Positions 1 through 64,000 of a stretch of DNA of 64,000 nt are shown piece after piece; the first letter of the stretch is position 1, and every line of letters begins with the position of its first letter. Position numbers and translations under genes: made by a program. The notes below the pieces were generated by a model that saw only the letters and a program-made list of their open reading frames with translations, made no database searches and was not told where the DNA came from. Source of the DNA: Owenia fusiformis (taxonomy: Eukaryota; Annelida; Polychaeta; Sabellida; Oweniidae); the NCBI GenBank assembly GCA_903813345.2, contig CAIIXF020000006.1, positions 35,626,436 to 35,690,435 of the forward strand, given 5' to 3'.

Positions 1-2232
1 TATTGTATTGAACATATTTTTATTATGTGTATATGCCAACATTGATAAATAAACAAACTGACCTTTTCAATTAATTTATTAAATTGCATTAATAGCAATT
101 AAATTCTGCATGAATTCTCACATATTTGTGCATTTTATCTAGCTAGACAAAACAAAGATATACGTTTAATTTTGTTTTTATCTTTATTTCCTCCAATTCT
201 GAAGAGTACAATTTCTTATTAAGGAAAATAAATTAGTAAAAAGTTATATACATAATATATAGTACATATAATAGTATTAACGTCACATCAAGAGCACCCC
301 CTATCATACGACCGGAAGCCAGGCTACCGCGTTGACCCGTAACCGCAACAGGCCCAATGCTCTGGAGTTATTTTGACTATTTGAGATACGCAATTACATT
401 CTGTCTTCACATCTATACATTTTATGAACATTTTTTTCACAATTAATATGTACTGATCAAGTGCCAATTGTTCATTTTCACCAAATATCAGTCTTAGAGT
501 TTGCTCATTACTTTGATTCGTTATCTACGAGTGATTTTTAACTATATCTAGAATGATTTTTCTTTCGGTTGAGAGTTTTTTACATTTTAGCATGAACTGT
601 TCCAAGGTCTCGGCCTCTTCACCACACGCCTTACATAGTAGCCCGTCATGCCTGTCTTTCATGTCGCCCCATTTGCCTCTAGCACATATATTACCCCCTC
701 CGGTTAGTAGGACCATCATTGTCTTACATATGCGAATATATTGCAATTTTGCATTCGCGAAATGCAATTTTCCACCACACTATTGGTGTGCCAAAGCGTA
801 TAACAAATAAAATATATAAATTAAATATACATAGCTTTGCAAATTCATGATACGTGTAGCTTTCCAAGTCCTATCTGTTTTCTTATTTTTTACTCTGAGT
901 TCGTTGGGGTTACTAAAAGGTCGTTGGGTATTACCATTATTATTATCATGTATTACCATTCGCGCTTTTAATAGCCTCTTTGATGTAATTAGGATTAATT
1001 AATAGATGGCGTCGACGCTGTTCAACATACTCTATCTCATCAAAATGCACAACACGCAACATTTGAAAAATATAGACAACCCGGGTGAAAATAATATTAA
1101 TGACAATTACATTTTTGGGAAATATAAAAGAATGACGTGAGCAGTTTCACGCAGTTGCGATTATCGACTATAAAAGTACCGTTAATAAAAAAAACTTGTT
1201 ATAAGATGTAAATTCTACGTTCCTTACATCTTCATTGATCTCTTGCATTGAATGGTAACTTGTGCAAATCATTGTATGCTTGAATCGATCCCGTTGAATT
1301 AACACAAATGAGACGCACATCCCCACAACAGCGCATTTTAATATAAACAGCTAACGGTCTCTGGCCAGCTCACACACTGTGGTCATCCTCGCAAATTAAT
1401 ATTCACACTGCGCATGCGTAATACAAATAATGAAAATCGTTTTTTACAAGTCGCATAAAAAATGTATACATTGTAATCTGACTGGACATTCGGACAGCGG
1501 TCTCGGAAAAAGCAGTAGTGGCATTCAGAGCGTTCACCTTATATGTGTTTAACCGAAGAAATTGGGACTATACGAAGTTGAAATCGATATAACTACTTAC
1601 CGTTTGGACGGAAATACTTTAGAATTTCTATTTGGAGACTGGTTGTTGACTCCACGGTGTGTATATGTACAATATACTAGATCAATTGGAGAAGATGTAA
1701 CCGTCCTTTACAGACAAACACAACTGGGCACCAAGCAAGACTCAGTAACTTTCTATACCAGTTGTCTGCAATTGGACAGAATGGAAGCGCATAAGTCATG
1801 ACCGACCGAGTATCGATTGATTAACTAAATGACCGTATCAATTCAGATCATATTGACATTAAGCAAAATGCTACATTATTTGGAGTTGTAAATCTAACTA
1901 ATAGCACTTGATTGATTAAACGGTAAATAAACAATAATCGCCGTTTGATACAAATAGACAATGATGCGAGCGTACATCAATTTCGTTAACAATTCAAAAG
2001 TTGGCGCGAATAAAACGCACTGACTCATTGTATAAGACATCCTAATAAATGAAGATTATAATACATTGTACCAACGAAACATATTTTGAACAGTTAAAAC
2101 CATCAAAAACAGAATAAGATCACAGAAACTTTTAAACAGTGATTTCTGACGACTGGAGGCGTTCCTATCCGGCGTTCCTAGACAGCGAGTGCGTCAGACA
2201 GGAGGCTATATTCCTGTAATACTTACTCCAAG
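1..2232. other. left flank, mostly non-coding
   Basis: Apart from the retrotransposon tail at 525-767, this region is AT-rich with short random frames. 1500-2232 could hold a promoter and 5' untranslated region for the exon at 2233, but no TATA box or CpG-rich stretch stands out. Confidence 0.5.
525..767 (-). pseudogene. 3' end of a non-LTR retrotransposon polymerase (Cys/His tail)
   Basis: An 80-codon open frame on the minus strand reads GRKWGD-like ICARGKWGDMKDRHDG, then LLCKACGEEAETLEQFMLKC and KKLSTERKIIL. The C-x2-C-x(n)-H/Q-x(4)-C arrangement within an E-E-T-x-E-x-F context is the zinc-finger-like tail that closes many non-LTR reverse transcriptases. Nothing upstream in frame (towards 900) continues as reverse transcriptase, so this is a 5'-truncated insertion. 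It is not linked to the element at 55.5-59.5 kb. Confidence 0.5.
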
Positions 2233-2362
2233 ATGCATGGGATGCATGGCATGCAGGGGATGCAGGGAGTGCAATTTAACACTTCAATGTCCATGTCCCT
2301 ACCATTATCAGCCATCATGGCCAAGGCAGAGGATGCGCTAGCAATTGACTATATTGTGACAG
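2233..2362 (+). CDS. possible first coding exon of an unidentified gene
   Basis: An ATG at 2233, with an in-frame stop upstream at 2179, opens 43 codons reading MHGMHGMQGMQGVQF, NTSMSMSLPLS and IMAKAEDALAIDYIVTG. The frame reaches a near-consensus donor (GACAG|gtaagt) in phase 1. The start is Met/Gly/Gln-rich through a short tandem GATGCATGG-type repeat, then becomes a normal mixed sequence. No protein family was recognised, and no downstream partner exon could be assigned. The gene would converge with, or overlap, the caspase end of the minus-strand gene. It could also be chance, since the repeat-like start lowers confidence. Confidence 0.4.
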
Positions 2363-5300
2363 GTAAGTGGTATAGCCTATGTTAATAGGGCGGTACAGCT
2401 ACACGTTTTAAGGAGACGTGAACGTGAACGTGAACGTGTAAAATTATGGTCCTCTGGGGATTAATTAGTTCTCTATCCAAATCACTTGAGAGGACCAGTC
2501 CTCCATTCAAGGTTTTTACTTGCCTAATTGAGCACTAGCGTATTGGTAAAATAGTTGATTTAGATCCCTGGAAAAAATGAGAGGCGTATATTACGCCTGA
2601 GGCCATAATAGTACACGTTTACGTACACGTTATCATAAAACGCAAAATTACCTAACCCCGAGGTCTAGGTATACGCTGTAATGACATGAACAATTAGGAA
2701 TCATAATAGGAAATTTTGATTTTTTATTATAGTGTTGTGTTGTAGGTGATTACAGACCAGTACAAAAAAACATATAATTCAGCACCAGCGATGACTTACA
2801 GTACAAATACACATTTGGTATACTGTTAACTGATCTTGGAGTATCGTCTATAAACTAATTTATAATGTTGCAACTTTTTTGAATGTAAATAATGTAAATA
2901 AAACCTGGCGCTAAATGTCCACCATTTACGTAGATTATCCAATACGAGATTGCAGTAAACTTAACGCTTAGACCTAATTGTTCTGTGGTAAATAGTAAAA
3001 AAATGACCTGGATAGATGCAAACAATACGTACATATATTCGTACTTATTTGGTATTACAAATTGCAAATGGTATTACAAATAGCATCATTTTCAAAGCAC
3101 AGTACATAATGCAACGTACATGGTAGCGCGGAAACATGTTTCCACTAAATTTACAAATGCAGAGGTAAAAACATAAGTATTATGCGACATTATATTTTAA
3201 GGGTCATCGAAAGTTAAATTTCAAATGTTATATATTTATCATAAATTAGCTATAGTGTCACGCATATTTCACTGAATCGATCAATCAAATGTTTTATATT
3301 TATTTAATATGTAGCTGACATAGTTGAGTATGTTCCTTTGCAATGTGAGCTTCTTTGAAATGATCTGTAGTTGGTCAGATATTACCTGAGAATTCTAATT
3401 TAATCTTAACTTTAAACCACTTGGTTTATACTTCGCGAATCATATTGAAGAATTTGATACAATATCTCATCTATTTAGACATATGATATGATTAATATTC
3501 CCGACTATTCAAAACAACTAATGGGAAAAATTTGTGGAAAGATAAAACTTAAAAGAACATCAACAGAGCGTCTAAATGTATTTAAAGCAATGAGAAAAAA
3601 TGAAATAAATAATACGTATCAGTGGTTGTTTGGGACTGCATTTGACCGTCGCACGCCCCTGGTTTCACTATTATTTCTACCATTAGTCCATTAATACATA
3701 GACGTGGTCAAAAAGGATTTTTATTAACGAGCAGGGCTAATAAGTGAGCGAAATTATACATTTGCTTCCAGTTATGCGTGTAGAGAATATACCACAATGT
3801 ATCTCAGTAGCGCGTAAAAACTTGGAGAAATAGTTTTCACATTATTCCCAGCTTTTTGTGGCCATTGCGCATTGAAACATCACCTAAAAGAGAACTCACT
3901 GAATCAATAAAAAAGAAAATTCGTAACTATAATGCATCAACGATATAAACCCCGGGTCGCATTTGGGGACACATTTCTGCACTTAAAAATTCATGACCAA
4001 ATTAACAGTTAGCCTATTCATTGATATATTCAAAATTCAGTCTTGTAAAAAAGGCAAAAAATCATGTTGAAATGACCAGTGATCATTTCAATAGTTTGGT
4101 GATAAATGCTGACTTATTTTTTACGTCCCATGGCACGCTTACTTTGATATCGCGCGAGCCTTTGATAAAGCTCGTATAAACATACAGGAGTAAAGGGGAA
4201 TTGATCGCATTTTTTATGTTAAGGTATAGTTTTCGATCGCTGACCACAAACCAACTGTTAGATACATTTACATCATTAACAAAGGTATCACATATCAAGA
4301 AACAAATATGTTTGGACAAAGAAGTAAACCTGTTAAAAGTTAGTCTACAAAAAACAGAACCTTCGTTTGTAAATGTTTTAGTTGACCACTACTGGGTTTG
4401 ATTACTTTAAAGATCTCGAATGTTGGTTGTCTTTTAGGGACACCGGGAGTTTACCACACAAAGTTTTGGTAACTGAACTTTTCCGAAACTATACAAGATA
4501 CAATTTACGATCTATACCTAGCGTATGTGATAAGCATCTTCAACGTATCACTGAAAAAGTATATTCAGGATATGGTGTACCAGTTTAAGTTTTTGTCTTT
4601 TTAGTTTTAGCTTGTTTTGCTTGTTTTCTTTTTTAGTTTTTGTTGAACAAATTCTAAAAATAATAGATATATGAAATCATGTCCTAAACTTATTCATAAT
4701 ACTAAATGGTCACCATGAAGTAAACACAGACAGGTTTTTAGATGCGATGTGTATCAGAATGCTAAAGAGTACTATACAGAGAAAGTAATTACCAACATTA
4801 GAAAGCGCCAATAAAATCTTGACCCTGTCTCACGATGAGCCTTCACCCCTGCCATTCCTTTGAATGAAATATCAAAATCAAAGTCACGATGACCAAAGCT
4901 CATAAAATAAAATTCAGTTGATTCACACTAGTCAAGCATCAAGTCTCTAAACTCTACTCTCGCCCTCCCTTGTCTTATTCCCTTCTGTTCTAGAGGATGC
5001 GGGCTTTGTAGGGGGAGGGGGGGGGGGGTCAACGAGTTACTGTGTTAGTTGCAATTTCAATGAGTAACGAGGAAACACTAGAAGATATCATTTCGATTGT
5101 GGCGTTCGCGCATGATATCGGAAAATGTTGCAGCGTTTACATGGTATACAAGCTTGGCATGACAGAAATGTCAAACCCAAATGTCCAGGGTAATTCTAAA
5201 AATATTTAAATTGACACTTACCGTCCGCCATTTTGAAAGAGAATATAACGCTCGTATCCTTCTGATATTGACCAATACGCACTAATAAAATAAATATACA

Positions 5301-5370
5301 ACAAAACTAACAATCAAACATAAATTAATCTTCATTAACACCTTCAAATATCAAAACGCCAAACTCGGTA
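2363..5370. other. AT-rich region without recognised features
   Basis: It holds a short GAACGT hexamer run (about 2412-2438), a G-run near 5010-5028 and scattered short open frames (for example 3488-3694 and 4083-4319) with no family resemblance. It would be intronic if the exon at 2233 is real. Confidence 0.5.
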
Positions 5371-6165
5371 CTATTCTTGGATATGGTTGGAGTAGGCATC
5401 AAGAAGGCTGATGTACCAAAACACTCCAAGGCCCTTCTAGAATATGTACAGGGCGCCATCCCATCAGCGCGAGATCCTGATAGGTAGGTTAATTGTTATT
5501 TACGTTTCATAGTTGGCGGAGAGATTGGGGACGCCCCTACCTATTCTTGGATATGGTTGGAGTAGGCATCAAGAAGGCTGTACCAAAACACTCCAAGGCC
5601 CTTCTAGAATATGTACAGGGCGCCACCCCATCAGCGCAAGATCCTGATAGGTAGGTTAATTGTTATTTACGTATCATGGTTGGCGGAGAGAGTGGGGACG
5701 CTCCCTACCTATTCTTGGATATGATTGGAGTGGGCATCAAGAAGGCTGATGTACCAAAACACTCCAAAGCCCTTCTAGAATATGTACAGGGCGCCACCCC
5801 ATCAGCGCAAGATCCTGATAGGTAGGTTAATTGTTATTTACGTATCATGGTTGGCGGAGAGAGTGGGGACGCTCCCTACCTATTCCTGGATATGGTGGGA
5901 GTAGGCATTAAGAAGGCTGATGTACCAAACACTCCAAGGCCCTTCTAGAATATGTACAGGGCGCCATCCTATCAGCGCAAGATCCTGATAGGTAGGTTAA
6001 TTATTATTTACGTATCATGGTTGGCGGGGATTTGGGACGCTCCCTACCTATTCTTGGATATGGTGGGAGTAGGCATTAAGAAGGCTGATGTACCAAAACA
6101 CGCAAAGGCCCTTCTAGAATATGTACAGGGCGCCATCCCATCAGCGCAAGATCCTGATAGGTGCA
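5371..6165 (+). repeat. tandem array of about five 170-bp exon-like units
   Basis: Five copies start at 5371, 5541, 5709, 5880 and 6048, with a period of 168-171 bp. Each unit can be read as GGESGDAPYLFLDM, VGVGIKKADVPKHSKALLEY and VQGAIPSAQDPDR, and most copies end at a donor-like GATAG|gtaggt. Copy 2 lacks one whole codon (GAT). Copy 4 has a single-base deletion that breaks the frame. Most other differences are third-position and silent. The peptide family was not recognised. The units are either duplicated (possibly alternative) exons or a copied gene fragment. No clear acceptor was seen upstream of each copy. Confidence 0.75.
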
Positions 6166-6928
6166 CGTAATGATCATCGAGATGTTTTGATTTAAAAAAT
6201 GTTTCGGGTAAAGTGACAAATTTGCCAGATTGAATGAATTTAGTAGGTCAACCTAGAAAGTTTTCCTTGGACCTAACTAGCTCACAGTCAAAAGAAATTG
6301 TAACTTGTAGCGCTTGGTGAGGACCGAATTAATTAAAGTATAATTGGCACGACCATGCATCAATTTCTATCCACTGCTAACAATTGACAAATTAATTGCT
6401 AGTTGTTTTAATCCCGAGACGATCTAAGTAACCCTAAAGGTAGATACGATGCATTTGACTATAATATCGCAAAAGTTTGAGTATGAAATGATAACCGTGG
6501 CAGCTTCTTAGAAGACATACATTTGATTGAAAAGGTTAAATTTAATGAATTTGAACGCAATATGATTGGTTATCCCTTGGTCTAGAAATCTTATTTTCAA
6601 AGACCATATTGACGGATCCTGGGGCCCATGCCCCCCCCCCCCCTTTGTGGGCAATGTATCTACTAATTGCACTCAAAGAATACTAGGACCTGCCCCCCCC
6701 CCCCCTTGGTGGGCCCAATTTTTTTTCTTTTTGGGTCCAAAAATCTTGGGAAGGCCTTAAAAAGTGGGCCTTTTTGGGCACAATTTGGCCTTTATAGGCC
6801 TTTTTGGGCCGATTTATCAAAAATTAACTTTTCAAAATTGGGACCCAATCTTTGGTTTTAGAGGCGCAAGCTGAGAAATTTTTTTACATACTCAAAATTT
6901 GCCTCATTTCTGGATCCGCCACTGCCTT

Positions 6929-7362
6929 CAGGGGCAGATCCAGAAACCAACAGGGGGGTGCAAATTTCAAGGCTGACAAAACAGTTCCGGTAAAAAGGCC
7001 CAGTAAAGCCCTAAAAGGCCCACTCATTTTGGGCCTTTTTTGCGCCCAATTTTTTTCTGGGCATATCGAAGGGGGGGAGGGGGGCTGTACAACTGGCGGA
7101 TCGGGGGGGGGGGGCTGAAAAAATCGGGTGAAATTTGGGCCAAAAAAGGCCTGAAGGCCACAGAAAATGGGCCTTTTTGGTCATTACTGGGCCTTGTTAG
7201 GCCTTATTGTTTCGTTGCAGGCCAAATTTTTCTAAAAATGGGCCTCAAAATTTCAAACTTTGGGCCGACTTTTGGGTTTTAGGGTCCCAACATTTGTTTT
7301 TGCGCTTTCACTGACCTGAAATTCCCCCCCCCCCCCCTTGTTGCTTCCCAGATCCGCCCCTG
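6929..7362. mobile_element. non-autonomous element with CAGGGGC(A/G)GATC ends, nested in a related one
   Basis: The left end is CAGGGGCAGATCCAGAAACC and the right end is the complement of CAGGGGCGGATCTGGGAAGC, followed by long G- or C-runs and CAAATTTC/GAATTTC. The interior is made of GGGCCTTTTTGGGC words. A second, outer unit (from the GGATCC near 6615 to 7385) has similar GATCCGCCACTG ends. The local open frames (6566-7282) are translations of C- and G-runs, not genes. Confidence 0.65.
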
Positions 7363-7430
7363 GTCCCCACCCCAGATCCGCCAGTGAGCCTGTTCATCAT
7401 ACTTTATAACCCTATGCGCAAAACATATCG

Positions 7431-7787
7431 TTAAAGGTTTCACTACGGTAAATACCACTTCCTGGTAGGATAGTGTTTTTTATGACTTTACAAACGAAGC
7501 CTAGCCAACATCAATGGTGTGTATATGAAGTTGATGACCCAGTTTTTGGTCATTTTGGCCAGTTTTTAGAGATTCAGCCCTCACCTATTCCCCCAAATAT
7601 GACTAGATTTTGTGGAAAACGTGTTAAAAGTTTGAAAATGCAGCTGTTTTGAGCATGAAATAACTCAATTGTTTGAAAAAATGCTAAATGAGCAAAAATT
7701 ATCATAGTCAAATTTACCCGTTTTGGATATTAAGGTGTCACTGATATTTTCAATATTTTTCAATGATTTACCGTAGTGACACCTTAA
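7431..7787. mobile_element. MITE with about 20-bp ends and TTAA borders
   Basis: TTAAAGGTTTCACTACGGTA at the left and TACCGTAGTGACACCTTAA at the right are imperfect inverses bordered by TTAA, as in piggyBac-type insertion. The interior is AT-rich and non-coding. Assignment to a superfamily is tentative. Confidence 0.55.
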
Positions 7788-7799
7788 AATCCATTGCAG

Positions 7800-10038
7800 T
7801 CTACATATCCATAGTTAGAGTTAATTACGAGGAACCTTTTTAATAAAAGCAATAAAAATTCTCGGTTTGAAAACTATCGAAAATAACACGAACGAGTCAA
7901 ATAATGCACCGATTTTTGTAAAGGCGGATTTGGATGACGGCAAACCAAGGTTTTCAGGGCGCGACTTTTGGCAACGAGTGCTTCTGTATATGGGGCAATC
8001 GCAAATCATTCATCCCAATGCGGTTCAGCTTTTCCTACCCTGGTTTACCGTTTGAGGTAGGAACTGGAACTTGAAGTTTGTCCTAAAAGTTGTTGTTGGC
8101 TGCAGAAACATAAATGATGGGAATTTTAAGTCTCAGAATATTTTGTCTATTTCTCGGAAACATCAAATGGTCCAAGGTAGGTATTGAGAATGACTGCTTG
8201 AACATGGCTCCGACTCTTTGAAAAGCCAAATATCAACTATAAGTACTCCGTTATATGTTCCCAATGTTAATTTCCATTAGAGGAGAACTCTCTTGGCAAA
8301 TATCATGCATGGTAACTTTTACCAAGTAAAATTGGACAATAAGTTTGACTTTTGAATCAAAAATTATCACAGAAATCAATAAGAAATTATTCGTTTCACT
8401 TTTGATTTATATTTCATGAGAAACAAGCAAATAATGCAGTGCTAGTGCAATAGATTGCAAGCCGTTTGTTGTGTTAACAGTATACATGTACTTAAGGTCC
8501 CAGGAACTTGTTTTACATTTAAACAATATTTATGCGATATGATAGATATTTCTTGCGATTCATCTACAAGGTGGTCCAATAAAGTGGTACATTTGTTAAA
8601 CATGATAATTTTTTAATCTTCAAAGCTAAGAAAAATGAAATATAAATGCTTAAAACGTGACATGCCAGCTATATCTATATAGCTCATATAGCTATCCAGT
8701 TAAATGTCGGTTTATTCTAAGATAAAGATGAACATACGTTTCAGTAACTTTTTAGATCACCCTGTACCAGCTTACTGAGTTGCTACGGATTTTTATATTT
8801 TACTGACGTGCAAAATCACATTGGACTTCCATATCATGACAATTCTCTTAACTACTCAATGACATACTGCATCATGTACAGCGCTTGTGTGTTTTAATGT
8901 ATTCCTGAAACCTGAACATTGCTGCAGATAACCGTTGTCAATGTTTATTTTTACAGTTTTATGAGTTCATGCATTTTAGATTTAAAGATTGGCGATAATG
9001 TTTAAAAGCAAAAAGAAGACATGTCACGTTAAAGATATAGTCAAGCAAAAAAACAATTTTGAAAATGTTCACATCAAAGCAGTAAAAACTCTATTCTAAC
9101 ATTTGCTTTTAAATGATTTTATCATTTACCTTATAATCTAAAAGCAAAAAGAAGCAATGTAACTTTTCAAATGTACTTAAGGTAAGTAAGATCCAAATTA
9201 AAGATTTTGACATCCTATTTCAAACTCTCATTTACCTTATCATTGTTTATATAAGTAAAGTCGAGAAGTAGAGCTACATATTTAGTTTTTCACTGAACAC
9301 GCCCTGACTTGTTTCACCTTCATTGCTACTAGACGTAAACTCACCAATTCTGGTGGATGAAATAAACATATGTGATTTGAAAACTGATTATTACATTATT
9401 AATAATGTAATAATCAGTTTTCCAATCACATTTACAATCTGTACAGATGAACCAATCCATATCACCTGGCCTTAAATGTCTTGAACTGGTGAACTCGTTT
9501 ATTTGGAGATATTACAAATGGCTCAAGGGGGTTTGGCAGGTAGGGTTCCAACTTCATATTCTCCAAGTGATGCGACATTATTGCTGATCGTGCCTATATT
9601 TCTAGGGCTGCAACAAAACTAGCTGGCTATAAATTCAAAATCAGTATTCAAAATATTTGAACTAATATATTGGTGGCAACTAATGTCATAATCACTTCTT
9701 GGTTGTTTTGAATTTTTGTTAGGTAATAAAACCAAAACTAGCGGTAGAAATTTTGAAGTGAAAAATGCCGACTCGAGGACAGACGTTGGCATTGTTGGAA
9801 AATATCGAGTATGAACCCTCTGATCCAATCCTCCTCGCGAACGGCTCGGTTTGTGAACGACTAAATTCCCTGTTGCCGACCAGTAAAATAGGTTCCAATG
9901 ATTAAAGTTTCAAAAATGCTACGGATTTGTAGACTTGTACAGAGTGTTTCATCAACTGCTCAGTGTTCTGCATGGCTGCAGGGGACTCACATAGTCATTT
10001 GGTCATTGAAACGTAAACAATTCGACATTTACGACACT
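7800..10038. other. 3' flank of the caspase gene
   Basis: It contains the hairpin at 9366-9431, terminal-repeat-like GGTGGTCCAATAAAGTGGTA at 8569, a weak duplication (AAAAGCAAAAAGAAG at about 9006 and 9140) and a possible AATAAA signal for the minus strand (9498-9503). No coding sequence was recognised. Confidence 0.5.
9366..9431. repeat. near-perfect 60-bp hairpin
   Basis: GAAAACTGATTATTACATTA and its complement TAATGTAATAATCAGTTTTC flank a TTAA centre. Outer TGTGATT/AATCACA also pair. It lies downstream of the caspase stop codon, within the likely 3' flank. Confidence 0.8.
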
Positions 10039-10161
10039 TCAAATATTCATGGCATCAATGTCCGGGGGGTTGAAATAAAACTTCTTTCTCAATGAAGATC
10101 GGAAATATGGCATTTGTTTCTCGCCAGTCGAAATTGATCTGTCTGCAACAAGAGCGTTGAT
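10039..10161 (-). CDS. last caspase exon with stop codon
   Basis: This is the terminal coding exon, phase 0 in, 40 codons plus TGA. The acceptor (tgtctatttttcag) leads into INALVADRSISTGEKQMPYF and then RSSLRKKFYFNPPDIDAMNI. The pattern KQMPxxxSSLRKKFYF is the normal C-terminal strand of caspase p10, so the protease domain is complete to its end. A possible polyadenylation signal (AATAAA on this strand, 9498-9503) lies about 540 bp downstream. The assignment is strong. Confidence 0.88.
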   Translation of the reverse strand: MNALVADRSISTGEKQMPYFRSSLRKKFYFNPPDIDAMNI

Positions 10162-10617
10162 CTGAAAAATAGACAGGTATGTCTGATTAGACAATGCCAA
10201 CTAAAGAAAATATTTCTGCTTCATTATTATTTATTTTATTAGTAATTATTTTATTTATTGATGCATAAATGGAAAACATATTCGTAGATTGACAAACAAT
10301 TGGTGTGTGATTTCTTGTATTTATGTACAGAATACTTAGATTGAAGACTTAGTTTAAGTTGTTGTTCCCTTTGAAGATCTCCTTTTGGAAATTCTATTTA
10401 AAGGAAATAATTATGTACAATATATATGCATGCATATTTACACTGGTCAAATGCATGCAATAAAATACCGTTGTGTGTTAGTCTTCTTGGCATCAATTTT
10501 GTCATGGCCGAGGAGCAATTTTGATAGGTTATTCTTATTTTTCATTAAATCATGAGTGCCAACATTGTAGTTAAGTTTGTTCATGACTTAACACTTATAT
10601 GAGCCTGCTCGGGATCT

Positions 10618-10896
10618 TTGCAAGTAAGGCGTTGCAGGATTTACGTAAACTATTTTGAACTATGTAACTACTGTATTCTATGCACATATACAATAGCTAG
10701 GACATATTTGCCCGATCTTTCAGCCTCAGATTTATATCCTTGGAGGTACCTTAAAGATAATGTTTATGATGACAGAACAGACACTTTTGATGCTCTGAAA
10801 CATGTGAAAAGGACCGTTGTGGCACAGATGCAGGCAATCCCTGTGGCAGAGTGTGTTTGTGTCATAAAAACTGCTTGTAGAATCATGTATGGTTAG
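10618..10896 (+). pseudogene. Tc1/mariner transposase 3' fragment
   Basis: An open frame ends with PDLSASDLYPWRYLKDNVYD then RTDTFDALKHVKRTVVAQMQ, close to the PDLSPxDFFLWGYLKDxVY ... TxxELKxxI pattern around the third catalytic acid (Asp of SASD). Only the C-terminal third is present. It lies in the last intron of the caspase portion, opposite in orientation. Confidence 0.65.
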
Positions 10897-11143
10897 AGCA
10901 TAATGTCAAGCACCTACAGCATGTCTCGGAATTGAGCTGTGTGGATATCTCATTGAGATTTAGAACAAAGATGTAACATTGAATACAGCTTTAGTGAACT
11001 ACATTTTATGGTGAAGGTAGGTAGGTAGGAGGTAAAACAATGGGTAACGTTTGTTTGTGTCACCCAGTATTTGATCTTTACTGGAATAATTGTGCATTCG
11101 TAAATTTTTAATCTGACTTTCCCAGCTTATCCAAAGTATTTAC

Positions 11144-11253
11144 CTTCGAAGACATTGTGAGGATGTCCTCCTCGACTGCATGCTTCTCAAAGATGTTCAG
11201 CATTTCCTGAATAAACCAGGTCCCTGCACTTATTACACGTTGTGCTGAATAAT
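11144..11253 (-). CDS. caspase small-subunit core exon
   Basis: A 110-nt exon, phase 1 to 0, with acceptor atattgtttcag and donor TCGAAG|gtaaat. It reads YSAQRVISAGTWFIQ and then EMLNIFEKHAVEEDILTMSS. GTWFIQ corresponds to the GSWFIQ strand of p10. The Arg in YSAQR aligns with the S1-pocket Arg of the usual VSWRN segment, although the neighbouring Trp is replaced by Gln. FEKHAVEEDILTM is the following helix. It was found by scanning for the WFIQ strand and checking splice sites. The combination of sequence match and phase makes it secure. Confidence 0.88.
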
Positions 11254-11947
11254 CTGAAACAATATCATTGTGACGGAGAATATGCCATATATTTAGGGTC
11301 GCATGGTATTTGTGATACTATATAAATATTTCATACTATTGATCACCTGTTCATCTTTCAATGATTTTAACAGGGTGTATTCCCCGAAGCCCAGAGGGGC
11401 AGAGGAATACGACCTTTGGAATCATTGAAAGTGCAACAGATATCCACCGAAAATAGTATACAAATACTGGATGATCAGGAGCTGGATATGGTAGAATACC
11501 TATTCGAGAAACAAATATTGGGCGAGGCGTAAGCCTACTGGTCAGTTGCAAAAACATATTTGGCAGTTTAAAAAATGGGTACCAGGGTAGTTTTAAAAAA
11601 GCCAGTTATGGCCAAATTACCAGCAGCTTAGAACCAATCAGATTTCAGTATCTAGACAAGGTGCATAATAATAAGAAATGTTTGTTTTATTACTATTCAT
11701 TGAACTAAAATGGAATGAACACATTGCTCATGTATCTACCAAAATATCACGAGAAGTCGGAATTCTTTACAAGGTCAGAATAAGATAAATCACATTGAAA
11801 TGATATCTACAGGGTGGTCCAAAAATGGGACACTCGTATTTCTAAAATAAAAATATTGATTTTATTTAAGAAAATATGTCATATTATATACCAATGGATA
11901 TTTGCTTATCTTTAATTTGGTATATCATAAGTTCAAATTGATCATAA

Positions 11948-12757
11948 TATCTGCCAACCAGCGTCCATAATATAAATGATGTCATTTTCGTTTCAAAACG
12001 GGGTTTCCAAAACTTGCAAAACCAGATTTCATTGTCAACTTTATTTACATAAACAGACGTTCAATATGTCTACCATTTTGATCAAGTGTAGCCCTCAATT
12101 TTGGCCTAAACCGGTCAATAGAACCATTGATATGCTGTTGAGACAATGAATTTCACTTCTCAATATTTCTGTCCTCAAGGGACTATGTGAATGTAAAGGA
12201 TTCATGGTACACCAATACACGAATTCTGTTAGTTGTTCCAATACGTGGAAGTCGCAGATGATGGGTTATCTGGGGGGAGGGGCAGTGATTAAGGGTGGAT
12301 GAATCTAGGCACATTTTCCTGAAAACATTTGAAACCCAGTGGGATCTATGAATTGGAGCCCAATCTTGTTAAACAATGTAATGATTCGAAAATGAGCTCA
12401 TATCAGGATGGTCTAAAAACAACAATTGGATTATCCAATGTCAATGTCTGCGACTACCACATGTTGGGAGAACTAACAGATTTGGTGAACTATGAACCCC
12501 TTACATCTACTCTGAGTCCTTTACTCAGGATAGAATTGTTGAGAAGTGGTATTCATTGACTCAACAGCATATCAATGATGCTATTGATTGACCAGTTTAG
12601 TCCAAAATTGAGGAATACAATTGATGAAAATGGTGGATATATTGAACATCTGTTCATATAAATAAAGTTGACAACAAATTGTTTTTTGCAAGTTTTTGGA
12701 AACCCGTTTTAAAACGAAAATGACATCATTTATATTATGGACGCTGGTTGACAGACA
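11948..12757. mobile_element. two mariner 3' ends in inverted orientation (long hairpin)
   Basis: Arms 11948-12176 and 12530-12757 are inverted copies of each other (for example CCAACCAGCGTCCATAATAT at the left and its complement at the right). Each arm encodes a transposase C-terminus running towards the outside. The left, on the minus strand, reads QQHINGSIDRFRPKLRATL, then DQNGRHIERLFM and stop. The right, on the plus strand, reads QQHINDAID, then after a one-base frameshift FSPKLRNTIDENGGYIEHLF. A terminal-repeat-like CAGGGTGGTCCAAAAATGGG at 11813 lies beyond the left arm. The central 350 bp is not repeated. Confidence 0.75.
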
Positions 12758-13135
12758 TTAGAGAATTTTCGACATACGTTGTTTGAGAAACTTATAAGTA
12801 TACTTATACTTATAAACCCAATAAACAAGGTGTTTCATAATTTCCTAATTCGTCGGGAAATATCTCCTGGGACAGTAATAAAAGGGTAAATGGCATACCA
12901 TTCGTACCCCCTTGATGTAAAGCATGTTTAGTTGTGTCAAATGTGTTTTCTAGAATAAAATAGGCTAATATAGCACACGGGTTATAAAGATTTATCTACT
13001 CTCAAATATTATTTTTGTAGATAATCGTTTTGAATCACCTTGTCCAACCCAAAGTTTATAATGTGGTTATAATACTAAGAATACTTAGTAGTGTTATAGG
13101 CAAATAACATGCAGGAATATAATCGATATCTGAGG

Positions 13136-13787
13136 TGAGCGGGTGATATATATATCTCCCACTGAGGTGAGGTTTAGGATATTGGGATTATCCCGAGGCA
13201 AATATAATATATCTGCTCGAGGGCTGCAGGTCCCGTTCGTGTTACAGGTACATGAAGCCGGTTTGTAAAAGCTTATATTTTCATCAGCGTGCAGATATAG
13301 CTTTATGTCCTGCTTCGAGCGGGCAGATATAGTATATCTGCCCGCTACGTCATAATCGCCGCTCGCATATTTGTTCATAATTTGTAACATTCGCGTAATG
13401 ACTGTAAACGACAATGAAGAAAACAAAGACAATCGGGATCTGTTTGATGGTTTAATAAAGAGAAGGAGCATCCACTTAATCAATCAAAAAATCGAGAAAA
13501 TAAATGTGGGAATATTTGAGAGAACAGGAAAATCCGCCCACGGCCAAGAAAACAAAACTGGACATGCATATTCTAAAATATTTCCACGATTGAACAATGT
13601 GAACAAGATGACCAAGATTGGTATGGGATAAACATATTATCCTATAGTCGGTTCAGGATATTGGGATTATCCCTTGGCCAATATAATATATTTTCCCTCG
13701 GGACCTGGATATATTATATTGGCCTCGGGATAATCCCAATATCCTGAACCTCATATAGGATAATCTCTATATATCACCCGCTCATCA
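13136..13787. mobile_element. MITE-like element with about 90-bp inverted ends and nested palindromes
   Basis: The left end GAGCGGGTGATATATA (13136) and its complement at 13772-13787 are followed inwards by AGGATATTGGGATTATCCC and GGCAAATATAATATAT on both sides. Inside, 13650-13750 is a second hairpin of the same words, and 13319-13345 is a palindrome (GCGGGCAGATATA-g-TATATCTGCCCGC). A small open frame starts at 13398 (MTVNDNEENKDNRDLFDGLI) and ends at 13631. It is Lys/Asn-rich, its function is not recognised, and it may be a captured fragment. Confidence 0.7.
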
Positions 13788-14084
13788 ACCATCCCCGGGA
13801 ATTTCTTTCGGTGCTTTTTTGAATTCCAGGAATATACTTTGGCTCTATTTGATAAAATATTAATTTCATACACTGTTAAATGGTAAAAGCTGTTGAGTTT
13901 TAAAAAACAAAAATTGTTGAGGACTTTAAATTGAGATAAAATATTCATGTTCTGATTGTAATTATCGTTTGTAATTATTACATTAGGGTCCCCTAACATT
14001 CAATGCATATTTAATTCTCATCATATACTAAGTATAGGATAAATCAGTTATTTAATGCTTGATTTTTGATACAGGGTATATCCC

Positions 14085-14147
14085 TCGGTAAATTCAATAT
14101 ATCAGATATATTGTATTTCCCTCGGATATACCCTGTATCAAAAACCT
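14085..14147. repeat. hairpin with GATACAGGGTATATCC arms
   Basis: TTTTTGATACAGGGTATATC at the left pairs with GATATACCCTGTATCAAAAA at the right, around CCCTCGGTAAATTCAATATA and its partial mirror. It is about 300 bp from the element at 13136-13787 and shares the CCCTCGG word with it. Non-coding. Confidence 0.75.
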
Positions 14148-16165
14148 CCCTTTAAATAACCTCTATATGTAACTATATACACCCGTATGGGTGTCAGTTG
14201 CCTGTACACTGGACATTGATATAATAGGTGAATAATCAACTATGCAAACTGTATATTCACCACACTCTTTCTGTTTGGAATGTCTAATAAGAACGAGAGT
14301 TTTCAGCTTTTTTCATATCACTTTCAGATTTACAAGACGAAAGGCCTGTGAATACGCCAGTTGAATAGGCCTTTTTCTGACGTCACAGGCATTGCTGTTA
14401 AATACGTCTTCTTATTTCTATGTCACGTTTAATGTATAGATCAATGAGAAGTGGGAAATATGACAGTGATATAATAAATGTGATTATTCCATACCAACCT
14501 GAGGAAAATGCCATTCTCATTGCGGTATATGGCACATTCCGCAGGTGAGCGTGATATATTACGCAAGTGAGAATGTGATACAGACAGCCTCGAAAACTAT
14601 GCTGGATTATCAATTCTGTTAAGAGTTTCAAGCACTAAAATATAAATCCTGGATAATAAGTTGCCTCAAGTTAAACAAATATTTGACGTATATCTGCGGA
14701 ATATGACATAATCACCAGCGAATATGATTTATACTTGTAACTTGTTTACCGCTTTTCGATCATTAACAGCTATATTGCAACAATATTACAACTGCCTCTT
14801 ACGACATTATTTTCCATAGGAAAATGAAATGACGAACTTTAGATGCAGATCATTTGCCATTAATCTTGATGAATACAACAACAAATTAGGTTAATTCGAG
14901 TATGTTCTAGAGGCCAGGGCAGAAATTCTTAACAAATGGTGTATACTCCTTTTGACAACATTTTCAGTTAATGGAATGTCTTGGACGAAACTCTCAGCTA
15001 ATATGAGGTTTTGTATAGAGGTAAACAGTTCTTTTTTGAAGGGTTAGCCCTATCAGAGGGAAAATATTCACCCGAAGGAAATTTTGATATTATGTTGTTT
15101 TGAAAGTTATATACATTTAATAAAATATTTATTTAAAGCGTGAATGATGCTGATTACATTGATGGAATTTGAATAAAAGGGCAATAAGGATTTACCCCAA
15201 GGGGCAAATTTATAGCCCGTTTTTACTTTTTTAAGCATAGCGTTTCTACAAGACTACTGACAAGGGTACTGACAAAAGAAATGTGGAGAGCCAAATACCT
15301 GGCCTTGTAGTCTTGAAAGAACCAAAGGTATTTCTTTGATGATTGCCTTGAAAAAATTGGTGATTTTCTGAAAATGATATTATGATATACTGCTAGCTGA
15401 CCCCTATGGTTTTAACATGTATCTCTCTTTGTTAATATACTTGTGATTCAAGTATAAACCCAAGATGGAAAACTTATTTAAGCTAAGTTTTAGGAATGTT
15501 TGAACTTTCGTGCATGTTAAAGTATAAAAAATTGTAAAATATGATGACTCAAATCGACAAATTTTATGTATACCCGTGTATACCCTATAAAATCGCCCCT
15601 CGCCTAAATATCATTTTTCTTAAGTTCACCAATTTTTTCCTCTTCAAGGCAGTTACCAAATAAAAAATTCGAAAAGATTTGAATTACAGGTACAAAGCTC
15701 TCTACGTCTATAAAGCTCTCTCTCTTTCAATTTTTTCAACAACCTTCACTATCTAATAAAGGAAAGTTATGTCTTAAAAGGTAAAACAAATGGGCAATAT
15801 ATGGGTAATTCTTTGTGCTATTACATTTTTAAGTGCAATCAGCATCATTAACACTTAGTTAAAATGATTTTATACAAACGAATGAGGTCATTGCGTTTAT
15901 TCATCTATTTTGACTAACAGAAACCATGATGTCAACGTTTTCTTAGGGTGAATTTTATTCCTTATATGATAGGAATGAATCATGAGCGTGGTTTAAGCGC
16001 TAAAAAGAGCTTCCTACCGCTTTGCAAAACTTCTTATTAGCTGATAGATTCGTCGAATACAACATTCTCTCTAACTGCAAATGTGGTCAAAGTACAAGTG
16101 AGTATACGCCATTTGTTAAGAAAATCTGTCCTGGCCCCTAGAGTAAGTATTGGTTTTCAATCTAC

Positions 16166-16294
16166 TTTCTGTCGTGGCATATCCTATCAAGAAATCTGCC
16201 ATAGGTAGAGATGCAGCAGAGCTGTCTGCTTCCACCTGTTGTACTGAACAATCAACCGATCGCTCATGTGATGTAACGCCATCATCCTCCCTAC
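16166..16294 (-). CDS. caspase inter-subunit linker and start of small subunit (p10)
   Basis: A 129-nt exon, phase 1 to 1, with acceptor aatattatttcag and donor ACAGAAA|gtagat. Joined to the p20 exon, it continues the active-site loop as SREDDGVTSHERS, then the linker DCSVQQVEADSSAASLP, then MADFLIGYATTE. ADFLIGYATT is the hallmark opening of the caspase p10 subunit. VEAD followed by Ser is a plausible autoprocessing site between the large and small subunits. It lies 10.5 kb from the p20 exon, across an intron full of MITEs. Phase and the order of caspase motifs support the link strongly. Confidence 0.85.
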
Positions 16295-16949
16295 CTGAAA
16301 TAATATTAAAAATAAATATGTATGCACAAGTGTCAAAAGGAAAGGACCAACAATTGTTACAGAACACAGCAAGAAAAACTAGACATCAAAGTCACAGGGA
16401 GCGATTCTGTAGAATGCCGGTCCTCGCCACGGCAGCATAAATGAAAAAAAACTGGAATACAATTTGAAAAAATCGATATCTCAAGCATGGTTTTTACTTT
16501 ATGCAAATTTTACAGGAAAATGTATATGTCGGCTCCCTAAATGTAAAACAACAACGTTTACGGAATTTTACTTAAAACGTTACATCATTTTACGGTAAAG
16601 GTCAAAGTCAAAGTTTTACCCTATTTCATCTTTCTAGGTAATGTGGAACATAACTAAGCCTATTTTGAATCGAAAGTATCAATTTTGATTTTTGAGTTTT
16701 TTTAACCTTTTCAAGATGTCTGATTCAAAAACGGAAGCATAAATTGAATAAGGGGCTTCTATACGTACTTTATATTTGCTAAGCCTTGGGATGAAATCAT
16801 TTTTTTTTTAATTTTGTCCCACTGGGATGCCCCATTTTTCAAATTTGGGGAACCCAATTTAAAAAAACGGAAAATATGTTAAATGGGAATTGTGAGGGAC
16901 GACATATGCAAATTTTGGATTAAAAATACAAATGGTCGCTCACTGTACG

Positions 16950-18100
16950 TGGACAAGTGTACAAATGCGATTTGACGATTTGATATTGGGATTCATTATT
17001 GGATTCAAATTGTGATTCAAACAGAGTTAACCAATCCCGATATAAAATCATATTGGAATTGGAACTGAGATTCGAACACGGTGTAGAGAAATTAACATCC
17101 TTCGCAATTATGATATAAATAACCATATTTGGATTCATATTGCGATTCAAACAGATTTCACGAATCCTAATATGAGATCATATTGGTATTCGGATTGTGA
17201 TTCAAGAATAATTAGTGCAGCGAAATCAACATTCTTCGCTATAACCCTAATGTCTGCAGTCAACCCGACCCCCCCCCCCTCTAGATTCTTTTATCAGTAC
17301 CTTTTGCAAGTATTTGGGTCTGCCTCTGTTATTTTGTTATGTTGAGCCACAGATATATGACACTTTTTGGCGTAAAAATCAAGGTGATCGGGGGTAAAGG
17401 GGCAAAGTTATGAAAGTTTGAAGTTGATTCCAATAAAAAATGAAATTCATAAAATATTGATATTTACCTAGTTACTGATACTATAGAAACCGCATAGTGA
17501 TGATTATTGCTCTGTTTGATATATTAAATTCTGTTTCAAATATGCCTTATTTCATGAAAATCAAGCCACTATTGACTATGTTATGAACTGTTAATCGCAA
17601 ATCGCGTTCTGTTCACGAATTTCAGAGAAAAACGTTTTTCTCAAAAACTACTCGATGAATACCTAATTTTTTCTTATTCCTGAATGTTTCTACAAACTGT
17701 GGTACCAGAATTATGATGATTTTTTCGAAATATTAATAATAATACCAAGTCAAGCATATATCTACTGTTTTACTAAATCACTATTTGGTATTTGTTTGTA
17801 CATCTTGAAATGTGAATGGTAAAGACAAAAACAATTTGAATTCGGATTGAAACATAGTTTACGAATCCCAATATGAGATTATATTGGCATTGAGATTCGA
17901 ACACGTTTGATGCGGAGAAATCAACATCCTTTGCTAATTTGATATAAATAACCATATTTGGATTCAAATTAGGATTCAAACACTATTATGATATTAATGA
18001 CGAATCTCAATGTGATACCATATTTGTATTGAGATCGTTTGAGATTTGAACACATTTGGTGTAGAGAAATCAAGGACCTTTGCTATAATGATATAAATAA
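16950..18100 (+). repeat. two blocks of a degenerate satellite of about 140 bp
   Basis: 16950-17250 and 17825-18100 each contain two or more units with GATTCAAACA, CGAATCCTAATATGAGATCA, ATATTGGnATT, GATTCGAACAC, GnAGAGAAATCAACATCCTT and TGATATAAATAACCATATTT. The 575 bp between them (17250-17825) is unrelated AT-rich sequence. Non-coding. Confidence 0.75.
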
Positions 18101-19787
18101 TTCTAGCTAGCTAAACGTCGAAACATTTAACTTTGGACCCGTACACAAGACAAAATCGTGTTTAATAACTTGCAATACACTGCTTATTACCATCTTACTC
18201 GGTGCTTAGTTGTCGCTATCCTTGATTATTGATACACTTATTTGGAAGGTTATTTCTGCTTACCCCTAGGTATTGATACACTTATCCTTGGTTTTTAGGC
18301 CCGAATACCGAGGTTTATCTTTTTAATTATCGTGTCTTATTCTATTGCATTAATATGTTGTTAACTTTATAACTACGCGCGTGATATGATAGGCCTACAT
18401 TCTGACATTTATTTGAATATGCCACATGTGTATGCTTGGTTTTTGGACTGACAACGAGTTGTAAGTATCGATGTGTTTAGCTAAATAGAAGCGTGATAAT
18501 CCATAAAGCTAGATAAGGACAATTCGTTTAAAAGAAAGCTACACTTTATAAATCTATTAATAAAAATGTAATATTTTAAGAAAAACAGATTTTTAGATTT
18601 ACCAGACGCCAGCAAGGTGTTGTGGTTTACGATATTAATTTAAATTGCAGATTAAATATTCTAATTTAAAGACGTCTTTATGCAAAAAGTCTGATCTATT
18701 TAAGACATCAGTATTCTCAGAAATTGGTTATCCGAAGTGGATACCAAGTTCTGACCAGCAGACGAACAATTGGAGACATAGGTTATGTTTGTTTATTTAA
18801 CGGTCAGACTTGTTGACTTGCCGATCCGTATTTTCAACTTTGTGCGAACACGTTCTGTTTATTATTCCTTTATACTTTGTATTTGCTGAGCAATGACTGA
18901 TTTGATAGTTTTATTCAAAAATTTTATTGGTCATTTTTTATATTTTTACTAAGTGATGTTTGATAAGTAAAAAAATTAAGAAATGGTGTAATTCTTTGTG
19001 GTAAATCATAAGATTGATGATGTCTAACCATGAGATAATGAAATGACTGAGGTAAGATAAGCATTTGTTATGGAAGACATATTATCAATATATCAGGTAT
19101 ATCACATAGAAAAATAAATACAGCGTTGTTGCAAATTGAGCAATTGTTTTAATAATATAATAAACGGGGTCGTTGGAAGAAACATTAGAACATATTGATA
19201 TTGAGCGTCATGTGTTGTTTGAACTGTCTTGTCGCTCATAATTACATCAGCCAGTTGTCCATAATCCGGCGTTTCTCAGTCTGGTATGCTTTACTGATTT
19301 TAGGAATGGTTGCAAAACGGCAAGATTTCCCATGTTATGTCCTTTTAATGGCCATTTTGTATGCCTTTTATTTCCACACCATGTTTTGATTTTGCCTTGA
19401 TGCTATTGTGTCATAGTGTTTTTGCTTTAAAAAAGCAAGAAATATCAACTTTTTAATTAAGAAATGTTGGTTAATCTCTTGTTGTAAATCACATTGTTGA
19501 TGATGTTAACGGACCATGAGATAACATATTGTCAGGGGAAAGATATCAATAATATAAAACAAATATTATAGATATTAATTGTTTGCACTGAAGTAATGTG
19601 ACTATTCTAGCGAATCAGGTAGATATTTCTACGGTTTTCCGGTTTTTCCGTAATGAAAGCATTTATTTTTCGTTTCCATTAATTTGACTAGTAGGGTCGT
19701 TGATAAACACATTAAAACTGTAAAAGTATTTATTGGAAGTACTTGTTTTAACTGTCTTGTCGCCTCTCTTTTTGACTCTCAAATGGC

Positions 19788-19998
19788 ATAGCCGTAGCCA
19801 GGGGGGGTGCGATGCATAACCAATAAAATAGAACCATGAAATAGAAGAAGAGAAAGAAGCTTCTAGCTCAATTTTGAAGGAAGTTGCATCTTTTGGCCTG
19901 CTTTTGCCACGATTGCACCCCTCTCCCGACTGAAAACCGAGATTGTTTTTCTTGGCGATCGTACCCCCCCCCTGACTGAAAGTTGGCTATGCCCCTGA
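19788..19998. mobile_element. non-autonomous element, copy 1 (CAGGGG...GCCCCTG ends)
   Basis: It begins CATAGCCGTAGCCAGGGGGG and ends GGCTATGCCCCTGA, imperfect inverted ends. The interior has GAAGCTTCTAGCTCAATTTT, GGCGATCGTACCCC and C-runs. The same elements in the same order occur at 23978-24259, so both are copies of one family. No coding sequence. It lies in the intron between the p20 and p10 caspase exons. Confidence 0.75.
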
Positions 19999-22900
19999 AC
20001 ATGGATAATAGGGGCACTATTACCCTGCGTACAGAGTCTAGTTATAAACTATAAGAAGACGAAACTCTCTTTTTCATACACATGCCTGCATAACAATCGG
20101 AGACAGAAGTTTTATCATTGTCCAACAAAAATAATAAGAATCTAACATTTAATGATAACAAAAGGATTAATTGCTATATAGTCTTTGTTTTTTAACTGCG
20201 GACGTGTACCAACATCACCTTGATTACAGAAAAGATTATCTAACAGTCTAGAATTGCTCCTGGGTTTTAATTACAGTTTATGAATAGAGTTATTTTTGCC
20301 TCTATTCTCATTTTTAAACCGGTCTCTGTTTGCTTATCCATTATTTGTGATACATTATTTCAGTTAGAGTCGAAATCAAACACCAAATAGACCGGATTAA
20401 AATAAGCCAGTCTGATTGCGAATTTGCAAATCCTGTAAAAGTAACTTAAAGCCGCCTTTTAATTAGAGAAAACACTAAGCTTATCCATATGATTAAGAAG
20501 AAATCACTGCTATTTGATTTGTGCATTATCTTCAAGCAAGCCAGTAAGACAATCAACGATCTGGCGTTTTGTTTAATCCCCGCCAGTTTAAATTCAATAT
20601 TGACCAATGCATGACTTAATATTTTCATTCTACAAACATTGCAGTGTTTTAATGATTGTATAAACTACATTGTTACCATCCCCGATGCACCATCAGGCCT
20701 GTCTCTCTGCGCAAAATAAAGCATTCCGACCCAAAGTTGTATATCTGTAATTTGGGGGGGGGCGACGTTCATGTAGAAATATACAATAATTATGTCCGTG
20801 TAAAAGCTAAAATTATAAAAAATCTAATTTCAAAGTCATTCTATTCATGGAAGCGTCAAGTTAGGAAAAACAATGCTAAACACTAAAATAAACAAATCGA
20901 CTAGATTACTTTTGAAAACTTCCTGAGAGGAAATGGACAAATGTATTTTCCTAACTCATTGGAACGTCTGTCTGATTGGAATATTATTTTTCTAAATACA
21001 ATATAAATGAATAAATCTTGGTTGCAAAATAATGCTGAGCCTAATAAAAAATTCAAATACACTGTACTTTCTTTTGCAAATTCCTGAAGAAACTAAAGGA
21101 TTACAGGTTTGGTTAGAATAAACTGCTTAAATTGTACATTTTAAAACTATTAGTGTGATTTGAAACCCGGGATTTGAAACAAATTTGTATTGAAGGTCTG
21201 TTACAGAGGGGGCATACAATGTCCCATTTACTCACCCCTCATCTCCCGTACCCGATCTTATTTATGTCTCCAGCCCGGTCTCCAGTTTGTTTCTTGTATA
21301 TTAATATTTGAAATCAAGTCATTAAGAATCCCAGGGGCCAGTTTGGGGGGTTGATTCTAGTTATTTTCCTTTAGTCATTGTCTGACTTATTTGAAAATAT
21401 GGAAATTCGGAAGATACCAATTACCTATTTCAAATGGCAACATAGTGAAATTTTAGCACAAGAGCACGAATCAATAGTTTAAAGCAAAAGCATTTGGATA
21501 TTGTAATTTAAAGCGTTTAAACGTTCATGAGATTATACTTTTGGTTCCCATGATTTGACATCTTTGATCACCTGCAGTTAAGTATCTAGAAAAACATTGC
21601 TACTGTAATTAACTGTTAGACGCAGACGATCTTTTTTCCTTCACACAATATACATATTCACAAAAGGCATTCCCAGCTAAATCACACGAATTGGTGTGAT
21701 TGTGTAATTGATGTGTTATAATCTCTTTTTTATTGAATAAACCTTAAACTTTTCTTCAAACTTAACACATTGCCCTTGGTATATAACCAATATCCCCCGG
21801 AACCCCTCTCAATAAATACGCATGATTAAATCGAGTTACAAGCCCTCCTGACAGTTGTTAAAGTGGATTGTACAGGGTCTTGAATAACTAGTATGATTTA
21901 CATGTAAAACAAAATGGTAATCGCGCATTTGTTGGTGAATGCTCAAGATTTGCTGCACAATCATTCCCCGATTCAACAGTGGTGCAAAAAGCCATCCTTT
22001 GATCATTTGTTTAATCTAAAGTTCATGTAATGAGGATTAGAAAAATAATGAAGTCTTAAATAATAATCTCTGCTGAAAATGATACCCTTATACTTGCAAA
22101 ATCAAACCCCGACTCGACATATTTCAAGTGATGCAATGAACGACCTGCGATTTTTAACAAACGCCAAATCCCAACCGCCGAACGTTAACACTTAATGCTG
22201 AATATTAACACATTAAAAAGTGACAAGAAACAAAAGGATTGTCTTCAAAATGCCAAACAGCCCCTGGAAACAGTCACATGTTTATTTTTATGCTACCGTA
22301 TATCGATGGAAAATATGTTAAAACTAACTTTAAACAATATCAAGTTGGTCTATTTTTAAAATTAATAATCTTGCATATAAGTGGCTTATCAGATCAATGA
22401 TCGATCACTTATTCCATTTTAATCCTACAGGTCGGGAGGGAGCTGTGGGGGGTTACATATAATGAAATTTCTACATGCAAGATCATTTTCACATGTGCAG
22501 ATACATGTATGATTAATAAAGTCGATGCCATGAGATTTGTGATTGGGTTTATCGAAAAGAATATCACCAAAATATTTTATCATCGTGTAGAAAGTCCAAT
22601 CTAAAATCTGGTAAATGTGTTGCATTTATTGAAGCAATAACACTTTAATTAATACCACTGTAAAACTATATTGCAAATGTTTGATATGAAATTCGATTGT
22701 CAGGAGTACGAAATACACATCAATACTTTTACATAATATCCAGTGTATTATAATAAGATGTCAATTGAAAATCTTCAGTTTCAGTAAAACTAGTTGTAAA
22801 ACTCCCTAAATCTGTTAAAGGGAAGCCCCGGGGGAAGCCTTCATTAAGGCACTGACGTTTAAGTTTATGTTTAAGAGGAAGAATTCAGTATCCCGTGTGT

Positions 22901-23151
22901 TCACTACCCCCCTCCCATCCCCAATTATTTAACTTCATGTATGCTCCAATGTGTTTCATTTCTGTGATTGATAAATGTAATCAATATGATAGCTCTATAT
23001 TACTCAATTCTTAAGGAGGCGTTAATTAAAAGTGCCTCTTCGAATCTCAGCCTGAAAAACAATTCCTAGCCGATCTCCTGTAATCAAGTTAAACATTCCC
23101 AGTTATGAAAACAATGAAATTGATATCACTGATTGATTGGACAAGTATTAG

Positions 23152-23543
23152 AAAGGACGATTCTCGGTTTGGAGAACAGTCTCCTGGGCTTATATTTTTT
23201 TCATGAAAAATATAGAAATATTACCCAAATTAAACTATGAATATTCAAAAGAGGACATTTAAATCTACAAGATGTAAAAATAACAAATTGGTCTGAAGCA
23301 GGGATAACGCTCAATTAGACCGATTCAATAAAATACAAGTCTCGATTTGGGGAAAGAAGTTCATCAGTGTACTGCGCTAATATTTTTTTGCGAAAAATCT
23401 AGATATATTACCCAAATTAAATTATGACTATCCAAAAGAAGACATTCAAATCTATGTTATGTAAAAAAATCAAATTTGTCCGAAGCAGGGATAATGCTCA
23501 TTTAGATTGATGAACTTCGTTCTCCAAACCGAGAATCGTCCTT
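23152..23543. mobile_element. MITE with 26-bp terminal inverted repeats and an internal tandem duplication
   Basis: AAAGGACGATTCTCGGTTTG at the left and CAAACCGAGAATCGTCCTTT at the right are perfect inverses. The interior consists of two tandem copies of about 185 bp (ATTACCCAAATTAAA, CAAAAGAGGACATT, TCTGAAGCAGGGATAA). No coding sequence. Confidence 0.8.
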
Positions 23544-23754
23544 TGTCTCCAATTGTAATACATACATGTGTATCGTATTTTGAAATCCTGGGGATATGCA
23601 TTAAGTGAAGCAAATCTGAAAAGTTTCATCTTAAACATAACCAAAATTAAGCACTTTGGAACTTTCAACGTGTATCTAGTTTTTTGAAGCTCCGGCCGCC
23701 GTACGACCCCCGTAGAGAAAATGTGCGCAAGGTTTAATTTTAATCTTATTGAAT

Positions 23755-23950
23755 TATGTTAATTAGTTGCTTGGATGGTAGATTGTTTGTTTGCTTGCTT
23801 ATTTGCACGATTGATTGCTTGATTGACTGTTAACTTGCTTACATTCTTTCTTTGTTGCTTAGTTGCTTCCTTGGTTGCTTAGTTTCCTGCTTGCTTTGAT
23901 GGTCGTTTGCTTGCTTGCTTGGTTGCTTGCGCGGTTGGTTGCTAGGTTAT
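23755..23950 (+). repeat. degenerate GCTT-type microsatellite
   Basis: About 195 bp of TTGC/GCTT-rich simple sequence (TTGCTTGCTTGGTTGCTTGC and relatives) with frequent substitutions. Confidence 0.8.
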
Positions 23951-23977
23951 TTATTTGAAACTTGTCTAAATATCCAT

Positions 23978-24259
23978 AGGCTTAGCCAGGGGGGAGGGTT
24001 GCGAATAAGAATAAGACCCTGAGAAAGAGGAGAAAAATAACTTTAAAGCTTTTTATTTGAAGCTTCTAGCTCAATTTGGAATGAAGTTGCATCTAATTTT
24101 GTAAAATTCAATATAAAAATCATTTTTTGGCTGGTTTATGTCACAATCGCACCCCCCGATTATATCACAATCGCACCCCCCCCCCCCCCGACTGAAACCC
24201 GAAATCTTTTTGGCGATCGCACCCCCCCCCCTGACTGAAAGCTGGCTACGCCCCTGATA
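23978..24259. mobile_element. non-autonomous element, copy 2 (CAGGGG...GCCCCTG ends)
   Basis: Copy 2 of the family at 19788: GGCTTAGCCAGGGGGGA at the left, GCTGGCTACGCCCCTGA at the right, sharing GAAGCTTCTAGCTCAATTT and GGCGATCGCACCCC. It has an extra CACAATCGCACCCCC duplication. Open frames here are low-complexity Gly/Cys translations. Confidence 0.75.
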
Positions 24260-26820
24260 TCTGTTATTGGCCATCAATAAAACTATATTTATATTGTGAG
24301 CATTTATGGGTTTTGATAATAATTGGCTTTATACATGTATGATTAATCAAATGTCATATTGTATCATGTTGGCTAAATCGTTTCAAGTGAAATATTATTT
24401 AGAACTGAAATCGGGGTTCGCTTAGTTTGAGTCAGGGAACAATCACACAGACGGATTAATTAATATTTGTTTTGATACATGAGTATTATAGGTTATAGGC
24501 AGTATCATGAGAACCAAGTAAACGTGTATAGGATTATTTTTTGTTTATTCGGAATTGAGTGAACCATCTGTAGTTTTAATTAAGGATCAATAAATACATC
24601 TAATCAAGATCAAATATTAGAAATCTATTTTTGACTGGATAAATTTTTGTTCGAATGTCAAACAGAACCTTCACGTTCTTTATTCATTTGGAACTTTGGT
24701 TTGAATTATTTCAATCAAATGTGTGTTGATACCCCGGGCCAATGCCATTAATTGACAAAATGTTGCAATACATCGCACGCTCGGTCTTAACTGTGTTCAT
24801 CGACGGGAGCCGAGTGAACGAAGATGGTTGCAATAGGGGGGGGGGGCATTATTGTCTTTATTACAAATTACTTTTATACATTATAACATACATAGTAAAC
24901 GCGACCCGATCGGGGAAGGGATTGGGGTTGTGCACAATTTGCTATCACTTTATACATGTTTTATTGCCAAATTAATATGAGTAAGCTGGAGTAACATAAA
25001 TATTTATTTAGTATTTTGTTACCACACATCAAAAGGCGCATTTGAAGTTCAGAAAATGCAAGAAGACTTGGCTAGACATTATGTACTTACATATTTATAT
25101 GTTACGTATTTATTTTGTATTCAATTCGAATTCTCGCACTCCTTGAACCACCCCCACCCCTTGGCTACGGGTATAAGTACATTCGGCACACGGAGAGAAT
25201 AATATTAGACTTCTGCAACGCAACTAATAAGAGAGACCTAAAATGAAAATAATGTAACAAGTGCTCTACTTTGGTGATAAAAATAACTGTTCCTGTAAAA
25301 ATATACAATTGTAGTCCATCACAAAGTTCATTTATTTCATGAAAGCGTCAAGGGACAATGCATCTAAACACTAAGATAAACAATTAATTAACTTCTGAAG
25401 AAACATCCTGTAGTGGAAAAAAACAAATGGCCTTTCATAACGGATTAGAATAGCCAGTCTGTCTGATTGTATAATATATTAGATACATTTTAAATTCTTT
25501 GGGAAATGAAAAATAGTTTTTTTCTGGCTGTTTAATGAAAACATAAAAATAAAAAGATGAAAAATTCCCATTCATTAACATCTACATACCCCTAGTGGTA
25601 TGGGCCCTGTGATTGCTACAAATGGACATGCATAATAGATGATGTGTTGTGTTTGAAAGGTGGCTTTGCCTCCATGTTTTGGTTAATAAATGATATTATA
25701 AACTTTATTGATCGTGAATTCACCTTTCCAAATTCAAATCCCAAATAAATAAAGCACACAATTCAAGCGTGACACAAAAAGAGCAAAACTGAAAACCCTT
25801 TAACCTATAGTGCCCGACATTATGTTAATAAATAATTTCTACATGTTGAAATATATTGCTATTTGATTGAGTTCAAGACAAAACTTTTTGGAATTGTTTC
25901 ACATAATGTAATATTCCTCGGATTTGGTGCATACAGATGTTTTACAATCAGAGACAAGGGTCTTATACGGGGTATTCTATTTGGCAAACCAATCAATAAG
26001 TAGTATTAAATTATCACAAGGTAAATAACTTAATCCCTTTTAAAATTGCGGTTAAGTAGCATCTTAATTACAGTAAAGAAAGATCATCTAGGAATTATTT
26101 CTGCCTCTCATTCCTTAAACCGGCTTCGTTAAACAGTGTCAAGATATTTAAGTCAGAGCCAAAAACAAGACTATTTTTATATTTAAATCCCCTCACCTTG
26201 TCAATGTTTATGTCTGCATCTGGTTTTTCCTAGCTTTTGGAGGGAGACAATATACACATAGATTAATTACTGGCCATGGACAGGGGGCACAGAAACGAAC
26301 ATTCTGGGATCATTAGGGATAATTGGGGAAGGGGGATGGGTGGTGTTGAATAGAAAAGTCCGGGAGTGAAGTTAAGGGGTCCTGAAATCTTCCTTTTGAT
26401 ATTTAGTGCTTGAATGAAGACTTGTTTCCACTCCACGCACTCTAGTAGAATTTAAATATTTGATCCAAAGGAGTTATTTTTAATCAAAAATCAAAAATGA
26501 TTAAATGCTTGCTGCATGCAAACATACTACACTTAAATTGAAATGCTTTACTTAGTTAATTAACGCAGTAGTCACATGACACACGGATAAGACGTACCTG
26601 GGCCGAGGATAAGCAATATTTATCTCTCAATAGGTATGATAAGTGTGAACTTTTTATTCCTGAGAATTAGTAGTTAGTAGTGCTTATTACTTATGGATAA
26701 GACATTAAGTATTCTTTCTTAGTAGTGCTTAGAAAATAGTGTTTCACGTTGTGGTAGTTACACAATATGTATAACTTGCCATATTTGGAGCTTTTAACTA
26801 ATATCCATAACAATACTTAC

Positions 26821-27213
26821 TGCTTTGACAAGCTTGGAATATGATGATTTTGGGTTTGCCAGCTAGTTTCTTGCAGTTTTCTCCATTGAAGTAGTTGTAT
26901 ATCTCTTTGTACGGTACTGTTTTTCCATCTACCCCATAGACAGCATCTACAGCACCATGAGAGAGAATCACCAGAACGAAAGAGTCAGCATGATCTTGAG
27001 TACTTTCTTCAGTCAATGTTTTTCTAATAGCTCCAGCAGTCAGATCATTCTTAACACATACTATATACTTGAATCTTGTAAACACTCGTTTTAGTCTATC
27101 GACATCGTGTACTGTGCCATAACGGTTCGGCATTCTCGGGTAGAAGTCGAAATTGTTGATAATTAAACAGCGGCCTGTGGGCGATGAAGCATTGGTATAG
27201 GGAGCTGATTCTC
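26821..27213 (-). CDS. caspase large-subunit (p20) exon with catalytic His and Cys
   Basis: This exon encodes nearly the whole p20 subunit of a clan CD cysteine protease. The acceptor (tatgccttactttcag) leads into the codons for ESAPYTNASSPTGRCLIINN and FDFYPRMPNRYGTVHDVDRL. Next come FVLVILSHGAVDAVYGVDGK, where His of LSHG is catalytic, then KTVPYKEIYNYFNGENC and PKIIIFQACQS, where the Cys is the nucleophile. NRYGTVHDV supplies the substrate-binding Arg of the usual R-x-GT-x-x-D pattern. The active-site pentapeptide reads QACQS instead of the common QACRG. The donor is strong (AAAGCA|gtaagt). Length is 393 nt, phase 1 to 1. The ATG just upstream (27236-27238) lies in the acceptor tract, so it is probably not a true start. 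Effector cutting activity is expected but not proven, given the QACQS variant. Confidence 0.9.
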
Positions 27214-28001
27214 CTGAAAGTAAGGCATATTTAGACAATTGTATTGGTGTATGCTTTCATGAATTATACACCTCTGCTTAATTAACTAGATCTCAACTAA
27301 TGTATGATTGACGTAGAAAAATTACAATTTAGCGTACAATTTGGCGTATATTTACAAGGGTGTGTAATGCAAACTACTGATAACACTCTCGCTCCCTTGG
27401 CACAAAAGGGAAACAACTAAAATGATAATTATTTGTGCATTACTATTATAAATCTCGATGACAACACCAATGCAAAATTTTAATACCGTAATGTTTGGTA
27501 CCCTTAGAAGGAAGTGTTGAAAAAACCTAAAAGAGGTAGTTAAAAAGTAAGGGTAGACGACAGTTACTCGAGAAAGACGAGAACATGTATCGTGCATGGT
27601 ACAAAAAGCCAATTTTATTAGGAATACACATCACATACGTTTAGATTTTTATTCCTATTCACTTACTTCGGATTCGCTTAGTTTGCATTTCGCCTGTTTC
27701 TCATCGTTAGTGAGTGACTTCGCTATTAATTTTTAATGATCATTCTTTGAGGCATAGGGGAATAAAGCCAATAGTTGATTGTATATATTTGTATTTTGAA
27801 GTTAATGTATTCATATCTTATTGTTTCTATTTGATTGCTTTGTTGTTAGACATAAAATTTAGGTTTTTAAATGAGTAATGCTGACAGTCAATAAAGGTGC
27901 GAATCCAAATACCCAATTTCAAGGTAAAATACGTACGATACAATTTTAGTTTTGTTCCGTATATTGGAACCATATGGACGTCAATCTATTTAGAACCTTA
28001 C

Positions 28002-28014
28002 TGATCGTCCTTAC
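28002..28014 (-). other. candidate 13-nt micro-exon (or recursive splice site) between COR and caspase exons
   Basis: A strong acceptor (cttatatcttttag) is followed 13 nt later by a good donor (gtaagg). The 13 nt encode VRTI plus one base and would convert phase 0 to phase 1, exactly what is needed between the COR exon and the caspase p20 exon. The first bases of the micro-exon are themselves GTAAGG, so the acceptor and that GT together also resemble a zero-length recursive splice site. A second optional 27-nt exon (27667-27693, phase 1 to 1) and a 30-nt one (28202-28231, phase 1 to 1) were also seen. This is inference from splice grammar only. Confidence 0.25.
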
Positions 28015-29370
28015 CTAAAAGATATAAGAATTTTTTTTCTGTACAGACAAATTTCCCTAATTACCAATTTTTTGATTACCGAATTCATTCTTTAGCCTAT
28101 TTGTCTCATGGTACTTCTTAGAAATCTGCAACTCCAAGGAGTAGTAAATCCCAACGAATACTATATTCATGAATCTGTATCTGTCACAATATAATATTTA
28201 CCAGCTACTCCACGCTTGGTTAAGTTATTGACTGATATTAAAAGACGTACATTAGAGATATGTCAGAATTTCCACTGAAAGCATTTGGGTGACCATTCAA
28301 AGGCACAAATCATAATTTAAGACAATATTTGAGACCTGATATCTGGCCGGGTGTCACAAAGAAAGTAAGACACTTTTGACAAGTATTTTCTCAGCGATTG
28401 ATAAACTAAATTCATTAAAAATTTGTACAAAGTAGTCCAGGAGTATTCCTAGAAAGTAATAAAAAAATATGATAAAATCAAGTAATTAAAGCCCACAATC
28501 ACATTAGGCGACCATTTTGAATTACACGAGGCTTGAATCAGAAAAAGAATCGACTCTTAATTGCCTTTCATTTGAGTATAACAAAGCTATACTTCAGAAA
28601 GCCAAAATTCCTGTTTTCCCGACCCCCCTCCCCCCCAAGACATGGTCCTTATGGGCCAGGGTGAAATAGATAGATGTTGTGAATATACTACTAAGATTTT
28701 AGATAAAAATATTTATTACTTGGTTTAAAATGAAAAACATAGATTTTCGCAAAAAGTTCCCGCGATTTTTAAAGCAGCGGCCATCTTGAAAAAACTATAT
28801 ACCAATATGTACATCTTTTCACAAAATATGAAGAAAATCCGTCCACTATTCTGGAAGGACGGACGGATGAACGGAGGGCTTCACTTTATCCCGAATATCA
28901 TTATTTGTGATAAATATACTCAGGACACCTTAATCTTCAACTTCCTATGTGTCTTTCTGGGAGATTGTATAAGATGTCATTCTTGTACATTTATTTGAAA
29001 CAAGTATTATCCTTAGAACTCTTCTTAGAATTTTCTGTTATAATAATCTGCCTTATTCAGAAACCTTTTAAAGATTCATTCATCCCATTTTAGTAAGATT
29101 GCAATATTTATTTCTGCATCACTATCGGAAATGTTTTAAGATCCAGGCATTATTAAAAAATATCGCGAAATAGAAACAAGAGCGTTTCTTTTGCATATCC
29201 TATAGAATTAAGACAATTGTTGTGCATGAAAACAAAGTGTACGCATTTAGTCATAATTTGGGAGTAATGCAAGGCTAGACGATCCGAGTATCTCAAACGG
29301 GCAATTTAGTACTTTATAATACCATAACTGAGCTAAAACAATCTATCATATTATGCAAAAATATGCCTAC

Positions 29371-30588
29371 CATGTGTGCAGTGTTGTACCATAGTTTATA
29401 TTGATCCAGTTTTATCGGATGGTGGTGAGATTTACATTGTTTGTAACCACGATTAATATCCTTCTCTGAAATAGGCACTAAAGTTCGCTTTTCCTCTTGC
29501 ACATTCGGACAATTACACCTTACAGATATCTCAGGGTCGACATTTGGACAATAGTTCTTTATGGTTGTCCTCAGCATTGCCTCGATGTCCTCGCGGATTT
29601 TGATACACATAGCGTTGTTCTCCTGATCCGTTCTTTCTTCCAATGTTTGGTGGATTTTCAAATCTAGGTGATTGTCTTCAGCTAAAAGTGTTAATACACA
29701 ACAGCCATCACCAACTTCAAACCTACCATAATCAAAGAACACATTGCCATATAAAGGCCATATATTTTTCAGGCAGATTTTGGCGACTAGCCTATGAAAT
29801 AGCCCTTTGGGGAGAAAGGTGAATTTGTAGAAAAGCGTGCCACCAACTAATGGTTTGTCTCTAATGAAATCACCGGGCTCTGGCTTGGGAAGCAAACAAG
29901 GCACAAAGAATTGTCTTTTCCCTTGATTACTTTCCTGGTTATTTTCAAATGGACAGATCAAGTCAAAACGCTGCATGAGTTCGATCAGTACGTCGCTATG
30001 AATCGATATATCAGCGTAAAGCTTCTTCCACACGGTTTCAATAAATTCTTCCTTAAGCACACCATCTTTATCCAGTTTCTCCCAGACGGTGCTGCCAAAG
30101 ATGTTCCGTCCTCTCGAGTCTCGATGGAACTCGGGAACTGTTATAATACTCTTGAATACATCGATGAGCCACTGAGGATCAAGGATAACTAGATCACTGA
30201 GGCTGCTTTCATTGAAGAAAATCATGTCTCCGACTGAATGATAAAATTCAAGGCAAGCTGTGACAGATGCCTTGTCCATTCCTTCTTTCAAACCAATCGC
30301 TTTGACTTCTTCAAACTTAAGGAAATGCACTTGTGCTCCACCTTGGGATTTTACTTTTAATCCACGCAGATTTTTCTCAAGAAGCAACCATTTAACAGGT
30401 ACCTCCTGCCCCCAGAATCCTTGACCTTCTGCGAGCTGCACGATTGTCTCCTTAAGTTCGTTTAACTCTTGGTCGTCATCGGAATTGTTATCGACTGCGA
30501 TGTATGGTTTGTGAACGTGATGAAAGTAGATTTTGCCGTGGAAGTTCTTTTCTATATGGCGAAAATAGTTGTTTATGTACTGATCGGT
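29371..30588 (-). CDS. COR-domain exon of the Death-Roc-COR gene
   Basis: A 1,218-nt, 406-codon exon, phase 0 to 0, with acceptor aattattttcag and donor CACATG|gtaggc. It encodes the COR (C-terminal of Roc) domain, the dimerisation and regulatory partner of the GTPase. Visible landmarks are YINNYFRHIEKNF at the start, PVKWLLLEKNLRGL, the LEFYHSVGDMIFF segment, LVILDPQWLIDVFKSIITV, the VWEKLDKDGVL winged-helix-like stretch with LMQRFDLICPF, and FFVPCLLP. The COR-B half begins near LFYKFTFLPKGLFHRLVAKI. The tail holds Cys/His-rich CNCPNV and QCKSHHHPIKLDQYKLWYN, as in invertebrate ROCO proteins of this class. There is no internal stop and the exon is unusually long. Its phase-0 end does not match the phase-1 start of the caspase exon downstream. 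Confidence 0.9.
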
Positions 30589-31023
30589 CTGAAAATAATT
30601 TAGAGATGATTTAGTGTAGTCAACCAAAAGTCATAGATGAATTTCATAACGTTCTAATACTTTTCCATTTCACCAAATTATTGACTCCATTTTGTCCGGC
30701 AGGAATATATACGTTGCATTAACAGGTTTCTAAGGTCCTTTGGCAAAAAAGATTCTTCCCGAAGATGTTCTTGTGGGACAGATTTTTATACCAGATTCGC
30801 GAAATTTCGCAGTACATTCACCAGTATCAAAATTTGCGCGATTTGAGGGACATTTACCTAACTTTGCATGATTTGGATATTTCGGGACCATTAACAAAAT
30901 GACATTCACATACATTTGCTGGACATTTACCAAAATTCTCGTGTCCCGAAAATTGGTCAAATTTTGATAAAAGTTGCGGGTAAATCACGCTCGTCGCGGG
31001 TCGGTTGACAGCACTGTAATGTG

Positions 31024-32170
31024 AAATCTGGAATACACTCCCCTAAATAAGTTTGGCAACCTTTTCTCCCCCATTGAACTACGTGTTAAAGCCCCTTTAC
31101 CTTTGACTTTTATTTACTTAACCTGCGATGAAAATACTAATACTATCGATGAAAGCGTAATTTGACTTTATTTCCAATACCTCCAAATTTTTTCAATTTT
31201 TTTCCTCAATTACAATAAGTCGAAAATTGACGATAAATTTGATGAATTTTTGAAAATCGACATTCCCATGTTAACCAAAAGGAAATGGTAGGTTTGCCGC
31301 AAATCATATGACAGAATATCCATCCATACGAGTCCTTGCAAAAAATACGACTTACACCCCAGTCACATTTCCTGCGTCCGCCGTGCGGCCTATCATTTCT
31401 GCGGCCAGCGACAAATGTGTGCGACAAATGTGACTGGGGTGTTACACCCCAGTCACATTTGTCGCACTGCGGCCGCAAGTCGACCGCAGAACAATTAAAT
31501 CGGTGAATTTCTGCGGCGAGCGAAGAAAAACTACGCTCGCCTTGCGGCCTCCGTACGGCGTATGCAGATTTTTACAGGCCGCAGGGAAGGCGTAGAAATT
31601 ATAACTCGGAGTTATAATATTTGTTCATTTCTGAGGTCCCCGTAGAAATCAACTGGCTCAACAAGATTGAATCATTATTTGTCAATGTTTCACGATCACT
31701 TTTCATTTGATATTACATCCTAGCACTTTGAATAACATTTATAAATTGTCCTGATGTAAATAAAATGAAAAAAAACTATTATTTATCAATAGAAATTTAA
31801 AATTCACCTTGCGGCTGCCGTGGGAAATGTGACTGCAAAAGTATAAGAGCGCAGAAATTCTGCGGCGAGCGTAGAAAAGCTACTGGCCGCAGAAATGATA
31901 GACCGCAAGAAAGTGTGACTGGGGTGTTAGGTACATGTAGGAAATTGAATTTGCTAACTTTATTAAAACAAAAAATTAATATGTTTCTTCAATTTTGAAG
32001 TCAAAATTGTTTTTCAAAAAACCTTTCCCATTGAAATAACACAGGAGGCGAAACATTATTTTCAAAAATGACTTTGAAGCGCTGTTAATTTAGTATTCAT
32101 CAAATAAACTAAACACTTAGTGTACAAAAAAGTTAGACAATTCGATTTTCTATATAAAAATATTTTTTGT
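31024..32170 (+). repeat. left arm of a dispersed inverted repeat flanking Roc exons
   Basis: The block 31024-31305 (from ACACTCCCCTAAATAAG to GGTAGGTTTGCCGCAAATC) recurs inverted at 34967-35255 and, in part, directly at 33965-34150. The block 31930-32170 (TTGTTTTTCAAAAAACC ... CGATTTTCTATATAAAAATA) recurs inverted at about 34180-34440. The arm is interrupted by two MITEs (31355-31926). It lies in the intron between Roc exon 5 and the COR exon. Confidence 0.7.
31355..31926. mobile_element. two adjacent Harbinger-like MITEs sharing a TTA target
   Basis: Element 1 (31355-31441, 87 bp) and element 2 (31445-31926, 482 bp) both begin CACCCCAGTCACATTT and end with its complement. TTA lies at 31352-31354, 31442-31444 and 31927-31929. 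Their junction forms a perfect 45-nt palindrome (31421-31465). Interiors share GCGGCC-rich stretches (TATCATTTCTGCGGCCAGCG and its mirror). A 3-bp TTA duplication suggests PIF/Harbinger mobilisation. No transposase is present. Confidence 0.8.
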
Positions 32171-32503
32171 TGAATCTTTTTTGGACACCCTGTATATCAA
32201 TTTTTATACTAGGTTAAGTTTTATGAATGTCCCGATTCCAAGTCAATCGATGAAAAAATTAATTAAATTATATGTATATACTTTTCTTCCTCATTTTGTT
32301 ATAAATATCGGAGGACGACTTTTTTCAGGATAAAAAGTCTGTAATCTTGAGTCTTTGAATAGAAGTATGTTCAATTTCACCCATCTAGTTTATGATATTC
32401 TTCCAATTGACATTTTTTCATTATTTAATGGTTAACGATTTTCATGATCAAGAAAAATAACCTAGATTTTCACCCGCAAAGTAGTATAAAGTTATCTTTG
32501 GAC

Positions 32504-32634
32504 CTTTAACTTTTCCACATTAAGAGCATCTTTGTGTGTTCCGACTATGATGACAGGGGGACTCAGTGATTCAGATTCAGGAGATGACTTCCCAGCATGA
32601 GTGTGGATTGAGTTCAACCAGTAATCGAGGTAAT
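32504..32634 (-). CDS. Roc domain exon 5 (G4, THKD)
   Basis: This exon carries the guanine-specificity motif of the Roc GTPase. The acceptor (cattttcatttatag) leads into YLDYWLNSIHTHAGKSS, then PPVIIVGTHKDALNVEKLK. VGTHKD corresponds to the G4 N/TKxD motif, and YLDYWLNSI is the helix before it, typical of ROCO proteins. Phase is 1 to 0 over 131 nt, linking exon 4 to the COR exon without a frame break. The donor (TTAAAG|gtccaa) is the weakest in the gene, but translation past it meets a stop within four codons, and the next exon begins in the right phase. An N-terminal insert of Ser/Pro/Glu (SSPESESLSPP) is seen. Identification as Roc is firm; the exact 3' end is less so. Confidence 0.8.
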
Positions 32635-32741
32635 CTATAAATGAAAATGAGACGATCCCGTTTTTTTATAAATACCAAATAGGAATTATCGAAATGAACA
32701 ATCAGTTATTAATTGATGCTGTACATTCTGAGTATACACAC

Positions 32742-32943
32742 CCTTGACCTTTTCCGGGGCAGCGGTGTCGGGTTTTGGTCCATCACGGGATTGTCGTATT
32801 GTCTTAACTTTCTCATCCAGGTCTTTAGATAGGTCCACGACCAACAGATAAATGGCTCTGTTCGTTAAGAACGTCTGGTGAGTTGTGTAGAAGACGTGCT
32901 GTCCACCAAAGTCCCAAAAGGATAATTTTAGCCGCTTTTCCTC
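32742..32943 (-). CDS. Roc domain exon 4 (G3, DxGGQ)
   Basis: This exon carries the G3 switch-II motif of the Roc GTPase. The acceptor (actttcacatcccag) leads into EEKRLKLSFWDFGGQHVFYT and then THQTFLTNRAIYLLVVDLSK. DFGGQ followed by xxFYTTHQxFL is diagnostic for Roc domains of the ROCO family, and the hydrophobic YLLVVDL strand follows as expected. The chosen donor is CAAGG|gtgtgt, giving phase 0 to 1 and 202 nt. An alternative GT lies eight bases upstream (AAAAG|gtcaag) but would not match the phase of the next exon. The C-terminal part (DGPKPDTAAPEKVK) is a polar linker. Phase and motif order agree with the flanking exons. Confidence 0.85.
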
Positions 32944-33125
32944 CTGGGATGTGAAAGTACAACAACAGATCAGAAATGAAATGACCATCACATATCACAG
33001 TTATAATTAATTAATCACGTACTAAAATGAGGTTTACTTTCTATTAATGACTATTTTCAATTATTAATTAAGTAACAAAAAGTAATTGCAATTATCTTCG
33101 ATTGATGAAGGCCTTTTGAACTCAC

Positions 33126-33235
33126 TTGGTTTTTACCATCTTTTAACCTTAAACACTTGCTTGTTATTGTATCTGGTATGTCATCTGGAGTAATAGTACA
33201 AGTAGCACCTATACTGGTATCTCTAACATGTTCCC
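33126..33235 (-). CDS. Roc domain exon 3 (inter-switch insert)
   Basis: A 110-nt exon, phase 1 to 0, with acceptor gatatttttag and donor AACCAA|gtgagt. The peptide includes GEHVRDTSIGATCTITPDDI and then PDTITSKCLRLKDGKNQ. It is probably part of the surface insert of the Roc domain that precedes the G3 strand. It is placed by phase: exon 2 ends in phase 1 and the G3 exon starts in phase 0, which is exactly what this exon bridges. There is no recognised motif, so homology alone would not have identified it. Confidence 0.65.
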
Positions 33236-33376
33236 CTAAAAATATCACAACATGTGCAAGAAGTTTTCACTTTGTTGTCATGTGCTATTAACTCTAGACA
33301 TTTTTTCACGTTGGGAAAAGGTTAATTCTCGGCTTGGCGTTAATGCCGGTTAGGCCGATACGGGGCCGATACATAC

Positions 33377-33472
33377 CAGATCCTCTGTCTCTGACAGCAC
33401 GCAATAAATTCTTAGCAATTTCACTGTCGTATACATCTTGGGGATCATCTGTATCTTCCTTCGATGTGAATC
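33377..33472 (-). CDS. Roc domain exon 2 (inter-switch insert)
   Basis: A short 96-nt exon, phase 1 to 1, with acceptor tttcag and donor TCTG|gtatgt. It reads FTSKEDTDDPQDVYDSEIAK followed by NLLRAVRDRGS. It is acidic at first, then a basic amphipathic helix. It lies between the G2 and G3 motif exons, where ROCO proteins of the Death/MFHAS1-like type commonly carry a poorly conserved insert. No catalytic motif is visible. It was recognised from the splice signals, open frame and phase agreement on both sides rather than from strong homology. Being symmetric, it could be skipped without shifting the frame. Confidence 0.65.
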
Positions 33473-33964
33473 CTGAAATAATGATTCTAATTAAAACTTA
33501 AAACTGTGATATCTAGTGAGAAAAAGTTTGTTGTTAAAATGGTTATTTAAACCCAGGGGCCCAATATATTGTATTTGAGAAAATCAACAGGACAACCAAC
33601 GGAACAATCAACTGTCAAAATTGAACACAATAAGTCAAAAAACAAAAACAATGTTTTTTTGGGGATTTATTTTTATTTTAACCCCTTACAGTAGAAGTAA
33701 TAAATATGTCTCTTCTGGACCAAACCAATCTGTTCAAACTGAAGAAGAAAGCCAATCGGACTGGAACAAATTTGAGCAGGCTTTTTAAATTTTATTTTTA
33801 ATTTCTATTGATGTAAGTGGAAATTCATGGCTAGGAACAATCATCGAATTGATACTGTTAACAAATTTGTTCAAGCCTCAGCATTGGTAAGTTGATAAAC
33901 AAACTTGTTTTACATCAAATAACACGAAAAAATCAGGGGGTTACTTTAATTGTGTTTTTAAGAG

Positions 33965-35255
33965 ACTCGATCTCTATAATGAAAACGTAACTTGACTTTA
34001 TTTCCAATTCCTCCAAATTTTCCCAATATTTTCTTCAAATACAATAGGTGAAAAATTGATGATAAATTTGATAGATTTTTGAAAATCGTCATTCCCATGC
34101 ATGTTAACCAATGGATAACGGTGGGTTCGGGGCAAATCAGAAATTAGGATATCTATTCAGTAATATATTCAACAAAAAATATTTTTATATAGAAAATTGA
34201 ATTGTCTAACTTTTTGTGTGTTTAGTTTACTTTATGAATACTAAAGTTACAGACCCTCACAGTCATTTTGAAAACCATTTTTCGCTTGCTGGATTATTTC
34301 AATGACAGGTTTTTTTTTAAAAACAATTTTGACTTTAAAAACCTTTTACTTTGTTGAACCCTAAGAAACGATTCACATTTTTGTTAAATAAAGCTAGCAA
34401 TTTTCAATTGTTTATGCAACTTGTATTTTTTGCAAGGACTCGGATGGATGGATATTGGAGAGGTTAAGCTAACGATGTTTTTCACAACGTAACCGTGAAC
34501 GCAAAGTACAAAAATTAACAAAGGAATGTATCGAGCGCTCATAATTTTATGCGCGCTTAGTCTACTTCAGATACTCTTTCAGCTTCAGAGTTTCGGGTTT
34601 AGAACGGGAGATTTGAAATTTGACGTTGGGTCAACGGGAACCATTTTACTCGTGTCTATTGAACACTATGCTGTCAATTTTGATTTCGATGCACAGTTGA
34701 ATTCTTGCTGAACACGATGATGTATGTCATGCATGATTTAGCGCCAAAAATCTTACGAAACGAGCTCGTTTAAAATATGTATTAGAAAACCAGCTATAAA
34801 CCGCATCAATGACATACTATAGAATCATTACACGCTATGGTGTAGTCTAAACAAACACTGGATTTGAACGGCTATTTATATGAGAAGGCTACATGAATTT
34901 GTATATGGTCGAGTGATACGTACAGGTTCAGTTTCGATTATATATGCAAAGCTTAACCTCTCCATTCTGTCATTTGACTTGCGGCAAACCTACCATTTTC
35001 AATTGGTTAACATGGGAATGTCGATTTTCGAAAATCCATCAAATTTATAATCAATTGTCGACCTATTGTAATTGAGGAAAAAAATGAAAAAATTTGGAGG
35101 TATTGGAAATAGAGTCAAGTTACGTTTCCATCGATATTATAAGTATAATTTCATCGCAGGTTAAGTAAATTAAAATCCAAACGTAAAGAGGCTTTAACAC
35201 TAAGTTCAATGGGGGAGCTTAGGTTGCCAAACATATGGAGGGGAGTGTAATTGAA
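33965..35255 (-). repeat. right arms of the dispersed inverted repeat
   Basis: 34180-34480 and 34967-35255 are inverted relative to 31024-32170. 33965-34150 is in the direct orientation. The family shares TTTATTTCCAATACCTCCAA and CATTCCCATGTTAACCAA. The copies diverge by substitutions and small indels, as expected of old transposon copies. Confidence 0.65.
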
Positions 35256-35607
35256 AATCAACAAGAGGTCGACGCTCATCGAATGTCTTCTAGTGGTTTA
35301 TTTACTTTCCATTTTTAAATTTCCAGTTTTATTCACTTTTTTGATAATTACAATTAGGATCGATGCGGCTTTCAAATATCGGATGATTAATTGATAATTC
35401 ATGATCAGTATCAATCAACTTTCAAAAATGAACATTTACATATTCCCATCAATTATTGTGACATAGTGTATTGGCATTGTCAAATGTGACTCTTTACAAA
35501 AATACAACATGTATTTATAAAAACAAGCAATCTATTAAATGCATGCCCGTTTTTTCCTCACAATCCTTGTTTTATCTAAATGTAAAAATTGAGAATTATC
35601 AAATATA

Positions 35608-37021
35608 CAGGCGTTCAATAAGTATTGCTAATTTTGTTATAACTTTTGTTATCTTGCATATTTCTTCATGAAACTTTTACAACATAAGCAACACATATCG
35701 AACCTTATTCTATCCGAATTTTTGGACAACCGACTAAGTAGTGACAAAGTAATGGTAACTAGGGTAACCATTGTCACGGATACGCGGGGCAATCTTAAGG
35801 GTTTACATGATGAATTGTTGTTATACATCAAATAAACACTTTGATGAATAAAAACTGTTGATATGGTCAAATCTTGATGTTGTCAGTTTGAATTAAATGT
35901 ATTATCTAACAGCGGTGAAACGACATGTGAGAGGAATATCGCACTAGAATACTGCATATCCCTAGCCACACACTTCAACGTCCTCAAAGAGCAATATCGA
36001 CCTATACGGTCCACCAGGATAACGCCCCTGCTCACAGATCCTCTATTCTCCTAAATACAATAACAGAGCTTGGCATGGAAGCAATGCCCCACGCAGCATA
36101 TTTCCAAGATAAGGCCCCATTTGATTTTGTTGTATTCGCCCCAGTGAAAAGAGATCTGAGAGGAATATCGCACCAGAATCTCAATCAGCTGATGTCTGCA
36201 GTGAACACCTCCCTAGCCACACACTTTAAGAGTGGCTTCAAAAATGTGTACCACGAGTGGGTCGCCAGACAGCAACTGTGCATTGACGCTAAGGTACCCT
36301 TTGTATTCGTTTGACTTCACTTCTTAAAAGAGAGTTTCGTCTTCACTTTTTCAAATTAAAATGAACCTGTGAACTCACCGCACCAATCAGTGTTCGTCGG
36401 CCAAATTTGACCGACATTCTATATATGGTCATTCCTTCTGACATCATCGTTGAGCCCAGAATTGACCAATGACATGCGCATATTTAATTAGAACGCGTTT
36501 GGCGTATGTTTCTTCAAGCTCGCTGATTGGTGGAAAAGGTCAGCGCGTAGGTCAAAAGTGATTTATTACCCAAACTGTCACCAGTACCCGTCGTGGGGGC
36601 GTGGATACTAAACTGTAATATGGTCTCTACTAGGCAGAGTGTAGTTTAACTAGACTCTGTACGCAGGGTAACGCTAAGGGTGCCTGCCTATTTTGAGCAC
36701 CTCATGAAGTTAATATGGATCATGAAGTGACTCTGGAATGGATTATTTATAACTGCATTGCATTTTTATCCCAAGAGTTAAACGGCATTAAATAATGCTT
36801 TCAACTCTCAAAATGTCGTCCAAAGTGACGTCAGAAATTTGCCCCGCATATATATATGATACTGGTTACCTTAGTAACCATAACTTTGTAAATACTGATT
36901 GTCTTGAAACTTTCATAGAATAAAGTCAGATATAAGTACCTTATGTTGTGAAGGTTTCATGAAGTAAAAGCAGACAGAACAAAAGTTATAGCAAAATTAG
37001 CAATACTTATTGAACGCCCTG
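35608..37021 (+). mobile_element. Tc1/mariner-type element with long inverted repeats and TA target duplication
   Basis: The element starts CAGGCGTTCAATAAGTATTG at 35608 and ends with the inverse (CAATACTTATTGAACGCCCT then G) at 37021, flanked by TA on both sides (35606-35607, 37022-37023). The inverted repeats run about 190 bp inwards with indels (to GCGGGGCAA near 35790 and its mirror near 36840). The length of 1,414 bp is typical for mariner. It sits in the intron between Roc exons 1 and 2, ending about 150 bp from exon 1. It carries the transposase remnant listed separately. A foreign block with the AACTAGACTCTG motif seems nested near 36320-36680. Confidence 0.85.
35990..36314 (+). pseudogene. 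mariner transposase, C-terminal half
   Basis: The translation gives VHQDNAPAHRSSILL (second catalytic Asp region), ITELGMEAMPHAAYF, DKAPFDFVVFAPVKRDLRG and FKSGFKNVYHEWVARQQLCI. It matches the HxDNAxxH ... PYSPDLAPxDF ... LKRxLxG pattern of mariner transposases, with AP-FDF in place of APCDF/Y. The N-terminal half and the first catalytic Asp are absent; the sequence left of about 35990 does not read through. An upstream fragment (35930-35975) repeats part of the AGAGGAATATCGCAC region, a sign of rearrangement. Non-functional. Confidence 0.8.
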
Positions 37022-37174
37022 TAGTATCTGTTGTACCTATTAAAAATGCAGGAATCATTAGAATATTTTACCGATATAACGAATATTTTCAAAAAGAATA
37101 TCGAAACTTACTCTCAACTCTTTCTAGTCGTTCTTAAGTAAGGAACATACTATACATAGGTGTGATTGACTCAC

Positions 37175-37453
37175 CTTTTGCTTTAGTTTTCCATATGACT
37201 GAATTGCTTATGTCAATATAACAAGCTGATGGGTCAACCTGTATGCCATCTGTCGAATTGTGCTCCCTAGTAGAACCTTCATCCAGGAGACGCTTTTTCA
37301 GACTAGTTTTCCCAACTCCGTATTGCCCAACGATCATAACTCGAGTATGGTAGACCTCACGTGTTCCTTCCTCCCTTGCCTTCTGGTAGGCCTCTAAGTA
37401 TTCAGGGTTGCTGAATAGCTTCGCACGCCTGATCTCCCGTTTTTCATACCAAG
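37175..37453 (-). CDS. Roc GTPase exon 1 (P-loop) of the Death-Roc-COR gene
   Basis: This exon opens the Roc (Ras of complex proteins) GTPase domain of a ROCO protein. The acceptor (gttcattttag) leads into WYEKREIRRAKLF, a charged helical linker. Then comes the G1/P-loop GQYGVGKTSLKKRLL, which binds nucleotide phosphate through the GKTS segment. The NSTDGIQV stretch follows and corresponds to the switch-I Thr region (G2). The donor is strong (AAAAG|gtgagt). Length is 279 nt, phase 1 to 1. In ROCO proteins the Roc domain works as a GTP-dependent switch coupled to the adjacent COR dimerisation module. The P-loop is complete, so nucleotide binding is expected. A mariner element ends only about 150 bp downstream in the following intron. 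The link to the next exon is supported by phase and by the order of the G motifs. Confidence 0.85.
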
Positions 37454-38824
37454 CTAAAATGAACACTTTAATGCATGTAAATATGTGAATACAGCATACA
37501 TTTTATTTTGATTGTAAACCCTTTGTAAGGTTGTTTTTTTTATTTTTGATACTCTCTTTACCTCAGAAATGCTCAGATTGCAGAATTGCATCGTAAACAA
37601 AATTGTTGGGAGGAGTGTTATCACGATGGTTATACAATTGAAATTGATTTTTTAAATGCATCACTTGACTTACCTGACATTACCAAATCGCATCTAAAAG
37701 CGATATTGCACCAATTAAACAACTCTTCATTAGGAGAAAAAAGGATACGCAGATGGCGCTTAAAAGCATCATTGAGGAAGCAAAATGGAGCATTCCGGCT
37801 ATTTCTGACTAATCTGAGTCGAAAATAAACCCCAACAACATAAACAAAAACCTTCATTTTGATGGCATTCATAACAAAAACAAGTTCAAGAAATTAAGAT
37901 ATGGCATCTTGTGAACCCTACTGCATTTCTTTGTTTGACCAGATATTAACCTGGGCTCAGTATCTCAAATACATTGTTTATGGTACCTTTATTTTCCCAA
38001 ATAACTTCATGAGAGTGTAAATAATCAAATATAAAAACAAAATAGGCATTAGTCTACACATATAAAATAGAAAAATGGTAATTAGAAAAGTTTAAGGAAT
38101 ACAAATTTGCGGGTAGTAATGATACAATGTTTTGAAAACTACACGAGGCAGTATCATTTATATGATTGCACGGATTCTAACATTTGCTTAGCATCACAAC
38201 TACTTACACAAATGAAGTAACAAGTATGAAAAGTACCAATAAAGTGTGCATTACTTTGTTATTGAACGTTTCTTACATATGATAATATTTCAATGTAGCT
38301 GTCAGTGTATTTATTTTTGCTTTAAAATCCAGAAAACATTTTTATCTATAATGGTAAGGTAAAGGCGAGCACCTAGGGATTAAGAGAATGTCTTATCATT
38401 TACACTGACAAATCTTACATATTTTTCAAACCGATTAGAGTTATATAAAAAGAGCTTTGGAAATGTTGTCCTAAATATGATTCATTACATTCATCTACAT
38501 AATATATAAATGTGAAACAAAATAGCATCTTAATCATGTTGTGAGTGTCACATACATTCCTCGAAAATAGGCAAATTAGATATTTGTTTTATTATACAAC
38601 TGTCAAGTTGAATATCCTCAAAAGTATTAGTTCATGTGTTTACTCACTGATAAATACATTTATATACTGTACTAGGTTAAAACCTAAAAATGAATGTATT
38701 TCGAAAATTTCCGAAAGTTGTGAATATCGCTAAATGCGCATCGGTTGTCTATAAGCCATGTTGGCATAGCCAGTGGATATCGCCTTATCTTTCATTACGT
38801 GTGATCCGGTTTTGACCAATCACA

Positions 38825-41800
38825 CACTAGCAAGTTTGACGTTCATATGAAAAAATATATTGTATATTGCCAAAAGCTGAAGACTCATCAATTCATTGCT
38901 CATATATAATTTTTCTGAAAACATGAGATAACCTATTCAAAGTAAAGAAATAATTGAATACTTCAAATGCAGAAATGTCTGAGTTAGAACCATTTATTGC
39001 AAGAAGATTTGAATTGCGATGAAAGGAAGTTAGAAATATTGGACGTTTCGAAAAAGGGAGAGAGCAAACAATAATTGTTGAAACAAGCTCCCGTCTTTCT
39101 CTTTTCCAATCCCTTCAAGTACACTGTTGCTCATTAATATGGAATATTTTATAGATTTTATTATTGGGTATAATTTTTAAAAATTATCTCTTATACCAGA
39201 TAAGAAGTTTTGTGGGGCGACCGTCTGTGACACATAGTATGAATATGTAATGTTTGATTGACAGTTCCTGGTAGACACTCCTATTCATCGGGGTTATATA
39301 CAGTATACATGCATACCTCAGTTTTTAACAAATGCTTCGGTAGAACGCATGTCCTTCTACAATTGCCAGTATATAATTACGTATTACTTAAGTTTATATT
39401 GATTTAATAGTACACATGGACATTATATTTATTATTTGTACTAGAATTATTAATAACACTTTGAAGGATTAAACGTGCCACCCATTCCCCTCCACCACCC
39501 ATCAGTTTTATACACCAAACTTGTGAATTTAATAAATGTATTATAATATTATTTACATCCAAAACGTATCGTTATTTGTCTATTGATTCACAACAAGCAG
39601 ATCTAGGGAGTATCACAAATAATAACATTTTTTAGTCGAAATTGTGTGTTTCCCGATTCCCACCATTTTGCTCAAAACGGATTAGTTATCAAAATTAGCC
39701 CAAGGAAGTGGTTCTGTTCATGTTTGGTGGGATATTCACCAAGGGGGATGCACCTCTTTAGTGAGTCTGTGAGTCTCAATCGTGATCTCAGGGGTGAGAG
39801 GTGCAGTATATTTTTGGACCAACATCTATCACCGCTTGCAAAAATGGTGTTTGGGTTAACTTCCAGCTGCAGCATAATCATGCTCCTGCGCATGGAAGCT
39901 GCATTGTCCACGATTTCCTCAAGGCAGGTAATGTGTGGAGCAGCTACAATGAGCATCAAAGTCACCTAATCAGGCTCTTATAGAGCACAGGTGAGATGAG
40001 ATTGATAGGGCTGTTCGTGACAGGGATCCCCCACCTCATTTAGCACTCACACATGCCCTCCTGATTGAAGAGTTGGACCTTATTTTGCGTATAAATTCAG
40101 ACGTCTCATTGGCGTTTGGCCCTGCAGGAATAATGCTCTAATTGCTGATGTTTAGCCTGTTTGATCTGCTTAACATTAACATTTGGATCGGGGTGTTTTG
40201 AAAATGCAAAAATCTTTAGACTATCCCTAGTTTAAATGAAAGCAATTTTTTTAACTTGAATGTAGACATTTTTCTATCGAAAATGTTGATTTGAATATGA
40301 AATATATGTGTATCATATAAATGATATCTTTTGCAGGATTTTGCTTTTGGTTCAGATTACAGAGCGAATGATATTTATAAACTCACTATTTAATAAACAT
40401 ATTAAACTCTAAAAACGAATCATTATTGAGTTGATTATTCATTATTTTCAATATTAATATGATTCCAGCAACATCATCATTTGTTGAAAACATTACACAA
40501 CAATTAAATGAGCTGAAATGTAAGCAGTACTTACAATCTTAAGCAATGACATTGTCTAATTATCTATGGAATTTTATCTCAGAAATAATGTATTTTGTGA
40601 GTATTATGTCCATTGTTTGGTATCGGCATTTGGCATTTGTAACACATGTCACACTTTTGTACCAGTTTCATTTCAACAAGTTGGTGACATTTTGTTATGT
40701 AATTGCCTATTCTTTGATTTCATACATATATGGTTATCTAATCTAATAATATGAAAAGTAGAGCGTCAGAATGTGAATGTTTAAATAACAGTTTAATTTT
40801 GACATTGATTCAAGGGAAAACATGTTTGAATTATTAACGCTCAACTATTTGTAGTTTCTAGGTTCTTGAAAAGCTTCTCAACAGATTGATCATAATTGAA
40901 TCACATTTATCAAAAAATACTAGTTATAAATCGTATAATTACAGGGTATATAAATTAGACATAATGCAAAAAAATTGTTTCATTTGTTTCAAAAAGCAAG
41001 TTTCAATAACTTCGCAATCTTTCATAATTTCCGACGGGAACCAAAATATTAAATATTTAATTTTGATCTTCATGTTAATATGGACCCCCGAAACTAACGT
41101 TTTTGAATATTTAATTTAATTTTTGAAACAGTAAGCCTACAATTCGTATTCGTCTTCAAAGGAGATCTTTCAATAGTTGTCTCTGAATTTGTAAAATCAA
41201 GTGTTAAAGAAGTCATACATTATCATAATACTGCTTTTCATAGAATATAGGGTTGGTTGTGAAAAACCAACATAAAGAAGGCGACTGTTTTTTATCCTAT
41301 ATCATTTTCAAATTCATCATAATATAAAGAATCTCAACATGATATTTTCCGTATTTTGTCATGATATCTACAACTTATCATTTTATATTTGATTTTTCAA
41401 CATTTACCATGAACGATTCTACAGATCGTGTAAACTAGCCTTAGATAGATCGTCATTAACATTTTGACAGTGATTCGATAAACTATTGTGAATTGCCGAA
41501 AGATGAAGGCTCATAAATTCATTGCTCATACTCTATAATACAGGGTATTGTTTTATTAGTACACATGTACATGTACGTCATACAAATTATAATATAAGAA
41601 ATAGAGAATAGAGTGGAAAATATCATTGTGCTTTTTAAAACTTTAATTTGATTTTTCTGAAAACACGAGATATCTTTTTAAATATAGAAGTAATTAAATA
41701 CTTCAAATGCAAAAAAATCCGAGTTAAAATCATTTATTGTCAGGAGATTTGCGTTAAATTAAAGAACTACGGTGAAAGGGAGTTAGAAATATTGGACATT

Positions 41801-42840
41801 TTAAAAAAAGTGTGAAAGTAAATTGACTTAATGGAGAGAGCAAAAATGTATTGTTGAAACTAGTTCCAGAGGCCCACATATTTCGAATTGCTCAGATGCG
41901 AGTAGATAGTTACCGGTTTCGCCACCAGGTGGCTGATTCGGGGGAATTAACATGGCAGGGTATTACAAAATTCCCTTAAACTTGAATATGCATCAGTTTT
42001 AGTGTTTCACTTTTCATATTACCCTTATGAATCTGATATTTATACAAATTTAAAATTGTCCAGTAAAAGAAAATATTATCTGCCCAACACAAGAAAAGAT
42101 ATTTCACTTTTTGTGGTTTTACAACACGGGGTCTATGGGGAATCTCCCCGACCTAGACGTCACATTTCCAAAGAAAATTATATTTTCAAAGTTGATAAAC
42201 TCTTTTCAAAACCACATTTCTAAATGTAATTTTACATGTAGATTCCAAATATTACAGCAGTTTGACCATGGGCATGGTTTGACTGAAGTATGAATTTTTA
42301 ATGACGTAAATAAAGATTATTTCTACTCGCATCTGGGATATTCCTTTCTAATCCCTTCAAGTAGACTATCAAACGTTAACAGATTACTTGATTAGATGAA
42401 ATAAGAGGTGTGCTATGAATGGAATCAAAACGTTCTTTTTTCTTCGAAAAGTTTCTTAATCAACCACCCATTTAAGGCAAACAGTCCTGATAAAAAAATT
42501 ATAAGATAGTATGAGATCAAAGGGGGAGGTTTTCAAAATACAGACTGTGTATATGGAGAATATGTTTTAGCCAATGGAGAGGATGATGATGGATCATTAA
42601 AGGTAAGATATGTTAAGAATTACCAGCATTTTGAAAAAGTCGAAAACAAGATAATACTAGTAAACATTGCAAATAAGTACTAAAAGGAAAAACTCATTCT
42701 CATCCCGCTGCTTTCTTCTCAACTCTGAAATAATGATTTAAATCAAATCAGATCTTAATAATGTGGCTGAATAATAGTCCAAAACAGTGTTAAAGTAAAG
42801 GTTTCTTTACAGATATTTTAGAAAGTAGCCCATTAAGGGT
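38825..42840 (+). repeat. direct repeats of a local family (about 2.7 kb apart)
   Basis: 38860-39110 and 41480-41870 share GAAGnCTCATnAATTCATTGCTCATA, ATACTTCAAATGCAnAAA, GGnAGTTAGAAATATTGGAC and GGAGAGAGCAAA. Further words in 40990-41240 and 42330-42840 recur at 46.1-48.6, 53.0-55.3 and 60.8-62.9 kb. The only coding-like content is the Tc1 pseudogene at 39640-40130. Confidence 0.65.
39640..40130 (+). pseudogene. decayed Tc1-like transposase
   Basis: Pieces in two frames read GYSPRGMHLFSES, FQLQHNHAPAHGSCIVHDFL, SYNEHQSHLIRLL, MRLIGLFVTGIPHLI and LKSWTLF. They line up with the Tc1 order VWGGIS-RG, FQQDNAPxHxAxxVxxFL, SPDLNPIE-LWD, R-R-PxxxTxxEL and EEWxxI. The catalytic QDN reads QHN and frameshifts and stops break it, so it is inactive. 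Clear terminal repeats were not found. Confidence 0.7.
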
Positions 42841-44568
42841 CACTAGCTATAGCAAGTGGTACAAATATGACAGAGATCGGTTAAATATTTTGTGAGTATT
42901 GACATTTAACAAATTCAAAGATGCACGTCAAAAATTCAATATCAGAGCTACACAACAATAAGATCTTCACGTTTGTGCCAGCCATCGGGGTAATTTTTGA
43001 GTTTTCCCTGATCATGGAATAAAAACGTTGTTCGATGATTTCTCGTGAAATATATTAAATATTTTGCCTCGAAAGTCTGTATTTCTCTCGGTTAGCGCCT
43101 TATGAAATACAAACTTTCGTGGGCAAAATATTTTCTGTACTCCACTCCGATCAATGAATAACTTATATTATCTAATGAAACTATACTACATTCCATTACA
43201 TTCGGAATATTTTTGATATTGAAAGAAAATCGCATTGTCCCGCCCCATCCCGCTTACGAAAACCGTATTCATATCCCAATCCCTCTGACGAAAATGGTAT
43301 TCATCTCGCAGGGATTTTTGCAAAACAAAGCTCCTATTTCGTTTACTTGTGTCGTGTAGTGTGCTATAATGATGTTCTGATGTAAAAACGATATTTTGAA
43401 ATCTGATGAGCAATACACGAATGTTCTTTGTCTTTATAATGAACATGATGTATTGTTGTATTTTTTTTTATGTTTTATGTTGATGTGTTAATGTTATACT
43501 TTAGCTTTAGTCTTGTTTCGTTTCATGCAAAATCAGATCTGGATTTTGAAGTACTGATTTCATGAAGAGAGTTTAACAAATATCATGGGATAAAAAGCGT
43601 ATTTACTGATTGGGATTGAATGCGGGTTTATTACTCGTGACAGTATGATATTTACCTCTGCCCTACGGGCCCTCGGGAAATATCATATTTGAATTCAATT
43701 CAATTTATTTATTTCATAATTCTTATATAATATACACTGTAAAAAACAAGCCGCTGGACACCCTAGTGGGTATATGTTGCGGCTTAACAGAAATTTTTAT
43801 AATGACATCTAGACTACATATATAAAAGAAAGCACTTATAATACCTACCTATATAGGACGAAATCCCCTTCGCTCTGGCCTCTGAAATAATCAATTAAAC
43901 CACAGTACATTACATCTTAAAAAATCAGTCAACAGATAATTTTGATAGTTCAGGTAAATGAATATTAGAATTTGGTTTGATATGTAATGATGAGAGCAAA
44001 TATCTCCCTTTAAATCCCTTTAAGTAGATTATCAGGAAGAACAAATAATCATTATTTGTAAACCATATGTTGCCTTTGATGAAATGGAGCATTTTGATGA
44101 TGAATTATTACATTACATGATAATGGATTGACACGGTCGTTTATATAATGGTCACTGATTGACAACAATTTAATGCAAAATTATTTAAATTTATTTTTTA
44201 TAATTATATTTGTTAATTTATTTTTTATTTTTAATGCAATTGTTTTTTGTTCCTTTTTACCAATTCTTGAAAATGAAATAAAATATATTTCCGAACCTTG
44301 TTTAAACAAAATAGTATAAACAAAATGTTCTTACACCTCTCAAAATTATGGTTATACAAAGGAAAATTTGGTTGATTTAACAAAAAAGTATTCAAAAAAT
44401 AAAGAACAAAAACCCCAACCAAACTTTCCTTTGTACAATTACAATATTGAGAGACCTAAACACGTTGTGTATATGTCATTTTGTTCCAATGAGGTTTGGT
44501 TAGATGTTTCATTTCATTCCGAACATATGATACCAAGAACAAAAGAAATACCTTACATGAATTCCAGC

Positions 44569-45563
44569 GTGACGGAATCACACATTTGACGAAAAAAACG
44601 ACATTTAAAAGGCCATCTGTCAAATATACAGGGGTTTCTTGATCTTATATGGGATCTTCTAGAAACGGAGTTGTTTTGTGTTTCTATAAAAAACGTCAAT
44701 ATAAATGTGCGTACATTGTTTTTATTGTTACGGGCTTTTTTCTCCTCCGTGACGGAATCACCTTTACTTTTTCACAAAATGCCCACTACTACCATCGTCT
44801 TTCATTTTCTGCTCATTTTGACCTATTGAAGTGCTCGTTTTGACTTAATTCTATCGTTAAGACAATTGTTCAACGAAATAAACCAGTTCATGTGTTTTAC
44901 AGTGTTCTGGCATTGTAATATTGCAATCATTATGCCGTGACGGAATCACAATTTTAAGCGTGATGGAATCACGAGACAAAAACTAATGAAAAGAAGTTGA
45001 CTTTGAACCGTGTAGGAAATATCACGATTAACATTATGTGCAATGATAAACTATTCAATGGAATATTATTATCGAATATATCGTCGTGTAGGTCGTACGG
45101 CATCAGGAACCGTAGAACTCTTTTGAATTCCCCTGTCAAAAGTGACATTGTTAAAATCAATGGGAATTTAGGTGATTCCGTCACGTTTGGTTCATCACTC
45201 ATCAAAGTACCACGTGAGAAAACAGCAATACTGATCCTAGCATTAATAATACTTTAGAATTTGTATTCATCCATTGAGGCCATACAAGTAATATCAAGTA
45301 CAGTGTAAATGATTTGAAATATCATCGTTATAGTCATATCCCTCATTGTATGCACCTTGTGAAGTGTTACAGTCATATCTCTGTGGGGTGACTAAATGTG
45401 ATTCCGTCACGAGCAGTTTGAAGGGATAAGGAGGTCGTGTGTTCCTTAAACTTCACAGAAAGGAGCATTACATGTTATCTAAAGTAAATCCTTAGTAAGA
45501 AAGGATATCTCTTTATCTGGAAAAAGTTGACAAACTTTTTTGCTCTTTTCGTGACGGAATCAC
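44569..45563. repeat. cluster of seven GTGACGGAATCAC motifs
   Basis: The 13-mer occurs at 44569-44581, 44749-44761, 44937-44949, 44960-44972 (one mismatch, GTGATGGAATCAC) and 45551-45563 on the plus strand. It occurs as its complement GTGATTCCGTCAC at 45172-45184 and 45398-45410. The outer four bases are palindromic (GTGA/TCAC) around CGGAA. There are no copies elsewhere in the window that I noticed. The intervening sequence is AT-rich and non-coding, apart from short open frames without recognisable content. Confidence 0.85.
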
Positions 45564-46470
45564 AAAACGCATAATTGAGAGGTTCAGATTTGATCATGTT
45601 TTCAAACATCAAAAAACAAAATTATTTTTTGCCATTTGAGATATCCAATATAACTCCACAAATAGGATACAGAAATACTTCATAGACAAAATGAACAAAG
45701 AATATTAGTTTGATTATCGATAAATAATATGTTAAGAATCAGATATGCAAAACACTTTATACCACCATCTTGTCTTTTTGCAGACAGCTACTTCCGGTTT
45801 ATGACAAGCAACTTTATCGCATATATAAATTTAAATACCATGATAAAATAATGGTATTCTCATTTTTAGGTGAAAGATTATATATCTAAATATTTATTTT
45901 TTCTATTCTAGTTTTCTGAATGATACTTTGAATTTTTTGCAAATGTGGCCTCTAATCATGGAATTCATGTTTATGTGCTTTCTAAAACAATATAGAGAAA
46001 AGTACATATATTTTTCAAATTAAATTGTTACCATTCAAAATGTGTAAAATTTTCAGAATTTGTTGATGACTTGTTTAAGATAAACATGTGTTCAATTCAG
46101 TTCGCCATATCGATAACAGTCTTTTGGTATCCATCTCTAAATTACCAAAGTGATGACATTACGAATGTGATAGTAACATTCTTAGTCTTTGTCAATGCTA
46201 CCAGGATATGTCGTCATTCGTAAAATGTTAACAATTGTTTCTGAAAGCAAGTTACTTCCTCCTATGCTTTATCAATAGACATTCTCCCTAACAAAAGAAT
46301 GGCAATTAATATGATATTCTATGCTACAATTTGACTGTCTTTATTTTGAAGAATATCTAAGAATTGCACATTTAATTTTTATCTTTATGTTAATATGCAG
46401 ATCCCAAAACTAGCGGTTCAGTTCAGTCAATGCTCGTCTTGGAAGATCTTTCCACATTTCACAGGGGGAT

Positions 46471-46777
46471 ATACCGAGTAATAGAATAGTACTCATGGCA
46501 TTTTAGCGGGTACTCATTTCAGTAAATATTAGTACTAATTGAGCACTTATGGCATGAGTACTAATTTATTGCATTTTTACTACTTAATGAGTACTCATAA
46601 GATAAGTGATAAAATAGCGCTGATTTCTTTGATGTTTCATTACTCAATGAGCACTCATACATATGCCGAGTACTCAGTACGAAATGAGTACTAAATTAGC
46701 ACTCGTAACGTCAGTGCTCACGAGCGCACTTTTGAGTAATGATTTTGTACTAATTGAGTAATCGGCATATCTCTCTG
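46471..46777. mobile_element. GAGTACT-rich palindromic element
   Basis: It starts GGATATACCGAGTAAT and ends with ATTGAGTAATCGGCATATC, inverse of each other with mismatches. The interior repeats GAGTACTCAT and GTACTAATTGAG on both strands. A truncated copy begins at about 60920 (GAGATATGCCGAGTACT). Confidence 0.65.
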
Positions 46778-47052
46778 TGTTGTCTCTGGATTGGAAAATA
46801 AAATGCTGAAGGCGTCATATATTGTTATTAAGCATCATTCTTACGCCATGTGGAAACTTGAATGGAGAATGCAAAGTGTAATAACAGAAATGCTCATTTT
46901 TCTACAAATAGAATCACATTTATTTTGATCAAAAATTACATGTAAGATAAAACGTAGAACATATTATATCCAAAGAGCAACTTTCAAAATTTGTAGATCG
47001 TAATGAATGATTTTTTCTCCAGGGATGACATGATGATGGAATATTTCAAGGT

Positions 47053-47660
47053 CACTGTTCCACAGCTGGATGACTCTAACTGCAGTTATTAGCATCCAAG
47101 ATGGTGGCCAAATTCTTTCATTTTTGATAAACCAACTATTTCAGGTAAACTAAGTTGAATCTGGATTCAAATGTTTCGGCATGCAAATTAATAAAGTAAC
47201 AATTGTAAACAGCTTGGAAAAATGCTCAGACACCCGCATTAATAGAGAATTCTAAAGAAAACAGCTTAAATTAGAATGACTCTAACTGAGGTTGATGATA
47301 CACTAACCCAAACATGATATTCACCATTGATGACACTAACTCAAATGGTCATGTATGTATTCTTCCCATAGAGTTAGTGTCATCCATCGTTTCATTTAGT
47401 GTCATTCCTACGACATCATCAAGTTCAGTTAGAGTCATTCTAAGTGAGGCTGTTTTGATTAAATTTCTCCAATATCGCGGGTGTCTGAACGTTGTCTTGT
47501 GGATGTTTACAAATAGCTTCATAAGTTTGCATTGCGAAATATTTGGAATCCAGATTCAACTTAGTTTAGCTAAAATCGGAAGTTCATCGGAAACAAAAAA
47601 ATTGGCCACCATCTTGGATAGCACTAACTGCAGTTAGGATCATCCATCTGTGGAACAGTG
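47053..47660. mobile_element. 608-bp hairpin element flanked by AAGGT
   Basis: Both ends are CACTGTTCCACAG and its complement. Inverted similarity continues for about 240 bp (GACTCTAACTGCAGTTA, AAGATGGTGGCCAA, AACTAAGTTGAATCTGGATT, CAGACACCCGC). AAGGT is repeated directly at 47048-47052 and 47661-47665. GATGACACTAACT and GACTCTAACTGA-type words recur inside. An apparent open frame at 47314-47637 comes from the inverted arm and is unlikely to be a gene. Confidence 0.82.
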
Positions 47661-48787
47661 AAGGTGAGATTCATGATATGTTTAAAATTACTCAGCATTG
47701 TTGGAAAGTCAAATAGAACATGCGATCATTGCCAATACGGACCAAAATCAAACCGGGGATCGATTTACATGCTGTACTCTGAGATAACTTAAACCACATC
47801 ACATTTTGTAAAATGTGGCTCATAATGGTCAAAAGTAGTGGTACGGGAAAGGTTGTTGAACAGATTTTTTAATCTTTTGGAAAATGTACCTAAACTTCGC
47901 TGAAAAGGAAATGACGTTGGAATTAAGGTACGAGGTGTAATAATGATAACAACGAATATGTTTAAATCAACACTCAATCTTTATCAGGAGGGAGTCGACA
48001 TATTACATCATACTATTTTCTCTTTTTGATTTTTATACAACTGTATATTATACTACTGTACTACTCAATTTCCTTTATATGTACGTATGTGACCTCATCA
48101 TTATTTTTTTCCAGAAAGTTACTTATTGTTACTGTTTCTTATTATAAAGCTACGTCAAACACCCTTTCAAGGCCAACAGTCATCGTAAGAATTAAATTAA
48201 ATGTTAGAGTCAGATCACAGGTTCAACTTTAGTGAATGCTGTTTTTCACAATTCATGGGATGACGATGGATTGTTTTAAGGTAAGATATGATTCGAATAT
48301 AATCAGGGCTGTGAAAAGGATGAACGACAATAGAAGATACAAGCACTGCCAATACCCATACGTATCCTTAAAGTCGGTAAATAGATCCTCGCTGAATTTA
48401 TCATTTACTACAAATCCTATCTTCAAAATATGGCTGAAAATAATCAAAAGTAGTGAAACAGGAAAGGTTGCTGAACATACATTTGATATTTCAAGGAAAT
48501 GTACCCGATATAAGCTCAAAGGGGAAGGACCATTAGAATTAAGAATGTTTCCCTATGTATTGAAAAACGGAATACAGATTTGAGACAGTGTGAGTGTACT
48601 TTCCTCCTTACTATCTCCATATTTGTTTCAGACTCGAGGACTTCGTTTTAGAGTTGAACACATTATTAGGTACATTTTTCTAGAAGAATAAGAAACATTG
48701 TTCAGCGACCTTTACTCGCACAGCTCTTAACCCGTTTACTAAACGTTAGGGACGATCCATTAATGTGTTATTCCTGCTGCATTACTA

Positions 48788-49107
48788 TATATTATTACCA
48801 CCTTGCCGGGCCAGTTCTAGGGGTTTTAGTGCTAGTTTAGAAGGCGTTTATTTTACTATATCGACCTGAGAAATGTGTGACGTCATAGTGGTGGTCCATA
48901 TGGACCGGTCTAGAATATATTCTGGACCGGCAATTTTCCCCGGGAAATTAGATATCGTTCAATGCGTAAGATTTTCTTGCTGTTTCAGTCCTGGTCGTTA
49001 ACGGTGGTAATAATACTAATGACGTCATTTCTGCGAGCGATATAGTGAAATATTGGACCTTGGGCCTTCGGCCCTCGGTCCAATATTTCACTATATCGCC
49101 CTTAGAA
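48788..49107. mobile_element. small MITE (TATTATTACCACC ends) next to a 72-bp hairpin
   Basis: TATTATTACCACC at about 48789 and GGTGGTAATAATA at 49001-49013 form the ends. Immediately after, GCGATATAGTGAAATATTGG and its complement (49038-49105) pair around TTGGGCCTTCGGCCCTC. Non-coding. Confidence 0.65.
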
Positions 49108-49264
49108 ATGACATTATTGTACTAATATTCTAAATTGTTTCATGTATTGACAAACTTACCCCCATGAATGTGGGGGTGTTTTGCCTTTTTCTTATTTTTG
49201 ACATTTTCGTAGTGATAGCAAAGCTCCCCCACAAATGTAAGCCATTCAATTTCTTGTAGTTGGC

Positions 49265-49850
49265 CAAATGGTGGACAATTTCAAGACCTAGATATAGATG
49301 CTGAAAAATTGCCGATATGAAGCATCGTTTCAAGTAATCAATCACTCTATTTACACTACGAAAAGTGTTTTGTAGAAGAAAACAAGAGAATTGGTAAGGA
49401 AATTGCTGATATAAGACTTGATTCTCATCTTCAATTCATCAAACAAAATGGTGGACAAAAGGAAACATCTCAAGACCCATATATAAATGCTAAAAAAGCA
49501 GATATGAAGCATTGTCTCCAGTAATCAATCACTCTATTACATTGGGAAAAGTGTTTTGTAAAAGAAGACTAGAGATTTGGTAAGGAAATTGATGATATAA
49601 GACTTGATTTTCATCTTCAATTCATCAAGGTATCCAACTAAAACAAAATAGTGGACAACAGGAAAAAATTAAAGACCCATATATATATATTAATGCTAAA
49701 AATGCAGATATGAAGCATTGTTTCCAGTAATCAATCTCTTATTACATTGGTAAAAGTGTTTTGTCAAAGAAAACAAGAGAAAATGTAAGGACACTGCTGA
49801 CATAGTCCTGATTTTCATCTTCAATTCATCAAGGTATCCAACTACACAAT
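49265..49850 (+). repeat. tandem repeat, about 190-205 bp, 3-4 copies
   Basis: Units share AAAATGGTGGACAA, GACCCATATATAAATGCT, GCAGATATGAAGCATTGT, AGTAATCAATCACTCTATTA, AAGTGTTTTGT and TTTTCATCTTCAATTCATCA. The CAATCACTCT word occurs near 49337 and 49526, and a variant near 49731. It lies directly outside the left arm of the foldback element. Confidence 0.8.
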
Positions 49851-49924
49851 TTTGAATAGGTTTCAGCTGTGGGTTAGGTTTGCCTTATCAAAGTCAAAAA
49901 TTAAAAAAGCAAACAGAACACACA

Positions 49925-52801
49925 TTAGTCTGGCAGAAACTTCAAAGCTAATCGTTTTCTTCAGATTACAATGTTTTTTAACTTATCAGTATGAATATAG
50001 GGTTGGGACCTCAAAACCATTGGATGCCAGAGCGGCACCCTTTGGCAACTCTCTACAGAGCATTTCTTATACCCCCCTGATAAAATATACAGGGGTACTA
50101 TAAGACACCCTCATATCTCAGACACTAATGAATATATTAACTTGAATTTTTCAGGAATTGGTTTTAGTATGATGCCTGACACATGTGACAAAAATCAAGA
50201 AAAAATCTTAATCCGTTGCTATAGCAACAGAAATAGACACTATTTGTTACCGTAGAAATGCATTATTTTGCTGATTTTCATAATTTTCTTCATATTCTTG
50301 ATTCTTAAAGCATCTGAAGTATATATGTATCTGTTATATACATGGCTAGAAGTAAAGATGAAGTAATTCATCATATGGTTTATGTAATATATCTAACATT
50401 TCAGTTGCTAATGTTAACATCACTTAATAATCAAGTTTTTACATTTCAATTTCTTTAAAAAGGTGGTCCAAAATAACACTTCTTGAAAAGGTTATGCTCG
50501 CTAGGTAAATAAAAAAGTGCTGCTTTAGAGATAAATAGTCACATGAATTTGAAAAGAAAATTATAATTTAATTTTACCCCACCTCGACAGCCACCAAATC
50601 TGGCAAAATAGATTAATTTTCAAGGTTCAAATAAAAAATGCCCCCAGTGGCCCCCAGAAGCTATACCATGGACCCCAGTGGCCCCAGAAGCTATACAGGG
50701 GCCCCCAGTGGCCCCAAGATGCTATAAGGTGGCCCCCAGAAGCTATACAGGGACCCCTAGTAGTCCCAAGAAGCTATATGGTAGCCCCCAGAAGCTATAC
50801 AGGGGCTCCAAATGGCCCATAGAAGCTATATGGTGACTTCCAGAAGCTATACAGGGGCCCCCAGTAGCCCCCAGAATCTATACAGTGGCCCCTAGTGCCC
50901 CCTTAAAGCTATATGGTGGCCCCAGAAGCATATCCAGCCGCCCCTTGTAGCCCCCAAAAGCTATATGGTGGTCCCCAGTGGCTCCAAGAAGCTTTACAGT
51001 GGCCCCCAAAAGCTATACAGGGGCCCCTAGTGGCCCCAAGAAGCTATATGGTAGGCCCCAGAAGCTATATGATGGCACCCACAAGCTATACGGTGGCCCC
51101 AAGTAGCCGCCAGAAGCTATAGAATGGCATCCAGTGGCCCCCAGAAGCTATATTGTAGCCCCCAGAAGCTGTACGATGGCCCCCAATGGCCCAAAGAAAC
51201 TATACAGGGGCCCACAGAAGCTATACAGTGGCTCCCAAAAACTATATGGTGGACCCCCAGTGTCTCTAAGAAGCTAAACAGGAGCCCCCAGAAGCTATAC
51301 AGGGACCCCTAGTAGCCCCCAGAAGCTATATGGTAGCCCCTGGAAGCTATACAGGGGCTCAAAATGGCCCCTAGAAGCTATATGGTGACTTCCAGAAGCT
51401 ATACAGGGGCCCCCAGTAGCCCCCAGTATCTATAGAGTGGCCCCTAGTTCCCCCTTTAAGCTATACGGTGGCCCCAGAAACCTATATGGTGGCCCCCAGA
51501 AGCATATCCAGGGGCCCCTAGTAGCCCCCAGAAGCTATGTGGTGGTCCCCAGTGGCTCCAAGAAGCTTTACAGTGGCCCCCAAAAGCTATACAGGGGCCC
51601 CTAGTGGCCCCAAGAGGCTATATGGTAGGCCCCAGAAGCTATACGGTGGCCCCAAGTAGCCGCCAGAAGCTATAGGATGGCATCCAGTGGCCCATAGAAA
51701 CTATATGTTAGCCCCGAGAAGCTGTACGGTGGCCCCCAATGGCCCCAAGAAACTATACAGGGGCCCCCAGAAGCTACACGGTGGCTCCCAAAAACTATAT
51801 GGTGGCCCCCCAGTGTCCCCAAGAAGCTGAGCAGGAGCCCCCAGAAGCTATACAGGGGCCCCTAGTGGCCCAAAAAAAGCTATATGGTGGCCTTAGAAGC
51901 TATACAGGGGCCCCCAGTGGCCCCCAGAAACCATACGAGGGCCCCCAGTGGCCCCGAGAAGTAAGCCCAAATTTTCACTGACAAAAAATTCACGATGTTG
52001 TCAATCTGAAATGTTTCATGGCCATTAAATTTCATTGTTAGAGAAATATCCAATTGAATTCAATGTTAAATCAAATATTCACAGTGCCTTTAAAAGCTAA
52101 ACGATGGTCCCCAGTGCCCCACCCCACCCCCCCAGAAGCTATACAGGGCCCCCCAGTAGTCTGATTGCTCAGATGAGGAAAGCCAATGCTTATTAAATTT
52201 AGACATTATGCCAAAATCTAGACTATGCCAACCTCTCTATTGTATAATTACATTAGATTTTATTATGATGCATGTTCTTAATGCCAAAGTCTAGACTATA
52301 TGCCAACCTCACTACTGTATGAATTCATTAGATTTCATAATACATGTATTTACTAAATATAAAATATGCAGTGTCCTATATACTAGTGTAATACTATACA
52401 CTAGTTTAAGAATCAACTATATGAAAAAATGTTGAAAATCAGCTAAATAATGCATCTCTACGGTAACAAATAGTGTTCTGTTACTGTTGCTATAGCAACG
52501 GATTAAGATTTTTTCTTGATTTTTGTCATACATGTCAAGCATCATACTAAAACTAATTCCTGAAAATCTCAAGTTAATATATTTATCAGTATCTGAGATA
52601 TGAGGGTGTCTTATAGTACCCCCTGTATATTTTATCCGGGGGGTATAAGAAATGCTCTGTAGAGAGTTGCCCAAGGGGGCCGCTCCGGCATCCGGTGGTT
52701 TTGAGGTCCCAATCCTATATTCATGTTGATAAGTTAAAAAAACATTGTAATCCGAAGAAAACGATTGAATGTCAAAATACCTTATATTTCTGCCAGACTA
52801 A
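49925..52801. mobile_element. foldback element: inverted arms of about 390 bp enclosing a minisatellite
   Basis: The left arm (49925-50310) and right arm (52405-52801) are inverted copies. Examples are TTAGTCTGGCAGAAA at the outer ends, CCGTTGCTATAGCAACAG, TTGTTACCGTAGAAATGCAT and the GCTGATTTTCAT inner end. The interior holds the GC-rich minisatellite, a short flanking tandem duplication (52190-52350, around AAAGTCTAGACTATATGCCA) and no gene. Confidence 0.8.
50638..51962 (+). repeat. GC-rich minisatellite (about 25-50 bp units)
   Basis: About 1.3 kb consists of variants of CCCCCAGAAGCTATACAGGG and GCCCCAAGAAGCTATATGGT, with CCCAGTGGCCCC spacers. Higher-order duplication is visible: 50740-51100 resembles 51300-51680. 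A remnant lies at 52085-52160. The open frames here (for example 50913-51122 and 51739-51981) are repeat translations rich in Pro, Tyr and Gln and are not genes. The base composition contrasts sharply with the AT-rich surroundings. Confidence 0.9.
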
Positions 52802-53399
52802 CATTAATGGGGGTAGACAAACTAAACGATATTTTGCTTGCGCTTTTCATCTGGTTCGCGTCGCCACGTTGTATCTCTCAAATTACGAAATCAAATGAGA
52901 CGAGTAAACATCGCTCTATAAAATTGAATGACTAGTGATCATGATCAGTGATCACGAAAATTATGTGTTGAACAAATAAAATATTTGAATGTCAAAAGAG
53001 AAGTCGTATATCCTGCAATCTCACTTTGTAAACTTCCATTGATGAAATTGAGCATTTTGATTATGAAATACAACATAATAGGTGAGCGTTACAAGTCGTC
53101 AATCATCTCTTGCCTGAGTTGATCGTGCTTTTTGTTGAATAACAACAGTCTACTCATTACTAAGGAGGCCATAAATTGATTCTGTGGTGACAACTCGAAT
53201 GTAATTTTAACTAAGGAAAGTTATTTTAATTGGTCATCACGGTTCCAGAGTATGTCGTCATTTGTGCTCAGAATTGTGATTTGTGCTCTGAATTGAATTA
53301 CGGTGCAAATCATGAGACTTGCAAACAAAATTGTTTCTAAAATTAATTACATTTTCATATAACATCAAATTGCATTCATGCCTCATCGATATACATTCC

Positions 53400-55350
53400 T
53401 CCTTGCTTGTTAAATTGATATTCTACGAATACTTGAGGATTACACATTTAAATTTGATCTGCATGCATGTTAATATGAATCCCAACAGTTTAATATTTCA
53501 TTAACTTTGTGTTGGTACAGTCTAGTCTATATTCGTCTTGGAAGTAGATCTTTCCATAGTTGTCTCTTGATTTGGAAAATAAATTGCTGAAGAAGTCATA
53601 AATTAAGCATTTATTCTTACCCCATGCGGATACTTGAAAGGAGAATGCAAGATTTACTATTGTATATGATCAAAGAATATACTGTAGGTTGTGAGTAGTC
53701 NNNNNNNNNNNNNNNNNNNNNNNGACTACTGTTGTGACAACCGACATGAAGAAGGTGACTGTCTTCTTTCCTATCGTCTTCAAAATTCATCATGATATAT
53801 AGAATCTCAACATGATATTTTATGTGTTTTGTCATGACATCTACAACTTGTCAATTTATATTTGATATTTGAACATTCTACATTTTGAGCAGATTACTTG
53901 ATTTGATGAAATAAAAGTCTACTATACATGAAATCAAACGTTATTTTTTCTTCGAAAAGTTTCTTAATCAACCACTCATTTTAGGCAAACAGTCATGATA
54001 AAAAATCATAAGATAGTATGAGATCGAATGGTAAGTTTTCAAAGTGCAGACTGTCGAAGTGAATGTTTTTTCCTCATGAATCATATGATGATGAAGCATT
54101 TAAAAGTAAGATATGTTTAGAATTACCAGCAGTTTGAAAAGGTCGAACGACAATACATGTAGAAGATACAACCATTGCAAATACATACCTTTTCTAAGGT
54201 ACTGAACCGTCACACTTCTGGACTCTGAAATAATTAAAAAACAATTAGTTAAACGACATGACATCTTGAATATGTGGCTGAAAATAGTCATAATGGGTGT
54301 ACAGTTACAGTAAAGGTTTCTGAACAGATAATTTTGAATTTTCTGAAAAATGTAACCAATATCCGTTCAAATAAGATAAAAAAAATATTACAATTTAGAT
54401 GTGATATCTAAAGACAAGAGCAAAAATCTCCCTTTAAATCCCCTTAAGTAGACAATAAAGAAGAACAATTTGTGAATCATATGTTGCCTTTGATAAAATG
54501 GAGCATTTTGATTATGAATTATAACATGACGGGGGAATCGTTGCGACTTTGGTATCCATCTCTAGATTACAAAAGTCATAAGGAGGTATTAGATTGATGC
54601 CGTGATGACAATACAAATGCGATAATAACTGAAGAAGATTATTGGTCTTTTTAGCAATGATATTAGGATATGTCGTCATTTGTAAATATAAATGTAAAGT
54701 TTTGTTTCTAAAAGCAAAAACTAACTCCCGAGGCCAATCTTTTTTCTTTCTTACCCTTTAAGTAGACCATCAAGAGTTAACCAATTAGTTGGTTTGTTTT
54801 TAGACTAATATAAGTGAAATAACATGTATGCTATAAGTGAAAGTGTAATGTTATTTTTTCTTTCAAAAAATGTTTAATCATTCACTATTTAAGGCAAACA
54901 GTCATCTGATAAAAAATCGTAAGAGAGAATGAGATCAAAGGGGTAGGTTTTCGAAATGCAGACTGTGTAGCGAATGTATGTGATCCATATGGATCTGATG
55001 ATGATTGATCATTTAAAGGTAAGGTATGTTTAGAATCACCAGCTTTTAAAAGGATCGAACGAAAATAAAAGATACAAGCATTACAAATACGTATCTAATT
55101 TGTGCTCAATCTTCTTTCTTCTGGACTCTGATATAAGCGATTAAACTACATCACATCTTGAAAATGTGACTCAGAATAGTCAAAAGCAGTGTTACAGTAA
55201 AGTTTCTGAACAATGTTATAGGAAAATGTAACCGATATCAGGAAAAACAAATAATCATTATTTGTAAACCATGTGTTGCCTTTGATGAAATGGAGCAATT
55301 CGAGGTCAGAAGTCAGAACATGCATGACAGCTAAAATTTCAGCTGGCAAT
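53400..55350 (+). repeat. local intronic repeat family, duplicated modules
   Basis: 54060-54330 and 54990-55220 are two direct copies (GTAAGnTATGTTTAGAAT, ACCAGC, GATCGAACGA, AAGATACAA, GGACTCTGA). Related copies lie at 42590-42810, 47660-47880, 48240-48480 and 61740-61900. A second module (ACACATTTAAnTTTGATCT, TCGTCTTGGAAG, GATCTTTCCA) occurs at 41050, 46370, 53440, 60840 and 62590. The family fills the 25-kb intron and is probably an unnamed transposon. It contains the N gap. Confidence 0.65.
53701..53723. other. assembly gap (23 N)
   Basis: Twenty-three undetermined bases. The flanks are complementary (GAGTAGTC at the left, GACTACT at the right), so a hairpin or collapsed inverted repeat may have caused the break. 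An open frame crossing this gap is not meaningful. Confidence 1.
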
Positions 55351-55560
55351 ATATATCATATTTAGACAGTTATACTTATAGTATACGCCTTATATTTACA
55401 ACACATGGATTATTAGTGATACTAAACGGATATGTGAAATTTGAATATAAACAAATAAGCCAAAACACTGATATTTGGAAGTGAAATTATACTGTACTTT
55501 ATGTAATTGCAAACAAAGAAAAAGGGATCGACCATTTTGTAAATATAAAATAAAAGCAGC

Positions 55561-56706
55561 ATGACAAACAGGAACAGGAAAAAATCTTCAAAAGACAATA
55601 CTGACTGCGATGAAATGAATGAATTAAAGACCCGATTGGATGAAGTAAATACAACTGTACAAAACACTGATGATAATATTGAGGATTTGAAAAAAACCGT
55701 TGATGATCTTAAAAATGAGAATTTATTCTTACGTGAAATCCTTGAGGTCATGGAAGGGAGAATTTGGAAAATTGAACATAAACAAGATGAGACCGATGAT
55801 GCTATAGATGATATTCGTGTACGATCGATGAAAATGAATCTGATATTTCACGGAATAGATAAGCCAGACATTGATGAACATGTGAGTAAAATTAGATCTG
55901 TCCTTGTTAATGATATGAAAATTCCAAAGGAATTTGTTCACCCACACAAGCCTTTAGATGGCCAACCAGGTCCTGATTGGCAAATACAAATAGACGTAGC
56001 TCACCCTATAGGACAGGGACAAGGTGTTATACCCATGGTGGCTAAATTTACAGATCGTAGGGCTGTTGAAAAAATCATGTCTTATGCACATAATCTAAAA
56101 GGCTCAAGAATTAGTGTATCACGTCAACTTCCCGACACACTGCGTGATCGCAGATCTGCTCAGATACCTATGTTAAAGAAGTTAAAATCTGAAGCCATTG
56201 ACAATCGTCGAGATCCAAGAGAAGTCTCCCTTCACCAAGCGACACTTAAAGTGAGAGGTGTCAAGGTAGATCCCCACTTTGATGAGAAACCATTACAAAT
56301 CCCAATCACAGACCTTGACCCCAACATTGATGACACCTCTACAAATCACACTAATGTCATCAGTCATAGTGGAACTTCCATACAGGGCCACGTGGCAAAG
56401 GCCAAGACTACTAAGCAAGCCGCAACAGTCATTGGAAGATTATACAAATCTCGATCACTTGCCCGTGCTAGTCATCATTCTTATGCGTACCGAGTTCCTG
56501 GAAATACTGGCGAACTTGTAGAAGGTTTTAGCGATGATGGTGTTTGGGGCATTGGTAGTGATATCTTAAATTTGATGAAATCTATGGAGATTACAAACGG
56601 AGTGATTATCATGACAAAGTGGTCAAAAGGGCCCTTAAATAAACATAACCATGCATCTTATATGAATCAAGTGAAGGATTGTGTCAAGCTTGGGAATTTC
56701 AATTGA
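55561..56706 (+). CDS. non-LTR retrotransposon ORF1 (L1 ORF1p-like) with C-terminal IMPACT/YigZ-like domain
   Basis: An intact 381-codon ORF inside the 25-kb intron, antisense to the host gene. Residues about 20-80 form a coiled coil rich in Asp/Glu/Lys and Leu heptads (trimerisation in L1 ORF1p). Residues about 87-185 resemble the RRM of Transposase_22 proteins (MKMNLIFHGI, MVAKFTDRRAVEKIM). Residues about 190-250 match the C-terminal nucleic-acid-binding domain (RISVSRQLPDTLRDRRSAQI, PMLKKLKSEA). The final 95 residues read ASHHSYAYRV, EGFSDDGVWGIGSDILNLMK and GVIIMTKWSKGPLNKHNHAS. That is the conserved spacing of the UPF0029/IMPACT/YigZ fold (A-H-x-AYR, DDGE-x-GxG, V-x-T-x-W-x-G). The usual Glu of DDGE is Val and the GG of the last motif is degenerate. 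The L1-like part is firm; the IMPACT-like assignment is by eye. Confidence 0.85.
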   Translation: MTNRNRKKSSKDNTDCDEMNELKTRLDEVNTTVQNTDDNIEDLKKTVDDLKNENLFLREILEVMEGRIWKIEHKQDETDDAIDDIRVRSMKMNLIFHGIDKPDIDEHVSKIRSVLVNDMKIPKEFVHPHKPLDGQPGPDWQIQIDVAHPIGQGQGVIPMVAKFTDRRAVEKIMSYAHNLKGSRISVSRQLPDTLRDRRSAQIPMLKKLKSEAIDNRRDPREVSLHQATLKVRGVKVDPHFDEKPLQIPITDLDPNIDDTSTNHTNVISHSGTSIQGHVAKAKTTKQAATVIGRLYKSRSLARASHHSYAYRVPGNTGELVEGFSDDGVWGIGSDILNLMKSMEITNGVIIMTKWSKGPLNKHNHASYMNQVKDCVKLGNFN

Positions 56707-56788
56707 GTTTACCTGTTAGCACAAAATAACAGGTCCCTGTAAATACCAGTATAATGTTATTGTACAATTAGTGAAATCTGATTTGAAC

Positions 56789-57170
56789 ATAATACCCTTA
56801 TTTACTTTTAGGGATTAGCATTTTCACATTCATTCTAACCACAGAGTCATGTGGGTTTTAATATTAACATTTCACTCAATGGACTTCGATTTTTAATAAG
56901 CCCAGCCTGAGTTTGGCAGACTACTATTTTGTTTCCAATGCACTCAAGATGAGGAATTAACTGAATTGCAATACTGAGAAAACATAATACCCTTATTCAC
57001 TTTTAGGGATTAGCATTTTTCACATTCATTCTAACCACAGAGTCATGTGGGTTCTAATATTAACATTTCACTCAATGGAATTTGATTTTTAATAAGCCCA
57101 GTCTGAGTTTGGCAGACTACTATTTTATTTCCAATGCACTCAGATGAGGAATTAACTGAATTGCAATTGA
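56789..57170 (+). repeat. two-copy tandem repeat (about 196 bp) between ORF1 and ORF2
   Basis: The block starting CATAATACCCTTATTTACTT and ending GAGGAATTAACTGAATTGCA occurs at about 56789-56972 and again at about 56985-57170, with few differences. It lies in the 1.4-kb AT-rich spacer between the two ORFs of the non-LTR element. The rest of the spacer (57170-58138) has shorter related repeats containing AGTGATTnnnnnACTCATCAGA. It has no coding potential. Confidence 0.8.
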
Positions 57171-58138
57171 AATACTGAGAGTATCCTAGTTTTGCATTCC
57201 ACAAAGCTTGTGTTTTTTTAACACAATCTTATTTATGCAAGGATGAACCTTAATTTCATTTGTTCACATGTTTAATGTTTCCTGATATACTGTTATAGTT
57301 TGGTAATCTACAGTCTCACTCATCAGTAAATTAGTAAAAGTTAAATAAATCAGAGTTATTCTATTGAATTAAAGTGACTCAACTCACTTTATCTTTTGAT
57401 TGGTTGTGCTAAGCATACCTAAGTTTCTTTTGATTTACTTATTTGGTAAACGATATTTTGAGTGATTACGGTACTCATCAGATTTTATTTTTGAAATCTG
57501 ATTTCACCATTCAATTGACATGTTTATACATAAGTGATCAACTAGCGTAATCTTTGTTTAGGTGTGCTAAGCATACATGTAGCTATGTTTCTCTTGATTT
57601 ACTCTCGCTTAATAGGTAGAGGATATACTGAGTGATTATAACAGTACTCATCAGATTTATTTTGGAAGCTTATTCCAAAATCCTATTTGGTAAACAATAT
57701 AATGAGTGATTTCAGAACTCATCAGACTTTATTTTGAAGGCTGATTTGAGTGATTTCAAAATTAATCAATGAGCAATTATCCAATTATCCCTCATAAGTT
57801 CATTTGATTTGATTTGATCTGATTTGATGGGTAATGTAATGCATATCCATGTAAATATATTTTAATCTGGAAAATATCTGTATATATCTGTAAATACTAT
57901 ATTAGTCCTGTTTTGAATGATCTTTGGGATTATAATATGATGTATGTTTGCAATCATGTTATGACAGTGCTTGCTCCTTTAACTTTTTCCCCAGTCAATG
58001 TCCAGTTAATGACTGGTATCTTATTAAATGAACTGACATGTTTCATTATCACAAATATGAACATTTATGGTGAACCTACACATTTTTACCTAATTGAACA
58101 ACATTATAACCGCTGATAACAATGGCATGAATTTATAG

Positions 58139-59521
58139 ATGGAACTTCCTTTTGCTAATTATTTAGATGATACTATAGATGTAAATAATTATGAACATTT
58201 GCTTTTTGATCCAAGAACAACACAATTGAATAAGGAATACAATGAATTGACTGAACAAGATATTGTGAACCAATCTATTATGCAATCATGCAAATACTTA
58301 TACCCAGAATCATTAAATTCGAAACTTCAATCACAACATAATGTGTCAATGAATTTTGGTTGCATTAATGCAAGAAGCCTATCACATAATTTTTCAAAAG
58401 TTGTTAATTTAAATGAGATACTGAATAATCAAATTGACATTCTTGGAATTACAGAAACATGGCTCAAAGAAAATGATGAACAAAATTTTTTAATGAATGG
58501 CTTTTATTCTGAATTTGTTTCAAGACAGGATCGAATCGGTGGAGGGGTAGGTATATTTATTCGCGATATCATTAAGTACAAGCTGAGACCAGATCTAATA
58601 ATTGAAAATGACTATGATACCCAAGCACTTACAGTTGAAATTGAGCAGTTAAATGACAAAAACATATTAGTTTCAGTTATCTATAAACCCCCTGATGTTG
58701 ATATTAGCCAATTTAACAAAGACCTTACACAATTTCTGAATATAATGACCAAGGAAAATAAAGAAATATTTTTGATGGGAGACTTTAATATAAACATACT
58801 TAACACTGATCATGAAGAGACTGCTAACTTTGTGAATATATTATACTCTTTTAACTTATATCCAACCATTTTCAAACCAACACGAGTTACTACACAAACA
58901 GCTTCCTTGATAGATAATATTTTTACCAATTCTCTTAAGGCCAGTCAATCCGGTATAATTTTAACTGATATTTCTGACCACTTTCCTATATATGTAACGA
59001 CTGACTTACCTATTAATAAGAAAGTGAGCAAACGCATTTCTTTTCGCCAAATGAAAAACAAAAATCATATTACCTTTAAATCACGCCTCTCTGAACTTGA
59101 CTTTTCCCAGCTATATGAATTTGATGATGTCAATTTAGGCTATGCATATTTTATTGAAAAAATTCAAAGTCTTTATAATGAATGCTTCCCGGTAACTACT
59201 AAATATATTAAATATTACTACAACAACAAAAAACCTTGGCTGACAGAAGGAATTTTGACCTCTATAAAATTTAAAAATAAACTTTACATTAATTACATAA
59301 AGCACCCTACACAAGATAAGCTTGAATCTTACAAAAAGTATAAACGCATTCTAAGGCAAACTATTCGACATGCAGAAAAACTTCATTACAGATATAAATT
59401 TGAACAATCATCTGGTAATATAAAAACTCGGTTAATGGGATTGGTCAATCGACCATTAATGTTACGCCTTTTGGACATCCATTATCAATTCGCCCACATT
59501 ACAACACGTTCTAGTTCTTGA
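58139..59521 (+). CDS. non-LTR retrotransposon ORF2, endonuclease domain only (3' truncated)
   Basis: This 460-codon frame starts with about 75 poorly conserved residues and then an apurinic/apyrimidinic-type endonuclease, which nicks target DNA for target-primed reverse transcription. Motifs are FGCINARSLSHNF, DILGITETWL (catalytic Glu), GGGVGIFI, VSVIYKPP, FLMGDFNIN (Asp/Asn), TQTASLIDNIF and ISDHFPIYV (Asp-His). A post-endonuclease region, KKPWLTEGI and YKKYKRILRQTIRHAEK, is typical of the CR1/L2/Jockey group. After about residue 425 similarity stops and the frame ends in unrelated sequence. No reverse transcriptase follows, so the copy cannot mobilise itself. This ORF and ORF1 are in the same orientation and probably one element. 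Confidence 0.85.
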   Translation: MELPFANYLDDTIDVNNYEHLLFDPRTTQLNKEYNELTEQDIVNQSIMQSCKYLYPESLNSKLQSQHNVSMNFGCINARSLSHNFSKVVNLNEILNNQIDILGITETWLKENDEQNFLMNGFYSEFVSRQDRIGGGVGIFIRDIIKYKLRPDLIIENDYDTQALTVEIEQLNDKNILVSVIYKPPDVDISQFNKDLTQFLNIMTKENKEIFLMGDFNINILNTDHEETANFVNILYSFNLYPTIFKPTRVTTQTASLIDNIFTNSLKASQSGIILTDISDHFPIYVTTDLPINKKVSKRISFRQMKNKNHITFKSRLSELDFSQLYEFDDVNLGYAYFIEKIQSLYNECFPVTTKYIKYYYNNKKPWLTEGILTSIKFKNKLYINYIKHPTQDKLESYKKYKRILRQTIRHAEKLHYRYKFEQSSGNIKTRLMGLVNRPLMLRLLDIHYQFAHITTRSSS

Positions 59522-59623
59522 TTTCGATGAGCCAGTCAACACACAACATACAAGCGTCTTCACTTCATACAAAACCGTCTAAGTTTTCACTGTTAGGCGA
59601 TTTTAAAGACAAAATAGGATATC

Positions 59624-60640
59624 ATGTCTGGACGAGGTGAAGGAATCAAACGAAGCCATTCAAGGAAAGTCCCCGCCGCTAAGAAGGCTTCAGCAACAAC
59701 AAGGATGACCTGAAGTCTCTTCGAATCGTTCCTAAATGACTCTCGTTCGAGAAACAATTCTCACCAAGTCGCAGAACAACAAGACACACAGGACTTCATA
59801 CGCTCTCTCCGAAGCAAGCCTCCCGATTATGCCAAATCCCGGCTCTTCACAATCAAAGTTACGTGCCTTAGAGCCGACAGAGCCTCCAGCAAGCAAGGGA
59901 CACCAACCGGCTCCCTCCATTCTGAGACTTCCACTGATCTAAAAAAAGGCGCTCAATATCGCTGCTGACATTACGAGATTCGTTGACCTAAACGAATATC
60001 AGCCGAACACGCTAAAATAGTCTAAAAGCTGCTTCACACGAGTACCACCAGTGCAATTATAACAACGAGGAGGGCTGCATGCAGATGGAGGCCATAAAAC
60101 CAAAGAAGGAGATTCACTCATTCGAGATGTGGGTGAGATGCTTCTCTGCATTTGTTGCACTAGATCGTATTACCACCCAACACAAGCCCCATCCCTCGCC
60201 AAGTACATGCGATTTATCGCCGACAAGGCAGAAGCTTACAACCCGTCAGCATGGATTGGATATGACAATGAATTTCGGCAATTTATTTTCAATTAATCAT
60301 CAAACTTGAACCCCTACAAATATATCAGGAACAACTAGTCGGCGATTAACCATCCTCCCCCTACTTCAGATCCCAGTATTAACCGACCTATGATCATTTG
60401 TCGGGATTTCAACAACGGAAAATGCACCAACCCATGCCTGGGCAGGAGACAACATACCTGTAGCTTCCCAGGATGCAAAGCCCCCCCCCCACAACATTCT
60501 GGATCGATCATAACACAAGCATCTCAGTGACCAGACCTAACAAACCCGTGTCACAGACCCCATCTTCCAGCTCATCTTTCCAAAGCCCAAGACATCAGAA
60601 TTTTCGTTCCAAATTCAACTATTACCAATACTTTCCCGAC
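59624..60640 (+). pseudogene. decayed DIRS-like retroelement gag
   Basis: An open stretch begins at an ATG (MSGRGEGIKRSHSRKVPAAK) and then breaks into several frames with stops. Later pieces read YHPTQAPSLAKYMRFIADKA, EAYNPSAWIGYDNEFRQFI and CRDFNNGKCTNPC followed by HTCSFPGCKAPPP. The pattern of a short helical domain with WIGYDNEFR, then a Cys/His cluster of the form F-N-x-G-x-C-x(3)-C ... H-x-C, is typical of the gag-like ORF of DIRS-type tyrosine-recombinase retroelements. It is more GC-rich than its surroundings. No recombinase or reverse transcriptase was seen nearby. The family assignment is tentative; the retroelement origin is likely. Confidence 0.55.
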
Positions 60641-60779
60641 AAAGCCCATTAACTTTTCTTTGTTTGAATTATGCCTTATTTCACAACCAAACGGGGTTAG
60701 TTAATCATGTACTAAATGGTCTCCGTCGTGGTTTTAACATAGTTTCAAAGGCCCACAGCACCCCGCTATATGGCAATTA

Positions 60780-62900
60780 ATATGATATTCTATGCTACAA
60801 TCTGACGGTCTTTATTTTGACGAATATCTTAGAATTACACATTTAATTTTGATCTTTATGTTAGTATAGATCTCCAAAACTTCGTCTTGGAAGAAGATCT
60901 TTCCACAGTTCACAAGGAGATATGCCGAGTACTAAAATTTTAGTGCGTACACCTTTTCAGTAAATTTTAGTACTAAATGAGTTTAACTAGACTCTGCACG
61001 CAGGGTATGCGCAGGTGAGAATTTACAAAGCGCCACCTTTTGACAATCGCTTTACTTAAGCTCGATGTTGTTTTGATCATGAGGGCTGAAATATAGTCGC
61101 CATCTTAGTTAAGATTTTTGTAATTTGTTTGTTATTTGTCAGGTTCGACTAGGGTCAGATTTTGCGTTTAGAGCCATGTAATTTGCATTGATTTATATTT
61201 GATGAGACTGATGTAGGGTCAGATCTAATTATTTGTTTATAATAGAACTTTGAAACTTTACTTGATTTGTCGTGTTGATTGTTTGTAGTCATTGATCGAT
61301 GGTTTAGATGGAATAACAGTAAAATGGCCCTATGATTAACTTTCTGATAACTTCATTTCTTCATTCTGTTCCAAATCATTCTTGTTCAATTAGTGTTTTC
61401 AACTTTTATCTTTATTCAAAGATGGCAGCACCTTGCATATATAGTCAAGCTATCAATCACTTTCAGCTCAAATTTGATTCACTACGTTGCCATGGCCGTT
61501 CAGCTTACCACGCTACCATTTGTTCGCTCGTTCGGTCCAGTTTGTTTGTTTGTTTGTACGGGTTGCTTTGTTGTAGTATTGATTAATTGATTGATTGGGC
61601 AGCCCGTACGTGGCAGTTTCGGGATTAAGACCGGAGCTGTTACAATTTATATGGTGACCTAAATACAACTCTTTCCCTCATTATCTTATTCGCATTCAGT
61701 GCCAGTAAGGGCCGTTAAGAAAGGGGACCATAATCCCTGGGGGACCATCATTTCTTTCACAAATGTGGCTTAAAATAGTCAAAAATAGTGGTAACTTACC
61801 ACTGGTAAGGGAAAGATTGCTGAACAGATATTTTGATGTCTCAAGAAAATGTACCTAATAATGGAAAGGGAAGGAACATAAGAATGAAGAATGTTTTCCT
61901 ATGTATTGAAAAAAATGGAGAAACAGTTTTGAGAGCTGTACTTTTCTTCTTATCACCACAATTTTTCAGACAATCTGAGGGGGTGTTCTTATTGGCGCTA
62001 TGTAGATATTATTATTTTCAAGAAGAATATAAAGATATGTTTATCGAACTTTTCACGCATAGCTCTACCCTTTTACTAAACTTTAGACACAATTCATTAT
62101 GCTTAGTGTTATTCCCGCAATGTCAACTTTTATCCTGGTCATGTAAATTATATGATTGTTGAATAAATAAAATGATTGAGTGACATATGAGAAGTCTGGC
62201 ATCTTGTTATCTCACTATGTAAACTTACTTTGATGAATTAAGGGAGCATTTTGAATATGATCTATAAATGGGGAAGCGCAAAACATTTAGCCATCTCTCT
62301 CCTGAATTAATCATGATCTTTTGTTGAATTACAACAATACTTTAATATACCTAAAGGGGCGTCAACAAAACGTAATTATAACTGAAAAACTATTCTGGCC
62401 AATATTACCAGGATATGTTGTCAGTTGTGCTCAAAATTGTATAATTACGGAGCAAATCATGGGACATAATACAAAACATTTGGTTCTAAAATTGCTTACA
62501 TTTTCATATAACTAATTAACTTTAGCTTGCATCTATGCCTTATTGAGATACATTCCTCCTTATTAAAATGTTTTCGACGAATACCTGAGTATTTCATTTG
62601 AATCTTAATCTCTGTTAATATGGACCCCCAAAACTAGCGTTCTTTTATTTACATTTCATCAACTTATTGAAAATTAAATTAGGCATTTGTTCTCAACCCA
62701 TATGGATACTCGTACATATTCAACATAATATATAGATTCACAACATGATATGTTTTATGTTTTGACAATGATATCCACAACTTGTCATTTTACGTTTGAT
62801 TTTCCAACATTTACACTGCATGGAATTACGGACCGTATGGAATAGTCCAAGACAAGTCATCAACATTGAATGCACCTACTCATGTCATTATCGTATTGAG
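60780..62900 (+). repeat. further copies of the intronic repeat family
   Basis: 60820-60920, 61740-61900 and 62570-62760 carry the modules described at 53400-55350. A copy of the dispersed motif AACTAGACTCTGCACGCAGG is at about 60978. The remainder (61000-61740) is unique-looking AT-rich sequence with a short GTTTGTTT run near 61540. No gene was recognised. Confidence 0.6.
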
Positions 62901-63041
62901 CCATTCACGTTTTACCGTTATTTCATTAAGATTTGTTACTTTTTACAACCAGCTCTAGACAAGTCATTGACATTGAATTTGTATACTATCATTCTCTTAA
63001 CGACCTAAACCATTTACTGTTATAAGGTTAACATCTGTTAC

Positions 63042-63296
63042 CTGTAAGACGAGCAAGATCTCTTCTTCCTGCCATTCTGAGGGCATCATCCAGTACTTTC
63101 CATTGGTTGACATCCTCAGGTTGTCTCTGCTTCCAGCTTAACAGCATTTTGACTCCCCATTGTTCCTCATCATGTGGATTACTCCTCTTTATGTTGTCAA
63201 TCTCTGCTGATGTGAGCCCGAGAAGGACACCCACTTTCCTAACATCTTCAACCAACCTTTCTCCAATGAAACGCAGTGTCCCGTCATAAATTTCAT
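63042..63296 (-). CDS. Death-domain exon of the Death-Roc-COR-(caspase) gene
   Basis: This exon encodes a complete Death domain, a six-helix homotypic interaction module that recruits other Death-domain proteins in apoptotic and NF-kB signalling. It starts after an acceptor (tttacattttgaacag) with the codons for DEIYDGTLRFIGERL and runs through VGVLLGLTSAEIDNIKR, the EEQWGVKMLLSWKQR core and DDALRMAGRRDLARL. These match the usual Death-domain spacing, with Trp residues in the middle helices. It ends at a donor (ACAG|gtaaca). The exon is 255 nt, phase 1 to phase 1, so it can be inserted between phase-1 introns. The next recognised exon on the strand (37175-37453) also begins in phase 1, and the junction codon would be GCT. 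No start codon belongs to this exon, so the 5' end of the gene lies further right, outside the window. Membership of the same gene is inferred from strand, phase and family architecture across a 25.6-kb intron. The Death-domain call itself is firm. Confidence 0.8.
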
Positions 63297-63299
63297 CTG

Positions 63300-64000
63300 T
63301 TCAAAATGTAAATGCATTATGTTAGTATCTTTTTCATCTTGAATTTCTGAAGTATGAAGTTTTCATGAAAATCATGATAATAGTAATTATTATCGTGTTA
63401 TTGTCGTTGTGAAAGGACTTGGACATTGTTTGTTCGTTCGTTTGTTTTTTGCTTGCTTGTTTGTATGTTTTTTATTTTATTCGTTTGTAATATCATACTT
63501 GTAGGTAACACTTTTAGCAGGTGTTCATCCCAAATCAGCAATATATTATAATAAATGATTGTTTGTTGTTACCAGCTGATGCATTTTGCCTATGTATTCT
63601 ACTGTATATAAATGTAAATATAATGTTGCATGTACATGTAAATAGAGACCAAATGAGTATGTTATTTATTTTCATACTAAAGGGAGATTTTGAGAGAAAG
63701 GGCATGACAAGGGCAACAGCAGGCTACAAAGCAGATAAATTTAGGCAAAAAACTATATCGGTATTCGATTTGTTTCGATAGGAGTCTGATATACTGTGCA
63801 ATGATATCAACCATGTTTATTATATTCCTGAAAGAAATCCAAAGAGGCATGGGAGAAAGGCTGATGAGGGCATTTGTTCTAATAATTGAGCATGCAATAT
63901 CATGCCCAAGCAGATAATTTAATGCATCCGTCGCACAGTCGTGATTTTAGGTTTCATGTTTTTGTGGCATTTCCTCACATTTTGACGAAAATAAAAACAT
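63300..64000. other. right edge, upstream intron of the Death-domain gene
   Basis: AT-rich sequence with a TTCGTTTGTTTGTTTT-type simple stretch (about 63430-63490). No minus-strand exon with convincing splice sites was found, so the start of the gene is outside the window. Confidence 0.5.

Follow-up and report, generated by a model that had tools for sequence, protein, structure and literature searches.

Exons and domains in the window

The window, a stretch of 64,000 bp of Owenia fusiformis DNA, carries on its minus strand open exons for a Death domain, a Roc domain, a COR domain and a caspase, in this order. The order and the motifs agree with the preliminary description, while its count of eleven exons was reduced to nine, which could be placed individually (Table 1). 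No counterpart of the Roc2 exon found at a sister locus, indicated in the following as A, was detected in the window. Pfam matches of the window ORFs extend over 63028-63300 for Death, 37134-37502 and 32686-32994 for the P-loop and DxGGQ parts of Roc, 29314-30630 for COR-A and 26798-27256 for Peptidase_C14, with the values reported in Table 1.

Table 1. Exons, and one exon remnant, located in the window
Feature	Position	Strand	Phase	Evidence or remark
Death-domain exon	63042..63296	(-)	1 in, 1 out	Pfam Death 2.3e-8, splice sites read
Roc1 exon, P-loop GQYGVGKTS	37175..37453	(-)	1 in, 1 out	Pfam Roc 3.6e-6
Roc3 exon, DFGGQ	32742..32943	(-)	0 in, 1 out	Pfam Roc 2.2e-10
Roc4 exon, THKD	32519..32634	(-)	1 in	weak donor, low end uncertain
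COR exon	29371..30588	(-)	0 in, 0 out	Pfam COR-A 6.9e-18
Exon X remnant	27667..27697	(-)		3' half and donor kept; aligned to X of F8 and B
Caspase p20 exon, LSHG and QACQS	26821..27213	(-)	1 in, 1 out	Pfam Peptidase_C14 1.3e-33
Caspase p10a exon, ADFLIGYATT	16166..16294	(-)	1 in, 1 out	
Caspase p10b exon, GTWFIQ	11144..11253	(-)	1 in, 0 out	
Caspase p10c last exon, SSLRKKFYF and stop	10039..10161	(-)	0 in	

The Roco motifs G1, G3 and G4 (GQYGVGKTS, DFGGQ and THKD) are all present, and the COR exon, 406 codons long, is the next exon found after Roc4. The gene carries in this way the sequence hallmarks of a Roco (Roc-COR) GTPase, for which GTP binding and hydrolysis, as well as nucleotide-dependent dimerisation, are predicted. 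On the caspase side, a p20 exon with the catalytic His and Cys (LSHG, QACQS) is accompanied by open p10a, p10b and p10c exons, which gives the p20 plus p10 composition of a Peptidase C14A member with predicted protease activity. The active site pentapeptide QACQS deviates from QACXG; the caspases of loci A and B would carry QACQG once spliced. Intron phases are consistent inside each of the two parts, Death-Roc-COR and caspase, as previously described, with the exceptions of Roc4, which has a weak and uncertain donor, and of Roc2, which was not found. The earlier statement on phases omits the mismatch between the two parts, COR being in phase 0 and p20 in phase 1.

At the protein level, the window Death exon is 67-79% identical to four Death exons located at least 20 kb upstream of other Roc1 exons. 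The joining of an N-terminal Death domain to Roc, proposed earlier, is compatible with the phases in the window, at locus B and at a further Roc-COR locus, F8, but the Death exons are located about 20-36 kb upstream of Roc1, dN equals or exceeds dS in six of six pairs, so that no purifying selection is seen, and none was found at locus A in the stretch examined. The window Death donor scores 3.5 and has no G at +5. No convincing coding exon was found further upstream, either for the window copy (E) or for the Death exons indicated as F, I and B1.

Exons predicted to connect COR to p20 at sister loci

Within the same genome, 150 of 207 Roc candidates were scored and, of 22 COR matches, the loci of eight Roc-COR genes were examined. 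At two of them, locus A (C6:24.35 Mb, within 24,346,391-24,356,100) and locus B (C6:35.90 Mb, within 35,885,800-35,905,600), two small exons sit between COR and p20, a basic one, X, and an acidic linker. X enters in phase 0 and leaves in phase 1, the linker enters in phase 1 and leaves in phase 0, and COR is joined to p20 in frame. At locus A, where a possible start Met opens the Roc1 exon, ten phase-matched exons plus p10c form one Roc-COR-caspase frame of 1091 residues, in which Pfam detects Roc (2.5e-18), COR-A (1.9e-20) and a full-length Peptidase_C14 (1.7e-60). At locus B, where Roc2 was not located, the chain is the same from Roc3 to p10c, with matching phases and p10c open to its stop. 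A single open frame is thus complete at A and present from Roc3 on at B. Contig C336 lacks X; its linker acceptor is in phase 0, which keeps COR, linker and p20 in frame. The order of these exons, their phases, their open frames and their conservation are read directly from the sequence, and they support the prediction that Roc-COR is joined in frame to a caspase, in one polypeptide, at two sister loci at least.

X, a short exon, was revealed by listing phase-constrained candidates, followed by cross-locus alignment. It was chosen from 7 such candidates in A, where the null mean is 1.9, and from 16 in B, where it is 9.0. It is conserved among A, B and F8. The A and B copies are 64% identical, ungapped and in donor register, a value matched at none of 14783 other offsets of a 15 kb stretch of A and in none of 20000 codon shuffles; B and F8 agree at 42 of 51 aligned positions of X, and their flanks at 52 of 71 and 48 of 70. 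In these two loci X is 58 and 52 bases long, with phase 0 in and 1 out in both and acceptor/donor scores of 3.1/5.1 and 3.1/4.6, respectively. The sites of X at A are modest (acceptor 1.0, donor 2.4). X is followed by the linker, whose acceptor phase fits, at 450 bp in A and 1.45 kb in B; the linker acceptor of A is the lowest of the 12 listed (0.0). The COR donor has a weak score at A (0.6) and an intermediate one at B (2.2, the 23 listed B sites spanning -0.1 to 8.1), and a stop is found 5-18 codons beyond it at A, B, F8 and in the window, so that COR could be the last exon at these four loci; the 24 codons inspected at C336 are open.

X is also present at F8, with no caspase within 26 kb; F8 shares sequence, in addition, around positions 28125-28065 of the window. 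At B, an alternative partner for X could be the Death exon of the caspase gene C, whose acceptor is also in phase 1. In gene C, the layout is Death-linker-caspase, the linker being preceded by a Death exon and not by COR; a search with a Death HMM, trained on nine members of the family, revealed no hidden Death exon between COR and linker. A direct junction of COR to p20, phase-compatible at A and B, requires skipping of the linker and is not preferred given X.

The COR-p20 junction of the window copy

In the window the COR donor is in phase 0 and the p20 acceptor in phase 1. Direct splicing is out of frame, leads to a stop after 16 codons and was ruled out; reading through the donor also ends at a stop, 18 codons on (29314). 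For this reason the junction cannot encode the fusion in the window, where a single open Roc-COR-caspase frame is not found. Candidate exons leading from phase 0 to phase 1 in the COR-p20 interval numbered 0 at strict thresholds, against a null mean of 0.9, and 3 at relaxed thresholds, against 4.5. Alignment to X of F8 and B did not reveal in the window the phase 0 acceptor and the 5' half of this exon. The window p20 acceptor aligns with the linker acceptor of B (score 26, reached in 0 of 2000 random windows). The X acceptor is missing and linker and p20 appear to have merged, so that Roc-COR and caspase no longer share a frame. The window copy would then most likely yield a Roc-COR protein, possibly with Death, and the caspase, if expressed, would be a separate product. 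The Roc-COR-caspase fusion suggested by the preliminary description is not supported for the window copy; with the joint out of frame there, it is predicted for sister copies instead, through the conserved connecting exons of A and B and the fitting phases of C336. The case is cautionary, as the order of domains on one strand suggested a fusion in the window, while intron phase says otherwise.

The two modules were also compared for divergence, using Roc1, Roc3 and COR on one side and p20 and p10b on the other; the COR row of locus G3, taken in a wrong frame with 30 stops, and the C336 p20, cut by the contig end, were left out, and the p20 of caspase D starts after an assembly gap (97 codons). 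dN/dS ranges from 0.12 to 0.42 for both modules over the 25 pairs compared. Between A and B, both predicted to be fused, dS values overlap (Roc-COR 1.52, 1.18-2.25; caspase 1.01, 0.64-1.56). Between B and the window, Roc-COR is young (0.22, 0.17-0.28) and the caspase older (0.85, 0.62-1.39), which indicates that the modules have not always travelled together. The part found behind COR varies among loci, being a caspase at A, B and C336 and a Death domain at H37 and I47, while none was found at F8. C336 and C6:35.57 have a breakpoint immediately behind COR, which may be a real deletion, a haplotype difference or an assembly error.

Three other readings were considered. In the first, which concerns the window copy and is no alternative to the fusion at A and B, the window Death exon would be spliced either to Roc1 or, past Roc-COR, to p20, one promoter giving both Death-Roc-COR and Death-caspase proteins. 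Phases allow both joins in frame (Death 1 out, Roc1 and p20 1 in), and gene C has its Death-linker-caspase layout with the same phases. This reading is made doubtful by the 36 kb intron required, by the Death donor and the missing purifying selection described above, and by the lack of a Death exon in the stretch of A examined.

In the second, regarded as unlikely, Roc-COR and caspase would be separate neighboring genes everywhere, the former ending at COR or X and the latter having its own first exon with a phase 1 donor. The discordant dS in B and in the window is in its favor, together with the stops beyond COR at A, B, F8 and in the window, the Death exon preceding the linker in gene C, and the modules standing apart: caspases C and D, which fall in the same clade, lack a Roc-COR neighbor, and no caspase was found next to Roc-COR at F8, G3, H37 and I47. 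X, however, has no start codon and keeps its phase 0 acceptor and phase 1 donor at A, B and F8, the linker acceptor fits, and the phases of C336 fit too, though without X. A 30-codon ATG frame at A was considered as a first exon belonging to the caspase and was rejected: its donor is poor (1.7), no counterpart of it is conserved, and both the frame and its faint 'STVY' resemblance to C336 look fortuitous. The C336 stretch is not shared with B.

Finally, it is very improbable that COR and p20 are nevertheless fused in the window, by way of an unrecognised exon or of about 1.9 kb lost from the assembly in the interval separating them. In favor of this reading, positions 28125-28065 offer a phase 0-to-1 candidate (acceptor 2.2, donor 1.3), in a stretch common to F8, the X donor is still compatible with the phase 1 p20 acceptor, and F8 contains, at the place where the window is shorter, additional sequence that includes an intact X. 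Against it, the relaxed candidates stay below their null mean, none of the three has a match at E <=1 in the loci searched, A, B and C336 (F8 shares the surrounding sequence as well), and the closest other p20 copy in the assembly is 83% identical (D, partial), leaving no second allele at hand.

The explanation considered probable is that the window copy belongs to a Roc-COR-caspase gene family, whose members arose by duplication and reshuffling, for the most part on a single chromosome, with fused sisters at A and B at least, and was itself broken by loss of the X acceptor. At A and B, Roc-COR, X, acidic linker and caspase would form one polypeptide, possibly with Death in front at B.

Relation to known systems and proposed mechanism

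DAPK1, a Roco protein, has a kinase. Like other Roco proteins, it carries a Death domain C-terminal to Roc-COR (PMC6337361), in a way similar to loci H37 and I47; it has no caspase, while the window, B and F8 have the Death exon upstream of Roc. Roc-COR genes with TIR and Death domains are found in sea anemones (PMC5094078) and Aplysia (PMC9334734), linking Roc-COR to immune and death adaptors in animals, but the relevant passages report no caspase joined to Roc-COR. In amphioxus, TNFR-caspase, LRR-caspase and Death-caspase hybrids, the last resembling gene C, join a sensor or adaptor directly to a caspase; COR and Ras are not among the domains named, and neither word occurs in the main text (PMC2575513). 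The expanded bivalve caspases are many, with unusual partners such as DSRM, FN3, PB1 and DD, and no Roc, a word with no match in either main text (PMC7836458, PMC10967218).

Close similarity is seen with bacterial AP-GTPase (Roc)-COR proteins, whose C-terminal effectors include caspase: according to PMC8195603, Roc, COR and caspase follow each other in one protein and copies within one genome carry different effectors, as in the Owenia family. N-terminal leucine-rich repeats are a feature of the bacterial forms, whereas the Owenia family is animal and intron-rich, with Death exons upstream of some copies. The novelty claimed in the preliminary description therefore holds for animals, for which no Roc-COR-caspase protein is described in the literature searched, and not for bacteria, where this layout has already been published (PMC8195603).

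In the intact sisters, Roc-COR may act as a dimerisation device controlled by GTP/GDP, whose dimerisation would pair two caspase zymogens, similarly to the induced-proximity activation of initiator caspases; cutting of the acidic linkers would then free p20 and p10. Transcription, splicing, GTP control and caspase activation are here predicted by analogy with what is known of these protein families. In other proteins Roc-COR cycles between monomer and dimer with the bound nucleotide, and initiator caspases are generally thought to await a separate platform, such as the apoptosome, the inflammasome or the PIDDosome. The chances appear even that the family provides an animal, self-contained, GTP-switched death enzyme, with (Death-)Roc-COR-caspase in one chain and the layout of a bacterial conflict system, in which the part behind COR is swapped between copies, near-identical versions of a single locus included. 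Roc-COR and caspase on one chain would make the control of caspase proximity by GTP state directly testable in one protein, and the exchange just after COR between copies would preserve in nature the history of effector swapping, a notion that comes from the bacterial Roc-COR systems.

Roc-COR and caspase modules in the genome

In the 498 Mb animal genome, the window maps to C6:35,626,436-35,690,435. Related loci were found by whole-genome searches with Peptidase_C14, COR-A, Roc and Death, and some of them were fetched; they are listed in the table, together with the copies of X, a short basic connector exon. At four of the eight Roc-COR loci examined (A, B, the window copy E and C336), a same-strand caspase of one clade lies behind Roc-COR. 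The clade is made up of six caspases, including the C336 copy, which is cut, and those of loci C and D, which have no adjoining Roc-COR. Locus C has the layout Death-linker-caspase. On the 5' side of caspase D (C6:35.823-35.832 Mb), a 500-base assembly gap ends where the recognisable p20 starts, and may therefore hide a 5' partner. None of the remaining COR matches of the genome search is located less than 1 Mb from any of its caspase matches.

Loci containing related modules, and copies of connector exon X (X positions are local to the fetched stretches)
Feature	Position	Strand	Length	Phase in/out
Locus A	C6:24.35 Mb	+		
Locus B	C6:35.90 Mb	+		
Locus C	C6:35.92 Mb	+		
Locus D	C6:35.83 Mb	+		
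Locus E	window	-		
Locus F8	C6:35.57 Mb	-		
Locus C336 (= F336)	unplaced contig	-		
Locus G3	C3:4.03 Mb			
Locus H37	C6:37.48 Mb			
Locus I47	contig C47			
X of A	9340-9427		29 codons + 1 base	0/1
X of B	16891-16948		19 codons + 1 base	0/1
X of F8	16067-16118		17 codons + 1 base	0/1

Connecting exons and predicted reading frames

An acidic linker exon is conserved between COR and p20 at A, B and C336, and is found behind Death at C. At A, B and C its acceptor is in phase 1 and its donor in phase 0; COR ends in phase 0, and this mismatch seemed evidence against any fusion, a reading which was reversed once X was found. X emerged from a phase-constrained listing of short candidate exons between COR and p20, where it is one of 7 candidates in A (1.9 in shuffled sequence) and one of 16 in B (9.0 in shuffled sequence). 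Conservation rather than this listing is what singles it out. The X exons of A and B share 64% base identity, ungapped and in donor register, a level reached at none of 14,783 other offsets and in none of 20,000 codon shuffles. Those of B and F8 agree at 42 of 51 aligned bases, a modest excess over the flanks (52/71 and 48/70).

When X and the linker are included, locus A reads as a single frame that starts at a Met within Roc1, stops after p10c and spans 1091 residues; Roc, COR-A and a caspase domain of full length are recognised in the predicted chain. At B the frame is open from Roc3 through p10c, no Roc2 exon having been found for this locus. Compared with B, C336 is devoid of X and of the first linker bases; its linker acceptor is in phase 0, fitting COR directly, and the following p20 acceptor is in phase 0. 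The predicted Roc-COR-caspase gene of A has a Bcl-2 gene as its same-strand neighbour: Bcl-2 family exons (C6:24.3446-24.3454 Mb; Pfam Bcl-2, 9.7e-25) stop roughly 1 kb before Roc1.

In the window, Death, three Roc exons (P-loop, DFGGQ, THKD), COR and a four-exon caspase (p20, p10a-c, with the stop at 10039) follow each other on the minus strand. All nine exons are open, with Pfam matches to Death, Roc, COR-A and Peptidase_C14; the Roc2 exon, known from A, was not found there. The preliminary description had joined COR directly to p20, and for this copy the fusion so drawn fails: COR (30588-29371) is exactly 406 codons long and in phase 0 at both ends, whereas the p20 acceptor (exon 27213-26821) is in phase 1, and the joined frame meets a stop after 16 codons. 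Reading through the COR donor also leads to a stop, after 18 further codons. A stretch present at F8 is absent from the window, and the acceptor and first half of X are gone with it, leaving the X donor. The window p20 acceptor aligns with the linker acceptor of B (score 26, against a best of 23 among 2000 random windows), so that linker and p20 seem to be merged in this copy. Among the five p10b exons compared, that of the window diverges most, sharing 50-55% protein identity with the others.

Module exchange or homogenisation, constraint and the Death exons

Comparison of B and E revealed a dS of 0.22 (0.17-0.28) for Roc-COR and of 0.85 (0.62-1.39) for the caspase, while the B caspase is nearer to that of D (dS 0.42 over 135 codons), which has no Roc-COR. 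Since Roc-COR is young but the caspase older in this pair, and the B caspase is nearer to D, the divergences indicate that modules have been exchanged or homogenised between copies. For A and B, the dS of the two modules overlap (1.52 for Roc-COR, 1.01 for the caspase). One exchange is seen directly in the break between C336 and F8, which may be versions of one locus: their longest matches are 99.3-100% identical until some 20 bases beyond the end of COR, although identity falls to 88-89% in two of the three final 100-base steps of that exon. From there on C336 is B-like, with linker and p20, and F8 is E-like, lacking any caspase over the next 26 kb. The break could reflect two haplotypes, a recombination event or a fault in the assembly. 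Over the 25 pairs compared, dN/dS ranges between 0.12 and 0.42, which argues that Roc-COR and caspase are both under constraint when averaged over copies; this comparison does not address the window copy by itself.

Five Death exons (E, two at B, F and I) are in phase 1 at both ends and lie at least 20 kb upstream of a Roc1 exon. With a phase 1 acceptor on Roc1 at E, B and F8, a Death-to-Roc1 join is possible by phase. For the Death exon (63042-63296 in the window) and its relatives, dN equals or exceeds dS in all six pairs among E, B1 (one of the two at B), F and I, and F and I are alike at 232 of 261 bases within the exon (0.889), against 902 of 940 (0.960) in the preceding 1000 bases. Both observations weaken the case that the protein always includes Death, and suggest either fast, perhaps diversifying, evolution or lost constraint. 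At H37 and I47 Death is the last exon, and the COR donor is in phase 1. For locus A, no Death exon was found in the fetched stretch, nor any nearby among the genome-search matches listed. The two Death exons of B (C6:35.850 and 35.865 Mb) are about 15 kb apart and both in phase 1-1, making a protein with two Death domains possible.

Between the Death and Roc1 exons of the window, an open frame that matches endonuclease/exonuclease domains (58139-59521, +; Exo_endo_phos, 1.5e-12) is probably a LINE-type retroelement; a 385-codon open frame shortly before it (55549-56706, +; UPF0029, 3.5e-10) is possibly its ORF1 neighbour.

Known relatives and predicted mechanism

Bacterial AP-GTPase-COR proteins are described as carrying behind COR one of at least 24 domains, including caspase (PMC8195603). 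For amphioxus, LRR-caspase, TNFR-caspase and Death-caspase hybrids are reported, the latter two with cDNA (PMC2575513), and Roc-COR genes with TIR or Death have been published for sea anemone (PMC5094078) and Aplysia (PMC9334734). No animal Roc-COR-caspase is present among the literature matches listed, drawn mainly from open-access journal papers.

Initiator caspases are activated by proximity. A nucleotide-linked monomer-dimer cycle has been proposed for Roc-COR proteins, and dimerisation of CtRoco is attributed mainly to COR (PMC6337361). Given such a cycle and proximity-activated caspases, in a Roc-COR-caspase chain the GTP state would set caspase proximity.
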